From NCBI GenBank assembly GCA_019828595.1, contig JAHQRK010000001.1, positions 682,001 through 746,000 of the forward strand: a DNA stretch of 64,000 nucleotides. Reading direction: 5' to 3'. This DNA comes from Aphanomyces cochlioides. Its lineage: Eukaryota; Oomycota; Saprolegniomycetes; Saprolegniales; Verrucalvaceae. The notes beneath the pieces were generated by a model. That model was given only the letters and a program-made list of their open reading frames with translations, did no database searches and was not told the DNA's origin. The position numbers and the translations under genes are program-made. Below, one piece after another: positions 1 to 64,000 of the stretch (position 1 is its first letter; the number at the start of each line of letters is the position of its first letter).

Positions 1-3000
1 CTGCCATGTTCAACTTGAAGCTAACAGGATAATTTGTCATGAATGTCAATCGTGCAGATATACTCGTTGGATTTCGTTGTCATAGTTGACAGGTGCTTCA
101 AGTTGGTCTAATTTCGATGCCTCACGCCTCATACATGTGTCAATTTCTTCTAGTTGCTCTTTATGTATGTTTTCGAGGTCCAAATTTGCAGCAATATCTT
201 CGGCAATTAAGTGAGCTTCAATTGCTGCCTTGACTTCGTTCGACACTTCTTTTGGAATAGCTTTTCGTCTGGCGGCCAAGCGATCAATCAATGCTTTTCT
301 GCGCATCGCAGCTTCATCTTCCAAACAAGTCCGGCGTTCCATCCATTTATTCTGATATTCTTCCTGGATCTGACAGCGAGTAAGTTATTGCATGTGTTTT
401 GGATCCAGTTACCTGGCGTATGAGTGCCTCGTCATCAGTTGTCAAGAGACCTAACTGCTTCTTTTCTAACAAACGCGCCACTAAAAGATTATCATTGGCC
501 ACAGCAAGTTCTTGCTCTAGTTCGTTGCACAAAGCTGTGTCTTCGACAGTAAGTTGCTTGTTTGCTGTTTCACTCTCATTCGTTGCCGTGTCATTTGTAG
601 AGGCTTGAGCTCTCCTCTTCGCCAATCGCTCTTGTAATCCCAATCTTCTTCGAGTCGCCTCGTCTTGTAAGTTTTTCATCTTCTCAGCCCATCGAGCATC
701 GTGCTCATCTCGCAACTATAACTCGTTAGTCGTTATGTCACCATCAACTGCGATACCTTGCGTATTGTTGCCTCATCATCAGACGTGAGAATGTTATGTT
801 CTGCTTTGTCCATCAGATCGCCGATTTGGACATGGCGTTTCAGATCCGCAACTTGTACTTCTACGGCTACTTCCATTTCTCTGGTTTCTTCAGGTGCTGC
901 CGGTTCTCCCTTTCTGGCACGTTTTGCAAGTCTTTCTTTGAGGCGCTGACGTAGATATTCTGATTCGTCTTCGAGAGCTTTTGCTCTCTCACTCGATCTT
1001 TTCACGAACTCAGCGTGCACCTAAGGGCTGAGTTATAAATCATTCTCTGCACTGATACCTTGTCAATTGTATCGTCATAGTTTGGTGGAGCGTTGAGCTG
1101 CGTGAGAATTTGGGCTTCCAATTTTGCTTTCTGGGATAAGGACTGACGAATTAGATCTGCTTTCTCTTCTATTTGCTGAATTTCCACTCGCTCTTCGGTA
1201 TCCAGCTGAATCTCAATAATATTCTTTTCCTCTGCGGGCTTATTGCCTCTTTTGTTTGCATCTCGTTTGGCAGATAGTCGAGATCTGAGATTAGCCTTGC
1301 GCCGAGCTTCTTCATTGTCCAACTCCCTCTGGCGAGCTCTCCATTTAGCTTGATGTTCTTTTTGCATCTATATGGTAAATTAGCTTTGGATGTAATATTT
1401 TTCATGCCTTCTCTATAGTTGCTTCATCAACGTCATTTAGTAAACCAAGCTGAGTCTTTTCTAGTATTTTCTTGAGCTGCTCTTGCTCTTTCAATGTAGT
1501 CATTTGGCGCTCAATTTCAGTAGTAAGAATATCTTCTTCTTCTTTGAGTGCTTTCTCAGCCTCTTGTTTTTCGAGAAGTGGTAATGACTCTGCCTTCTTT
1601 CGTTTTCTTGATAGCCTATCGTGCAGTTGATTCCGAAGTCTCTTTTCTTCGTCATCCAATTCTCTCATTCTATTCCGCCATTTGGCCTCGTGCTCAGCAT
1701 TCAACTAGCCATCAAGAGTGTTATAAAAAATGATTTGTCATCATACCCTTGCGATAGTTTCGTCATCGTTGTTTGCTTTTCCCGTGTTGTCAGACATTAA
1801 TTGGAGAAGCAGCGCTTCCGTTTGGACTTCTTGCAAATGATTTTTCTCTTGGATGATATCCAATTGATGTTCCAGTTGCTGAGCTTCTAGACGTTCTTCC
1901 TCGGCTAATTGAAGCACAGCTTGGGCTTTTGCAGCTGGATTGTCAAACTTTTGCTTAGATATAACGTCCCGCTTGGCTTTAATTCTGTCCGCTAGATTGG
2001 CTTTCAATCTTTGCTCTTCGTCCCGTAATTCGTTCTTGCGTGTATTGACCTCACGTTCATAATTCTCTCGCAACTAGAGGGGAGTAATAACATAGTACGA
2101 CTCTCTTTCGCTTTGTTCTTACCTTTCGAATTGCATCGGAGTCGTCAAAAGTCAACTGATTGTTGTTTGCTTTCTTGATAAACCCGACAAGTTGCTCCTG
2201 TTTCTGCATATTATCTACGGCTTTCTCTGTGTCTTTTTCAAGCAAAGCTATTTCTTCCTTCGATTTCTTCTTTTTTGCTAATCGATCTTGCAGTCGCTTT
2301 CGGAGTCTTTCTGCTTCGTCATCGTTTGCCGTTGAATACTCTTTCCATTTCTTTTTGTGATCATCATGTAACTGAGGGTCGCTTATGTCAGTGATGTGAT
2401 GAACACGAGAAATTTGTCACCTGTTGAATTAGCTTTTCGTTGATATCCGGCTGTTCTGGAATTTCATCATGTAACGCTAGCAGTTCCACCTTCTCGTTCA
2501 ATTCAAGCATTGATATTTCGCTGCGCAGTATATCCATATCGAGCTCCAGTTGATGTAGCTCGCCCTCAGGAGCGTTTTCGGCAATCAGGTTTTGATGATA
2601 CTTGGCTTCTTGGTTGTCTAAGTCAGTGCGTATTCTAACCCACTTTGAAACATGCTCATCTCTCAACTAAGGAGACATATCAAAATGATAATCGACGAAC
2701 TTCGCAACCTTTTCACATTTCTTTGTAACCTCATCGGTGGTACAACCCAATAGAGCCAATTCCACAGTCGCGGCAGTTGCCAGTGCGTCTTCGCGTGCCT
2801 TGTAAAGAAAACTGAGTCCCCATTCTGCTGCCTTGTTTTGTTTATCCTTCAATCGATTGGATAAACTTGCACGAGCAGCTGCAGCTTCGTCCTTGAGCAA
2901 AATTTGTCTCTCCGTCCACTTTTTGCTATGTTCGTTCAATATCTACAAATTTTGATATCCTTTTCGATCAATGGTTAATTCAAACCTTTTCAATATGTTG

Positions 3001-4734
3001 CTGATCATCAGGAGTTAGCGCTTCAAGCCTCGCTTTGTCAGCAAAAATCGAATTTGTCAATGCTTCCTCTTGAATCCTGATTTCATTTTCCAGCTTTGCC
3101 ACATCAAACTTGTCTTGTGCATCGATCATTGAGTTTTCGTTTGTTGGTTGACTCGATTGCCTTCGGTGTTTGATTCGATCTTGGAGCTGCTTTCGTTTAA
3201 TATCGCACTCTGTCTTTAGAAGCGTCCTCTGCAATTGCCAGTCTTGTTCGAATTGATCTTGAATCTGTAATGAAAAGTCAAACTTTGGTCGAGTTCTTGA
3301 AATACCAGTTTTATTACTTCATCGTTGTCAAAGTTGTCAGCTAATTTCTCAAGAGCTTTGGTCTTCATCGCAGCACCAATAGATGCGATGATTACGCGTT
3401 CATTAACCATCGCGAGTTTAGCATCTGCGATGATCTCATCTTCATCATCGTTTCCACTTGAAAGCCCTTTTTGTTTGAGTTGACGCTCCTCTTCCATCAA
3501 CTCCGCGACTTGACTTTCCCACTTAGATTTGAAGTTTTTTTGCATCTAAAACAGTTTCAATTGTAACTATTGGTGCATTTAGGTACCTGAAGCAAGGCAC
3601 TTTCTTCGAGTGGAGATAGAGATCCAACATGGCATTTTTCGAGCAGATGTGCCGAGTTTAAGGCGCTGCGCTCCGACTGGAAATGCTGGTGCATCTTAGA
3701 ATTAAGTTGTAATAACTCTGGCGTTATTGCTTCTCGCTTTAGTTGGCTCCATTGGAAAGACCACTTAGATTCGTCTGAAGTTAGATCTTGGACTCGACGA
3801 TTCCATTTCCCTGCACTCTCGTTCAGTGTCTATTGCAATGGTCAAAATAGAACTCAAAGATCCCGATTACTTTGGACAGAGCAAGCACTGTGGATGGAGT
3901 AAGCGTGCCCCGTTGCACTTGATCACTAAGATATTCGCTGAACAGAATATCATGCTTCACGGCAATATCGCGATCCAAACTGTGCGCTTCAATTTCGCTG
4001 AGGGTAGCCATCAAATCAGAGGGGGAATCGGATCCCTTGGCTGATTTACCAAAATGCGCAGCTCGTGCTTTCTTGCGAGCATCAAGTCTTGCTTTGGCTT
4101 GCATGGATTCATTATCTAGCTCGTGCTGCAGATCGTTCCATTTGTCGTCAAACTAAAAATTGTGCTCATCCGAATTCGAATCATGTAAATGTACCTCATT
4201 CTTTAGACTTTCGACGATAGCGTCATCAGCAATTAATTGCGACAGCTTCACAGTGTTCTGTCTTGAGATTTGCGTTGATGATTTTCGAAGTGCCAAGTCA
4301 AGTTTTTGATCAAATTCTTGGTCAATTTTAGCTTGCTCTTCAGCGAAAGCCCTTTCGAGCTCCTTCAATTCAAGCTCTTGTTTTTGACGCATAGCAAGCT
4401 CAAGGGCTTGATCTTCCAAAATCGAATCTGTTTGTTGCTCTTTCTTCAAGTGTCTTATGGCAAGTCGATTTCGTAGTTTTTCCTCTTGTTTGTGACGTTC
4501 TATCTCAAGTGATGCTTGTAGTTGTGCCATGTCTTCGTTGAATTCGTCCAATAATGCCTGTCGCTCGTCGGCCGTCAAACTTTCGTTTGAATCTAACATG
4601 GCCATAAAATCAGCCTGCATTGCTAATATTTTGTTTTGATCACGATTCAAGTCCTTTTCGATCTCCTTATCCATTAATTGTTGCAACACCGCCATATCGT
4701 CTTCCTGATAGCCTCCATCTCCGTCCATAGGAGG
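1..4734 (-). repeat. Tandem array of phase-0 helical module exons (cytosolic tail)
   Basis: After the exon 4734-4195, thirteen complete exons follow: 4152-3871, 3829-3587, 3545-3306, 3264-2986, 2942-2709, 2666-2421, 2371-2123, 2073-1747, 1704-1408, 1367-1059, 1020-757, 715-413 and 369-64. A fourteenth starts at 20 and leaves the window. Every complete exon length is a multiple of three and every intron is phase 0 and 38-49 nt. Each module starts with a motif like LRDEHxxKW, MQKEHQAKW or LNAEHEAKW, continues through a DEE and RLxxRLxKR basic helix, and closes with DDExxIxK at the donor site. The sequence predicts charged single helices or coiled coil. One intron (1407-1368) appears to use a GC donor. 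The array looks like serial exon duplication. Confidence 0.8.
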
Positions 4735-7700
4735 CTACAACCATAAATTCATCGCGAAATATTGTATACAGAGTTACCTCGGCCATAGATTCTGTTGATG
4801 CAAGCATGTTGTCCAAATCGAGAATGGGTTGTGTCATCGTGACTGGTGGTTGTGCTAATTGGAATTGAACAGGGTTGGCTAGGAGTGTTCGAAGTTGTGC
4901 CACTAGTTCTGAGACTTCCTGAGCTGGATTGGGTGCCTCAACCTTGGCCTGGTCTAGTTGTATTTTGAGAGCGTCAAGTTGCTGTTGCATGACTAAGGCT
5001 TCAGGTTGACACTTCGATCGCATTTCACGTAATTTCTTCTGATCTGTTTCGATCTTTGCAGCCAACTTACCAGCTCCTGATTGCATTTCCTTAAGTAGTC
5101 CTTGTAAAATTTTCTCTTGCTTTGCCTTTAGTGGTTTCAAGAGAGCGGGGTTTTGCTGCTCCTTTGTTTCTTGTATCTCCTTCATACAAGTAGCTTTAAA
5201 CTCATCAAGTTTCTGAGCGTATGCAGGGGCAAGTGCACTAAATTTTAGCAAGTTTTCACAAACTTCCGCAGTCTTTTCATCACATTCGCTTTGGTTTAGG
5301 AGCACTCGCTTTCGAAGTTCAAGCAACTCAGGTGGCAAGAGCTCGCGTGTCGTTTTACCGAAAGCATTCCATATAGCAGCATCAACCTTGCGGCGGTTTT
5401 GTTCGCTCTCCAAGGTAGGCCACACTCCTGAGGCACCAGCTTCAGCTCCTGGATTTGAGTTGATGGCCTTAGTCAAAGTCTTGAGCTCGGCGGAAATGGC
5501 ATTCAGATGGTTAGATTGCCCATTGGTGGTGAACATTTCATCTAATATAGTTCCAACCACATCTTTTCCTTGAACAACTTGAGCTAGAGTCTTTGCTGAA
5601 ATGAGGAGGTTGTCCTCCGCCAATCTTTGTTGTGCTTCAAAGTCAGCCCTGGCCACAGCACATTTTTCTAGAGACTCGACGAGTACCAACTCAGCCTCAC
5701 AGCCTTCAGGCTCCTTCTCCTTCGACTGCGCAACAACGAGAGATGCCAAGAGGCGTTTCAGCTCATCAGCTTCGTTCTACACATGGCAATGACGTCGTTG
5801 AACAAAACAACATGTCAACCTGTAGCAGTTTCATCATCTTGGCTGCTCCCGTCTCTTGATCGTGAAAAGCTTTCTCGACACTGTCATGGTGAAATTGTAG
5901 CCGATCGACGAGATCGCGCACTGCAAGATCATCATCATCCCACCTAAGTTGAGTTAGTCGAAACAGTTGTCGATTTCAAAACCTGTTTAGTTGAGGCTGG
6001 TAATCACCGGAAGTTTCATCTTGTTTTGGCGGCTTGGCTTCGAGGTCAGCATCAGGAGATACATTTTCGTTAACTGGTTTGGCGGTCTTTTTTACAACTG
6101 ATCCTTTGGACGTTAAGTTCGTCAGATTGAATCCACGGGCTTTGTTCTTGTAGCCATCAGTGGATGTTTGTTTGCCCACCCAACTCTTTCGGCGGAAATA
6201 ATAAAGTCCAAAAATCAATCCTGCCACAACTCCAAACAGGGCTGCAAGTAAACCAGCAATGAGAGCCCAATCTGGAGCGAGAATGATGTCGTTGCTAGTG
6301 ATAGTTTTAGCTCTCTGGCATAGACAGACAGGTCGTTACCTTGGTTTGGCATTAAGTTTGATTAAGTTAGCTTGGTTTAGAGGCACAATGGGGCCATCTG
6401 TGGGGCATTTGACACCCTATATCACATTGTATAGATTTGTCAAAAATTAATTTATACCGTGTCCATAACTGAGACTATTGTAAGCGCGGCTTTGTTGTTA
6501 CTGAGCACGAAAACATATATCCCAGCCTCCACGAATGAAAACGCAAAAGCTGAGATGGATAAAGAATTTGATTTGAGCTTTTCTTCCAGTGTGCGAAATC
6601 CTCCGTAGTCAAAGGCTGGATTCGTATTCATCAGCGAATCTTTGGCATAAACTGGGTAGCTTTCATTCGTCACGGCAAACATAATCGAGTCGCCTTTTTG
6701 AAGACACAACATTGGATTTGGAATACCAGTTGAGATATCAGCAAGTCGACGACGGCGACTCTTGAGTGGAGTGGGCAAATTCGCATCATAGGTACCGGAG
6801 AATGCACTGCCAGTAGTTTGAACATTAACCACGTTACAGCTACTCGTGCCGTTAGCAACACACGAGAGAGTTCCTAGCACAAAAATGATATACTGAAGAT
6901 TAGAATTGTTCTCACCGAGTATTGTTGTGTTTTCTGTGGACGAAACTGGAGTTGAAACACCCGTAACAGGGTCATAGGTCTCGAGTTGTCTAGTTACTGC
7001 ATTGAAGCGCAATTGAGGGGATGTTTGTCGGCATTCGGAGTTGCATATCGTGTCCAAATCAGGCACATCATGACATTGGCATACACCAGATGTAGGAAGA
7101 AAATCACCTGTGCCACCATTGCAAGAGTCCTTGCATGAGATTGTAGATGCATCTTCGCATGCTCCGGAAAGCGTACGCACTTGACTGGAGCTGCACCTTG
7201 AATACACCATAGGCTGACAGTCCACCTGGTAATATTATGAGGAGATTATTTGTAGAGTAATGTGTACTGTGTCATCCTGGTCGGACCGTAAGACACCGTT
7301 CGCATCGTAATATTCATAGCCTGGTTCGCATATGCAAAACCCATCTGACAACTGAAATGCGCGATGATTCCCCACGCAATTGCATAAAGTGGAGCCCACA
7401 GGTGACGAAGCACTTCGAGGTGTGTGAGTTGTGAAGGAGAGGCGGAGAATACCTTTTCGAGCAGGGATAGCATGTAGCTTGGCCCGTTGCATATTGGTAT
7501 GTATTTTGAGGACACGCCATGCACGATACGATACTTGTTCCTCGACTCTGTGAATTATACGTGCCGACAGGGCATGGTGTTTCAACGGTAGTGCCATTCG
7601 TGCAATAGTAGCCCTGTAAATGATTTGTGATTTAACATGCTTTTGAGCTCGAGATACCGGAGGACATGGGTAACCATGGTCAGTTGAGATGTTTTGAGGT

Positions 7701-10700
7701 GTTGGCGTTGTCGCTCCCTCGAGACAAACGTAACCTGCTGGACATATTGTGCAAATAGAGCCATTTCCGTAAGATCCAGGAGGACACAATTGACAAGCCT
7801 TACGTGGTGAGTTAGCGTGATATCGATCAATTGAAATTCTCACCTCGCGCAGTGACGAGTAGTTACCTCCTTGTGGCTTCAGAATGGAGAGAGATCCCAG
7901 TGGACAAGGTGTTGGACTACTCGAAAACGAAGGACAATATGTTCCAAAGCCACATTGTATGGGTAGAGTGGATCCCACAGGGCAATAGTAGCCTGGTGGG
8001 CAAGGAACTCCTGCCGTTGAATTATAAGGACAATAGAAACCACAAGGACAAACGTTTGGTGCTCCAGATCCTAGCGGACAAAATGTTCCCGACGGGCAAA
8101 CAAGAGGAATTAGAGAGGCTACGCCACAAGAATATCCTCCTGGGCAAGTCTTACAATCTTGAACGCCTCGGCTACCTGGCCAAGGCATATAAGTTCCAGC
8201 AGGACATGGTATTGCGTCAGGTGTTCCAACAGTGCAATAATATCCAGGAGGGCAGTCGTAGATCGTGTCGTTTACAATACCAGTTCGATTACACCATTTG
8301 CCAGCGCGGCAACTGATGCACGATTCCAAACTGGGTGCACCGACGACAGGGTTAAATGTTCCATTTGGACATGGAACAGGAAGACTTGCGTACGGACAGA
8401 AATATCCGGCCTTGAGAAAGAGTAGTGAGGGAGAGCCGAGTCGCTACATGCAAGCTTACCGGGCAATAGACGGTGGTGATGCCATCGAGACAGCTTTTAC
8501 CCGCTGGGCAAGCGGCACAGTCGTAAATTTGGATTCCAAATGTGAGCATTCGTGAACGATTAGCTGGACAAGGTGACGGATCCGACGTGCCGACTACAAA
8601 TAACAAAGTTAAATTTTTGAGTGATAGTAAGTAGTAGAATACGTGGGCAATAAAAACCAAGAGGGCAAGCGCCACCCGAGCTTTGCTGCCAAGGAAGGAG
8701 GCTCTGATTGAATGATAAAGGGTTTGGCATTGCATTTCCGAATTTGCAATAGTAACCACTGGCGCATGGGCCAGTTACGTTGCCGTCAGTGCAATAGTTC
8801 CCAGCTGGGCAAGGCGAGCACTGAAGTGGATTCTCAAGACCCATCTACGATAAAAAACTTAGTAGAGAACTAGAAAATCAAAGGATCACTTGAGCGCCAT
8901 AAGTTCCATTGGGACACAAAATTGGTGGTCCACCAGGGCAATAATGTCGCAAGGGACACGGCACTGGAATTGACGTGTTTCCAGGACAAAAACGACCTGA
9001 CGGACATGGTTCGCAATACGTTTGGCCAGCTATGGCTGAGTAGGTATTAATAGGACATGGAATCTCAGTTCCATTCACGCAAAATGACCCTGGAGCGCAT
9101 AGTCGTCCTGTAATACCATCGACTGGATTGGGGACACTTGCTCCACCCAAGCAAACCTAGGAGTTTAGCATACTTATACATTACATCTCAACACGGTAAT
9201 TACGTAGCCGTCAGCACATATTCCACCAGTGGAGAAATTGTCGGCGGGCATTGGCTGCACGGCTCCTAAACTGCAAAAATACCCGGGAGTACATGGACCG
9301 GTTGGGATATCTAGAATTTTGTTATTCGAGGAGCAGCAAAGTGCTACGTACTGGTTGGGTTTTGACCTGAGCAATATTGTCCTGGTGGACACAAACGACA
9401 CTCTGACGGCTGGGCCAAAGATGAGTCATTACTGTAAGTTCCACGCGGGCACGGAAACTGGTTGGCGATTGAGGTATTCGGGGGACAATAATTCCCCTGT
9501 GTGCAAGGCATTGGATTGATTGACCCAATGCCGCAGAAGTAACGTGGTGGACAAGGTAAGCAAGTTGAGAGCCCTGTTATGTTGGAAAACGAGCCAGGGG
9601 GACATGGCAGCGGCGTGACGGTTCCACTTGGGCAGTAGTGCCCAACAGTGCAGTCAAGTTGCAAATTGTTTCCAGGGCAATAAAGCGATCTTGGGCACGG
9701 GATCGTTGGAACAGTTGTACCTGTGTCTGGGCAAATAAACCCAGCTGAGCACAATTGACATTGAGACACATTGGAGAGTTGACGAAAGTTGGAGAAGGTA
9801 CCAGCGGGGCATGGAATTGGGTTGCTGGTTCCAATAGGACAATAACTTCCAGGGGGGCACTCATCTCCAATCTTGCCGTTCGCATTGACTTGTCCAGTGG
9901 GTGTCGCAGTAAATGATCCCTATTTTGACATAGCAATAGTTCTACTTTTGTCCTTACCTGTATGCAATAGAAACCAGGCGCACAAGGTAACGCTGAGTCT
10001 AAATTTGACGAAGAGCAATACTTCCCCGCTTGACAAGGTGTCGGAATTGATGTAGCTTCAGGACAAAATGTACCGAACGGACATTGTCCAGCGTAGAGTT
10101 CGACTGACCCGTCCGGCGTCGATGATATTGCACCTTTCAAGCAGTAATATCCCGTTGAGCAATTTCCCGTTGGAGCAGTTGCCGCTACTGAGCTGACGTA
10201 CATACCACCGGGTGCTAGTGTGCACTGAGAAATATTTTGCAACCCAGACTGTGCGCTGAAGGTGCCGCGTGGGCAAGGAAAAGCGTCGAATCGAGGGGTT
10301 CCTGGAGGGCAATAATAACCAGGACGACAGGTAAAGTTGGTATAAGAGTATATTCCCGCTGGACAATAATACCCTATTTCAAATATTACGCGAGACAAAC
10401 GCGATGATTTCGAACCTGGTGGGCACTTTGTGCAGGTATCAAGACCTGTTGTTGCTCCATACGTTCCTTCGGGACACAAAGTAGGGAAACTTGCTCCCTC
10501 GGGACAAAAGTGAGCAATTGGACAAATGTCGCCTCCAACAAGAGTTCCATTTCCAAGTTCTATGATATTTCTAGGATTTGAAGTGTTGCTATTGAGCACG
10601 CAGTAATATCCTGGAGAACAAAGACCTGTCGGGGCAATGGCAGCCGTGCTGTTGCAATATGAACCAGGTGGACACAACAAGCAATCGTCCACAGACTGCC

Positions 10701-13700
10701 CCAGGGTTCGCGGCAAGTATGTACCAGTAGGGCATGGAATGGGTTGATATGTTCCTGTAGGACAATAATGTCCTGGAGTACATTCTGATGCTATCATGGG
10801 AAGTGATGCATTGGCTAATGCAATTGTGGCATTTTGGCCAAAGGCATTCACACTACCAGGTTGGCAAGAGTACCCAGCTTGACACAAACCATTAGGCAAT
10901 GATAGCCCTATTTGACTACAGTAAGATCCAAGAGTGCAGGGTAAGCATTGGGAGCAGGCTGCTATTCCCGTTATATTGTTGAATGTACCAAGAGGACAGG
11001 GAATAGGGCTAGACTTTGTTCCTTGGGGACAAAAATAGCCTACTGGGCAGACAAGGTGTCGATCTGTTGTAATCCCATCGCAAAAGTAACCGGGTGGGCA
11101 TATAGTACAGGCAGCTTGACCAGCAGAATCTGCGTATGTGCCTTCCTGGCATCGAAGCGGTTGAATCGAGCCAGTGGGGCAATAAAAACCCAAGGGGCAT
11201 ACATTCCCCGTGGTGCCATCGATTGGAGTTGGCGTTGACGCTCCGAGAGCGCAATAATACCCTGCCGAGCAAAGCCCAGAGATAGAAGCAAGTCCCGAGC
11301 TATTGCAATATGTACCACCAGGGCATGATGAGCAATCGGATAGTGCTTGTCCTTGGTAATTGGGGCGATAAGTTCCTGATGGACATGGTGTACGAGTGCC
11401 GGAGCCTGACGGACAGTAAAATCCTGGAGGGCATGTTGACCCAAAGGTGCTGTTTACAGGATTTGCCACTGGTGAACCTACGGTTTTTGTGTGAGTAGAG
11501 CACTCAATTATAAAACCCACCGCCTGCGCACACATAACCAGCCAAACATGGACCACTAGGCTGCTCAAGACCACTTGCATTGCAATAATAGCCAGGTGTG
11601 CATAAAGTACATTGGCTTGGACTTGATAACGTTGTGACATTGCTGAAGGTGCCATACGGACATGGCAAAGGGAAACTGGAGCGAATTGGACAATAACGAC
11701 CAGTCGGGCAAGGCGATGGATTAGATGTATTTTGAGGACAGTACGCTCCGATAGGGCAATCAAGACAGGCTGAAGCGCCAGGGAAAGGACTGTATGTGCC
11801 AGGTGAGCACCCAACTGCGAAAGAAGACCCAGAAATACAGAAAGAGCCTGGAGGACACACGTAGCCGGTCACATTGTCGTTGGGATTGGCAACTCCAGCT
11901 CCACCAATACAAACCTACATTTGGTTAGTACAAAGCTTGGTCATTTTCATATCATACATAGCCAGCGGCGCATAAACCTCCAGTGGTAAAATTGTCGTTC
12001 GGACGTGGATTATTGGCTCGGCCAGAACAATAATAGGACGGAGCACATGGCCCTGTTGGTGAATCTACATCCTTTTGAATAAAATTACAATTGGGAAACG
12101 AATACCTGTTTTATTGAGACCAGAGCAATACATTCCTGGAGGGCAATCTGCGCATTGAGATGAATTTTGTAATTGTACCGCAGCCCCGTATGTCCCTGCC
12201 AGGCAAGGGTACTGGGTTCCAGATTGGGTGCCTCTCAAGCAGAAGAAACCCTGTGGACAAGGCTGGGGATTTACACACCCACCTGTGCAGTAAAAGCCCT
12301 CGGGGCACAGTTGACATGCTGATTGTTGTGTTTGATTCGTAAAGGTACCGGACGGGCATGCTTGAGGGGCAACGGAACCTTGAGGGCAAAACGATCCTTG
12401 TGGACAAAAATATTCCGAGCCACTTTGCTGGCCACCAGGACAGTACGAGCCAGCCGGGCAAGGCAAAGGACTATTTGTGAGACCCGTTGTAGGGCATATG
12501 AAACCAGGGTCACAACTTTTGCATCCTGCCACAGAAGTAAGCTGCTTCACGTTGCCATAGGTGCCAGCAGGACATGGCGTTGGATTACTTGCGCCTTGGA
12601 GGCAGTAGCTCCCCATGGGGCATTCATTGCCAACAACTCCAAACGAGTTTGTTTGTCCTGTTGGTGAGTCAGTGTACGATCCCTACAAATTTTGTGAAGT
12701 AGATATTTTCGGATTTTGTACTTGAATGCAATAAAAGCCAGCTCGGCATGGTAGTGTGGTGAGGATGTCGGGGCAGTAATACCCAGATTTGCATGGAGTT
12801 GGTTGCGAGGATCCTGCGGGGCAGCTCGTCCCCAAAGGACAAACTCCACCCAATGGTCCATTCGACGGTGTTGCATTCACAGCGCCACCGGTACAAAAGT
12901 AACCGCTTGAGCAATTTGCACTGGGGGCGGTGGCAGCTACTGTATTGACATACGTGCCACCTGGCGCTGGAATACACTGCGTAATATTTTGAAGGCCAGT
13001 TTGGTTACTAAATGTTCCTTGGGGACATGGATACTGATTAGCACGGGTAGTGCCTGCTGGACAGTAATAGCCAGCTGGGCAGATGTATGAGAAAAAGGCG
13101 CCAATACCGGTTGGGCAGTAGTACCCTAAGGGAAGTATAATTCGTCGAATTCATCATGTTGTACCTGAGGGGCAAGTCGTGCATGCTGTCATCCCAGGTG
13201 TGATAGCGTATGATCCTTGCGCACATGCGATGGGAACGCTTGTGCCAACTGGACAGTAGTGGGCTGTCGGACAGATGTCGCCTCCAAGTTGAACGGTTGC
13301 ATTGGAGGAATTGAACAGCCCAGTTGGTTGCGGTGAGGCGTTATTCTGCAGACAGAAGTACCCCGCTGCGCATGGGCCGGTTGGGCTGGTGGCACCAGTG
13401 GTGTTACAGTACATGCCTGAAGCACAAAGCACACAATCAGCCAAGGACTTACCCCCCACCCAGGGTAGGTAAGTGCCGACTGGACATGGAATTGGAGCGT
13501 ATGTGCCAAGTGGACAATAATACCCAGATGTACAGTTAGCAATAGGGGAAATCACAGTATTGTTGCCTGAGAGGGTTAAAATCTGGCCATATTGATTTAT
13601 TGCTCCGGGCAAGCAGAAGTAACCAGGATCACAGGGTCCAGTTGGTTGAGCAAGTCCACTGGTTGCGCAGTAAAACCCTGCATTGCATGGGGTGCATTGG

Positions 13701-16700
13701 GTTGCATTCGCAAGGCCCGTGGTGTTACTGAAGGTACCCCTGGGGCATAGATATGGATTAGCGCCGGTTTGTGTGGGACAGTAGAATCCTGCTGGGCATG
13801 TAAGTCGTGTCGCAGTATTAACACCATCACAAAACGAGCCAGCTGGGCATTGTAAGCATGTTGATTGTCCCAAAGATGGACTGTAGAAACCTTCGGTACA
13901 TTTGAGAGGCTGACTTGCACCAGAGGGGCAATAGTATCCTTGCGGACAGACATTTCCCGACGTGCCATCAGTTGGCATGGATGAAGAAGCACCAAGTGTA
14001 CAATAATAACCAGAAGAGCAAAGACCAGACTGGGCAACAAGACCTGTTCCATTGCAAAACGTCCCGCCAGGACATGGCGAGCAGTCTAGAAGGGATTGAC
14101 CTAGTGTGTTGGGGCGATAAGTTCCAAAAGGACATAGTGTTGGGATAGCAGATCCAGATGGACAGTAAGAGCCACTTGGGCATATTGTTCCAAAGCTTTG
14201 ATTGTTGGGGTTTGAAAATGGAGCGCCTGCTTGGCGTTAGATGTCAAGTGTCAAGATGAAGTTACCCCCTGTGCAGATGTATCCTGCCATGCATGGCCCG
14301 GTTGGCTGCGTCAGACCACTTGATGCGCAGTACATTCCTGGTGGACAAGACAGGCATTCGTTTGTACTTGCAAGACCAGTGACATTACTGTATGTTCCTG
14401 CTGGACATTTTTGTGGTAGAGCCGTGCTTTGAGGGCAAAAGTATCCAGAGGGACAAGCCGCTGGCGTGACAGTCGCTGTTCCATTGCAATAAAATCGAGC
14501 AGGGCAGGACGCACATTGCGCTTGTCGTACTTGATTATTGTACGTGCCAGGGGAACATGCACTTGGTCCGTATGCGCCAGTTGTTGAAAAATATCCCACA
14601 GGTGATTCATTCTGTGTTGGAGTTGTGGCACCAAGGGTACAATAATATCCTGCTGCACAGACCCCAGTTGGGAGAGCCAGGCCACTGCTCTGGCAGTAAG
14701 CACCAGGAGGGCATAATGAACAGTCTGAATAGCTTTGTGCACCTAAAATAATAATACGCTTTTGTACAAAGAATTAGGTATACCTGTTGCATTGTTGAAA
14801 GTTCCTGCAGGACAAGGAATTGGCGTGTACGACCCGAGAGGACAATATCCACCAGTTGTACAGAGCCCTCCGATCAGTCCACCTGGACCATATACAGCGG
14901 TACCTGCTGCTCCACTCGGAGCAGATGTGTATGAACCACCTGTACAATAGAATCCTGCATCACAGGGACCACTCGGATTGGTCAAAGCTGTTCCATCACA
15001 ATACATGCCTGGTAAGCATGTGTTGCAATCTTCCATCATTTTTAAGTTTGTCGAGTTGCCAAATGTGCCGAGGGGACATGGTTCCGGCTCCGAAGTGCCG
15101 GTAATACAATAGTAACCACGCGGACAGTCTATTGGGGCGACTGATGCAACTGTGCAATATTTTCCAGCAGGGCAAACAATACAATCGTCTTGAGATCGGC
15201 CTTGAGTGCGATTCAGATAGTATCGAGGGGGGCACGCCACTTGAGTGTTCGAAGTTGACATGGATGGGCAATAGTATCCCGGAGCACATGAGCCTTGGGG
15301 AACAATTGCAGCCTAGATATTGCAATACTAAAAAAACTGAGTAGACTAATATTGGCATACCTGCAAGCTATAGAATCCAGAGGGTGTGGGAATACAATCA
15401 GCTAACGCGTCTTGGCCGGTGACATTATTGTATGTGCCTGCAGGGCAATACACTGGACTTGGAGTTGCAATTGGGCAGTAATAACCCTGTGGACACGCAT
15501 TTGACTGCAGAGTAGGCTCAATATTCATGCCAGCTGGGCAGTAGGTTCCATTATAACACCGACCAAATAGAGATCCCCGAGTTTCCCAAAGACCCGCTGA
15601 AGTTGGAAGGAGTTCGGAAGGGGTATTATTGCTCGCGCAAAAATATCCTGCATTGCAAAGGAGACAAGAAGCCGAACCAATTGGTGAATGATAACCGGCA
15701 CCACATGGAAGAGGAGAGACGCTTCCTCGGGGGCAATAGCTTCCCGAAGGACAATATGTGCACTGAGGATAAGCGCCAGGGCCAGCTGAAGTTGTGTTGA
15801 TATTTGACGTATATGACCCTGGGGGACATGGAACTGGAGCAACAGATCTAAAGACAATTAGAAAGTATTTTTTGCTGACAGTACCCAATGGGGCAATAGC
15901 TACCAGGAGGGCAGCTGGAGCATTGTGTGGAATCTGTCAAATTTGTTGCAGATGTGAATGTGCCTGCTGGACACGGAAAGCTATCCCGGGCTGGGGTTCC
16001 GAGTGGGCAGAAATGACCTGGAGCACATGGGCCATCGACAGAAGCACCCCCACCCGAGCAATATGAACCAGGTGGGCAAATTGAGCATTCAACAGCAGAT
16101 GCTAAATTAGTGCTACCGCTCCAATAACCCGGTGGACAGGGGAACTGCTCAGGGAAAGCTGTACCATTTGGACAAAAGAAACCTAGAACGCATGTGATGT
16201 CATGAAAGTACATATGCAATATACCCGCAGCACAGCTGAGTTTTTGGAGAACATTAGCTCCTGTTCCACTCAAGCAAGCTGAGCGCGCAGGACAAATTGT
16301 GCAATCATCGACCCGAGTAAGCGTGTTATTGTCTGTGTAAGTTCCAGCGGGACATTCGTTTGAGAAGGCCGAAACTGTACCAAGGGGACAATAATGCCCA
16401 GGTGCGCACAAGTCAGTGTAAGTAATTTGTCCCACGTGAGGACAGGACCAACCAGCAGGGCATGGAAAGCATTCTTGAATTCCTGATGCCGAGGCAAACG
16501 GATTGTAGCGACCAGCTGGGCACGGCGTTGGGCTAACGGACCCTGGTGGACAGTAGTTGCCCAACGTGCATGGAGTGCACTGCGACGCCAAAACTGCACC
16601 AGTAATATTGCCTCCAAATGTACCTGCTGGACATGGATATTGAGTAGCGCTTTGAGTATTTGCTGGACAATACGATCCTGAGGGACATAATATTGGGTTT

Positions 16701-19700
16701 GCACTTCCCAACGGACAATACGAGCCAGCAGGGCAGCTTCTACAAGTTGCAACCCACGTTGCCATTGTATTTGGACTGTATTGCCCGGCAGGGCATGGGA
16801 ATGTGCTGCTTATTGCAGTGGCTTGTGGGCAATAGAAGCCAGGAGGACATGGCTGCATTGAAGTTGCAGTAGAACCACTCGGGCAATAGTAGCCCTCAGG
16901 ACATGGCGAGCATGCTTGAGCTACACTCTAGAAACATTGTGAAAGGGATGTAAATGATAAAAATTATTTATACCTGTCCTGCTGTAGTATTGCCGTACGT
17001 GCCAGCGGGACATAGAAAGAAGGTAGTTGGGGGGTTGCAAAAACCACCAGCCGGACATGCGTCTCTAGTGGACTGATAAGAAAGGTTCATGAAAGTGGTG
17101 GTACTCTGGAGGAGTTGGTGATGTCGATGCCAAACTGCAGCGAAACCCAGGGTTACACAGTAGGCAATTCACGACAGAGCCTGGACTCCAGTATCCAATC
17201 GGGCATGGCTGAGGAGGTTGGTCAGCTTTCGGACATTCGTATCCAGCAGGACATTGCGTGCATGAGGATTGACCCATCAAAGAGTAATAGCCAGGATTGC
17301 ATGCAGTCGGTGTAGTGCAGAGATCACCACAGAAAGATCCCGCCGGGCACGGTGTACAGTCGAATTGTCCTACTTGTGAATACCTTTGGAATAGTCATTC
17401 ACCTATGATCCAGGCTAATCACTTACATTCCCAAGGGGCAGCGGGTTATATTGGAGCTAGCCGAGTCAAGGCATTCATATCCTCCGGGGCACTGCGTGCA
17501 ACTTGGTTGCCCAATGTCTGCATAAGTGCCTAATGCACATGGCGTCTTTGAGTTAGTTGTTGGGTCTGGGCATGCGTATCCAGCAGGACATGAAAGGCAA
17601 GCTGTCAATCCACCCATGCTATAAGTTCCTGGTGTGCAAGGGATTTGCGTATTGTTGAATGTATATGGGCATGCAAATCCCGCTGGGCACTTGGTGCACA
17701 CTGATGCACCAGCGGGAGAAAAATACCCTGAAGGGCATGGTGCGTTTGAAGAGCCATCGGCGGTAGGGCACGAGACTCCAGGTGGACAGGTAGTGCAGTT
17801 GGTCGCTCCTCCGTACGAAAATGTACCCGGCGGGCAGGGAAGCTGGGCAACCTGGTCCACGAATGGACAGTACATACCAATTCCGCATTTAGTACAGTTT
17901 GTTGACCCTGCTGCGGCAAAAGTTCCTGGAGCACATGGAACAGGTTCGATCGTAGACAAGCATGCATATCCAGCAGGACAGGTAATACAAGATGTTTGAC
18001 CTCCAGGACTGTAGCTTCCCGGTGGGCATGACGTTGGAACAGAGGAGGCTGTGGGGCACTTCATACCCGTAGGGCATTGTGTGCAGGAAGTGCTTCCTGC
18101 CACACTACATGGACGTCAGTCTGTTAGAAAATGTACTCAATCACCTTGTAAATCCAAGAGGACATGGTGATGGAGGCATTGAGGTAGAGTTACATGCTGA
18201 ACCTGCTGGACAAATTGTGCAGTTGACGCTGCCATAGAGTGAAAAGTACCCCATAGGGCAAGGCTGTGGGGGTAACGAGGCAACAGGACACATGTATCCA
18301 GCGGCGCAAAGAGTGCAATTTTGCTGGCCAACAGAGGAAATCGATCCCAGTTGGCAAGGTAATGGAGGTTGTGAGGTCGAAGGACAACTGAAGCCACTTG
18401 GACAATTGGTGCACTCCATGTTTCCCTAATCATGTATGATGGAAGATATGATAAGGTTAACCTTACACTCAAGCTATACTGGCCGGGAGGACAAGGCAGG
18501 AGCGAGTTCGGACCACAGACATATCCAGCAGGGCATGTTGCACAGGTAACATTGCCATCATAGCTGTAGGTTCCGGGTGGGCATGGCATGGGCAATTGTG
18601 AAGGAGAATAACAAAACTGGCCCCCGGGACATATTGTACAACTCGTTGATCCGGCCACACTAGAGTAAACTGGAGATAAATACAATTTCAAACGCTAGAC
18701 CAAGACCTATAAGCTCCCAGTGGGCATGGTACGGGAAGGTTTGTCGTGGTTGGGCAACTAGACCCCGCCGGGCAAATTGTGCATGATGGTGAAAGGGCAA
18801 GTGCATATGTGCCGTTCGCACAAGGGAGAGGTGCTGTCGTAGGTAGAACACAGGCCTGCCCTGCAACACATGGAGAGCACGACATGGCACCACCCAAGGA
18901 ATACGTTCCATTTGGACAATTTATAGGTGGGAGACTTGCATTTGGACAATAGCTTCCAGCGACGCATGGTGTACAAGTGCCACTGCCCTAGTTGACAATT
19001 CAGATAAATTGAAGAAGCTCATTTGTCATGTACTGCTAAGCTGAATGTTCCGGAAGAACAAGGAGTAGGGCTAGAGGAGGCTTGAGAGCACGAAAATCCA
19101 GCGGGGCAAGCCAGGCAGGCTGCTAAACCACCTAAAGAAAACGTGTTTGGTGGGCAGACTGCGGGCACACCAGAAGGTGACGGGCATTGCATTCCTGCAG
19201 GACAAGGCGTGCATAAAGCACTGCCAGGGGTGACTGCTGTGGAACCAGGAGGGCAAACTTGACATGTTGAGTTTGAATTGGCCTGGAGAAAGGGAGAAGA
19301 GGTGCCTGGTGGGCATGGCGTTGGCGGATTGCATCCGCCAGGGCAAAAGGATCCAGCTGGGCAAGGCAGACATGTATCATCGGTAAGATTGAAAGATGCA
19401 ACATAAAAGCCAGGGGAACAGCGCCCCAAACAAGTTGTAATTGCTATATTGGAGATGAGAACAATCCAGCAAGTACACTAACCAGAATAGACTGTCATGC
19501 TGGACAAGTTTGCTTGCTCGTAAATAAACCCTTCAGGAGTTGTCGTCTTCAGTTCACCAATTGCAACAACTCCGTCAGTCGGCGGGCTCCACACACCCGA
19601 AAGCCAGAAGCTAAGGATCGAGCCTTTCGACAAAACAGAGCCATCCCCATTCCGCTGAAGTTTCACCACATTTCGTGCGTCTTGAGATGTAGTGTATCCA

Positions 19701-20448
19701 CCAGATGGCGTCAGCATGTTTAAGACAACCGACGACGTTAGATTGAAGAGAGAGTTCAAGGCGATCACAACAGCCCCAGCCGTGGGAACTACTTGAGCTG
19801 GAGAAAAAGCGAGGGCAAGCCCCGTGTCTTGCGCTGCGCGCTGCGACTTCATCCCAACATACAAGACATTGAGGGTAGATGGCTGGGTCTTCACATTCAA
19901 TTGTGTTGTAACAGTGTCCAAAAGAGCATTCACTGGCGATAGCAATTGGATTGTGAACGCGTCAAGAGCACCGGTTGTAGGTGGCACAGTTGTTGCCATC
20001 GAAAGATGGAACACATTTCCAGCAGTGATAGCTGCATTGTTCACCAGCGTAATCTGAACAGTGCGCGTTGTTTGGTTCTTTGTCACTGAATATGCAAGGT
20101 TCGACTGGCTGTTGACAGCAAGAGTTGTTGCTCCCACAAGGTCAACGTATGCAAATGGCGGAGGTAGCAGCCACATTAATGTTGCATTCACAGGAGCGTC
20201 AGCTGAAAATTGGCACATCATATTGAGAAAGGAGGATGCTCCAGTAATAGGTTGATCAAAGCCCACAGAAGGCACTTGTACATCTACAGAAAGAATTTGT
20301 GACTTAGTGTAAGGAAAAATTCCAAACCTAGAAGATGCCGAGACAATGAAGAATCCGCAGACTCTGCTCCAAAGAATGATGTCATCCATGAGGATGCTTG
20401 GGCTGACAAGGCCACGCATCCAACGAGAAGGATTCTCCACGAGCGCAT
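1..20448 (-). CDS. Giant type I membrane protein with GCC2/GCC3 cysteine-rich repeats and modular coiled-coil tail (3' end outside window)
   Basis: This is one multi-exon gene read right to left. The ATG at 20448 opens a signal peptide (MRSWRILLVGCVALSAQASS); exon 1 ends at 20328 and exon 2 starts at 20283. The ectodomain is a beta-rich N-terminal region, then about 12 kb of repeats of the type CPxGxYC...PCPxGTY, typical of the GCC2/GCC3 or ephrin-receptor-like family. A single hydrophobic helix near 6200-6275 is followed by basic residues (YYFRRKSW), which places the remaining tail in the cytosol. The tail is charged and helical and runs off the window at base 1, inside another module exon. 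The exons stay open and in register across introns of about 40-50 nt, so this is a working gene rather than a pseudogene. Roughly 6,000 residues lie in the window. Such proteins are presumed surface adhesins or receptors; the ligand and partners cannot be inferred. Merging the blocks into one gene rests on frame continuity and should be confirmed with transcripts. Confidence 0.8.
4778..5975 (-). other. Juxtamembrane cytosolic helical region of the giant protein
   Basis: The main exon here reads about 350 residues rich in Glu, Gln, Lys, Leu and Ala with heptad-like spacing (for example LKAKQEKILQGLLKEMQSG and MQQQLDALKIQLDQAK), predicting long alpha-helices or coiled coil. It ends at 4778 with a GT donor and continues into the exon 4734-4195. 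No catalytic motif is visible. The region links the transmembrane helix to the modular exon array and may act as a spacer or oligomerisation segment. Confidence 0.6.
5976..7225 (-). other. Membrane-proximal domain, Arg4 site and transmembrane helix of the giant protein
   Basis: The exon at 7225-6452 begins with a short Cys-rich piece (CKDSCNGG, CNSEC), then a stretch with the basic cluster KSRRRRLAD, then a beta-rich segment (GDSIMFAVTNESYPVYA ... FVEAGIYVFVLSNN) that resembles a small beta-sandwich or cupredoxin-like fold without an obvious copper site. A short exon (about 6420-6330) encodes CPTDGPIVPLNQANLIKLNAKP. The next exon carries the only long hydrophobic helix (WALIAGLLAALFGVVAGLIF), ending in YYFRRKSW, a stop-transfer signal. 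The Arg4 cluster lies outside the membrane and could be a furin-type processing site; that is inference. Confidence 0.65.
7235..19430 (-). repeat. Cysteine-rich GCC2/GCC3 (ephrin-receptor-like) repeat region
   Basis: Dozens of consecutive modules of about 45-60 residues follow the pattern GYYCPxGSxxPxPCPxGTYxxxxGxxxxxxCxxCPxGxYC. Cysteine spacing and the CPxG and PCPxGT cores are kept along the whole stretch on the minus strand. Long open blocks (for example about 11814-10080, 13978-13154 and 16858-15848) are separated by short introns with GT-AG ends. The family is found in very large surface proteins of alveolates and stramenopiles and in animal GCC2/GCC3-domain proteins. The many cysteines imply a disulfide-bonded rod outside the cell. 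Numerous N-x-S/T sequons are consistent with secretion. Confidence 0.85.
19478..20448 (-). other. N-terminal exons of the giant protein: signal peptide plus beta-rich ectodomain
   Basis: Exon 1 (20448-20328) encodes a positively charged start, a hydrophobic core and a small-residue cleavage region, i.e. a classical secretory signal. The intron 20327-20284 (GT...AG) joins in frame to exon 2, which begins DVQVPSVGFDQPIT. Exon 2 encodes about 260 residues rich in Val, Thr, Asn and Ser with alternating hydrophobic residues, suggestive of extracellular beta-sandwich folds, and it has few cysteines. I do not recognise a named domain here. The start at 20448 is preferred over upstream ATGs because only it gives a clean signal peptide and splices into the ectodomain. 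Confidence 0.7.
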
Positions 20449-20677
20449 TGCGCTTGAATGTCTTCCCAAGATCTTGAATTCGCGGAACATTTGAAACTCC
20501 TTGCATATTTTATACGTTATGAGACTGCATATAAAAGATATCCCGGAAAATACTCGAAACATGAATACGTTATCCGGATATTACTCTATAAATTAATATT
20601 ACGCATCCGGATAAATAGCATATTTATCCGGATTTTTGACGGCACTCCTTGTGCAGCTTGAGAGGACGACAACGAAG
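20449..20677. promoter_or_regulatory. Divergent promoter with repeated ATCCGGAT elements
   Basis: This 229-bp gap separates the divergent starts of the giant gene (20448, minus) and EMC3 (20678, plus). It is AT-rich and holds three copies of ATCCGGAT: in the perfect palindrome TATCCGGATA at 20571-20580, in ATCCGGATA at 20605-20613 and in TTTATCCGGATTT around 20626. The same core recurs before other genes in this window, so it is a candidate shared promoter element. Confidence 0.5.
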
Positions 20678-21698
20678 ATGGGCGAAATCATCTTGGATCC
20701 AAGCATTCGCGACTGGGTGGTCTTGCCGATGATTCTACTTTTCGTAGCCATGTCCGTTGCTCGAAACTATGTGTCTGTGCTGTTGAAGACGGAGGAAGTT
20801 GGCGCGCTCGACGAAGTTCGGAAAATGTAAGATTCACCATAGATGGCATGGCATGACAAAGCATTCCCTGTCTAGCCAAACTCTTCGTCGTGCAAGCCAA
20901 CTACGAATGAATTGTCAGTACATTCAACCAAGCGCGTTCGCGATGCGCAAGTTCTACTTCACGTCGTCGGAAAAGCGTGATGGTGTGCAAGGTGTTCTCC
21001 GAGAAAAAGTGAAAAACGACACCATGAACCAAATGATGAATCCGACCAGTATGATGAAGATGATGAAGGGCAACATGACATTTATGGTGTCCAACTTTGT
21101 CATGATGGGTCTCGTCGGATATTTCTTTGGTGGATTTGTCTTGCGTAAGTGAACCGAGATCAACTCGTTGTAAAATCCTCAATGTCTAGTCAAAGTGCCA
21201 TTTTCGCTCAGTCAGCGCTTCAAGGCTATGTTGCAACGTGGCATTGACATGGCGTACGCTCTACTTATCTCCTTAAGTCTCTTACTCTCGTTTAGAACTC
21301 TTGACGTGTCGTATGTGTCGTCGCTGTCGCTCTATTTCCTCATCATGTTTGGCATGAGCGGCTTCATGTCCCTCATTCTTGGCCGCGGCAACTGTACGTC
21401 AATTCTTCTCCTCCCTTTCTCATATTGTGTGAATGTAGTAAATGAAGATGCGCGAGCTATGCAAATGCAAATGGGCATGGGAGCTGGTGCTGGCATGGGT
21501 TTTGATGCCCCTCGTATGTACAAGCAAGAACGTGTGAGCTTGCGTCTCCATGCGCACGAATTTGCACTTGAGCATGCTGAGAAGACGCTTTTGGGCGATC
21601 CAATTCCAGTCAAAGTCGAGCCTGTTGCCGCTGCGGCTCCACAATCTGCTGCTGCCAACAGTGGTCGAAGCAAGCATCAAAAACGAGTTCGTGCCTAG
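20678..21698 (+). CDS. EMC3: ER membrane protein complex subunit 3 (EMC3/TMEM111)
   Basis: Five exons (20678-20826, 20876-21144, 21190-21253, 21296-21393, 21439-21698) join in frame to give 279 residues, close to the usual size of about 260. The protein starts MGEIILDPSIRDWVVLP, as EMC3 proteins do. The helix FVAMSVARNYVSVLL is followed by a spliced QTLRRASQLRMN segment and MRKFYF. Helices GNMTFMVSNFVMMGLVGYFF and LSLYFLIMFGMSGFMSLILG flank the conserved KVPFSLSQRFKAMLQRGI. EMC3 belongs to the Oxa1 superfamily and forms part of the membrane insertase that places tail-anchored and multipass proteins in the ER membrane. The C-terminus is Ala/Ser-rich and basic. The gene converges on the homeodomain gene, whose stop is only 16 bp away. 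Confidence 0.93.
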
Positions 21699-21714
21699 AT
21701 ATTCCCTTTCATGT

Positions 21715-22449
21715 CTAGATAAACTCTTGAGTTTGGTACGGCGCTTTGACCTTGTCGAGCATTTCGTCCAGTTGTGAACTGTCGCCCTTGTCACTGTCAG
21801 CAAGGATCTGATGCAGCTTTGGCTTCCACTCTCGAACTCGCGTGTTGATGAACCAATTGTTCACTTGGTCCAAGGTGATGCCGCCGTCATGTCGAAGACG
21901 TTCCTTCTCTTCTTCGGATGGGTACGGGTGGTGAAAATGGGCGTCAAACCATTCGCGCAAGACACGTTTGGCATCCGTTGACAAATTTGTTCGCTTCTTG
22001 GTCTTCTTCGACCACGTTGCCGTAGCTCGGCCTCCATTCCAGTTTCTCATCTGCTGCTGTTGTTGCTGCGACGCAAACAAGTTGTTGATGGCTTGACGAT
22101 ATCGCGATTGCAGGACATTGGGATCTTTTGCATTTTCCAGCATGGCAAAGGCCTCAGCCATGTATCCAGCTTTAGCAGACGATGGGGAGGCATAAGGAGA
22201 TGGAATAGCATCATTTTGGTCGTCTGGGGGATAGCTAAACACATGAGCAATAGATTTCCATGTGGTATCTGTCTGTAGATGCCGCGCCGCTGCCGCAACG
22301 TCGTCAGCTATCACAACAGGGCTCAGAATCGCGTCGGCTGTCGATTCTTCGTACTGTTTAGCTTGATTCATCGACGCCATGCGCGAAGAATGGGCGAGTT
22401 TCGTCGGTTGGACGTGTGGCGAGTAGTGTCGTTGATTCGGCAAAGTCAT
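21715..22449 (-). CDS. TALE-class homeodomain protein (minus copy)
   Basis: A single-exon ORF of about 244 residues from the ATG at 22449. The C-terminal homeodomain starts near KKRTNLSTDAKRVLREWF, has the three-residue loop extension type HHPYPSEEEKERL between helices 1 and 2, and the recognition helix NNWFINTRVREWKP. These mark the TALE class. The N-terminus (MTLPNQRHYSP) resembles a segment of the divergent neighbour (IMTLPNRPNYI), so the two genes look like paralogues. A poly-Gln run (QQQQQQ) lies before the homeodomain. An ATG further upstream at 22533 would overlap the neighbour and is less likely. It probably acts as a nuclear DNA-binding regulator; targets are unknown. Confidence 0.85.
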   Translation of the reverse strand: MTLPNQRHYSPHVQPTKLAHSSRMASMNQAKQYEESTADAILSPVVIADDVAAAARHLQTDTTWKSIAHVFSYPPDDQNDAIPSPYASPSSAKAGYMAEAFAMLENAKDPNVLQSRYRQAINNLFASQQQQQQMRNWNGGRATATWSKKTKKRTNLSTDAKRVLREWFDAHFHHPYPSEEEKERLRHDGGITLDQVNNWFINTRVREWKPKLHQILADSDKGDSSQLDEMLDKVKAPYQTQEFI

Positions 22450-22538
22450 TTTGTAAAATGGCCGTCGCATATACTCTGCCGATGTCAACCAGAGCCGGGG
22501 CAGGCAGTTCATTTTATAGCCCGCGTATTCCAACTGTG
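22450..22538. promoter_or_regulatory. Compact bidirectional promoter between paralogous homeodomain genes
   Basis: Only 89 bp separate the chosen start codons of the two head-to-head TALE genes. No TATA box is obvious. The pair must share regulatory sequence, or one gene's elements must lie in the other's coding region. The exact size depends on which in-frame ATG the plus gene uses. Confidence 0.4.
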
Positions 22539-23267
22539 ATGGAAGTCGACTTGGCCCTCAAGCTCGTCCCGTCGCTTGAGTCAGTTGACATTATGACTCT
22601 TCCAAATCGTCCCAACTACATCATCCGTCCGTCATCCAAGTTTATGGAGACACACGCGAGTCGTTTGACACATGACTACGTCTCACTCGTCGAGAAACAT
22701 CCATTGACACCATTGATCCAGCGAGCGATGACTGCATTGGCAACGCCCCAGGCATCGCAATACTTCGGTGGCACGTTTGTCTTCCCAACCAAGAAAGAGC
22801 TCGCCAAATTAATCGCTCAATCCCAAGCGCCTGGAGTCGCAACTATCACGCCAACGCTTCTTGTCGTCGCCATGCTCTACATGAAGTTGCTACGATATGT
22901 ACAAGATTTGAGTCGTCGCATTTGTGAGAGCATCGGGGAATCAAGCAGCACCGGTAGCCCCATGTCTATGAAAAGTGAAGACTCTGGAGATGATGATGAC
23001 GATGAAAGTTCGAAGAAGTCGAAACGTGCTCGCTTGGCACGTCAGTCGAACGAATTGATGACTGCGTGGTTTCTTGCGCACAAGACTAATCCATATCCAA
23101 CGGCAAAGGAGCGTGCAGAAATCGCGGCTGCAACTCATCTGAGTGAACTCCAAGTGCGCAATTGGTTTGCTAACATGCGCAAGCGGCATTGGAAGCCACA
23201 GCATGTCGAGAAGAAGCCGCGATGTCTGCTTGACCTGGTACTTCGACGCAGCTCATCCGACACGTAG
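22539..23267 (+). CDS. TALE-class homeodomain protein (plus copy)
   Basis: A single-exon ORF of 242 residues from the ATG at 22539. In-frame ATGs at 22458 and 22482 exist but would leave almost no promoter between the divergent pair. An acidic patch (EDSGDDDDDESS) precedes a basic stretch KKSKRARLARQ and the homeodomain. The loop has the TALE PYP signature (TNPYPTAKERAEI) and helix 3 reads VRNWFANMRKRHWKP, with the invariant W, F, N and R. A hydrophobic segment (PTLLVVAMLYMKLLRYVQDL) in the middle probably forms a partner-binding helix. It likely forms a duplicated pair with the gene at 21715-22449. Confidence 0.85.
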   Translation: MEVDLALKLVPSLESVDIMTLPNRPNYIIRPSSKFMETHASRLTHDYVSLVEKHPLTPLIQRAMTALATPQASQYFGGTFVFPTKKELAKLIAQSQAPGVATITPTLLVVAMLYMKLLRYVQDLSRRICESIGESSSTGSPMSMKSEDSGDDDDDESSKKSKRARLARQSNELMTAWFLAHKTNPYPTAKERAEIAAATHLSELQVRNWFANMRKRHWKPQHVEKKPRCLLDLVLRRSSSDT

Positions 23268-23301
23268 AGAAATTGGGAAAGCACGACTATGTATATTCTT
23301 C

Positions 23302-23641
23302 TTAGTCTTCTTCCAACGAAGGTCGTTCGCCGATTTCGTTCTTGACGTATTTGTACGTGCGAAGACCAGAAGCGCCACTAGAAGCGGACGAACCATCAGC
23401 AGGAGCGTAACCAGGGGCAACAGGGGGCACAATGCCGAAAGTTTCTTCCTTGTACGCTGGGGTCAATGCAGGCCATGCCAACCAGCCAACAATCGCAGCA
23501 ACAGGGGCACCCCAGCGACCTAGCCAAACCAAATGTCATTCAACGTCCACATGACATGGCAATACCGAGAGGAGCAACGGTCTTGGCGACGTGGGTCAAT
23601 TCAAAGGCCAAGTTGGTCGGGTTGGCAAACGCGCGGTTCAT
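23302..23641 (-). CDS. Small hypothetical membrane protein
   Basis: An ATG at 23641 reads MNRAFANPTNLAFELTHVAK and then meets a stop. A second open block (to the stop at 23302) reads WGAPVAAIVGWLAWPALTPAY. A very short intron of about 31 nt (GT about 23562 to AG about 23532) would join them in frame into a protein of roughly 100 residues. It has one hydrophobic segment (APVAAIVGWLAWPAL), a Pro/Ser/Ala-rich linker, and the charged end YKYVKNEIGERPSLEED. I do not recognise the family; size and composition would suit a small mitochondrial inner-membrane subunit, but that is a guess. The intron is unusually short, so the splice needs transcript support. Confidence 0.45.
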
Positions 23642-23699
23642 CTCGTTTCACAGAAAGGGAAAACTGACTGGAAGGCCACTCGTCAGCAGCGCCATACTG

Positions 23700-23835
23700 A
23701 CTTCTGATTGGCTAAATATTTTAATTATAGCCAATTATATGCTTCAAAATTCAACGTTTTGACCAATCATCGAATGTTATGTCTATAAATATTAGCCAAT
23801 TAGATCTCAATATTGTATTAATTTTAACCAATCAT
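23700..23835. promoter_or_regulatory. Cluster of CCAAT/ATTGG motifs
   Basis: Within about 130 bp there are five CCAAT pentamers in alternating orientation: GATTGGCTAAAT near 23705, AGCCAATTAT near 23728, GACCAATCAT near 23760, AGCCAATTAG near 23792 and AACCAATCAT near 23827. They lie just upstream of the small minus-strand gene at 23302-23641. CCAAT is the NF-Y binding core in eukaryotes; use here is inferred from clustering only. Confidence 0.4.
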
Positions 23836-24587
23836 GTTCGATTTTTCAATCGAGGCACAACGACACGCAGCCACACACATTGTACGATCAGAGGCACAGA
23901 GCCTACAAACTGGGCACACCGTACTGGTAGAAATGATAGGCTTCATGGCTGCCTTCTCGATTCGTCGAAGGTTCAGAGTGGAATTTGATGATATGGTGAG
24001 AGGTGGCAAGTTGGAACGCCAGTGCGAATCGTCTTCGTTCGACACACCGTGGAGATGAAGGTCTGAGATCGAACGACAGGATCAACCCACACCCCACGGT
24101 GAGAGAATTGGCAAGCCATGTCCAACTTGAGAGGGATAAGAAGGGGGTTCGTCACGTCGTCATCTTGGATACACCAGCAGATAGCTAGAGACTGGATCGA
24201 ATGCTGTCCCAGCACTCATCTCGAGCTAATAATTCGAGGACGCCAAATTTTCAGCCAGCTGTTCCGTCGTTGGAAATCAGTGGCCATCTACTGAGGTAAA
24301 GCGTTGCCACGGGTCATTTCATGCGATAAGTACTACGTTTTTTGCATAAACCCATTTAAAACCCACAGAGCACCCAGTAGTTTTATTGATTAACGTATAC
24401 GTTTTATATCCGTGGAGCTTTAACGTCGCCCTGAAAGTTTCAAGCTTTCATTGCACGCCCTAGGAAATGGAAGACGCAGCCAATCATGACGAGGTGTCAT
24501 ACCTGAGACGTTGGCCGACGAAACCCATCGCATGAAGAGGACATTTTGAGATTTCCCCGCTGACGCAAACCACCACACAGACACATC
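23836..24587. other. Intergenic stretch without a supported gene
   Basis: About 750 bp upstream of the first PH-domain gene. Short open frames occur (for example 23834-24058) but none shows a domain or plausible splice partner. No tRNA, inverted repeat or transposon end was seen. Confidence 0.4.
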
Positions 24588-25184
24588 ATGCTAGCGAAGA
24601 AAGATCCAACCATGTCGACGAAATCGTCCTCGTCCACGGTCGGCGAAGACAACCTTGTCCGCACGGGCATCATGTACAAGAAGGGCAGCAAGACGGGGTT
24701 CTTTAGCCGCGCGAATTGGAAACCGCGCTTTTTCACACTCACGTGGGACAAATTGTCGTACTATCTCTTTGAAGGCGGCGAGTTGAAAGGCGAAGTCGAT
24801 CTGCGCCAATGTAAACTCGATGACATTCAAGTCATGCCTGCCGACTCGAAAAAGACCGGCCACTCCGCCTCGTCGATTTGGCGTATCTCGATCAACACCC
24901 CCTCGAGACGGCTGCTCGTGGCAGCAGCGTCGGAGTTTGAAATGAACGAATGGCTTGAAGATCTGCGCGAAGTTGTCGCCCGACATGAACACCCTGAAGA
25001 CAGCCCCGTCGACTTGATCCGCCCAAGTGCAATCCTGCGGCCGACGTTGATGGATGCCATGGACGTCTTGGCAGTTTCCAACAAGCGCCGCATTTCGCTT
25101 GTCCCGGCACGGACATATCTTCGACGCAAGCCAAGACCCACGCTAGAACAAGATGAAAGCGACTTCGTGCCGCCCGTTGCTTAA
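24588..25184 (+). CDS. PH-domain protein (plus copy)
   Basis: A single-exon ORF of 198 residues. A pleckstrin-homology domain spans about residues 22-130: it starts VRTGIMYKKGSKTGFF, continues with NWKPRFFTLTWDKLSYY and GELKGEVDL, and ends in the C-terminal helix FEMNEWLEDLREVV with its invariant Trp. The tail reads RRISLVPARTYLRRK, shared with the convergent paralogue at 25394-25954. PH domains bind phosphoinositides or proteins at membranes; no second catalytic domain is present, so this is probably a small adaptor or membrane-targeting protein. Confidence 0.85.
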   Translation: MLAKKDPTMSTKSSSSTVGEDNLVRTGIMYKKGSKTGFFSRANWKPRFFTLTWDKLSYYLFEGGELKGEVDLRQCKLDDIQVMPADSKKTGHSASSIWRISINTPSRRLLVAAASEFEMNEWLEDLREVVARHEHPEDSPVDLIRPSAILRPTLMDAMDVLAVSNKRRISLVPARTYLRRKPRPTLEQDESDFVPPVA

Positions 25185-25393
25185 GTTAATCTTCGATCAT
25201 CATATATATTTACAAGTCTATTACCGGTAGTCTACTCCTCTCTCATGCTCATGGGAAGGATGAATGATCTTTTTAGTGACGGTCAACAAGTTGGTACTTC
25301 CTCATGGTACAAACACGTCGACACGCCCGACGATATGCTTCAAATGCATGCGAAAACAAACCAGCAGGCCGCGCTGGTGGCTGGTGGGCAAGA

Positions 25394-25954
25394 CTATATA
25401 CGTTCATCGCTCATGTAGTCGTCCAAAAGATGCGCATTCCTCAGCAACTCGCGGCGGAGATGGACGGATGCGGGCACGAGGACAATATTGCGACGATTCG
25501 ATTTCGACAAAATGTCGATGGAGCCCAAAAGCGACGGACGGACACGAGCATCCATGGGACGACGATAGATCACAGCTTCCATGGGGTCGTCATGTTGTTG
25601 TTCTTCATGCGGCATGACGACGTCGACCAAGTCTCGAATCCACTCGCGCATTTCAAACTCGGTCGGGAGTGCAATCACAAATCGGCGTTTGGGGGTAGAG
25701 ATGGCGACCCGCCAGATGGACGACGCAGACCTCCCCGTCTTCTTGCAGTCATTCGGCATGATTGCAATCGAGTTGCGCGAGCACGCTGTCAAATCAAGCT
25801 CGCCCTTGAGCGTCCCCCCTTCACACGTGTAGTACTGCAACTTGGTCCGCGTCAAGACACAATAGCGCGGCTTCCAGTTCTCCCGACCAAAGACGCCAGT
25901 CTTCTTGCCCTTCTTGTACAGCACACCCGTGCGGATAATCTTGGATCCTTCCAT
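25394..25954 (-). CDS. PH-domain protein (minus copy, paralogue)
   Basis: From the ATG at 25954 this ORF gives 186 residues. The PH domain mirrors its neighbour: IIRTGVLYKKGKKTGVFG, NWKPRYCVLTRTKLQYY, GTLKGELDL, KKTGRSASSIWRVAIST and FEMREWIRDLVDVV. The C-terminal tail again has a conserved block (RRNIVLVPASVHLRRE). The two genes are tail to tail, 209 bp apart, and look like an inverted tandem duplication. The frame stays open a few codons upstream of the ATG but without another ATG, so an upstream exon is possible. Confidence 0.82.
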   Translation of the reverse strand: MEGSKIIRTGVLYKKGKKTGVFGRENWKPRYCVLTRTKLQYYTCEGGTLKGELDLTACSRNSIAIMPNDCKKTGRSASSIWRVAISTPKRRFVIALPTEFEMREWIRDLVDVVMPHEEQQHDDPMEAVIYRRPMDARVRPSLLGSIDILSKSNRRNIVLVPASVHLRRELLRNAHLLDDYMSDERI

Positions 25955-26532
25955 CCACACAAGCAAAATTGGGCAATGGGGTTGTACCAAGTACGAACGT
26001 TACTACCATGAGTCACACCACCGTTGATGGCAAGATGGTGGGCGACCAAGTGATCGAATTGGCCGAAATGGCCACACGCTGCTGAGAAACCACGGACGGA
26101 ATGTGACCCATCTGCTCAAATGAGCCACGTTGCTCGACATCATAACCATCATGTTGCCTGACGACGATTGAGCCGCTGGAATATCATCTCTACCGCGCGG
26201 AGGATTTGTCGCATCGGAGTTCCAATATCTCATCATGCGGCCGAAGCAGCTGAACTCAAGATATCTCATTCCTTTCATGAGAGGATTCCAAGCACAGTGC
26301 TGTTACTTGCTCGTTGTAACTCGGCGCACCCTCCGCACCCTCCCTTGCGCTGACCACGGATGTCAGCAGGAGCGCTGTGGACACATCATGTTGAAGAGAA
26401 TACAAAATGAGTTTAGTATTGAAGGTCATATCTAGCTCCAAGCTGAGGGACAAAGCGAATCATCGCAAAGGTTGGAAGCTAAGGCCATTGTGGACAAACG
26501 AGTGTCGACAAGGCAGAGAGATGACGAAGAGT
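25955..26532. other. Intergenic stretch between PH gene and methionine synthase
   Basis: About 580 bp between the 5' end of the minus-strand PH gene and the 3' end of the methionine synthase gene. No coding region, RNA gene or repeat could be supported. Confidence 0.4.
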
Positions 26533-28839
26533 TTACAAAGTGGCGCGGACTTCAGCGGCGGCTTCGACCATGTGCTTCAAAGCAGCAATGGTTTCAGGCC
26601 AGCGGCGAGTCTTGAGACCACAGTCAGGGTTGACTACAAGTTGTTTGGCTGGCAAGAGAGCCAAGAACGAGTGAAGCTTGTCGACGATTTCTTGCTTGGG
26701 GGGCACGACAGGCGAGTGGATGTCGTACACACCAGGACCCAAGTCCTTCTTGTAACCAATCGACTTGAACGCACGGATAGTTTCATCGCCCGAGCGAGCG
26801 TTTTCAATCGAGTTGACATCGGCGTCGATTTCGTCGATCGATGGCATGCAGTCGTTGAATTCGCAGTAGCACATGTGGGTGTGGATGGAGGTTGGGTTGG
26901 CAGCAACGGCAGTCGAGAGGCGGAAAGCGTCGACGGCCCAGCGGAGGTATTCGTCCTTCTTGGAAGGCTTCAATGGCATACCTTCACGAAGAGCAGGTTC
27001 ATCGACTTGGATGATCGAGCAGCCGGCGCTTTCAAGAGCGGCGACTTCATCGCGCAAGCACAAAGCCAATTGGTACGCTTGGTCCTTGCGGGAAATGTCG
27101 AGACGAGGGAACGACCAGTTCAAGATGGTCACAGGGCCAGTCAACATACCCTTGACAGGCTTGTTGACGGAGAAACCTTGGGCGACCTTGAATTCACGGA
27201 CAGTCATGTCGTATGGGCGTTCCAAATCGGCGTAGATCACAGGGGGGCGTACGCAACGCGAACCGTACGATTGCACCCAGCCGTTTTGGGAGAAAGCAAA
27301 GCCGTTGAGCTTCTCAGCGAAGAATTCAACCATGTCCGTGCGTTCGGGTTCGCCGTGGACCAAGATGTCCAAGCCAAGAGCGTCTTGGATGCCGATGTTG
27401 TACGCGATTTGGGCATCGATTTGGGCTTCGTAGTAGGCTTGGGTGATCTTGCCGGTCTTCAATTGCGAGCGCAAGGCACGGATTTGAGGAGTTTGTGGGA
27501 ACGAACCGATCGTGGTTGTGGGCAAGACTGGGCAAGTGGTCATTTGGAGAGGTCGACGGGTTTCGAAGTCGGATGGGCGCTTCAAGTCAGCTTCAGTGAC
27601 GCCAGCGACGCGGCTTTGGACAGCAGGCTTGGCTGGGTTTTCCTTGTAGTAGTTGGCCCAGGCAGCAGCGGCGACTTCGAAGGCAGATTCGAGCGAGTCA
27701 GCCTTGAGGGCCTTGGCGATCAAGGCGACTTCGTCCAACTTCTCGTAAGCGAAGCTGAGGACGCCGTAGAGAGCAGAGAGGTCATTTTCAAAGTTCACTT
27801 CAGCCTTGGTGGTGTAAGGAACGTGTTGAAGTGAAGAGCTAGGCTGAACGGTCAAAGCGCCGTTGGCGTTCTTCGACACAACTTCGACGATGGACTTCAA
27901 GGTAGGGATTAACGAAGTGGAGATCTTCCAGATGCCGCGGCCATCAACGACACCAGCACCCAAGCGCTTGCCAGCAGGGAAGCCGTACTTTTGCAACAAG
28001 CTCAAGTTGTCACCGCGGGTGAAGTCGAGCGAGACAGCAGCGACCTTGGAGGTGACGAACCACTTGTACACTTCTTCGTCAATGGCTTCGAAGTACGTGA
28101 CCAAGTGCAAAGCGACGTTAGCGTTGGTCAAGGCACCAGCGGCGTCCTTGTCGCCGTAGACAGCGGCCAAATGTGGCAACAACTTGGTGGCGTGGGCACC
28201 GACGAGGGAAGGTTCATGGACTTGGACTTCCTTGACACCCACAGCAGCCAATTGGTTCAACAAACCGGCGTAGAGAGGAAGGATCTTGGCCAAGATGTCG
28301 CCCAACGTGGTCGTTTCGTCGTACTTGGCGAGGGCCAAGTAGGTCAAGGGACCCAAGATGACTGGCACGGTCTTGTCCTTGCCCAAGACGGCTTGGGCAC
28401 GCTCGACGGTGGCAATAAACGAGCCAAAGTTCGCCTTGGGGGCGGTGTGCACGTTCAATTCAGGGACTTCGTAGTGGTAGTTGGAGTCGAACCACTTGGT
28501 CATGTCCAAGGCAGGGATGCCGTCAACACCGCGGGCCATGGCAAAGTAGCGTTGCAAGCCGTTGGGGATCTTTTGGAATCGTTGGGGTTCCGTGCCAAGG
28601 TACGACGTCCAGTCCAAGACATGGTCGTAGAACGAAAACATGCCCACTGCGACGCGTTCAATGCCACGTTCAAGTTGGGCGGTCCAGTTTTGTGTTTCGA
28701 CCTTTTCAGCGACGGCACGAAGTTGGGCTTCGTCGACGGCACCACGCCAGAACTTTTCCAAGGCAAACTTGAGTTCACGGTTGGGGCCCATGCGGGGGAA
28801 CCCAAGCGATCCCGTGTCAATGTCGAGCGCGATGGCCAT
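26533..28839 (-). CDS. metE: Cobalamin-independent methionine synthase (MetE/MET6)
   Basis: An uninterrupted ORF of 768 residues, the normal length of the family. It transfers a methyl group from 5-methyltetrahydrofolate-polyglutamate to homocysteine, the last step of methionine synthesis, in the cytosol. The N-terminal half starts LGFPRMGPNRELKFALEKFW. The C-terminal catalytic half has TTTIGSFPQTPQIR, the DILVHGEPERTDMVEFF segment, IIQVDEPALREG, and the zinc ligands HTHMCYCEF and NPDCGLKTR. No residue appears missing. Codon use is strongly GC-biased at third positions, which is why long open frames appear on the opposite strand. Lack of introns and strong codon bias fit high expression. Confidence 0.97.
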   Translation of the reverse strand: MAIALDIDTGSLGFPRMGPNRELKFALEKFWRGAVDEAQLRAVAEKVETQNWTAQLERGIERVAVGMFSFYDHVLDWTSYLGTEPQRFQKIPNGLQRYFAMARGVDGIPALDMTKWFDSNYHYEVPELNVHTAPKANFGSFIATVERAQAVLGKDKTVPVILGPLTYLALAKYDETTTLGDILAKILPLYAGLLNQLAAVGVKEVQVHEPSLVGAHATKLLPHLAAVYGDKDAAGALTNANVALHLVTYFEAIDEEVYKWFVTSKVAAVSLDFTRGDNLSLLQKYGFPAGKRLGAGVVDGRGIWKISTSLIPTLKSIVEVVSKNANGALTVQPSSSLQHVPYTTKAEVNFENDLSALYGVLSFAYEKLDEVALIAKALKADSLESAFEVAAAAWANYYKENPAKPAVQSRVAGVTEADLKRPSDFETRRPLQMTTCPVLPTTTIGSFPQTPQIRALRSQLKTGKITQAYYEAQIDAQIAYNIGIQDALGLDILVHGEPERTDMVEFFAEKLNGFAFSQNGWVQSYGSRCVRPPVIYADLERPYDMTVREFKVAQGFSVNKPVKGMLTGPVTILNWSFPRLDISRKDQAYQLALCLRDEVAALESAGCSIIQVDEPALREGMPLKPSKKDEYLRWAVDAFRLSTAVAANPTSIHTHMCYCEFNDCMPSIDEIDADVNSIENARSGDETIRAFKSIGYKKDLGPGVYDIHSPVVPPKQEIVDKLHSFLALLPAKQLVVNPDCGLKTRRWPETIAALKHMVEAAAEVRATL

Positions 28840-29041
28840 CTTGGAGGCAAATTGCAGAATGGAGGAGAGGGATCCACCTGCCGAGGACGAAATCTTTTAA
28901 GACAAATGACTGCTTCCCCTCCACGTCAACTTCCTCGTTGAGATTCATGCGACATGGATTGATCGAGTCGATTGGCATCGCATGCCTCAATTGAGTTGAG
29001 CTTCACAACGGCGAGGCATGTGCCAGGTGATGCCATGGAGT

Positions 29042-29094
29042 GATTTGATTGGCTGATTGACGATCTTTGCGATTTCCAGGGATTTGATTGGCTG
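29042..29094. promoter_or_regulatory. Direct repeat with CCAAT boxes upstream of methionine synthase
   Basis: The 14-mer GATTTGATTGGCTG occurs at 29042-29055 and again at 29081-29094. On the gene's strand each contains CCAATC, about 200-250 bp upstream of the ATG at 28839. Two identical CCAAT-bearing repeats make a plausible activator site. The rest of the 28840-29345 gap shows nothing else recognisable. Confidence 0.4.
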
Positions 29095-29345
29095 GAGTTC
29101 GACTGTTTGAACTTGCCAATGACACAAACGCAAGGATCGCGCCTGTAGGCTGGTCGACGTTCCTGGCTCAACATTGATTCGCTCGCGATTAACGCAAGCG
29201 ACGGCCAGCTAGAAAGGCACGTGGAATGCCAGCGCCAGCCAGCCAGTGATTCTATACAGCCAACGCATTGGCAGTTGAGATTGACTTGTGACGTGGCAAC
29301 ACGAGAGACGGCCATGACACGACGCCCATTGTATATACGATTTTT

Positions 29346-31803
<2,458 letters not shown>

Positions 31804-31814
31804 GAATGCCTCGA

Positions 31815-31845
31815 CCCCGGATAATTTATAACTTATCCGGAATTT
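31815..31845. promoter_or_regulatory. Inverted pair of CCGGATAA / TTATCCGG elements before AFG2
   Basis: CCCCGGATAATTT at 31815-31827 and ACTTATCCGGAATTT at 31831-31845 form an inverted pair 12-42 bp upstream of the AFG2 start codon. The same core occurs in the EMC3/giant-gene and SLC35F promoters. Confidence 0.45.
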
Positions 31846-31927
31846 CGATTCATGATGTGAACATGGAAGTCAAGGATACGAAGTAGACAGTGTCTCCATG
31901 GATCCAACATATAATTGTATTCTCGAT

Positions 31928-33306
31928 CTACAAGTTTGCCTCTTCATTAGGCGAAGCGCGATAAAGCTCAAGATGGTCTTGGCTGCACTTGACGTGAATG
32001 GATTGGTTGGCAGGAACAAAATAGACGCGACCAGGGCCGAGTTCATTTTGGTCGTCATGAACACTTGCAAGCCCGTGGCCACTCAACACGACGAGAATCG
32101 ACGGACCAGAGACAGCAGGCAATGAATAAGACGTCGAAGGCGGCAATTTCAGCCGGTCAACCAGGAATTCAGGCACTGGAGGTGAATATCTCGTGAGGAA
32201 ATCATCGATAACCTTGCCACGCTCGACAGGAGGCGAGCCAACTTTGTACGTGAGCATATCGCAAAGTGTGTCCTTGTCTATGAATTTTGGGGTAAGGCCC
32301 GCGCGAACAACATTGTCAGAGCACGCCATGCATTCAATGCATTCGCCTATTCGAATATGAGCTGTTCAAAACAATATGGACATATAATACCCGAGATATA
32401 TGCATGAGGTTCGTTTGCTCCGAGGAATACTGCATCACCAGGCTCGAGAACAACATAATTCAAAATGTACGGCGAGAAAGCGCCTATGTCGTTTGGATAC
32501 TGTTCGTTGAGACGCAAAACGAGTGAATCCAGGGCTGTCAAGCTTTCCCGTTGTGCTTCAAGTCGCGATCGAAGAGATTCCAACGCTGTCACAGCTTTTT
32601 CAGGATCGCTGTAAATCATGGCACGGAAAAATGCTCGGAGGGATGGAAGATCGCGGTGTTCAACTACGGCTTCTGTCACGGCTGGATCAATCAGCAGACG
32701 TAATTCGTCTACTTGCTTGATGTTGTCGACGATTTGTTCCATGGGTCGAAATTGACACCTTCACACAATGGGATGAAGGAAATTATCGAGCATTGAGATA
32801 CGTACAATGCTTCAAACCGTGTGATTGCAATCGCCATTTCAGGTTTATGGTTGTCGTCCTTGTAAATGTGCGGAAAATCATGGTGTAGGCGTTTAGCCGC
32901 GGTTTTATCAGGATGGGCTTGGATTGACAAGGCTTGATTTACTGAGAGGACTTTGAACAAGTATGGAATTTCTTCGCCAGCCGTGCCGAGGACATGAGGA
33001 TTTTCCTAACAGTCGTCAATCTTCCTTGGAAGATACATCTCAAAATCCACCTTGATAAATTCCGAGAGCAATTGGGATGTGCTGGCAAGAGATGAAGGAC
33101 CATTAGGATGAGTTCCCATCCAGAGTTCCGCGTATGGTTCATTCTCTTTGACTTGGAACGTTTTGTCCGAAGCTGCCTAAGATCAATCGATCCGTGAGTC
33201 GAAATCCAGCGACGTTTCAGCTTCCTACCTTGAGATTCGCGACAACGCTGTCGGTGCCTTTCTTTCCCCATGCATATTGCTGCACAACACAATCTAGGGG
33301 TTGCAT
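31928..33306 (-). CDS. MPI: Mannose-6-phosphate isomerase (phosphomannose isomerase)
   Basis: Five exons (33306-33229, 33176-33051, 33005-32806, 32758-32391, 32346-31928) join to 396 residues. It interconverts mannose-6-phosphate and fructose-6-phosphate, feeding GDP-mannose and glycosylation. Landmarks are MQPLDCVVQQYAWGKKG at the N-terminus, YAELWMGTHPNGPS, VLSVNQALSIQAHPDK (zinc-binding QAHPDK), HKPEMAIAITRFEAL, the GDAVFLGANEPHAYISGE segment with the zinc His and Glu, and MACSDNVVRAGLTPKF. All zinc ligands appear present. An in-frame ATG at 33411 would add 35 residues; I prefer 33306 because family members begin a few residues before QQYAWG and because a TTATCCGGA promoter-like element lies between the two ATGs. 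Confidence 0.93.
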
Positions 33307-33394
33307 CTTTGTCGTATTTCCAAGTGTCGTGCCGTGGGTCAGAAGCGCAATGTCCACTGTGACGCCCTCGTCAAACACAACTTCGAAGGGATCG

Positions 33395-33403
33395 TCCGGA
33401 TAA
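33395..33403 (-). promoter_or_regulatory. TTATCCGGA element near the phosphomannose isomerase start
   Basis: The minus strand reads TTATCCGGA here, about 90 bp upstream of the preferred ATG at 33306 and just inside the alternative ATG at 33411. It matches the core seen before AFG2, SLC35F and EMC3. Confidence 0.35.
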
Positions 33404-33704
33404 AATCTCATGGAAAATTCGATTTAATTTTCTTAGAAAACACAAATTAAAAATAAAATATGAATAAAAATTGTGCATTTTTGTTGTTCATTTCAACTTT
33501 TGACGACGTAATGGATCGAACAGCATGATGGGTGGAACAACTGTCATGCTTGTGGTCCCATGAGAGAAAGTCCACAGCGATAATACCGGCTCTTCTTTAG
33601 CGTACAACCGACGAACGGCGCAGCTTTACGCCTCAGGTAGGTCGCCATACTGAGATTCAGTGTGTGTCGTGCATTGTCGAGATTACAAAGAGACACACAC
33701 ACGC

Positions 33705-33714
33705 TTATCCGGAT
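33705..33714 (+). promoter_or_regulatory. TTATCCGGAT element before the SLC35F-type gene
   Basis: TTATCCGGAT lies 42 bp upstream of the ATG at 33756. Its distance from the start codon is similar to that of the elements before AFG2. The remaining sequence between the two divergent genes (33412-33700) holds no supported feature. Confidence 0.4.
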
Positions 33715-33755
33715 GATCAACGTTGGATCTGGGTCAGATCCTTTGCGGCCATCCA

Positions 33756-35024
33756 ATGACCGAGAGTGCCACGTACCGCCGCGTCCTATGTCTCGGCCAA
33801 GCCATCTCGCTCTGCATTACGCTCACGAGTGTATGCACCCAGGAATTGACGCTGAACTATGGAGTAATGGAAGCTCTTGCGGCTCTAAGACTCATGAGAT
33901 GCCTTGATTTAGGTTCAATTGGCAGCGACGCAATCGGTCGGCAATTATTTCTTGCTCATGGGCTATTTGGCGCATCGGTGGTGGATCAGAGAAAGCAGTG
34001 ATGTGTCAGAGGTGTGGACGATTGTTTATTGCACGACTCATGCCGTGGCAGACGCCGTGGTGGAAATATATGCTCGTGGCATTTGCCGACGTTGAAGCGA
34101 ACTTCCTCGTTGTTCTCGCTTACAAGTACACGACAATCAGCAGTGCAATGCTGCTCGATTGCTTTACATTACCCGTTGTCATGTACCTCTCCATCACTTT
34201 CCTTCATGCCAAGGTTCGTCGGGCATGCGATTATTGTTATTCACTCGAATGTAGTACGCGGCGCAACACTACGTCGGAGTATCACTGTGTCTCGTTGGTA
34301 TTGCGTTCCTCATCACATCCGATATCTTTGTTTACCGCGGAAAGTTTACCACGGACAGCTTCAACGCGACAGCTCTATTTGGCGACCTCTTGTCTCTTCT
34401 TGGAGCTACAATCTATGGCGTTTCCAACGTCTCGCAAGAATATTTTGTCAAAACAAAGTCGAGAGTAAATTCATCCTCTCCTGCAATGCTCATGTCTATT
34501 TTAGAGTGAATTCCTGGGTAATCTTGGCTTGTATGGCTTTATCATTTGCGCTTGTCAAGCGTATTGGTATGAGCGCCATGACTTTCTCGCAGTCACATGG
34601 TCAGTGTCTCCTCTTTAAACTGTCTTACTATCCCTACGCAAATTAGGACGTCTGGCAGTGTTGTGTTCCTGTCGTTGTATGTTCTTGCGCTCTTCCTGAT
34701 GTATTCCATCACTGCGGTATTGCCTTTACTATCATATTCATGCATGCTCACACGATTGTCGAGTAGATCATGCTTCGGGATGGCGATTCTGCCATTTTTA
34801 ATATGTCCCTGCTTACCTCAGACTTCTTTGGCGTATTGGCAGGCGTCTACCTCTTCCATCAATCTCTAAGCTGGTTGTACTGCATTGGATTCGTCAGTAT
34901 CCTGGCGGGTCTCGTCGTTTATACCCGTGCACCTCCACCAACTTCAGTCTCAAACCTTGCACCTCATCCAGATGATCCATGCCTTCGACTTTTGCCAGGT
35001 CACATCAAAATCAACGAAGGATAA
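33756..35024 (+). CDS. SLC35F1/F2-like drug/metabolite transporter
   Basis: Seven short exons (33756-33863, 33913-34011, 34052-34213, 34255-34464, 34505-34599, 34647-34716, 34767-35024) join in frame to 333 residues, normal for the family. Conserved points are VLCLGQAISLCITLTSV in helix 1, TQSVGNYFLLMGYL, then WWKYMLVAFADVEANFLVV with the family's ADVEAN motif, YTTISSAMLLDCFTLPVV, LLSLLGATIYGVSNVSQEY, and SLLTSDFFGVLAGVYLF. About ten hydrophobic helices are predicted. SLC35F proteins belong to the DMT superfamily; substrates are poorly known. Read without introns the gene looks broken, but all six GT-AG introns restore one frame. It is divergent from phosphomannose isomerase and convergent with RanBP1. 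Confidence 0.9.
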
Positions 35025-35296
35025 CAAATCTAAGTCGAGAAGGCGATTGACAGGCTCGTCCTGACTGTACATCTTGCACTAACCTGATCAATGCCATCTA
35101 TCTATCTTCTTCCTCGAGTTGATTCCTTCACACGAGTGTAGATGATATAAATTTATATGCGAATATCGTGCCGAACTAGCTAGCATAGAGACACAAACTA
35201 AATCGACCTCCGAGCCGCAAGAAATCCTACGAGCTTGCACTCTTCGTGCCATCCATTTGGAGACGATGGCAGTGTAAGCAGCAAGCGATAATCGAC

Positions 35297-35911
35297 TTAA
35301 TCCTTCTTGACATCCAAACTTTCCAAGGCTTTGGCGGCATCATCACCAGCACTCGTGTCAGCGGCGTCAGCACCAGCTTCCAACGCCTTGTTGTTCTTCT
35401 TGGCATTTTCATGGGCTTCCATGAAGGCTTGGGCGTTTTCAGCGTTGGCGAAACGAAGTGCAAATGTCTTGGGTTCAACAACACCTTCCGAGAAATCGTA
35501 GCAGGTCCAGACCCAAGCACGGTCGCTGCCCATGTTGGGGGTCAATTGGGCACGCGATTCAACCAAATGGTTAATCAAAATCTTCAAAGTCTTTTCTTGA
35601 CGCATCAACATGCGGATTTTGCCGGCTTCTCTGTGCTTCAAGAAACGAACGTTGCCCACACCTCGTTCGCACCACGTCTTGTTGCCCGTACCCTTGTCCA
35701 ACAAGGTTTCTCGGAAGTCGAACAACTTGGCGCGGATGCTAAAGATCGTATCTTCGTCTTCTTCACCCGACACGACTTCGACTTCGTTGAGCTTCACAAC
35801 AGGTTCAAAGTACGCTTGTGGTTCTTCCGAGGCGCCGGTTTCGACTCCACCTTCGTCGTTTTCATTGTCTTCTTCGGCAGCCACAACCACTTTTTCTTCT
35901 CCCGTCGACAT
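35297..35911 (-). CDS. RANBP1: Ran-binding protein 1
   Basis: A single-exon ORF of 204 residues. After an acidic N-terminus comes a complete Ran-binding domain (about residues 33-165): AYFEPVVKLNEVEVVSGEED, TIFSIRAKLFDF, the signature WCERGVGNVRFLKH, RMLMRQEKTLKILINH, DRAWVWTCYDFSEG, and TFALRFANAENAQAFM. The C-terminus is Ala/Asp-rich. RanBP1 binds Ran-GTP and stimulates RanGAP-driven hydrolysis during release of export complexes in the cytoplasm. Its 3' end faces the SLC35F-type gene across 272 bp in which nothing else was recognised. Confidence 0.95.
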   Translation of the reverse strand: MSTGEEKVVVAAEEDNENDEGGVETGASEEPQAYFEPVVKLNEVEVVSGEEDEDTIFSIRAKLFDFRETLLDKGTGNKTWCERGVGNVRFLKHREAGKIRMLMRQEKTLKILINHLVESRAQLTPNMGSDRAWVWTCYDFSEGVVEPKTFALRFANAENAQAFMEAHENAKKNNKALEAGADAADTSAGDDAAKALESLDVKKD

Positions 35912-36190
35912 GTCTCCTCGCTTTGCAATTCGAAAATGACAGCCGCGAGCTCCTCTCCTTTTCTAGCCACTCACAGCCAAGATCGGATATTTTCCACCAA
36001 TCAAGTGTGGGCTGCTAGTCACTTTGGCAACCACCGCTTTCTTTCCCTCCTTTTTTTTTGTCTTTTTTTTTTATTGTGCCACGAAAGCACTGGAAAAAAA
36101 CAAAAACAAAAATTTTGACGTGTTTTCTAGAACGCCAAAAAAGATATGAAATTTTGTATAGAAAAGTCAACTTGGAATATTCCAATGTGC
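35912..36190. other. Intergenic region with homopolymer tracts, upstream of RanBP1
   Basis: About 280 bp between RanBP1 and the tRNA gene. It contains T-rich runs near 36050-36073 and A-rich runs near 36094-36115. No coding region or known motif was found. Confidence 0.4.
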
Positions 36191-36195
36191 AAAAA
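36191..36195 (-). terminator. RNA polymerase III terminator of tRNA-Ser
   Basis: The minus strand reads TTTTT four bases after the tRNA 3' end, a standard Pol III stop. Confidence 0.8.
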
Positions 36196-36199
36196 GACC

Positions 36200-36279
36200 G
36201 TCAGCTGTGAGATTCGAACTCACGCGGGTTGCCCCATTAACTTAGCAGGCTAACGCCTTAACCACTCGGCCAAGCTGAC
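36200..36279 (-). tRNA. tRNA-Ser (anticodon GCT)
   Basis: The 80-nt minus-strand sequence folds as a class II tRNA. The acceptor arms GTCAGCT/AGCTGAC pair fully. The D arm is GCC-GAGTGGTTAA-GGC, the anticodon loop CTGCTAA carries GCT at 36246-36244 (reads AGC/AGT Ser codons), the long variable arm has GGG-CAA-CCC, and the T arm is GTGAG-TTCGAAT-CTCAC. A and B box promoters are intact. The LINE array begins one base beyond its 5' end, yet the gene itself is whole. Confidence 0.95.
36265..36279. repeat. LINE target site within tRNA-Ser (first copy of the 15-bp repeat)
   Basis: CTCGGCCAAGCTGAC, the complement of tRNA nucleotides 1-15, sits at the left border of the array. It recurs at 38045, 44626, 51189 and 57771. 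Confidence 0.85.
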
Positions 36280-36280
36280 T

Positions 36281-38044
36281 TCACTGATCCTTGGCCTTGT
36301 TTGGCACGATACTGCCGTAACTCCAATCCCAGCGGGCATGATCGAGACTTGGCAACGGATGTTAAACAACTACATCGCTGGAGGCAAGACTGCCATCGAC
36401 CTTAAGTATCGCCTCCCCATCAACGGTAGTTGGATGTATGATAAAGTCCTGGGGCTTGGAATCCCCCACATAGCTTCAATCATCCGTGGGCAGCGATTCA
36501 GGCTCCTCCAAAGACTTCTGGCTGGGCCGACCATTGCGCCTCGACCGCTGTGGTTTTCACTCGTGCTTGAACAATTCGCCAATTGCACACGAACAGTCTA
36601 TCGCCCTTCCCAGCCATTTGACTTCCTGTGGTACAGGCCACAGATTAGCTCAGCGTGGCTGGACCTTCCCGAGCTCCACCCAATGTGGCTGGACGTCTGG
36701 CAAGCCTGGTCTAAAGTCCCAATGAAGCATCGCCTTCCGATACGTCCAGATTTGCCCATGACCCTGCACATGCCTATCTGGCTCACCACGTATCACGACT
36801 TCTTACTCCACGGCAAGACCACTGCTGCATCGATTATATCCCGATCTACAGAAGCCCGCTTGTGGTGTCAAGCGGGAGCACGAAACGGTCTCACATGCCT
36901 CAGTGCTTTCTTGAACAAAACCACTCCACAAGGCTACTGGCCCACCTTCCAACAATTTCAGGGACTCATGTCCTCAGGCAACCCGGCATGCACAGTCTCC
37001 TTTCAAAATGGCCGAATTTGGTTTCATCCCGTGCACCGCACACGCAGCGTGTACGACCACCTGACGCAAGTCTACCTTTCTACCTGTACCCGCTTCCAAG
37101 TCCGCCATGATGCCCCTCAGATCATTCCATCGTCTCCACCTCTTCCCTTTCGAGCACTTGTGCGCGACCAACAACAGCCCTACCCAATGTGGCCGAGGAA
37201 ACTCATCGCCAAAATAGCACACCATGGTCCCACCCCAACGGATCCACACCCGACTTACAACTCGAGTCGCCCTGACCATGATACGGCTAGGAAATACATG
37301 TCCCTTGTGCGCAAATCCCTACGATGGGTTACCCCAGTTCACGCCGATGTATGGTTCCGAGCTACAATGAACATGCTCCCAGTCAACGAACGCTATAAAT
37401 ACCTCCTATCAACTGACCCCGAGCGTGTGCTGTGCCCCCACGAATGTGATAGTCGAGAAACACTTGCCCATGCTCTGCATACTTGTCCGTCGATTGCTCC
37501 ACTGTGGACTGCCCACGAAGGGCCGTGGCAACAGTTTGGCGTATCATTCTCTTGGACCAACATCGCTAATCTTGACCGCTTCAAGGTCAACGCTCTGGGA
37601 AGACTTACCAAGGACACACTCTTTCAACTCTGGGTCATGCTCGTAGGAGTTTCACTCCATACGGCTTGGACCCAGCGCAACAATCGGAAACACCGCCGCC
37701 GAGCAGCGCCTCCACCGCACGTCCTCGTCGAGCAATCCTTCCTTCTGTGGATGGGCACCGTTCGCTGGTGGATGCGACGACAGGATGCCGACGACCCGGT
37801 CATTGATCAAACTCGAACAGTCCTCGAGAAACTCTTCTCCCAGACTCCATATTCCGAACTTCGAAGCAAATATCCAAAATGTTTGGCACTCGAAACTACG
37901 TTCGATGTGCATTAGCCACCCCTCCCCCAACCACTGGCTCCCAAGCTCCAGTGATGAAACCGCTGCCAGCGCTCTGGCACAAGGACAGGATTGAGCTTCG
38001 GCAAGATTAGCTTAGACTAACATCTAACGCGCATCCTTTGACTT
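36281..38044 (+). mobile_element. LINE copy 1, 5'-truncated, adjoining tRNA-Ser
   Basis: These 1,764 bp match the 3' part of copy A (42863-44625) nearly base for base and of copy C, including the 3' untranslated tail ending CATCCTTTGACTT. One extra T (36280) separates it from the tRNA end. It is flanked by the 15-bp target duplication (36265-36279 and 38045-38059). Loss of the 5' part with the 3' end kept is the usual outcome of incomplete target-primed reverse transcription. Confidence 0.9.
36338..37915 (+). pseudogene. LINE copy 1: C-terminal fragment of ORF2
   Basis: An open frame of 525 residues equal to the last third of ORF2, downstream of the reverse transcriptase core. It includes the C-terminal zinc-knuckle-like pattern CPHEC...H....C (near 37434-37490) and ends ETTFDVH. 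It keeps the T that copy A has lost, so its frame is open to the natural stop. It lacks the endonuclease and reverse transcriptase domains and cannot be autonomous. Confidence 0.85.
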
Positions 38045-38059
38045 CTCGGCCAAGCTGAC
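38045..38059. repeat. 15-bp tRNA-derived junction between LINE copies 1 and A
   Basis: Exact copy of CTCGGCCAAGCTGAC, immediately after the LINE 3' end (CCTTTGACTT) and immediately before the next LINE 5' end (AGTCCTCAAC). Confidence 0.85.
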
Positions 38060-38106
38060 AGTCCTCAACTTGCCAGATACTGAACACAACATTCACTCTT
38101 GCCACG

Positions 38107-40344
38107 ATGACTAACCCTGCTAACAACGCGTACACCCCACCTGCTCCCGCTCTTCAGGCCGACCAGCCTGCTGAGGATGCGCCTCCTCATGAGGAGTCTA
38201 ACTTGACCGACGACGACGACGTTGAACCGCCGCCGGAAGCTGTTTCCTTCGATGAGCGCCGCCGCCGCGCATCTGATCGCAAATCCTCCTCTCACCCAAC
38301 AGCAAATGTGTGGCAACACTTCGCCAAGCAACGCCAGGCCGCCGCCAAAGCGGCTAAGCTTGACATCGGCTATCATCGACCAACGATGGAACAGCTTGCA
38401 CCCGTCCTTCTTCTCGCGGAAGACCCTTCCGCGACTGGACGTCAACTCTTTGAGGGGTTCGAAGCCACCCTCCCATCACCCCCCCGTCCGGTCGTCACGT
38501 ACATGCAAATGGATGTCGGCCACCTTGCCAACCAGATCGATGAAGGCAAGGCCATGCGTGCTGTCCTTCACGATCACCACAATGAAGGCATCGATGAGGG
38601 ACTGACGGATATCGTCCAACTCACCGTGGACATTAACAGTCGCCAGCTCGTTTGGGGACTGGCCTCTCTGACTGCTGCCGCCATACTCGAGAACAAAGTC
38701 TTCAAAATCCCCACAAGAGACGGATTCCAATCATTCACCATGAAAGCCAAAAATGCCATGGATGGATTCTTCATAGACATTCTAGGCTTCACTGTTGACC
38801 GTGAGGCCAAGGCACACCTGTGGGAAATCCTACGCGCCGCCGGAGCTACTCCCATCTCCGGCATTTACACCAACACCTCTGAGTCCTTCGGAACCATTGG
38901 CAGTCGTTACCGGCTGACGCTGAAATCCAGCGACCCGCCAGCGCTGTTTAAATCGAATGGCCGATTGATCGACGAGATCATTTTTCTCGGCAAATGCTAT
39001 CGAGTCTTCGGACGAGACTGGTTTAACCACCGCAAGCAAACCCAACGAGCTGACCTGGATATCTTGGCCCGTGAAAAGAAAATCCCCTTGCCTGGATCCC
39101 AGACGTCTCCAAGCAATACCAGTGCACGCACCACTCAAAACGGTAAACGACAACGAAGTGACCAGGATTCCGAATCCCCGTGGGAACTGGTCACCAAAGG
39201 GGCCACCCTTGGCTCATCTGCCACACCACTCCCTTGGACTTCTCCAAACATGTACCAAGCGCTGGACGATCGAGTTGTTGTCTCCACAAAACTCGTGGCA
39301 AACAAGACTGGATCCGACATCATGGTCTTGCCAGCGATCCTAGAGCGCCCTGACGCTCCACTCTCTGTCCCACAAGACGCGTATGTCAGTGGCACCAAAG
39401 TCCACCGCAACAAAGCTGTCCGCGTGAAGACGTCGTTAAACACGACGCTCGACGAGTTGGCTGCCTTAGATGCTGCTGTCGCAGAAGCTCAGGCAGCTTT
39501 CGAGTCCAACTGCTCGACTGCTGCGTCCAAAACCAAACTAAATCTGGCTCAATACATCGAAGTCGGTGAAGCTGACTGGATCCAGCAGGATCTAGAAGAC
39601 CACCCCATCGTCTTTCGCCGTCAACTCAACGAGATGGCCCACTCCTCGCCCCAATTACTGCAGCCACTGGTCCAACTCCGACTCCTCAACAGGTGGCTAC
39701 GGGCTTCCCAGGGTGCAGCAACACCTTTTCCTAAGCTTTACACCGATACATTTGGTCACCGCTTCTCCCTGACCAACCTCACCGCCGACTTCGAGACTTT
39801 AGTCGCATCATCTCAGCTTGAACAATCTGTATGCTCCATGCACGAGGATACCAATCAGATCACGCCAGTTGAAGTCGAAACGATCCTTGCCCTCACCGAG
39901 ATGATACTTGGATCCACAGCGCCACTGATCTACTCGAGCGATACTGCTATATACTCACTCACGGCTCAACCTGTCTTCTCCATCCCCTCACGCTCGCGCT
40001 CCAGATACCTTGCGTCAGCTACCGTACGACACATCCTATGGGGATCGCCGACGCTAGGAACCACTCTGTGGGATGCGCTGAAAGCTATTATAACTGCAGC
40101 ACACGCAGCTACTAAATCACCAACGACGCATGACGAACAAAGCTCCAACCATCCCTTAGACGTAGTCAGGCAGACCCTCAACCGATGGGCTGTCATCATG
40201 AACACTATGGAGATAGCTGAAGAGCTCGAAGCTCTGAACGTCGAGTTTGAGAATCAAGTCATGCTTGAAAACTCCACGCGCCGTCTCGTCCAGGGCGACC
40301 TCACAGACCTCTGGACTGACTTCACAATATCTGCGAGTGGTTAA
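38107..40344 (+). CDS. LINE copy A ORF1 (nucleic-acid-binding candidate)
   Basis: A 745-residue open frame beginning 47 nt into the element. The N-terminus is acidic/proline-rich, followed by a basic patch (FDERRRRASDRKSSS). The rest has no domain that I recognise and no CCHC zinc knuckle. By position it should be the RNA-binding partner of ORF2, which is an inference. It is essentially identical to ORF1 of copy C and about two-thirds to three-quarters similar by eye to those of copies B and D. Confidence 0.8.
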   Translation: MTNPANNAYTPPAPALQADQPAEDAPPHEESNLTDDDDVEPPPEAVSFDERRRRASDRKSSSHPTANVWQHFAKQRQAAAKAAKLDIGYHRPTMEQLAPVLLLAEDPSATGRQLFEGFEATLPSPPRPVVTYMQMDVGHLANQIDEGKAMRAVLHDHHNEGIDEGLTDIVQLTVDINSRQLVWGLASLTAAAILENKVFKIPTRDGFQSFTMKAKNAMDGFFIDILGFTVDREAKAHLWEILRAAGATPISGIYTNTSESFGTIGSRYRLTLKSSDPPALFKSNGRLIDEIIFLGKCYRVFGRDWFNHRKQTQRADLDILAREKKIPLPGSQTSPSNTSARTTQNGKRQRSDQDSESPWELVTKGATLGSSATPLPWTSPNMYQALDDRVVVSTKLVANKTGSDIMVLPAILERPDAPLSVPQDAYVSGTKVHRNKAVRVKTSLNTTLDELAALDAAVAEAQAAFESNCSTAASKTKLNLAQYIEVGEADWIQQDLEDHPIVFRRQLNEMAHSSPQLLQPLVQLRLLNRWLRASQGAATPFPKLYTDTFGHRFSLTNLTADFETLVASSQLEQSVCSMHEDTNQITPVEVETILALTEMILGSTAPLIYSSDTAIYSLTAQPVFSIPSRSRSRYLASATVRHILWGSPTLGTTLWDALKAIITAAHAATKSPTTHDEQSSNHPLDVVRQTLNRWAVIMNTMEIAEELEALNVEFENQVMLENSTRRLVQGDLTDLWTDFTISASG

Positions 40345-43300
40345 TCCTGTCTCATCTTCCACCCAACTTGGAGGCGCGGCCAGCGTCTCATTCACCACCT
40401 GCAACCTCAACGGATTTAAAGATCACGACGACACCCCCGCATTAGCTCTCGGCAAGCACCTCCACCAATGTGTGTTCTTCCAAGAAACCAAAATCAACAA
40501 TCAAGACCATTTCCGCACCATCCGCCGACACCTGACAAATCACGTTGGCTACAAGAAGTACCAGTTATTCGTGAATGATCAGAGAACGTCCGTCCACAGT
40601 TCCACGACGCGTCGGAACAAGGGCGTAGCGACCTTCTTTCACGAGTCCATGCCAGGATTCCACAATCTCAAACCGCTCTACGACAAACGAGTGCCCAATC
40701 GGTACCTAGTCGTTCGAACGATGTGGACCTCAACACCCGTATTCTTTCACAACGTCTACGCACCCGTCGAAGATGACCAACGCGCTGCCTTCTTTGCATC
40801 TCTCCCAACGGACTTCGATGACGATGACCAGGGCATCCACATCATCGGTGGAGACTTCAATCTACCACTAAACACAGCCCTCGATGCCACCACGCCGTCT
40901 GCCAACTACAATAACGGAAAAGCCGAATGTCTCGCCTGGTTGGCAGCACTACGCGTCACTGACGCATATCGGCTTAAGTACCCCTCGACACGAGCGTTTT
41001 CCGGTCCCGGCCGCAGAAATCGACTGGATTACATCTTCGTTGACTGGGGACTAGCGACCCACCACCTGCACAACTCGGTCTACGAAGCTAACCGATACCG
41101 TGGGGACCATTTAACACACACGACAACCCTAGCAACGGTGATACCAACCACACCTTCAAAAAAGCAACCCTCCACCTGGCGGCTCCCACGGGAGCTTCTC
41201 CTCAATCCACATACAGTAAAAGCTATCAAAGGCGAGGCCCAAAGCCTCCTCGACGAGCTCCTCGAGGACACAGAGTGCAATGCGGGGGCTAAGTGGCTTG
41301 GCTGGCTTCGCCGAATGAAGCGTAAGATGAAGCAAGGCCATTTCAATCGTCAACGCCACCGTCAGAAGCTCCTGACAATGCTTCGTCGATGCGTGGTCAA
41401 AGCGAAATCGGACCTGCGCGCTGGTCTCGTCGAGCCAGCGGCTGTCCAAACGGCGCGCGATAGATATACTGATGCAAAAGCTGAACACCTCCAATCATCT
41501 CTAGACCGTGGATTTGACCGTCATGCGACTCTCAACGAATCAGCTACGGCGCATTTCCTGCGTAAACCACCTGCGCTAAAGGTACCTATCACCTCAGCGA
41601 TGAAAAACGGCGTGATCACCACAAATCCGGATGAAGTTGCTAGCATCTTCACAACACACTGGCGGTCCATAATGGTGAAGCCCGCAACAAACCCCTCGCC
41701 CGATCCTGCTCTACAGGAGACTGTCATCAACCACGTCACAGCTTCATTGTCGACGGATCAGCGCAGAGCCCTTGACAGACCAATTATTGCCTCTGAACTG
41801 TGCTCAGCAATCGAGACAATGCGCAGAAACAAGTCGCCTGGCCTGGACGGCTGGCCGGCGGCCTTCTTCCAAGTAGCTCCCGAGACCTTCGCGGCCATTC
41901 TCTGCATAGTTTTCGAGTACCAACGTAAGCACCATGGCTGTCTCCTACCACATCAGCGCAAAAGTTCAATCACCTTGCTATACAAGAAAGGAGAGCGCAC
42001 TGATCCCGGAAACTATCGACCGATTGCTCTCATGCCAGTGGAAGTCAAAATACTTTCGCGTGTGTTAGCTTATCGACTGTCGGCAGTAGCGGACACGCTT
42101 ATTCACCCGTCCCAAGCAGGTTTTGTGAAGGGCCGCAATATAACCGACCACATTCATTTGATTCAAGCCCTCCAACACAAGGCCACCCGCAATAATGAGG
42201 AATGGTACGCTACATTCCTCGACTTTGCGAAGGCCTATGACATGGTCCGCTGGCCATTCCTCTTTGCAGTGATGTCAAAAATGAACATCGGTCCTGAGTT
42301 TTTGGGCTGGGTCCGCTTGCTGTACAGGAACCCAGAAGTCCACTTGTTGCTCAATGGCGCACCTGGTCCCACCATTCGATCCAACCGCGGAGTCAAACAA
42401 GGCTGTCCTCTGTCCTGTCTTCTTTTCGACCTGTATCTAGAGCCACTTGGCGCCATGCTCCGCGCTCGCCCCGAAGCCGGCATCCAAATCGATGACGACA
42501 CTTGCCTTACTAGCGTGTTCTTCGCTGACGACTCCACCATACTATCGGGATCGCTTGAGTCGGCTGAATACCAAGTGGACGAGATCGTCGGCAAGTTTTG
42601 CGCGGTCTCTGGAGCTGCGTTAAACCGATCTAAGTGCATCACACTAGCCCTCAACAATAATGAAGAGCCGACTGGACGAGCCTCGGCACCGTCCATCACA
42701 CTAGCAGCGTCAGGCCAGCCGATTCGCTTCCTCAGCGCCTACATTGGCCACCGTCTGCCACCCAACTACCATGCGCAGCAAATAAACGACAAATACCTCG
42801 CAGCCTTTGCCCAATGGCACAGCCGCGCGAGAACAATTCAAGGCCGTCGAACACTAGCCTCGTCACTGATCCTTGGCCTTGTTTGGCACGATACTGCCGT
42901 AACTCCAATCCCAGCGGGCATGATCGAGACTTGGCAACGGATGTTAAACAACTACATCGCTGGAGGCAAGACTGCCATCGACCTTAAGTATCGCCTCCCC
43001 ATCAACGGTAGTTGGATGTATGATAAAGTCCTGGGGCTTGGAATCCCCCACATAGCTTCAATCATCCGTGGGCAGCGATTCAGGCTCCTCCAAAGACTTC
43101 TGGCTGGGCCGACCATTGCGCCTCGACCGCTGTGGTTTTCACTCGTGCTTGAACAATTCGCCAATTGCACACGAACAGTCTATCGCCCTTCCCAGCCATT
43201 TGACTTCCTGTGGTACAGGCCACAGATTAGCTCAGCGTGGCTGGACCTTCCCGAGCTCCACCCAATGTGGCTGGACGTCTGGCAAGCCTGGTCTAAAGTC

Positions 43301-44496
43301 CCAATGAAGCATCGCCTTCCGATACGTCCAGATTTGCCCATGACCCTGCACATGCCTATCTGGCTCACCACGTATCACGACTTCTTACTCCACGGCAAGA
43401 CCACTGCTGCATCGATTATATCCCGATCTACAGAAGCCCGCTTGTGGTGTCAAGCGGGAGCACGAAACGGTCTCACATGCCTCAGTGCTTTCTTGAACAA
43501 AACCACTCCACAAGGCTACTGGCCCACCTTCCAACAATTTCAGGGACTCATGTCCTCAGGCAACCCGGCATGCACAGTCTCCTTTCAAAATGGCCGAATT
43601 TGGTTTCATCCCGTGCACCGCACACGCAGCGTGTACGACCACCTGACGCAAGTCTACCTTTCTACCTGTACCCGCTTCCAAGTCCGCCATGATGCCCCTC
43701 AGATCATTCCATCGTCTCCACCTCTTCCCTTTCGAGCACTTGTGCGCGACCAACAACAGCCCTACCCAATGTGGCCGAGGAAACTCATCGCCAAAATAGC
43801 ACACCATGGTCCCACCCCAACGGATCCACACCCGACTTACAACTCGAGTCGCCCTGACCATGATACGGCTAGGAAATACATGTCCCTTGTGCGCAAATCC
43901 CTACGATGGGTTACCCCAGTTCACGCCGATGTATGGTTCCGAGCTACAATGAACATGCTCCCAGTCAACGAACGCTATAAATACCTCCTATCAACTGACC
44001 CCGAGCGTGTGCTGTGCCCCCACGAATGGATAGTCGAGAAACACTTGCCCATGCTCTGCATACTTGTCCGTCGATTGCTCCACTGTGGACTGCCCACGAA
44101 GGGCCGTGGCAACAGTTTGGCGTATCATTCTCTTGGACCAACATCGCTAATCTTGACCGCTTCAAGGTCAACGCTCTGGGAAGACTTACCAAGGACACAC
44201 TCTTTCAACTCTGGGTCATGCTCGTAGGAGTTTCACTCCATACGGCTTGGACCCAGCGCAACAATCGGAAACACCGCCGCCGAGCAGCGCCTCCACCGCA
44301 CGTCCTCGTCGAGCAATCCTTCCTTCTGTGGATGGGCACCGTTCGCTGGTGGATGCGACGACAGGATGCCGACGACCCGGTCATTGATCAAACTCGAACA
44401 GTCCTCGAGAAACTCTTCTCCCAGACTCCATATTCCGAACTTCGAAGCAAATATCCAAAATGTTTGGCACTCGAAACTACGTTCGATGTGCATTAG
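40343..44496 (+). pseudogene. LINE copy A ORF2, single-base frameshift near 44028
   Basis: The ORF2 frame lies +1 relative to ORF1 and overlaps its end. An APE-type endonuclease comes first (TTCNLNGF, FFQETKI, NVYAP, GGDFNLP, RNRLDYIFVD, GDHLTHT). The reverse transcriptase follows (LLYKKGERTDPGNYRPIALM, FLDFAKAYDMVRW, GVKQGCPLSCLLF, and the catalytic FADD at 42521-42532). A missing T near 44028, compared with copies 1 and C, shifts the frame inside the C-terminal zinc motif and ends translation at 44227; the original frame resumes as an open stretch up to 44496. The polymerase core is intact but the C-terminal domain is lost. Confidence 0.88.
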
Positions 44497-44625
44497 CCAC
44501 CCCTCCCCCAACCACTGGCTCCCAAGCTCCAGTGATGAAACCGCTGCCTGCGCTCTAGCACAAGGACAGGATTGAGCTTCGGCAAGATTAGCTTAGACTA
44601 ACATCTAACGCGCATCCTTTGACTT

Positions 44626-44640
44626 CTCGGCCAACCTGAC
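44626..44640. repeat. 15-bp tRNA-derived junction between LINE copies A and B (one variant base)
   Basis: CTCGGCCAACCTGAC, one base from the tRNA sequence. The same variant is found after copy C at 57771. Confidence 0.8.
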
Positions 44641-44687
44641 AGTCCTCAACTTTCCAGACACTAACCACGACAAACATTCTGACCACG

Positions 44688-46909
44688 ATGACTACCAACA
44701 CCTCCGACAACAACCCTCCAGCTATCCGCAACCAAGATGCCCATCTTGGAGAGGACTCTCTCCCACCTCGCGACGACACTCCGAGTGAGGATGACGCGAG
44801 CCAGTCTTCCGATGCAGCGCCGTCCTTCGATAAGCGCCGCCGCCGTGCACCCGATCGCGTATCACCTACCAAAACCGCTGCCAATGTCTGGCAGCATTTC
44901 GCCGAACAACGTCATGAAGCCACAAAAGTGGCCAAGCTAGACGTTGGCTACCATCGACCAACGATGGAGCAACTGGCACCCGTCTTACTCCTTGCAGAGA
45001 AACCGTCCGTCTCTGGACGCGAACTCTTCTTGGCCTTTGAATCCACCCTCCCATCGCCCCCCCGTCCAATCGTAACGTACATGCAAATGGACGCAGGGTT
45101 CTTTCTGAACCAAATCGATGAAGGCCGAGCCCTCCGCGCTGTCCTTCACGATCACTCCAACGAAGGTATCGACGATGGGCTGGCTGATATAGTCCAGCTC
45201 ACGATAGACACGAACAGCCGCCAGCTTATATGGGGCCTAGCTTCGCTGACCGCTGCTGCTATCCTCGAGAACAAAACCTTCAAAATACCCACGAAAGATG
45301 GACACCAATCCTTCACCATGCAGTCCAAAAATATCTTGGATGGCTTCTTCATTGATATCCTTGGTTTCACCGTCGACCGTGAAGGCAAAGCCCACCTATG
45401 GGAAGTCCTCCACGCTGCCGGTGCGACGCCCATCTCGGGTGTATACACCCACACCTCCGCTGCATTTGGCACCACCGGAAGCCGTTATCGCTTGACATTT
45501 AAAACCGATGAAATACCTGCCATCTTCAAAGCCAACGGCCGTCAGATCGACGAAATCATTCTCTTTGGCAAATGTTACCGTGTATATGGCAAAGACTGGT
45601 ACAACCACCGCAAGCCACCTCAACGTCTCGATATCGATATCCTCTCACGCGAAAAGAAGATCACGCTTCCAAAGGCACCAACACAAGGCCGATCCAACAG
45701 CAACGATACAGGCAACGGCAAACGACAACGTATCGTTCCCGACGAAGAGCTCCCGTGGGAGCTCGTGACGAAAGGAGCAACCTTGAACGACACAGACACA
45801 CCGCTCCCGTGGACGTCGCCTAACATGTACCAAGCCCTTGACGACCGCGTCCTCGTCTCGTCAAAGCAAGTCACAACTGCAAAAGGCTCGGACATGACGA
45901 TACTCCCCGTCATCTTCGAGCGTCCTGACGCTCCAACCTCGTGCCAAACGACACGTACGTCAGTGGCACAAAAGCCCACCGCAATAAAACAGTGCGAGTC
46001 AAAGTCTCGCTGAACACAACACTTGACGAGCTCGCCGCGCTAGATGCAGCCGTCGCTGAAGCACAGGCGACTTTTGAGGCCACCTGTGCAGCAGCCGCAT
46101 CCCGTACCAAACTCAACCTCGTGCAATATGTCGAAGCCGGCGAAGCCGATTGGATACAACGTGATCTGGAAGACCACACAATTGTCTTCCGCCGACAGCT
46201 CCAAGACATGACTCAAACATCGCCTCACCTGCTGCTTCCTCTTGTCCAGCTCAGATTGCTCAATCGCTGGATGAGAACTTCTAAAGGATCATCAACCCCT
46301 TTTCCCCAAATGTGTGCCGACACATTCGCCCATCGCTTCTCTCTCGCCACACTGAATAGCGATTTCACAACGGTAGTGACGTCTACACGTCTCGAAGAAT
46401 CGGCTTGTCCTCATGCGGAGGACAACACGCCCACCACCCACGTGGAGGTCGAAATCATCCTTGCCCTTGCCGAGATGTTCCTTGGCTCCACAGCACCCAT
46501 GATCTACTCAAGTGACGCTCTCCTGTACGCCTTGACAGCCCAACCGGTATTCTCCATCCCATCCAGATACCAATCTCGCTATCTCTCGTCTGCCACGCTG
46601 CGTTCTACCCTCTGGGGTACAACCATGCTGGGCGCCACTATTTGGGAATCTCTCCGAGCTACCCTATCAAAAGCAGCTGAAATCACCCAGACCAAGGAGC
46701 CCAACGACACCACCACGCACTCTGTCGACGCTTCCTCCACATTCTCACGCTGGCTTGCCGTCATGCACGCCATGGAAATGTCGGAAGAGTCAGAGGCTCT
46801 CAACGTCGAGCCAACAAACCAAGTCATGCTCGACCCATCCACAGGCAGACTCACCCATGTGGACCTGACTGAACTGTGGACGGACCCCACAGCACTCGAG
46901 CAGGACTAA
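44688..46909 (+). pseudogene. LINE copy B ORF1, one frameshift
   Basis: Opens at the ATG at 44688 and aligns with copy A ORF1 up to about 45940, where the frame shifts; the second frame (from 45941) carries the rest to the stop at 46909. Both halves keep ORF1 landmarks such as GYHRPTMEQLAPVLLLAE and DELAALDAAVAEAQA. One indel is enough to explain the break. Confidence 0.85.
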
Positions 46910-46916
46910 ACCTGCT

Positions 46917-49900
46917 ATGGGCCCACCATCGCTCGGCGGCGCAGCCAGCGTCAGAGTTACCACCTGCAACCTAAACGGCTTCAAAGACCGGGATGACACC
47001 CCGGCATCCACACTTGGCAAATATATCACGCAATGCGTCTTCTTTCAGGAGACGAGAATCAACAATCAAGACCACTTCCACATCATTCGACACCACATCA
47101 CCAACCACGTCGGTCACAAGAAATACAAGTTCTTTGTGAACGACCACAGAACGTCCATCCACGCCCCATCCGCTCGTAGGAGCAAAGGCGTCGCGACTTA
47201 CTTCCATGAGTCCATGCCAGGATTCGAACACCTCAAGCCACTGTGGGACAAAAGAGTGCCCGACAGATATATCTTGTTATCAAGACAATGTGGGACGCCA
47301 CCCCAGTATACTTCCATAACGTTTACGCCCCAGTCGAGGACGACCAACGAGCCGCCTTCTTCGAGGCGCTTCCCGTCGACTTTGGTGATAACGACTCAGG
47401 CGTCCATATCGTTGGTGGGGACTTCAACCTCCCCGTCAACTCCATGTAACTCGACGCAACAACTCCTCCTGCAAACCACAATGCCGGTAAGGCAGAATGC
47501 ATGGCTTGGCTTGCTGCCCTCCGAGTCACCGACGCTTGGAGACTTATTCACCCCTCGACACGGAAGTTCTCGGGTCCTAGACGACGGAATCGACTTGACT
47601 ACATCTACGTCGACAATAACTTAGCGACGTACTACCTCCAAAGCTCGCTGTATGAAACCAATCAATATCACGGCGACCACTTATGCCACACAACGATCCT
47701 CGCGACAACACCATCAGCTCAACAGAAACAAAAAGCTATCTGGCGTTTACCACGCGAGCTACTTCACGACCCACGAACGGTCAAAGCTATCCAATCCGAA
47801 GCCCAGATGCTACTCGACGAGCTCCGTTCCGACCCAGCGTGCCAGCGTGCACCGCAGGTGCTAAATGGACGGGGTGGCTTCGGCGAATGAAACGCAAACT
47901 TCGTCAAGGCCAATTTAACAGGCTCCGCCATCGCAAGGAAGCTCTTACCCTTCTCCGACGATGTGTGGCCAAAGCCAAATCTGATCTCAAAGCTGGACTT
48001 ATCCAGGAAGAAGCTATAAGTGCAGCTCGAGACATCTATAAATCAGCCAAAGCCGAACAAAGCCAGGCGAATCTCGATAGCGGCTTTGACCGTCACGCTA
48101 ACCGCAACGAATCGCCGACAGCTTACTTCCTCCGTAAGCCGCCGGCTATCAAAATCCCCATCACCTCAGCCTTAATGAACGGCGCCACTACAACAAACCC
48201 CGAGGAAGTCGCCGCTATTTTCACAGCACACTGGCGCTCGATCATGGTCGCATCGACCGACACGCCTCCGCCCAATGATGCGCAGATGTCTAGTGTCATC
48301 AATCACGTTGACAGCGAGCTTAGTCCTGAACAACGCAATGATCTGGATCGCCCGATTGATACGTCCGAACTGCGGGACGCCATCAAATCCATGCGTAAAA
48401 ACAAGTCGCCTGGCCCCGACGGGTGGCCAGCGGTGTTCTTTCAAACTGCTCCGGAAACATTTGCAGCTATCCTCAGCATCGTCTTCGAATACCAACGCAA
48501 GCAACACGGCTGCTTGCTGGCTCACCAGCGCAAGAGTTCAATCACACTGCTCTACAAAGAGGGCGACCGAACCGACCCAGGCAACTATCGCCCGATCGCG
48601 CTTATGCCGGTCGAAGTCAAAATACTGTCTCGAGTCCTCGCCTACCGTCTGTCGGCGGTAGCCTCAACTCTGATTCATCCCTCACAAGCTGGGTTCGTAA
48701 AAGGCCGTAGTATGGCCGACCACATCCATCTCATAGACGCGCTCCAACATAAAGCCACCAGAGACAACGAGGAATGGTATGCAACGTTCCTCGACTTCGC
48801 CAAGGCCTACGATATGGTGCGGTGGTCTTTTCTCTTTGCTGTGATGGAGAAGATGAACATCGGACCTGACTTCCTCAGCTGGGTCCATCTGCTGTATAAA
48901 AAACCCCAAGCTCATCTCCTCATCAATGGCGCACTCGGTCCTGCGATTAAACGAACACGGGGAGTCAAGCAAGGATGCCCATTGTCGTGCCTACTCTTCG
49001 ACCTTTACCTGGAGCCACTTGGAGCGATGCTCCGTGCACACCCGGAAGCCGGCATCCAACTGAAGGATGGTAGAACCCTCACTGGAGTGTTTTTTGCCGA
49101 TGATTCCACACTCCTCTCTAGCTCGCTCGAGTCGGCTGAATTTCAAACCGACGCGATTGTGGGTCAATTTTGCGCGGCGTCAGGGGCGGCTCTGAACCGC
49201 TCCAAATGCATCACTCTAGCTCTCAACAACAACGAAGAGCCGACCGGACGACTATCGGCTCCATCAATTATACTGTCTGCGTCTGGACACCCAATTCGAT
49301 TCCTCGGAGCCTATGTTGGCCATCGCCTTGACCCGCATTACCAAGCCCAACGAATACATGACAAATACCTGGCTGCATATGCGCAGTGGCATTGCCGAGC
49401 GCGCACGCTGCAGGGTCGTCGAGCCTTGGCTTCCTCCATGATCCTTGGCCTGATATGGCATGTGACAGCTGTCACACCCATTCCCGGAAGCTTCATCGAC
49501 GTGTGGCAGCGACTTCTGTCGAACTTCGTGGTCGGCGGCAAAACTACAATAGACCCGCAATACCGTCGCCCTATCCGACAGGACTGGCTACATGACAAGA
49601 CTCTCGGTCTCGGCATCCCCCACATCTCATCGATCATTAGAGGCCAACGTCTAAAGCTTCTCCAGCGCCTCATTACAGAGTCGCATTCCGCGGCACCAGC
49701 GGCATGGTCCTCCCTTGTTCTGGAGCAATTTGCACTTTGCACCCACACAACTTATCGACCATCTCATCCTCTCGACTTCTTGTGGTACTCGCCACAAAAG
49801 AGTTCATCTTGGCTTGACCTCCGGGAGCTCCACCCGCTGTGAATCGATGTATGGACAACATGGTCCAAAGTACAACTGAAAGACCGCATACAGATCCATC

Positions 49901-51069
49901 CCGACTTCGACACCACTTTACAAATGCCTCTCTGGCTAACCTACTATCCGGAATTCCTCAAAGATGGGAAGGTGACGCCTGCGTCGATCGTCTCCAGATC
50001 GACTACAACCCGCATGTGGTGCCAATCAGGAGTCTCAAACGGATTCTGGTGCCTGAAGGACTTCCTTGACCAAGCGACCCCCCGTGGCCAATGGCCCGAC
50101 TTCAAGCAATTCCAAGGGCTTATGTCTTCAGACAACCCCTCTTGCACAGTATCACTCCAGAACGGTGAAATATGGTTTTCTCTCGTCCACCGTACTCGCG
50201 ATCTGTACGACCACCTTACCACCGTCTATCACTCGGTTTGCGCTCGCTGCAACATGCAGAACACTAACAGCGAACGAGCCAACCACCACTCCCACCACGC
50301 CTTCCAAGCTATGGTCCGGCAACATAAAAGACCACTAGAGCTCTGGCCTCGCAAGCTCATCGCAAAGATATCCTACCATGGACCACAACTGGCGGTACGA
50401 CACCCGACGTATTCTGTTGAACGCCCAAACTTGGCGACATCCCGTCGGTATATGGCGACGGTGCGCAAATCCCTGCGATGGATCACACCCGTTCATGCTG
50501 ATGTGTGGCTCAGAGTGATTATGTGCATGCTGCCTGTCAACGAACGCTATCACTACTGCTCGTCCACTGAGCCTGAGCGAATACTATGCCCACAAGAATG
50601 CGGCGAGCAAGAATCCATTGCGCATGCACTCCGCGAGTGCCCAAAGATTGCACCGTTATGGTCAGCGCATGAATCCCCGTGGCAACAATTCAACGTAAAG
50701 TTCGCCTGGACCAGCATCATCAACATGGACAACTTCACCACAAACTCCATTGGACGACCATACAAAGACGCTCTCTTTCATCTCTGGGTTGCGCTGACAG
50801 GTGTCACCCTCCACCTGGCATGGACCCAAAGAAACCACAAGAAACACCGCCGGAGGGCCGCACCACCACACCACGTCCTCACAGAACAGTCCTTTCTTGT
50901 GTGGATGTCTACAGTACGATGGTGGATGAGACGCCAAGCTCTTGACGATCCCATCGTGTCCAATACCAAACTCGCGCTTGACCAGTTACTCTCCAAACCA
51001 CCGTACTCCGAACTTCGACGAAAGCACCCACGGTGCCTCGATATCCACCCAACCTTTGATGTGCACTAG
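46917..51069 (+). pseudogene. LINE copy B ORF2, multiple breaks
   Basis: Unlike copies A and C, this ORF2 has its own ATG at 46917, seven bases after the ORF1 stop. The endonuclease region changes frame near 47260 and meets an in-frame TAA after GGDFNLPVNSM (about 47447). Another shift occurs near 47850, and a TGA at 49840 replaces a Trp codon. The reverse transcriptase core (FADD near 49097-49108) is still readable. Not functional. Confidence 0.88.
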
Positions 51070-51188
51070 ACGTCAGGAGCGCAATAGGCGCTCCAAACCA
51101 CAACCTTCAAGTGCTCCGACACATGGAGCGGATTGAGCTTCGGCGATATTAGCATTAGATTTAACTCTAATGCGGAATCCTTTGACTT

Positions 51189-51203
51189 CTCGGCCAAGCT
51201 GAC
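51189..51203. repeat. 15-bp tRNA-derived junction between LINE copies B and C
   Basis: Exact CTCGGCCAAGCTGAC between the 3' end of copy B and the 5' end of copy C. Confidence 0.85.
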
Positions 51204-51250
51204 AGTCCTCAACTTGCCAGATACTGAACACAACATTCACTCTTGCCACG

Positions 51251-53488
51251 ATGACTAACCCTGCTAACAACGCGTACACCCCACCTGCTCCCGCTCTTCA
51301 GGCCGACCAGCCTGCTGAGGATGCGCCTCCTCATGAGGAGTCTAACTTGACCGACGACGACGACGTTGAACCGCCGCCGGAAGCTGTTTCCTTCGATGAG
51401 CGCCGCCGCCGCGCATCTGATCGCAAATCCTCCTCTCACCCAACAGCGAATGTGTGGCAACACTTCGCCAAGCAACGCCAGGCCGCCGCCAAAGCGGCTA
51501 AGCTTGACATCGGCTATCATCGACCAACGATGGAACAGCTTGCACCCATCCTTCTTCTCGCGGAAGACCCTTCCGCGACTGGACGTCAACTCTTTGAGGG
51601 GTTCGAAGCCACCCTCCCATCACCCCCCCGTCCGGTCGTCACGTACATGCAAATGGATGTCGGCCACCTTGCCAACCAGATCGATGAAGGCAAGGCCATG
51701 CGTGCTGTCCTTCACGATCACCACAATGAAGGCATCGATGAGGGACTGACGGATATCGTCCAACTCACCGTGGACATTAACAGTCGCCAGCTCGTTTGGG
51801 GACTGGCCTCTCTGACTGCTGCCGCCATACTCGAGAACAAAGTCTTCAAAATCCCCACAAGAGACGGATTCCAATCATTCACCATGAAAGCCAAAAATGC
51901 CATGGATGGATTCTTCATAGACATTCTAGGCTTCACTGTTGACCGTGAGGCCAAGGCACACCTGTGGGAAATCCTACGCGCCGCCGGAGCTACTCCCATC
52001 TCCGGCATTTACACCAACACCTCTGAGTCCTTCGGAACCATTGGCAGTCGTTACCGGCTGACGCTGAAATCCAGCGACCCGCCAGCGCTGTTTAAATCGA
52101 ATGGCCGATTGATCGACGAGATCATTTTTCTCGGCAAATGCTATCGAGTCTTCGGACGAGACTGGTTTAACCACCGCAAGCAAACCCAACGAGCTGACCT
52201 GGATATCTTGGCCCGTGAAAAGAAAATCCCCTTGCCTGGATCCCAGACGTCTCCAAGCAATACCAGTGCACGCACCACTCAAAACGGTAAACGACAACGA
52301 AGTGACCAGGATTCCGAATCCCCGTGGGAACTGGTCACCAAAGGGGCCACCCTTGGCTCATCTGCCACACCACTCCCTTGGACTTCTCCAAACATGTACC
52401 AAGCGCTGGACGATCGAGTTGTTGTCTCCACAAAACTCGTGGCAAACAAGACTGGATCCGACATCATGGTCTTGCCAGCGATCCTAGAGCGCCCTGACGC
52501 TCCACTCTCTGTCCCACAAGACGCGTATGTCAGTGGCACCAAAGTCCACCGCAACAAAGCTGTCCGCGTGAAGACGTCGTTAAACACGACGCTCGACGAG
52601 TTGGCTGCCTTAGATGCTGCTGTCGCAGAAGCTCAGGCAGCTTTCGAGTCCAACTGCTCGACTGCTGCGTCCAAAACCAAACTAAATCTGGCTCAATACA
52701 TCGAAGTCGGTGAAGCTGACTGGATCCAGCAGGATCTAGAAGACCACCCCATCGTCTTTCGCCGTCAACTCAACGAGATGGCCCACTCCTCGCCCCAATT
52801 ACTGCAGCCACTGGTCCAACTCCGACTCCTCAACAGGTGGCTACGGGCTTCCCAGGGTGCAGCAACACCTTTTCCTAAGCTTTACACCGATACATTTGGT
52901 CACCGCTTCTCCCTGACCAACCTCACCGCCGACTTCGAGACTTTAGTCGCATCATCTCAGCTTGAACAATCTGTATGCTCCATGCACGAGGATACCAATC
53001 AGATCACGCCAGTTGAAGTCGAAACGATCCTTGCCCTCACCGAGATGATACTTGGATCCACAGCGCCACTGATCTACTCGAGCGATACTGCTATATACTC
53101 ACTCACGGCTCAACCTGTCTTCTCCATCCCCTCACGCTCGCGCTCCAGATACCTTGCGTCAGCTACCGTACGACACATCCTATGGGGATCGCCGACGCTA
53201 GGAACCACTCTGTGGGATGCGCTGAAAGCTATTATAACTGCAGCACACGCAGCTACTAAATCACCAACGACGCATGACGAACAAAGCTCCAACCATCCCT
53301 TAGACGTAGTCAGGCAGACCCTCAACCGATGGGCTGTCATCATGAACACTATGGAGATAGCTGAAGAGCTCGAAGCTCTGAACGTCGAGTTTGAGAATCA
53401 AGTCATGCTTGAAAACTCCACGCGCCGTCTCGTCCAGGGCGACCTCACAGACCTCTGGACTGACTTCACAATATCTGCGAGTGGTTAA
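51251..53488 (+). CDS. LINE copy C ORF1
   Basis: A 745-residue open frame with one residue change that I noticed against copy A (APILLL for APVLLL). It starts 47 nt after the junction 15-mer. There is no CCHC motif and no family I recognise; the basic N-terminal patch and the position before the endonuclease/reverse transcriptase ORF suggest an RNA-binding role in the retrotransposition particle. Confidence 0.82.
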   Translation: MTNPANNAYTPPAPALQADQPAEDAPPHEESNLTDDDDVEPPPEAVSFDERRRRASDRKSSSHPTANVWQHFAKQRQAAAKAAKLDIGYHRPTMEQLAPILLLAEDPSATGRQLFEGFEATLPSPPRPVVTYMQMDVGHLANQIDEGKAMRAVLHDHHNEGIDEGLTDIVQLTVDINSRQLVWGLASLTAAAILENKVFKIPTRDGFQSFTMKAKNAMDGFFIDILGFTVDREAKAHLWEILRAAGATPISGIYTNTSESFGTIGSRYRLTLKSSDPPALFKSNGRLIDEIIFLGKCYRVFGRDWFNHRKQTQRADLDILAREKKIPLPGSQTSPSNTSARTTQNGKRQRSDQDSESPWELVTKGATLGSSATPLPWTSPNMYQALDDRVVVSTKLVANKTGSDIMVLPAILERPDAPLSVPQDAYVSGTKVHRNKAVRVKTSLNTTLDELAALDAAVAEAQAAFESNCSTAASKTKLNLAQYIEVGEADWIQQDLEDHPIVFRRQLNEMAHSSPQLLQPLVQLRLLNRWLRASQGAATPFPKLYTDTFGHRFSLTNLTADFETLVASSQLEQSVCSMHEDTNQITPVEVETILALTEMILGSTAPLIYSSDTAIYSLTAQPVFSIPSRSRSRYLASATVRHILWGSPTLGTTLWDALKAIITAAHAATKSPTTHDEQSSNHPLDVVRQTLNRWAVIMNTMEIAEELEALNVEFENQVMLENSTRRLVQGDLTDLWTDFTISASG

Positions 53489-56400
53489 TCCTGTCTCATC
53501 TTCCACCCAACTTGGAGGCGCGGCCAGCGTCTCATTCACCACCTGCAACCTCAACGGATTTAAAGATCACGACGACACCCCCGCATTAGCTCTCGGCAAG
53601 CACCTCCACCAATGTGTGTTCTTCCAAGAAACCAAAATCAACAATCAAGACCATTTCCGCACCATCCGCCGACACCTGACAAATCACGTTGGCTACAAGA
53701 AGTACCAGTTATTCGTGAATGATCAGAGAACGTCCGCCCACAGTTCCACGACGCGTCGGAACAAGGGCGTAGCGACCTTCTTTCACGAGTCCATGCCAGG
53801 ATTCCACAATCTCAAACCGCTCTACGACAAACGAGTGCCCAATCGGTACCTAGTCGTTCGAACGATGTGGACCTCAACACCCGTATTCTTTCACAACGTC
53901 TACGCACCCGTCGAAGATGACCAACGCGCTGCCTTCTTTGCATCTCTCCCAACGGACTTCGATGACGATGACCAGGGCATCCACATCATCGGTGGAGACT
54001 TCAATCTACCACTAAACACAGCCCTCGATGCCACCACGCCGTCTGCCAACTACAATAACGGAAAAGCCGAATGTCTCGCCTGGTTGGCAGCACTACGCGT
54101 CACTGACGCATATCGGCTTAAGTACCCCTCGACACGAGCGTTTTCCGGTCCCGGCCGCAGAAATCGACTGGATTACATCTTCGTTGACTGGGGACTAGCG
54201 ACCCACCACCTGCACAACTCGGTCTACGAAGCTAACCGATACCGTGGGGACCATTTAACACACACGACAACCCTAGCAACGGTGATACCAACCACACCTT
54301 CAAAAAAGCAACCCTCCACCTGGCGGCTCCCACGGGAGCTTCTCCTCAATCCACATACAGTAAAAGCTATCAAAGGCGAGGCCCAAAGCCTCCTCGACGA
54401 GCTCCTCGAGGACACAGAGTGCAATGCGGGGGCTAAGTGGCTTGGCTGGCTTCGCCGAATGAAGCGTAAGATGAAGCAAGGCCATTTCAATCGTCAACGC
54501 CACCGTCAGAAGCTCCTGACAATGCTTCGTCGATGCGTGGTCAAAGCGAAATCGGACCTGCGCGCTGGTCTCGTCGAGCCAGCGGCTGTCCAAACGGCGC
54601 GCGATAGATATACTGATGCAAAAGCTGAACACCTCCAATCATCTCTAGACCGTGGATTTGACCGTCATGCGACTCTCAACGAATCAGCTACGGCGCATTT
54701 CCTGCGTAAACCACCTGCGCTAAAGGTACCTATCACCTCAGCGATGAAAAACGGCGTGATCACCACAAATCCGGATGAAGTTGCTAGCATCTTCACAACA
54801 CACTGGCGGTCCATAATGGTGAAGCCCGCAACAAACCCCTCGCCCGATCCTGCTCTACAGGAGACTGTCATCAACCACGTCACAGCTTCATTGTCGACGG
54901 ATCAGCGCAGAGCCCATGACAGACCAATTATTGCCTCTGAACTGTGCTCAGCAATCGAGACAATGCGCAGAAACAAGTCGCCTGGCCTGGACGGCTGGCC
55001 GGCGGCCTTCTTCCAAGTAGCTCCCGAGACCTTCGCGGCCATTCTCTGCATAGTTTTCGAGTACCAACGTAAGCACCATGGCTGTCTCCTACCACATCAG
55101 CGCAAAAGTTCAATCACCTTGCTATACAAGAAAGGAGAGCGCACTGATCCCGGAAACTATCGACCGATTGCTCTCATGCCAGTGGAAGTCAAAATACTTT
55201 CGCGTGTGTTAGCTTATCGACTGTCGGCAGTAGCGGACACGCTTATTCACCCGTCCCAAGCAGGTTTTGTGAAGGGCCGCAATATAACCGACCACATTCA
55301 TTTGATTCAAGCCCTCCAACACAAGGCCACCCGCAATAATGAGGAATGGTACGCTACATTCCTCGACTTTGCGAAGGCCTATGACATGGTCCGCTGGCCA
55401 TTCCTCTTTGCAGTGATGTCAAAAATGAACATCGGTCCTGAGTTTTTGGGCTGGGTCCGCTTGCTGTACAGGAACCCAGAAGTCCACTTGTTGCTCAATG
55501 GCGCACCTGGTCCCACCATTCGATCCAACCGCGGAGTCAAACAAGGCTGTCCTCTGTCCTGTCTTCTTTTCGACCTGTATCTAGAGCCACTTGGCGCCAT
55601 GCTTTGCGCTCGCCCCGAAGCTGGCATCCAAATCGATGACGACACTTGCCTTACTAGCGTGTTCTTCGCTGACGACTCCACCACACTATCGGGATCGCTT
55701 GAGTCGGCTGAATACCAAGTGGACGAGATCGTCGGCAAGTTTTGCGCGGTCTCTGGAGCTGCGTTAAACCGATCTAAGTGCATCACACTAGCCCACAACA
55801 ATAATGAAGAGCCGACTGGACGAGCCTCGGCACCGTCCATCACACTAGCAGCGTCAGGCCAGCCGATTCGCTTCCTCGGCGCCTACATTGGCCACCGTCT
55901 GCCACCCAACTACCATGCGCAGCAAATAAACGACAAATACCTCGCAGCCTTTGCCCAATGGCACAGCCGCGCGAGAACAATTCAAGGCCGTCGAACACTA
56001 GCCTCGTCACTGATCCTTGGCCTTGTTTGGCACGATACTGCCGTAACTCCAATCCCAGCGGGCATGATCGAGACTTGGCAACGGATGTTAAACAACTACA
56101 TCGCTGGAGGCAAGACTGCCATCGACCTTAAGTATCGCCTCCCCATCAACGGTAGTTGGATGTATGATAAAGTCCTGGGGCTTGGAATCCCCCACATAGC
56201 TTCAATCATCCGTGGGCAGCGATTCAGGCTCCTCCAAAGACTTCTGGCTGGGCCGACCATTGCGCCTCGACCGCTGTGGTTTTCACTCGTGCTTGAACAA
56301 TTCGCCAATTGCACACGAACAGTCTATCGCCCTTCCCAGCCATTTGACTTCCTGTGGTACAGGCCACAGATTAGCTCAGCGTGGCTGGACCTTCCCGAGC

Positions 56401-57641
56401 TCCACCCAATGTGGCTGGACGTCTGGCAAGCCTGGTCTAAAGTCCCAATGAAGCATCGCCTTCCGATACGTCCAGATTTGCCCATGACCCTGCACATGCC
56501 TATCTGGCTCACCACGTATCACGACTTCTTACTCCACGGCAAGACCACTGCTGCATCGATTATATCCCGATCTACAGAAGCCCGCTTGTGGTGTCAAGCG
56601 GGAGCACGAAACGGTCTCACATGCCTCAGTGCTTTCTTGAACAAAACCACTCCACAAGGCTACTGGCCCACCTTCCAACAATTTCAGGGACTCATGTCCT
56701 CAGGCAACCCGGCATGCACAGTCTCCTTTCAAAATGGCCGAATTTGGTTTCATCCCGTGCACCGCACACGCAGCGTGTACGACCACCTGACGCAAGTCTA
56801 CCTTTCTACCTGTACCCGCTTCCAAGTCCGCCATGATGCCCCTCAGATCATTCCATCGTCTCCACCTCTTCCCTTTCGAGCACTTGTGCGCGACCAACAA
56901 CAGCCCTACCCAATGTGGCCGAGGAAACTCATCGCCAAAATAGCACACCATGGTCCCACCCCAACGGATCCACACCCGACTTACAACTCGAGTCGCCCTG
57001 ACCATGATACGGCTAGGAAATACATGTCCCTTGTGCGCAAATCCCTACGATGGGTTACCCCAGTTCACGCCGATGTATGGTTCCGAGCTACAATGAACAT
57101 GCTCCCAGTCAACGAACGCTATAAATACCTCCTATCAACTGACCCCGAGCGTGTGCTGTGCCCCCACGAATGTGATAGTCGAGAAACACTTGCCCATGCT
57201 CTGCATACTTGTCCGTCGATTGCTCCACTGTGGACTGCCCACGAAGGGCCGTGGCAACAGTTTGGCGTATCATTCTCTTGGACCAACATCGCTAATCTTG
57301 ACCGCTTCAAGGTCAACGCTCTGGGAAGACTTACCAAGGACACACTCTTTCAACTCTGGGTCATGCTCGTAGGAGTTTCACTCCATACGGCTTGGACCCA
57401 GCGCAACAATCGGAAACACCGCCGCCGAGCAGCGCCTCCACCGCACGTCCTCGTCGAGCAATCCTTCCTTCTGTGGATGGGCACCGTTCGCTGGTGGATG
57501 CGACGACAGGATGCCGACGACCCGGTCATTGATCAAACTCGAACAGTCCTCGAGAAACTCTTCTCCCAGACTCCATATTCCGAACTTCGAAGCAAATATC
57601 CAAAATGTTTGGCACTCGAAACTACGTTCGATGTGCATTAG
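53487..57641 (+). CDS. LINE copy C ORF2: APE endonuclease and reverse transcriptase
   Basis: About 1,380 residues, open from the end of ORF1 to TTFDVH-stop. The N-terminal APE-like endonuclease has the metal and catalytic motifs CNLNG, QETK, NVYAP, GDFNLP and RLDYIFVD; the usual SDH triad is GDH here. The reverse transcriptase has LDFAKAYDM, QGCPLSCLLFD and FADD (55665-55676), then LNRSKC. The C-terminus has a zinc-binding candidate CPHECDSRETLAHALHTC. Domain order and motifs fit the L1/Tx1-like LINEs, though clade assignment needs a tree. No ATG precedes the endonuclease in this frame after the ORF1 stop, so it must be translated by reinitiation, a non-AUG start, or +1 frameshifting from ORF1. 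Confidence 0.88.
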   Translation, partial: NPVSSSTQLGGAASVSFTTCNLNGFKDHDDTPALALGKHLHQCVFFQETKINNQDHFRTIRRHLTNHVGYKKYQLFVNDQRTSAHSSTTRRNKGVATFFHESMPGFHNLKPLYDKRVPNRYLVVRTMWTSTPVFFHNVYAPVEDDQRAAFFASLPTDFDDDDQGIHIIGGDFNLPLNTALDATTPSANYNNGKAECLAWLAALRVTDAYRLKYPSTRAFSGPGRRNRLDYIFVDWGLATHHLHNSVYEANRYRGDHLTHTTTLATVIPTTPSKKQPSTWRLPRELLLNPHTVKAIKGEAQSLLDELLEDTECNAGAKWLGWLRRMKRKMKQGHFNRQRHRQKLLTMLRRCVVKAKSDLRAGLVEPAAVQTARDRYTDAKAEHLQSSLDRGFDRHATLNESATAHFLRKPPALKVPITSAMKNGVITTNPDEVASIFTTHWRSIMVKPATNPSPDPALQETVINHVTASLSTDQRRAHDRPIIASELCSAIETMRRNKSPGLDGWPAAFFQVAPETFAAILCIVFEYQRKHHGCLLPHQRKSSITLLYKKGERTDPGNYRPIALMPVEVKILSRVLAYRLSAVADTLIHPSQAGFVKGRNITDHIHLIQALQHKATRNNEEWYATFLDFAKAYDMVRWPFLFAVMSKMNIGPEFLGWVRLLYRNPEVHLLLNGAPGPTIRSNRGVKQGCPLSCLLFDLYLEPLGAMLCARPEAGIQIDDDTCLTSVFFADDSTTLSGSLESAEYQVDEIVGKFCAVSGAALNRSKCITLAHNNNEEPTGRASAPSITLAASGQPIRFLGAYIGHRLPPNYHAQQINDKYLAAFAQWHSRARTIQGRRTLASSLILGLVWHDTAVTPIPAGMIETWQRMLNNYIAGGKTAIDLKYRLPINGSWMYDKVLGLGIPHIASIIRGQRFRLLQRLLAGPTIAPRPLWFSLVLEQFANCTRTVYRPSQPFDFLWYRPQISSAWLDLPELHPMWLDVWQAWSKVPMKHRLPIRPDLPMTLHMPIWLTTYHDFLLHGKTTAASIISRSTEARLWCQAGARNGLTCLSAFLNKTTPQGYWPTFQQFQGLMSSGNPACTVSFQNGRIWFHPVHRTRSVYDHLTQVYLSTCTRFQVRHDAPQIIPSSPPLPFRALVRDQQQPYPMWPRKLIAKIAHHGPTPTDPHPTYNSSRPDHDTARKYMSLVRKSLRWVTPVHADVWFRATMNMLPVNERYKYLLSTDPERVLCPHECDSRETLAHALHTCPSIAPLWTAHEGPWQQFGVSFSWTNIANLDRFKVNALGRLTKDTLFQLWVMLVGVSLHTAWTQRNNRKHRRRAAPPPHVLVEQSFLLWMGTVRWWMRRQDADDPVIDQTRTVLEKLFSQTPYSELRSKYPKCLALETTFDVH

Positions 57642-57770
57642 CCACCCCTCCCCCAACCACTGGCTCCCAAGCTCCAGTGATGAAACCGCTGCCTGCGCTC
57701 TAGCACAAGGACAGGATTGAGCTTCGGCAAGATTAGCTTAGACTAACATCTAACGCGCATCCTTTGACTT

Positions 57771-57785
57771 CTCGGCCAACCTGAC
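57771..57785. repeat. 15-bp tRNA-derived junction between LINE copies C and D (one variant base)
   Basis: CTCGGCCAACCTGAC, the same variant as at 44626. Confidence 0.8.
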
Positions 57786-59169
57786 AGTCCTCCTCTTGCC
57801 AGACACTGAATACAACATTCACTCCTGCTACGATGACTATCCCTGCTTCCTCCGCCTCCACCACGTCCAACAACCAAGCGAACTGATCGCCACCGGCCAG
57901 CCCTGGTGCCGTAGCTCCTCCTCCTCAGGAATCCACCCCACCTGAAAAAGCAAGCGGCGAATCGTCGTCCGATGCACCGTCCTTCGATGAGCGCCGCCGC
58001 CGCGCAACTGAGCGCAGATCCTCTGCGCACCCATCTGCCAACATATGGCAGCACTATGCCGAACAACGTCGCCAGGCCGCCAAAGTGGCCAAGGAAGATG
58101 TCGGCTACCACCGCCCAACGATGGAGCAACTCGCTCCTGTCCTGGCCTTTGCCGACGATCCCGCTGCTACGGGACGGGAACTCTTTGAAGCCTTTGAAAG
58201 TGCCGTTCCCACGTCAAACCGCCCGATTGTCGCGTATATGCACATGGACGTCGGGTTTTTTATCAATCAAATTGACGAAGGCCGTGCCTTACGCGCAGTC
58301 CTCCACGATCATCGCAACGAGGGTATTGATGAAGGCTTAGCTGACCTTGTGCAGCTCACAGCCAATACCAACAGTCGCCAACTTATCTGGGGCCTCGCCT
58401 CCCTGTATGCCATATCCATACTTGAGAACAAGTCATTCAAGATACCGGTCAAAGACGGCACTCAAACCTTCACCATGCAAGCCACAAGTGCCATGGATGG
58501 TTTCTTCCTCGACATCCTTAGCTTCGATGCCAACCGCGAAGCCAAGGGCCACCTCTGGGACGTCCTCCAAGCGGCCGGTGCGACGCCACTCACCGGCCTA
58601 TACACGAACACGTCCGAAGCCTTCGGTACCACTGGCAGCCGCTACCGTCTGACCTTCAAGGCTGCCGATCCTCCACCAATGCTCAAGTCCAACGGCAGGT
58701 TGATTGATGAGATCATCCTGCTGGGTAAGTGTTACCGTGTGTACGGTAAGGATTGGTACAACCATCGCAAACAAACTCAGCGCTTGGATCTGGATATCCT
58801 AGCACGTGAGAAAAAGATCCTAATCCCGGGATCCAAGCCCGCGCAAACCAACAACAACACGCGACCAACCCAAGATGGCAAGCGTCAGCGTGTAGAAACA
58901 GAACCTGACCTTCCGTGGGAACTCGTACGCAAAGGTGCTAAACAAGGCACAACGGACGATCCCCTCCCGTGGGTCTCCCACAATATGTACCAGTCCCTCG
59001 ACGAGCGTGTGATTGTATCCACGAAGCAAGTGGCCACCGCCGCTGGCACCGATATAACGATCCTCCCTGTCATCTTCGAGCGTCCTGCGCTCCAACGTCC
59101 ACCCCCCAAGACGCATTCGTCAGCGGAACAAAACCCCACCGCAACAAGGCTGTGCGAGCCAAAACGTCG
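57786..59169 (+). mobile_element. LINE copy D, third lineage, 3'-truncated
   Basis: Keeps the 5' leader (AGTCCTCCTCTTGCC) and about 60% of ORF1, then similarity to the other copies stops abruptly near 59169, where antisense Crinkler sequence begins. Losing the 3' end is not normal for LINE insertion and points to a later deletion or rearrangement. Confidence 0.85.
57833..59169 (+). pseudogene. LINE copy D ORF1, nonsense-mutated and truncated
   Basis: The ATG at 57833 is followed by an in-frame TGA after 17 codons (about 57884). The same frame is then open to about 59090 with clear ORF1 landmarks (SFDERRRRATERRSS, VGYHRPTMEQLAPVL, TGSRYRLTFKAAD). A frame change near 59085 precedes the junction. 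It is divergent from both A/C and B, so it marks a third lineage at the same target. Confidence 0.82.
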
Positions 59170-60423
59170 CAATCGCTTCGACATCTCATAGAAACGAATC
59201 TCCTCGTCGGTCTCCAACACATCCGCCATGTTGTCTTCATACTCGATGAAATACTTGTCTAATAGACCGGAAGCGATCGTTCCAAGAACAACGTATGGAT
59301 CTCGAGCTGCATAACTGACGTTGCTCAATGAGAGACATTGGTCTTCAATGCAGGAGTCAACATGATTGCAGTGTTTTCGCATGTAATACAACGCCGTCTT
59401 GCGATCTAGTGGTTCACCGTTCCCCTTCCTGGAACCGTACCAAACTTTGCCTCCGGGGCTCACCCAGAAAAAGCACCATGCGTCGTTCAGATTCGTCATG
59501 AGTCCGATCGGAGGGGGGCGATCGTCTCCACGGCTAAAATGGGTATTCGCCGCAAGAAAATATCCAACAGACTGGGCAAAATTCGCCTCTGACAGAGTTT
59601 CTTCTCTACTACCTGGTCTCACCTCGATCACCATCACGATTTCATTGCGAGTAAAAGATTCTTTTGGAACGATACACAAATCGGCTTTGCCCGTCAGCAA
59701 GCGCTGGGATTTCCCATCAGGCACGTCCAATTTGAAGTCAGTCTTGACCGAGAGATGTTTCGTGTCCTCCAGAACTGCGGCAATGTATTCCTTATAACCT
59801 TCCACGCGTGTCCGATTGCCCTCGGACATGTCATCGTTCCACTGGAATTCGGGATAATCGCGTTCCAGCGAGTCATCAATTGTCGGCAAGGGTACGTACA
59901 TAGTCACGTAGCCGAGTTGTTTGATCTTATCTGTCGATAACAACGACATTTGCCAGGATGTTCCATCAGTCTTTGCTTCTTCATAACCGATTCAAAACCC
60001 TCAGCAACGCCCTCAACAATGGTCTTCGCAAGTTGGAGTCTTTTTTTTCGCAACAGGCATGGAACTTGCTATGTCATATTCTGGGGCAACCACCAGAACG
60101 TGAACTTGACCTGGAGCGATGGCTGGTTTCTTCTCCTCTTCTTGTCCAACAAAATAAGTTCTGACAGCATGACCTGAACAGAGGCGTTTGTCTTTTTGTG
60201 TGAGTTCTTTGATTGTCTCGGTCGACTCTCCATTCTCAACGGCTTCATCACCGAGCCATTCCACATTCTTCAGAGCCAGATAGAGGTCCAAGTATATGGC
60301 TGACCTCGGATAGCTAAATGCTTCCTTGACCTCCTTCTTGAGGAAGTAGATGTCTTTCTCTTCGTCAATCTCCACCTTGAAGCATTTTGGTTTACCCACC
60401 AAGACGCAGTTCAACGCAAGCAT
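59170..60423 (-). pseudogene. Crinkler (CRN) effector gene, frame-broken and 3'-truncated
   Basis: The ATG at 60423 opens a CRN N-terminal module: a ubiquitin-like start (MLALNCVLVGKPKCF), an LYLALK motif in place of LFLAK, and GQVHVLVVAPEYD in place of HVLVVVP. CRN proteins are oomycete effectors that act in host nuclei. The frame breaks at a run of eight A (plus-strand T8 near 60039-60046) and again just before 59949, where a second domain starts (MSLLSTDKIKQLGY). That domain matches the CRN C-terminal region with a restriction-endonuclease-like fold: Asp in GKADLCIVP, Glu in VMVIEVRPGS and Gln in ANFAQSVGYF; the expected ExK is ExR. The 3' end is replaced near 59169 by LINE copy D, and the frame runs about 95 codons into it. 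Two compensating indels, an odd intron or an assembly error could explain the breaks. Confidence 0.75.
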
Positions 60424-60465
60424 TTTCAAAAATGGTCGTTGTAACCACTTGGGACGAAGCAATCT

Positions 60466-61320
60466 TCATGAAAGAATTCGACGAGCTGTCAAATGGAAAA
60501 TGAGATATTGGTGCAGTAAAGCCAACCCAGCCATGGTCTCGTCCTTGAAAATGACTTCAATTGTCTGTAGGTGCTTACCGGATTTCAACTGGAGTGTAAA
60601 CCTCGAGGCTTGTTCAAAATGCTTGGAGCTCGCTGAAGGGTTGTTGTGTGCGGAGAACACTCTGCTGGGACAAAACATGTCTAGTCGGTCCTGTTTGATT
60701 TCATCTCTGACGATTGAGTTATCATGAGTCAGAGACGTAACAACACTGAGTTGTAATGGCGTGTTTGGCGGATTGCTCTTCATACTTTCTGAAGCAGACG
60801 TCGGCGTGATGACTTGGTAGTTCTTGCCGCAGTTGTCGTCGTAGTACACGAGGCCGTTCACTATGTATTCGACGTAGAACAGGGTGATACCAGCTGAAGA
60901 GATTGGACAGTTGAAGGACCAGACTTCCTTCTTGGATGTTTCGGGACCGCTGGTGTTGCCCCATGCCAGGACTGCGCCGTGTTGGCATAGATCACATTGA
61001 TGGTCTTGGCTTACGAGATGTTTTTCAACGTGACGGTACCCGTGAGGTGGATCCCATCGAACATGTACGAGTTGACTTTGACCTTGTCTTCCTGAAAATG
61101 TGAAATGACGTTTCGTGAACCTCCACAAAATCAAACTTCACCATGTCATGTGAACTGTAGTGCAAAGACACAGTGAAGTTTGATTCCGTAGTAAGATTCG
61201 TCACGTTGAAGAACATCGAGTACGCCAACAACGTCAACGTGATGGTCAATGGAGTATTCAAATCGCTGCAGCTCAAATGGCCCGAGAAGAACACCACAAA
61301 CGAAAATGGCAATAAGACTG
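60466..61320 (-). pseudogene. Secreted protein remnant with CBM21-like carbohydrate-binding modules
   Basis: Several minus-strand frames together show a secreted carbohydrate-binding protein. A hydrophobic leader (VLLPFSFVVFFSG) is followed by a beta module (FFNVTNLTTESNFTVSLHY). A second module reads SYMFDGIHLTGTVTLKNIS, then hits a TAA, continues AKTINVIYANTAQSW, changes frame, and goes on EVWSFNCPI, VEYIVNGLVYYDDNCGKNYQV. The last pattern is typical of CBM21 (starch/glycogen-binding) domains. The start codon is missing because a Harbinger transposon begins four bases upstream. With a stop, a frameshift and no start, it is a pseudogene. The Crinkler ATG lies 43 bp past its end. Confidence 0.55.
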
Positions 61321-61323
61321 ATT

Positions 61324-61344
61324 AGGGGTGATGAAAGCTCTCAG
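61324..61344 (+). repeat. Left terminal inverted repeat of the Harbinger element
   Basis: GGGGTGATGAAAGCTCTCAG at 61325-61344, preceded by A; it matches the right end at 18 of 20 positions. Confidence 0.85.
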
Positions 61345-61500
61345 CTTTAATTTTTTTCAGTCACTTTTAAACCTGTAATAAAATAACGAAAAACTCGCTT
61401 TATTCGCTTCAAAAAATTAAAGCGTCTCTGAAGGCGCTTTTAAATTTTAAAGCGAGTTTTGGTGGCCAAGCTTGTGACCACTTCGCTCTCCAAGACCAGC

Positions 61501-62595
61501 ATGACTCGCTCAAGCGCAGGATCGTCAAGCAAGAGAAATATAGACGTCATGACCACCAAGACCACCACAAGGAGAAGAGTCACTGACCTGGAGCTTCACT
61601 ATGTCGTTGAGTTTCTGGAAGTCCCGTCTAACTGCAACATCATCATGGGCAAGGCGACTAAGGGGAAAGGCGTGCTTGGAGGTCAGCCCTTGACAAAAAC
61701 ACAAGGTGGGTCTATTCGATTGTGTATCTTATCATCTGCTAGGCTTCAAAATGATGGCGGACTTTGTGAAGAGTCGTTTGAAGGACGATAATCTCCACGA
61801 TTGGGACGAAGCCAATGCAAACTCGATTTGAGTCATACATGCGAGCGTACAAAGCGGCAAACGCATGGGAAGGTAGTAATAGCAGTAGCCAAACTGGGCA
61901 AGGCCTTACGACGAAGGACATCATGAACGGTATATACCTATGATAACGAATGATATTGATGACAGGATTCGGATAGGAATCCATACAATTGCGGCAAAGT
62001 TGGAGAGCTTGTGCTTTGGATACGAAAGAATGAAAAACTTGTTTGGAACACGACAAAATATTAATCCAAGCTATCTGGCTGAGGTTGGAATAGTGGCTAC
62101 CTCCTTTGATGTCACTACTGTTGATGATGCTGACAATCCTGAGTCGGTACGAATTAATGCCGGTGAATTACATCGATGTTAAGTCTAGTGGCCGTAGGAA
62201 TTGTACTGGAAATTGAACACTGAGGAAGATGCTGAACACGATATGACTATTTCATGTGGAACTGAGACTCATCAAACTTTAAACGATGTTGCCGACAATG
62301 CTGAGCCAAAAGGGATTCGACAACAGCCCCCAACCATGCACAAAATAAGCGCCGTCTTCCACAGAAGTTCCCCATTGATGAGAAGAAGCCGCGAAAAGAT
62401 TTTGCGTCCGTGTATTTGGAAGGTCAAACCAAACTGTTGGAGCTTGAGGACAGGAAATTCGAGCATATGAAAGTTGAACAGGATAGACAAGGACGGGCAA
62501 ATTTCATTCGAGACCTTTTGCGAGATGGAAGGACTATGAGTGAGGTAGAACTCGCTGTCCAGCTTGCTTATGGTAGTCTTATGCCAACGGACTAA
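61501..62595 (+). CDS. Harbinger-associated Myb/SANT-like protein, possibly frame-broken
   Basis: The ATG at 61501 opens a basic leader, then a trihelix-like DNA-binding region (LELHYVVEFLEVPSNC, IIMGKATKGKGVLGG). A short intron (about 61706-61742) leads to FKMMADFVKSRLKDD. One base appears out of register near 61815 before RFESYMRAYKAANAWEG. Another intron (about 61930-61967) leads to RIGIHTIAAKLESLCFGYERM. The last block ends in a charged helix LELEDRKFEHMKVEQDRQG and LAVQLAYGSLMPTD. Harbinger transposons use such a protein for nuclear import of the transposase and for binding the element ends. The frame jump near 61815 may be real decay or an error, so activity is uncertain. Confidence 0.65.
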
Positions 62596-62634
62596 TGGAA
62601 TATACATATTTTTGATGTTACGGGTGTTGAAAAG

Positions 62635-63834
62635 TTATTTATTCCAGAATTCCAAGGCAGACGCCTTAATTGTTTCACGATACAACACCGCATTCGCCAT
62701 GGTAAAATCTTGGCAATTTTGTCGAAGTGGCTCTCTATCAATCGGTAAGACAACTGTATCCCGACTGCATTGAAGATCGTTTACAAGATTGTGTAAGACA
62801 CAACAACCAACAATCCAATCGCACACAAACTCAACATCTTTGAGTTTTCTGATCCGAATTGGAACACCTCGCAAGCTCTGCCAACGACCCTTCAAAATTC
62901 CATTGCCGTGCTCGGACACTGCACGACACGACACCAAGTAAGTATTGAAGAGCGTATTGTCAGATTCTGACGCATATGGTAATCGATTGGGAACAATCAT
63001 GTAAAGCGTCATTGCAAAGCCCGAATCGCCAAGTTGGTACTGTCCAGGCGAAAAGTATTTCGTCGGATTCTTGTAAACATCACATGATTTCCAAACGGTT
63101 GAGTCATGTACACTTCCAGGCCACCCAGCAATCACATATCGGATTTGTCGATGACAATCAAATGTCAGCAGCAAGTTGATTGCATAAGTTTTCTTTCTCG
63201 AGAAATATGATTCACCATCCAAGTTAGGATTTTGAAATAAGAAAATATGAGTTCCATCGGTCGATAGTATTCCACCTCGGAAGCCGTACTTTGCAAAATT
63301 GAGATTACTGAGTTGTTCACGTTCAACAGGTTTTGGCCAGTGTATTGATTTAGGAGCCATTTCCTTCAGCGCAATCAATACGCGTTTTGTGTAAAGCATC
63401 ACTGTTCCATACCCAACGCCTTTAGCTCTTGCAATCAATCCACCTGACGCTCCACTCCCAAAATGTCCAAGCCGATGAAGTGCACAAGCCACTTGTAGCC
63501 ACAGAGGATTTTGTTTGTTGAATGTTGGGGTTGAAAATACATCAGCGTTCTCCAGTTTGTCCACCAAAAACGCAAACGTCTCATGACACACGCGAACTTC
63601 TTGTAGAAATTCCCGGACACGTAAGTAGGGAAGGACAGACAATTGTTCAAAGCTTCTCGACAGTATTCGCCGCTCGTACATGTAACGTATTGACTCAAGA
63701 GCAAACCTCAGATGGCAGAGCTCACCAATCTGGTGGCGCGACTCGCATTTCATGAGAGGGTCATAGAGAGCAATAAAGAGAGTAGCTGTGTGGATGGACG
63801 CAAGGATGGACGCCTTCTCTGACACTCTCGGCAT
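62635..63834 (-). CDS. PIF/Harbinger transposase (DDE superfamily 4, HARBI1-like)
   Basis: An intact 399-residue ORF. The catalytic triad is visible as D in ILSTDGTHIFLF, D in QYQLGDSGFAM and E in AVSEHGNGILKGRW. The conserved WPGSVHDSTVW and SRKKTYAINLLLTFDCH segments lie between them. The N-terminal part has a helix-turn-helix-like region (LWLQVACALHRLGHFGSG). It cuts and pastes the element with its Myb-like partner. The gene ends 39 bp from the convergent partner gene, inside one pair of terminal repeats. Confidence 0.92.
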   Translation of the reverse strand: MPRVSEKASILASIHTATLFIALYDPLMKCESRHQIGELCHLRFALESIRYMYERRILSRSFEQLSVLPYLRVREFLQEVRVCHETFAFLVDKLENADVFSTPTFNKQNPLWLQVACALHRLGHFGSGASGGLIARAKGVGYGTVMLYTKRVLIALKEMAPKSIHWPKPVEREQLSNLNFAKYGFRGGILSTDGTHIFLFQNPNLDGESYFSRKKTYAINLLLTFDCHRQIRYVIAGWPGSVHDSTVWKSCDVYKNPTKYFSPGQYQLGDSGFAMTLYMIVPNRLPYASESDNTLFNTYLVSCRAVSEHGNGILKGRWQSLRGVPIRIRKLKDVEFVCDWIVGCCVLHNLVNDLQCSRDTVVLPIDREPLRQNCQDFTMANAVLYRETIKASALEFWNK

Positions 63835-63959
63835 TGTGCTTCTTCGTCACACCAAGAATGAGCTTTGATTCCCAAGCAGATGTCTGTGTTTTGTGCTGAA
63901 CTTTTCATACAAAATTGTCGCTTCTAAATTTAAAAAAATATCGTGAAAAGCGAGGTCAC

Positions 63960-63980
63960 CTGAGAGCTTTGATTACCCCT
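63960..63980 (-). repeat. Right terminal inverted repeat of the Harbinger element
   Basis: On the minus strand GGGGTAATCAAAGCTCTCAG (63979-63960), preceded by A, then the ATT target duplication. Confidence 0.85.
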
Positions 63981-64000
63981 ATTTTGTTTCGACGAAACAA

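Follow-up and report, generated by a model that had tools for sequence, protein, structure and literature searches.

How did several LINEs come to stand head to tail against a tRNA gene of Aphanomyces cochlioides that is still whole? The window, the whole stretch of 64,000 nucleotides analysed here, has a tRNA-Ser(GCT) gene and, after it, a row of five LINE units (E1-E5): the first is 5'-truncated, the next three are complete and the last is cut. They all point away from the tRNA, and copies of its nucleotides 1-15 lie between them.

36199..36279, minus strand: tRNA-Ser(GCT) target gene, whole (ARAGORN; Rfam tRNA, 61.2 bits)
36265..36279, plus strand: left copy of the target-site duplication, antisense of tRNA nucleotides 1-15 (exact match)
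36280..38044, plus strand: E1, 5'-truncated LINE, subfamily A (99.8-99.9% identical to the 3' parts of E2 and E4)
38045..38059, plus strand: copy of the target-site duplication (15-mer match)
38060..44625, plus strand: E2, full-length LINE, subfamily A, 6566 bp (ORF and unit comparison)
44626..44640, plus strand: copy of the target-site duplication with one mismatch, the variant identical to the copy at 57771 (15-mer match)
44641..51188, plus strand: E3, full-length LINE, subfamily B, 6548 bp (98.7% identical to the tRNA-adjacent LINE on C21)
51189..51203, plus strand: copy of the target-site duplication (15-mer match)
51204..57770, plus strand: E4, full-length LINE, subfamily A, 6567 bp, ORF1 and ORF2 open (ORF and unit comparison)
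51251..53488, plus strand: E4 ORF1, 745 aa (nothing in Pfam at E up to 0.01)
53391..57641, plus strand: E4 ORF2, with apurinic-type endonuclease PF03372 and reverse transcriptase PF00078 (Pfam)
57771..57785, plus strand: copy of the target-site duplication with one mismatch (15-mer match)
57786..59190, plus strand: E5, 5' part of a subfamily C LINE, end approximate (similarity to E3 as far as about 59163; ORF to 59191)

The antisense of tRNA nucleotides 1-15, CTCGGCCAAGCTGAC, was found at 36265, 38045, 44626, 51189 and 57771 (one mismatch each at 44626 and 57771) and, at up to two mismatches, at no further site in the 64,000-nucleotide window; dinucleotide shuffles gave 0.09 matches on average and one at most. 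The search and its shuffle control bear out an earlier note on this DNA, which had seen the 15-nucleotide start of tRNA-Ser(GCT) at the left border and at four LINE-LINE junctions. The junction order that it described was seen at all four inner junctions, each of which is made of the LINE 3' end CCTTTGACTT, the 15-mer and the LINE 5' end AGTCCTC, while E1 is joined to tRNA nucleotide 1 with one extra base. The duplication of this Ser family may measure 14 bp instead of 15 bp, since the base that follows the LINE 3' end is a C, which the tRNA shares. At the level of sequence, the target, the duplication, the orientation and the preservation of the tRNA are evident.

By similarity, and not by clade membership, the elements are classified as L1-type apurinic-endonuclease LINEs. 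The endonuclease lies at the N-terminus of E4 ORF2, and a general Pfam scan of this ORF gave no restriction-like endonuclease domain among its matches. A repeat scan of the array (at least 60 bases) showed unit-to-unit repeats only and no LTRs. Reverse transcriptase and endonuclease in one ORF without LTRs, a constant 3' end, differing 5' truncation and a target-site duplication mark a non-LTR retrotransposon. The closest solved relative of E4 ORF2 is human L1 ORF2p (E 6e-53; R2, 6e-23). Relatives of the LINE are found among the proteins of Aphanomyces euteiches and A. astaci, and no viral contigs were among the close relatives of ORF2. The function of ORF1 could be read neither from Pfam nor from its poor predicted fold (mean pLDDT 53.6), in which pLDDT exceeds 70 mainly in a C-terminal helical part (about residues 480-735). 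A ribozyme at the LINE 5' end was considered and rejected, as an Rfam search of 36000-60000 at E up to 1 matched only tRNA.

The head-to-tail array of the earlier note stands, but not its single LINE family. E1, E2 and E4 belong to subfamily A, E3 to B and E5 to C, and in aligned stretches any two of the three subfamilies are about 70-72% identical; in addition, there is a second family (below). E2 and E4 are 99.8% identical; ORF1 of E2 is open and its ORF2 is disrupted by a frameshift. The reading frames of E3 are split into several ORFs, and E5 is cut near 59190 by rearrangement.

Across the 76.2-Mb genome, the 15-mer occurs exactly 14 times, five in tRNA-Ser(GCT) genes and nine at LINE borders. 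Three of these five genes are occupied (one on C1, two on C21) and two are empty (C14, C23). The comparison that the note had proposed, of LINE flanks and of empty and filled tRNA-Ser genes, covered 22 LINE 3' ends and found 8 of 63 tRNA-Ser 5' sites occupied. On C2, a LINE 98% identical to that of the window in its 3' UTR adjoins tRNA-Ser(AGA) genes and is followed by CTCGGCCAAGCTGTC, the AGA version of the 15-mer. Both sides of one filled site there (L056) read tRNA|AGTCCTC and CCTTTGACTT|CTCGGCCAAGCTGTC|TTTCATGACTC, and the upstream DNA of an empty paralogue (L029) matches that beyond the LINE of L056. The five filled sites on C2 probably go back to a single insertion that tandem duplication multiplied.

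The view that the 15-mer belongs to the LINE as a captured tRNA start, with the tRNA at the left border a coincidence or the source of the capture, is refuted by these copies and retains virtually no probability. The 15-mer does stand at every unit border in the window, but its letters follow the local tRNA (those of AGA on C2 and of other isotypes in the second family), and empty paralogues without a LINE have a single 15-mer, inside the tRNA. The 15-mer is therefore a target duplication, as the note had held. Its worry about copies in unrelated flanks is largely but not wholly removed: 17 of the 22 LINE 3' ends carry the GCT or AGA 15-mer (at most one mismatch), one retains 7 nt of it, one decayed copy has none and three lie at other sites. 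Two of these three have 16-bp duplications of their own, and one of the two sits in clear tRNA-like sequence; the copy on C89 has a duplication and only a weak A box, and the 3' end on C5 is readable on one side only. A copy at C1:978187 has the Ser duplication, yet no tRNA-Ser 5' site is listed nearby; the decayed LINE 3' end lies at C21:219684.

The second family, whose ORF2 is 47% identical to that of the Ser family, has 224 3' ends in the genome. It occurs at tRNA-Tyr, -Phe, -Lys, -Ala and -Asn, where tRNA nucleotides 1-14 are duplicated. Its tail followed by TGAGCTA gives 221 matches. Twenty loci chosen by a probe from its 5' region yielded 5' junctions in 16, the count leaving out L072 and L085 (missed), L067 (an empty site) and L068 (a 3' end). 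Eleven of the junctions are at a tRNA gene of one of the five isotypes, ten of them with an ARAGORN tRNA call; the rest are four LINE-LINE junctions with a tRNA-start duplication and one Asn A-box half-site. Among 20 3' flanks, all fetched from places already listed with TGAGCTA, 17 run on into the acceptor-stem letters of Phe, Ala, Asn or Lys (that of L105 is too short for a whole acceptor), two (L087, L096) have no assignable tRNA match and one (L057) has a disturbed 3' end. Most copies of this family were read on one side only. At tRNA-Tyr, L067 is empty, and L068 and L069 are filled. The two families have one rule in common and differ in the A-box letters. The note's target, tRNA-Ser, held for both GCT and AGA genes and proved too narrow, since the second family uses other isotypes. 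A 548-bp non-autonomous element obeys the same rule; its C12 copy lies in tRNA-like sequence, where the A box at the nick is exact and the B box has a single mismatch. Several subfamilies, a non-autonomous partner and the same rule at other tRNA species are apparent from the copies read.

From the sequence comparisons we propose, with high confidence, that target-primed reverse transcription places these LINEs at one constant position in tRNA genes, and that reinsertion gives arrays that are later reshaped. The first nick would fall on the tRNA sense strand within the A box, after nucleotide 14/15 (TGGCCGAG|YGG in the Ser family, TAGCTCA|G in the second), and the freed 3' end would prime cDNA synthesis from the 3' end of the LINE RNA. 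After a second nick at nucleotide 1, fill-in of the stagger would duplicate nucleotides 1-14/15, and therefore the tRNA gene would remain complete. The LINE would then lie antisense directly upstream of the tRNA, with a copy of the tRNA start and the old upstream DNA on its distal side. The stagger position would thereby let a LINE land in essential genes without breaking them. Reinsertion at this site, in the simplest case into its copy beside the tRNA, would extend the array head to tail, and unequal exchange and gene conversion would reshape it later. We infer the order of nicks, the priming, the array growth and the direction of the enzyme by A-box recognition, perhaps aided by Pol III factors.

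Could the arrays instead come mainly from one LINE, copied together with its flanking 15-mer by unequal crossing-over or segmental duplication? E2 and E4 are nearly identical and agree in their variants of both the 15-mer and the 3' UTR, which independent reinsertion alone would not predict, and on C2 the LINE-bearing unit recurs near-identically with spacings composed of cluster units. At the three occupied tRNA-Ser(GCT) genes, on the other hand, the neighbours belong to different subfamilies (A, B, C) or are the 548-bp element, in an order that varies from gene to gene, and therefore they are not duplicates of one unit. Moreover, the second family repeats the pattern at several isotypes. We regard duplication as the main source as quite unlikely, though unequal exchange or gene conversion probably had a part in shaping the arrays. 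The note's explanation of the array by sequence-specific insertion is accordingly right as to target and duplication and incomplete as to how the arrays were shaped.

What directs the enzyme is more evenly balanced. The endonuclease may read an extended A box by DNA sequence alone, like other site-specific apurinic-type LINE endonucleases and without host factors. The nick is base-exact in five isotypes and within one base in Ser, the A-box letters differ between the families, and a second-family LINE lies directly upstream of a tRNA-Tyr copy without a B box (L069; the insert at L068/L069 is 7.3 kb, both ends read). However, with equal base use, chance alone would place TAGCTCA about 9,000 times on the two strands of 76 Mb, whereas every 5' junction read lies at a tRNA gene, a tRNA-start copy or the one half-site, and the acceptor letters vary freely. 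We hold this reading to be somewhat less probable than even. Alternatively, Pol III factors (TFIIIC/TFIIIB) may bring the LINE to the gene before the endonuclease cuts its fixed A-box site, which we consider an even bet. Almost every target read is a tRNA gene or a tRNA-like sequence, and TRE5-A of Dictyostelium is reported to require the B box for its targeting (PMC5911963). Enlarged upstream gaps are far more frequent among B-box-intact tRNA-Tyr units (40/65) than in the B-box-less block (2/25; Fisher P 3e-6), a comparison that leaves out two between-block gaps of about 7.9 kb and C7, and that is confounded by tandem duplication, which makes the units non-independent. B-box status was read in 11 tRNA-Tyr units and inferred elsewhere from spacing, and the enlarged gaps are partly unread and some are shorter than a full LINE. 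L069 (Rfam tRNA, 31.7 bits in one search and no match in another) bears an insert, though its B-box deletion may postdate the insertion, and the ORF1 fold is unusable for predicting a protein contact. Combining the two, the integration rule may be the Pol III A box itself, a reading to which we give slightly under an even chance. Recruitment (possibly by the B box and TFIIIC) and a base-exact cut would allow any tRNA with fitting letters to serve, leave it whole and keep the target for the next insertion, and the families would divide the tRNA genes by A-box sequence. Because the two families differ in A-box letters and there is a natural series of tRNA-Tyr units with and without B boxes, it becomes possible to ask whether DNA sequence, Pol III factors or both direct LINEs to tRNA genes.

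Target-specific LINEs are already known, some inside tRNA genes (with restriction-like endonucleases) and some nearby (TRE, NLTR). TRE5 lies upstream of tRNA genes in opposite orientation and NLTR-A of D. purpureum 2-6 bp upstream (PMC5911963, PMC5006619). TRE5/TRE3 of Dictyostelium and NLTR-A resemble the A. cochlioides LINEs in apurinic endonuclease and tRNA association. The note's statement that TRE elements insert at a distance agrees with this literature: TRE5 uses a range of positions about 40-54 bp away, whereas our LINEs cut a fixed base inside the A box and insert at tRNA nucleotide 1, using, as the note had suspected, the 5' nucleotides of the tRNA itself. Also unlike TRE and NLTR-A, they duplicate nucleotides 1-14/15, stack head to tail and have no poly(A) tail in the copies read. 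NLTR-A has an RNase H domain; its authors placed it in no known subfamily, and a review lists it under L1. NeSL-1_TV (tRNA-Pro), LIN15_SM (tRNA-Arg) and LIN25_SM (tRNA-Glu) are non-LTR elements, each described as specific to one tRNA gene (PMC4640811). Their lineages have a restriction-like endonuclease, while the A. cochlioides LINEs have an apurinic-type one and a single family serves five isotypes. Utopia, a LINE specific to U2 snRNA in oomycetes and others, forms tandem insertions in a wasp, and in Phytophthora its authors infer, without firm determination, a deletion of the U2 start over a duplication (PMC4640811). It is likewise an oomycete target-specific LINE with several families within one target array, but differs in its restriction-like endonuclease and U2 target. 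Dewa is a Tx1-type element and, like R1-type LINEs, shares site specificity with ours; it lies in a tRNA spacer, whereas these lie in the gene. Dewa is described from the zebrafish tRNA-Leu spacer, and LINEs of the Tx1 and R1 clades carry an apurinic endonuclease (PMC3706591, PMC4640811). Dada elements occupy fixed sites inside several tRNA genes (PMC3706591), a likeness to our LINEs, but are DNA transposons with 6-7 bp duplications. A limited literature search did not turn up any apurinic-endonuclease LINE reported to use the A box of several tRNA species. Site-exact LINEs with this endonuclease are of interest for targeted DNA insertion.

Mimicry of the target by the tail, in which the antisense LINE 3' tail would resemble tRNA-Ser nucleotides 16-45 and the junction rebuild the target, was rejected as not significant against shuffles for subfamily A (P 0.05-0.08) and the second family (P 0.08-0.26). 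The subfamily B tail gave P 0.0015 and 0.0025 against the AGA and CGA tRNAs and 0.47 against GCT. The tail hairpin is read as an RNA recognition motif, because the second family has a similar one beside other tRNAs. In single-sequence folding against shuffles, three tails gave z of -1.25 to +0.28, and a clear signal came only from the second family (z -2.5).

In the window, ARAGORN found a single tRNA gene:

36199-36279, minus strand: tRNA-Ser(GCT)

The antisense of its nucleotides 1-15 (the 15-mer) was found at 36265, 38045, 44626, 51189 and 57771 (window, up to two mismatches), five matches against 0.09 expected from shuffles, and at all four inner borders the junctions read LINE 3' end, 15-mer, LINE 5' end. 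Mismatch search and junction reading thus bear out the earlier note, which had placed the 15-mer at the left border and at four LINE-LINE junctions. The note had also ascribed the array to one LINE family. The head-to-tail repeat stood, with a period of about 6.57 kb in a repeat scan. The single family did not, because BLAST between the units (E1-E5) gave three subfamilies that are about 70-72% identical over aligned stretches only: A (E1, E2 and E4; E2 and E4 99.8% identical), B (E3) and C (E5). E1 is 5'-truncated and abuts tRNA nucleotide 1 with one extra base, and E5 ends near 59190. The cut end of E5 is overlapped by a 354-aa ORF (58885-59949, minus strand) with no Pfam match.

Judged from sequence comparison, the 15-mer is a target-site duplication, because of arrays, array ends and empty sites on other contigs. 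Two further tRNA-Ser(GCT) genes on contig C21 both have a LINE beginning at nucleotide 1, in unit orders unlike that of the window: tRNA, B, a 549-bp element, A and a 714-bp element in C21a, and tRNA, A, a 548-bp element, C (a label based on 141 bp at 93%) and the end in C21b. The right end of C21b is the 15-mer, followed by non-LINE DNA. The tRNA-Ser(AGA) 15-mer differs from the GCT version by one base, and the same LINE fills an AGA gene on C2, where the 15-mer at the distal side is of the AGA version and is followed by TTTCATGACTC. In an empty paralogue of the same cluster (L029), the upstream DNA matches that beyond this distal copy. The tRNA-Ser(GCT) genes on C14 and C23 are empty too. 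Since the distal copy follows the local tRNA letters and the empty paralogue matches, the proposed site-specific insertion with a 15-bp duplication held. A 15-mer internal to the LINE disagrees with the AGA letters that the C2 AGA copies carry.

The genome searched (76.2 Mb, 94 contigs, of the oomycete Aphanomyces cochlioides) holds GWCAGCTTGGCCGAGYGGTTAAGGC at 63 exact places and one with two mismatches; the inner A-box pattern alone also gives 63 places, with an identical gene set. Genes with and without insertion could be compared in part: a LINE lies directly upstream at 8 of the 63 tRNA-Ser 5' sites (one on C1, which carries the window, two on C21, five on C2), these being the sites found filled from reading part of the remainder, with one of the C2 five read at its junction (L056) and four taken from LINE coordinates. 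Among 22 LINE 3' UTR matches, 17 continue into the GCT or AGA 15-mer (up to one mismatch). Of the other five, those on C12, C89 and C5 lie at other sites, C21:219684 has no 15-mer and C2:552968 keeps 7 nt of it. A tandem cluster at C2:555864-644905 holds 43 of the 63 sites, five with a LINE. In two tRNA-Ser(CGA)-type genes (C2:554965 and 557209; L028 and L030), 22 bp of LINE 3' end, finishing in a shared GCGTTAGA, take the place of the stretch past nucleotide 15; their intact paralogue is L066 (C2:644881). Such genes could stem from an ultra-short insertion or, alternatively, from loss of DNA between short repeats, and seven further places of the cluster probably resemble them.

A non-autonomous element, 548-549 bp long except for one copy of 714 bp, was found on C21, C12 and C89 (L047, L049, L050, L053, L054), and has the LINE 5' start motif and the last 70 bp in common with the LINE. 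On C12 it has CTAGGCCAACTGCCAC at either side, and the opposite strand of the left flank carries an exact A box, TGGCCTAG/TGG with the putative nick at the slash, and a B box one mismatch off; both boxes with up to one mismatch each co-occur at 0.1% of 20,000 random window positions. On C89, CCCAACCTCCGCCTGT stands on both sides with a one-mismatch B box nearby, and the best A box has two mismatches at another position. Rfam called neither site a tRNA.

A second, related family occurs at tRNA-Tyr, -Phe, -Lys, -Ala and -Asn genes. Its ORF2 is 48% identical to that of the Ser family in a search that scored 33 of 1695 candidates, and 47% over 1371 aligned positions; its copies are near-identical. 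Pfam gives RVT_1 only, and the endonuclease part is visible by alignment to P0002. The 3' ends lead into TGAGCTA, which on the opposite strand reads TAGCTCA, half of the A box; one of the first four (L057) is disturbed. In the genome (up to one mismatch), the 3' 18-mer occurs at 224 places and the tail plus TGAGCTA at 221, a set not exactly that of the 224. The 5' junction was visible in 16 of 20 fetched loci: eleven at the gene itself (Tyr 1, Phe 3, Lys 2, Ala 4, Asn 1), four between two LINEs, where the duplicated letters are those of Tyr or Asn, and one at an Asn half-site; L058 and L059 add two LINE-LINE junctions of the Tyr type. Ten of the 11 target genes are called by ARAGORN; the Tyr copy has no B box, and two Ala genes (L076, L077) come out with abnormal lengths. 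Of 20 3' flanks, chosen from places already matching the tail plus TGAGCTA, 17 go on into the acceptor stem of a Phe, Ala, Asn or Lys tRNA; L087 and L096 match no assignable tRNA, and one flank is too short. The duplication is tRNA nucleotides 1-14, both sides being read for one insertion, at Tyr (L068, L069), and 0-6 extra bases separate the tRNA start from the LINE 5' end.

These insertions are most simply explained by target-primed reverse transcription in which a first nick falls inside the tRNA A box and a second at nucleotide 1, which would yield an exact duplication, antisense orientation, an intact tRNA, a fixed 3' end and truncated 5' ends. We infer this order of nicks from the location of the fixed LINE end. 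Growth of the array by insertion at the tRNA-adjacent copy of the site would fit, and insertion into inner junctions may occur. The variant 15-mer that E2 and E4 have in common suggests that arrays have undergone exchange or conversion as well.

The 19-mer CCGGTCATAGCTCAGTTGG has 97 exact matches in the genome, 96 in tRNA-Tyr clusters on C13, C30, C42 and C77 and one on C7. When introns were permitted, 8 of the 11 units examined gave an ARAGORN call of tRNA-Tyr(GTA) whose intron is 35 bases long; the other three (L067, L069, L112) lack 11 nt that include the B box, and unit spacings of about 1184 versus 1195 are consistent with this loss. At C13:1382803-1418545 lies a tandem block apparently without B box (three units read), in which enlarged gaps are nearly absent. 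Upstream gaps larger than one unit, treated as a sign of insertion, number 2/25 in the B-box-less block versus 40/65 elsewhere (Fisher P 3e-6). This gives a hint that B-box-intact units more often have an upstream insertion, and a hint rather than a test, because some of the 40 gaps are shorter than a full LINE, the units multiplied by tandem duplication and B-box status mostly comes from spacing.

The Pfam domains of the Ser-family ORF2 are PF03372, an apurinic-type endonuclease, and PF00078, a reverse transcriptase; among solved structures, human L1 ORF2p is its best match (E 6e-53), with R2 at E 6e-23. ORF1 has no Pfam match, and its relatives include A. cochlioides proteins. Relatives of the LINE proteins are present in A. 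euteiches and A. astaci. Published work on comparable elements describes Utopia and the tRNA-specific NeSL-1_TV, LIN15_SM and LIN25_SM (PMC4640811), the distances of TRE5, TRE3, NLTR-A and NLTR-B from tRNA genes (PMC5911963; PMC5006619), and Dada and Dewa (PMC3706591). Among the matches listed from open-licence literature (subscription journals outside the scope), no title concerned these Aphanomyces elements or, in queries that did not include the A box, an apurinic-endonuclease LINE cutting inside tRNA genes. Elsewhere in the window, the minus strand carries a series of ORFs with cysteine-rich repeats (6452-18103) and a 768-aa ORF (26533-28839) that by eye resembles cobalamin-independent methionine synthase.
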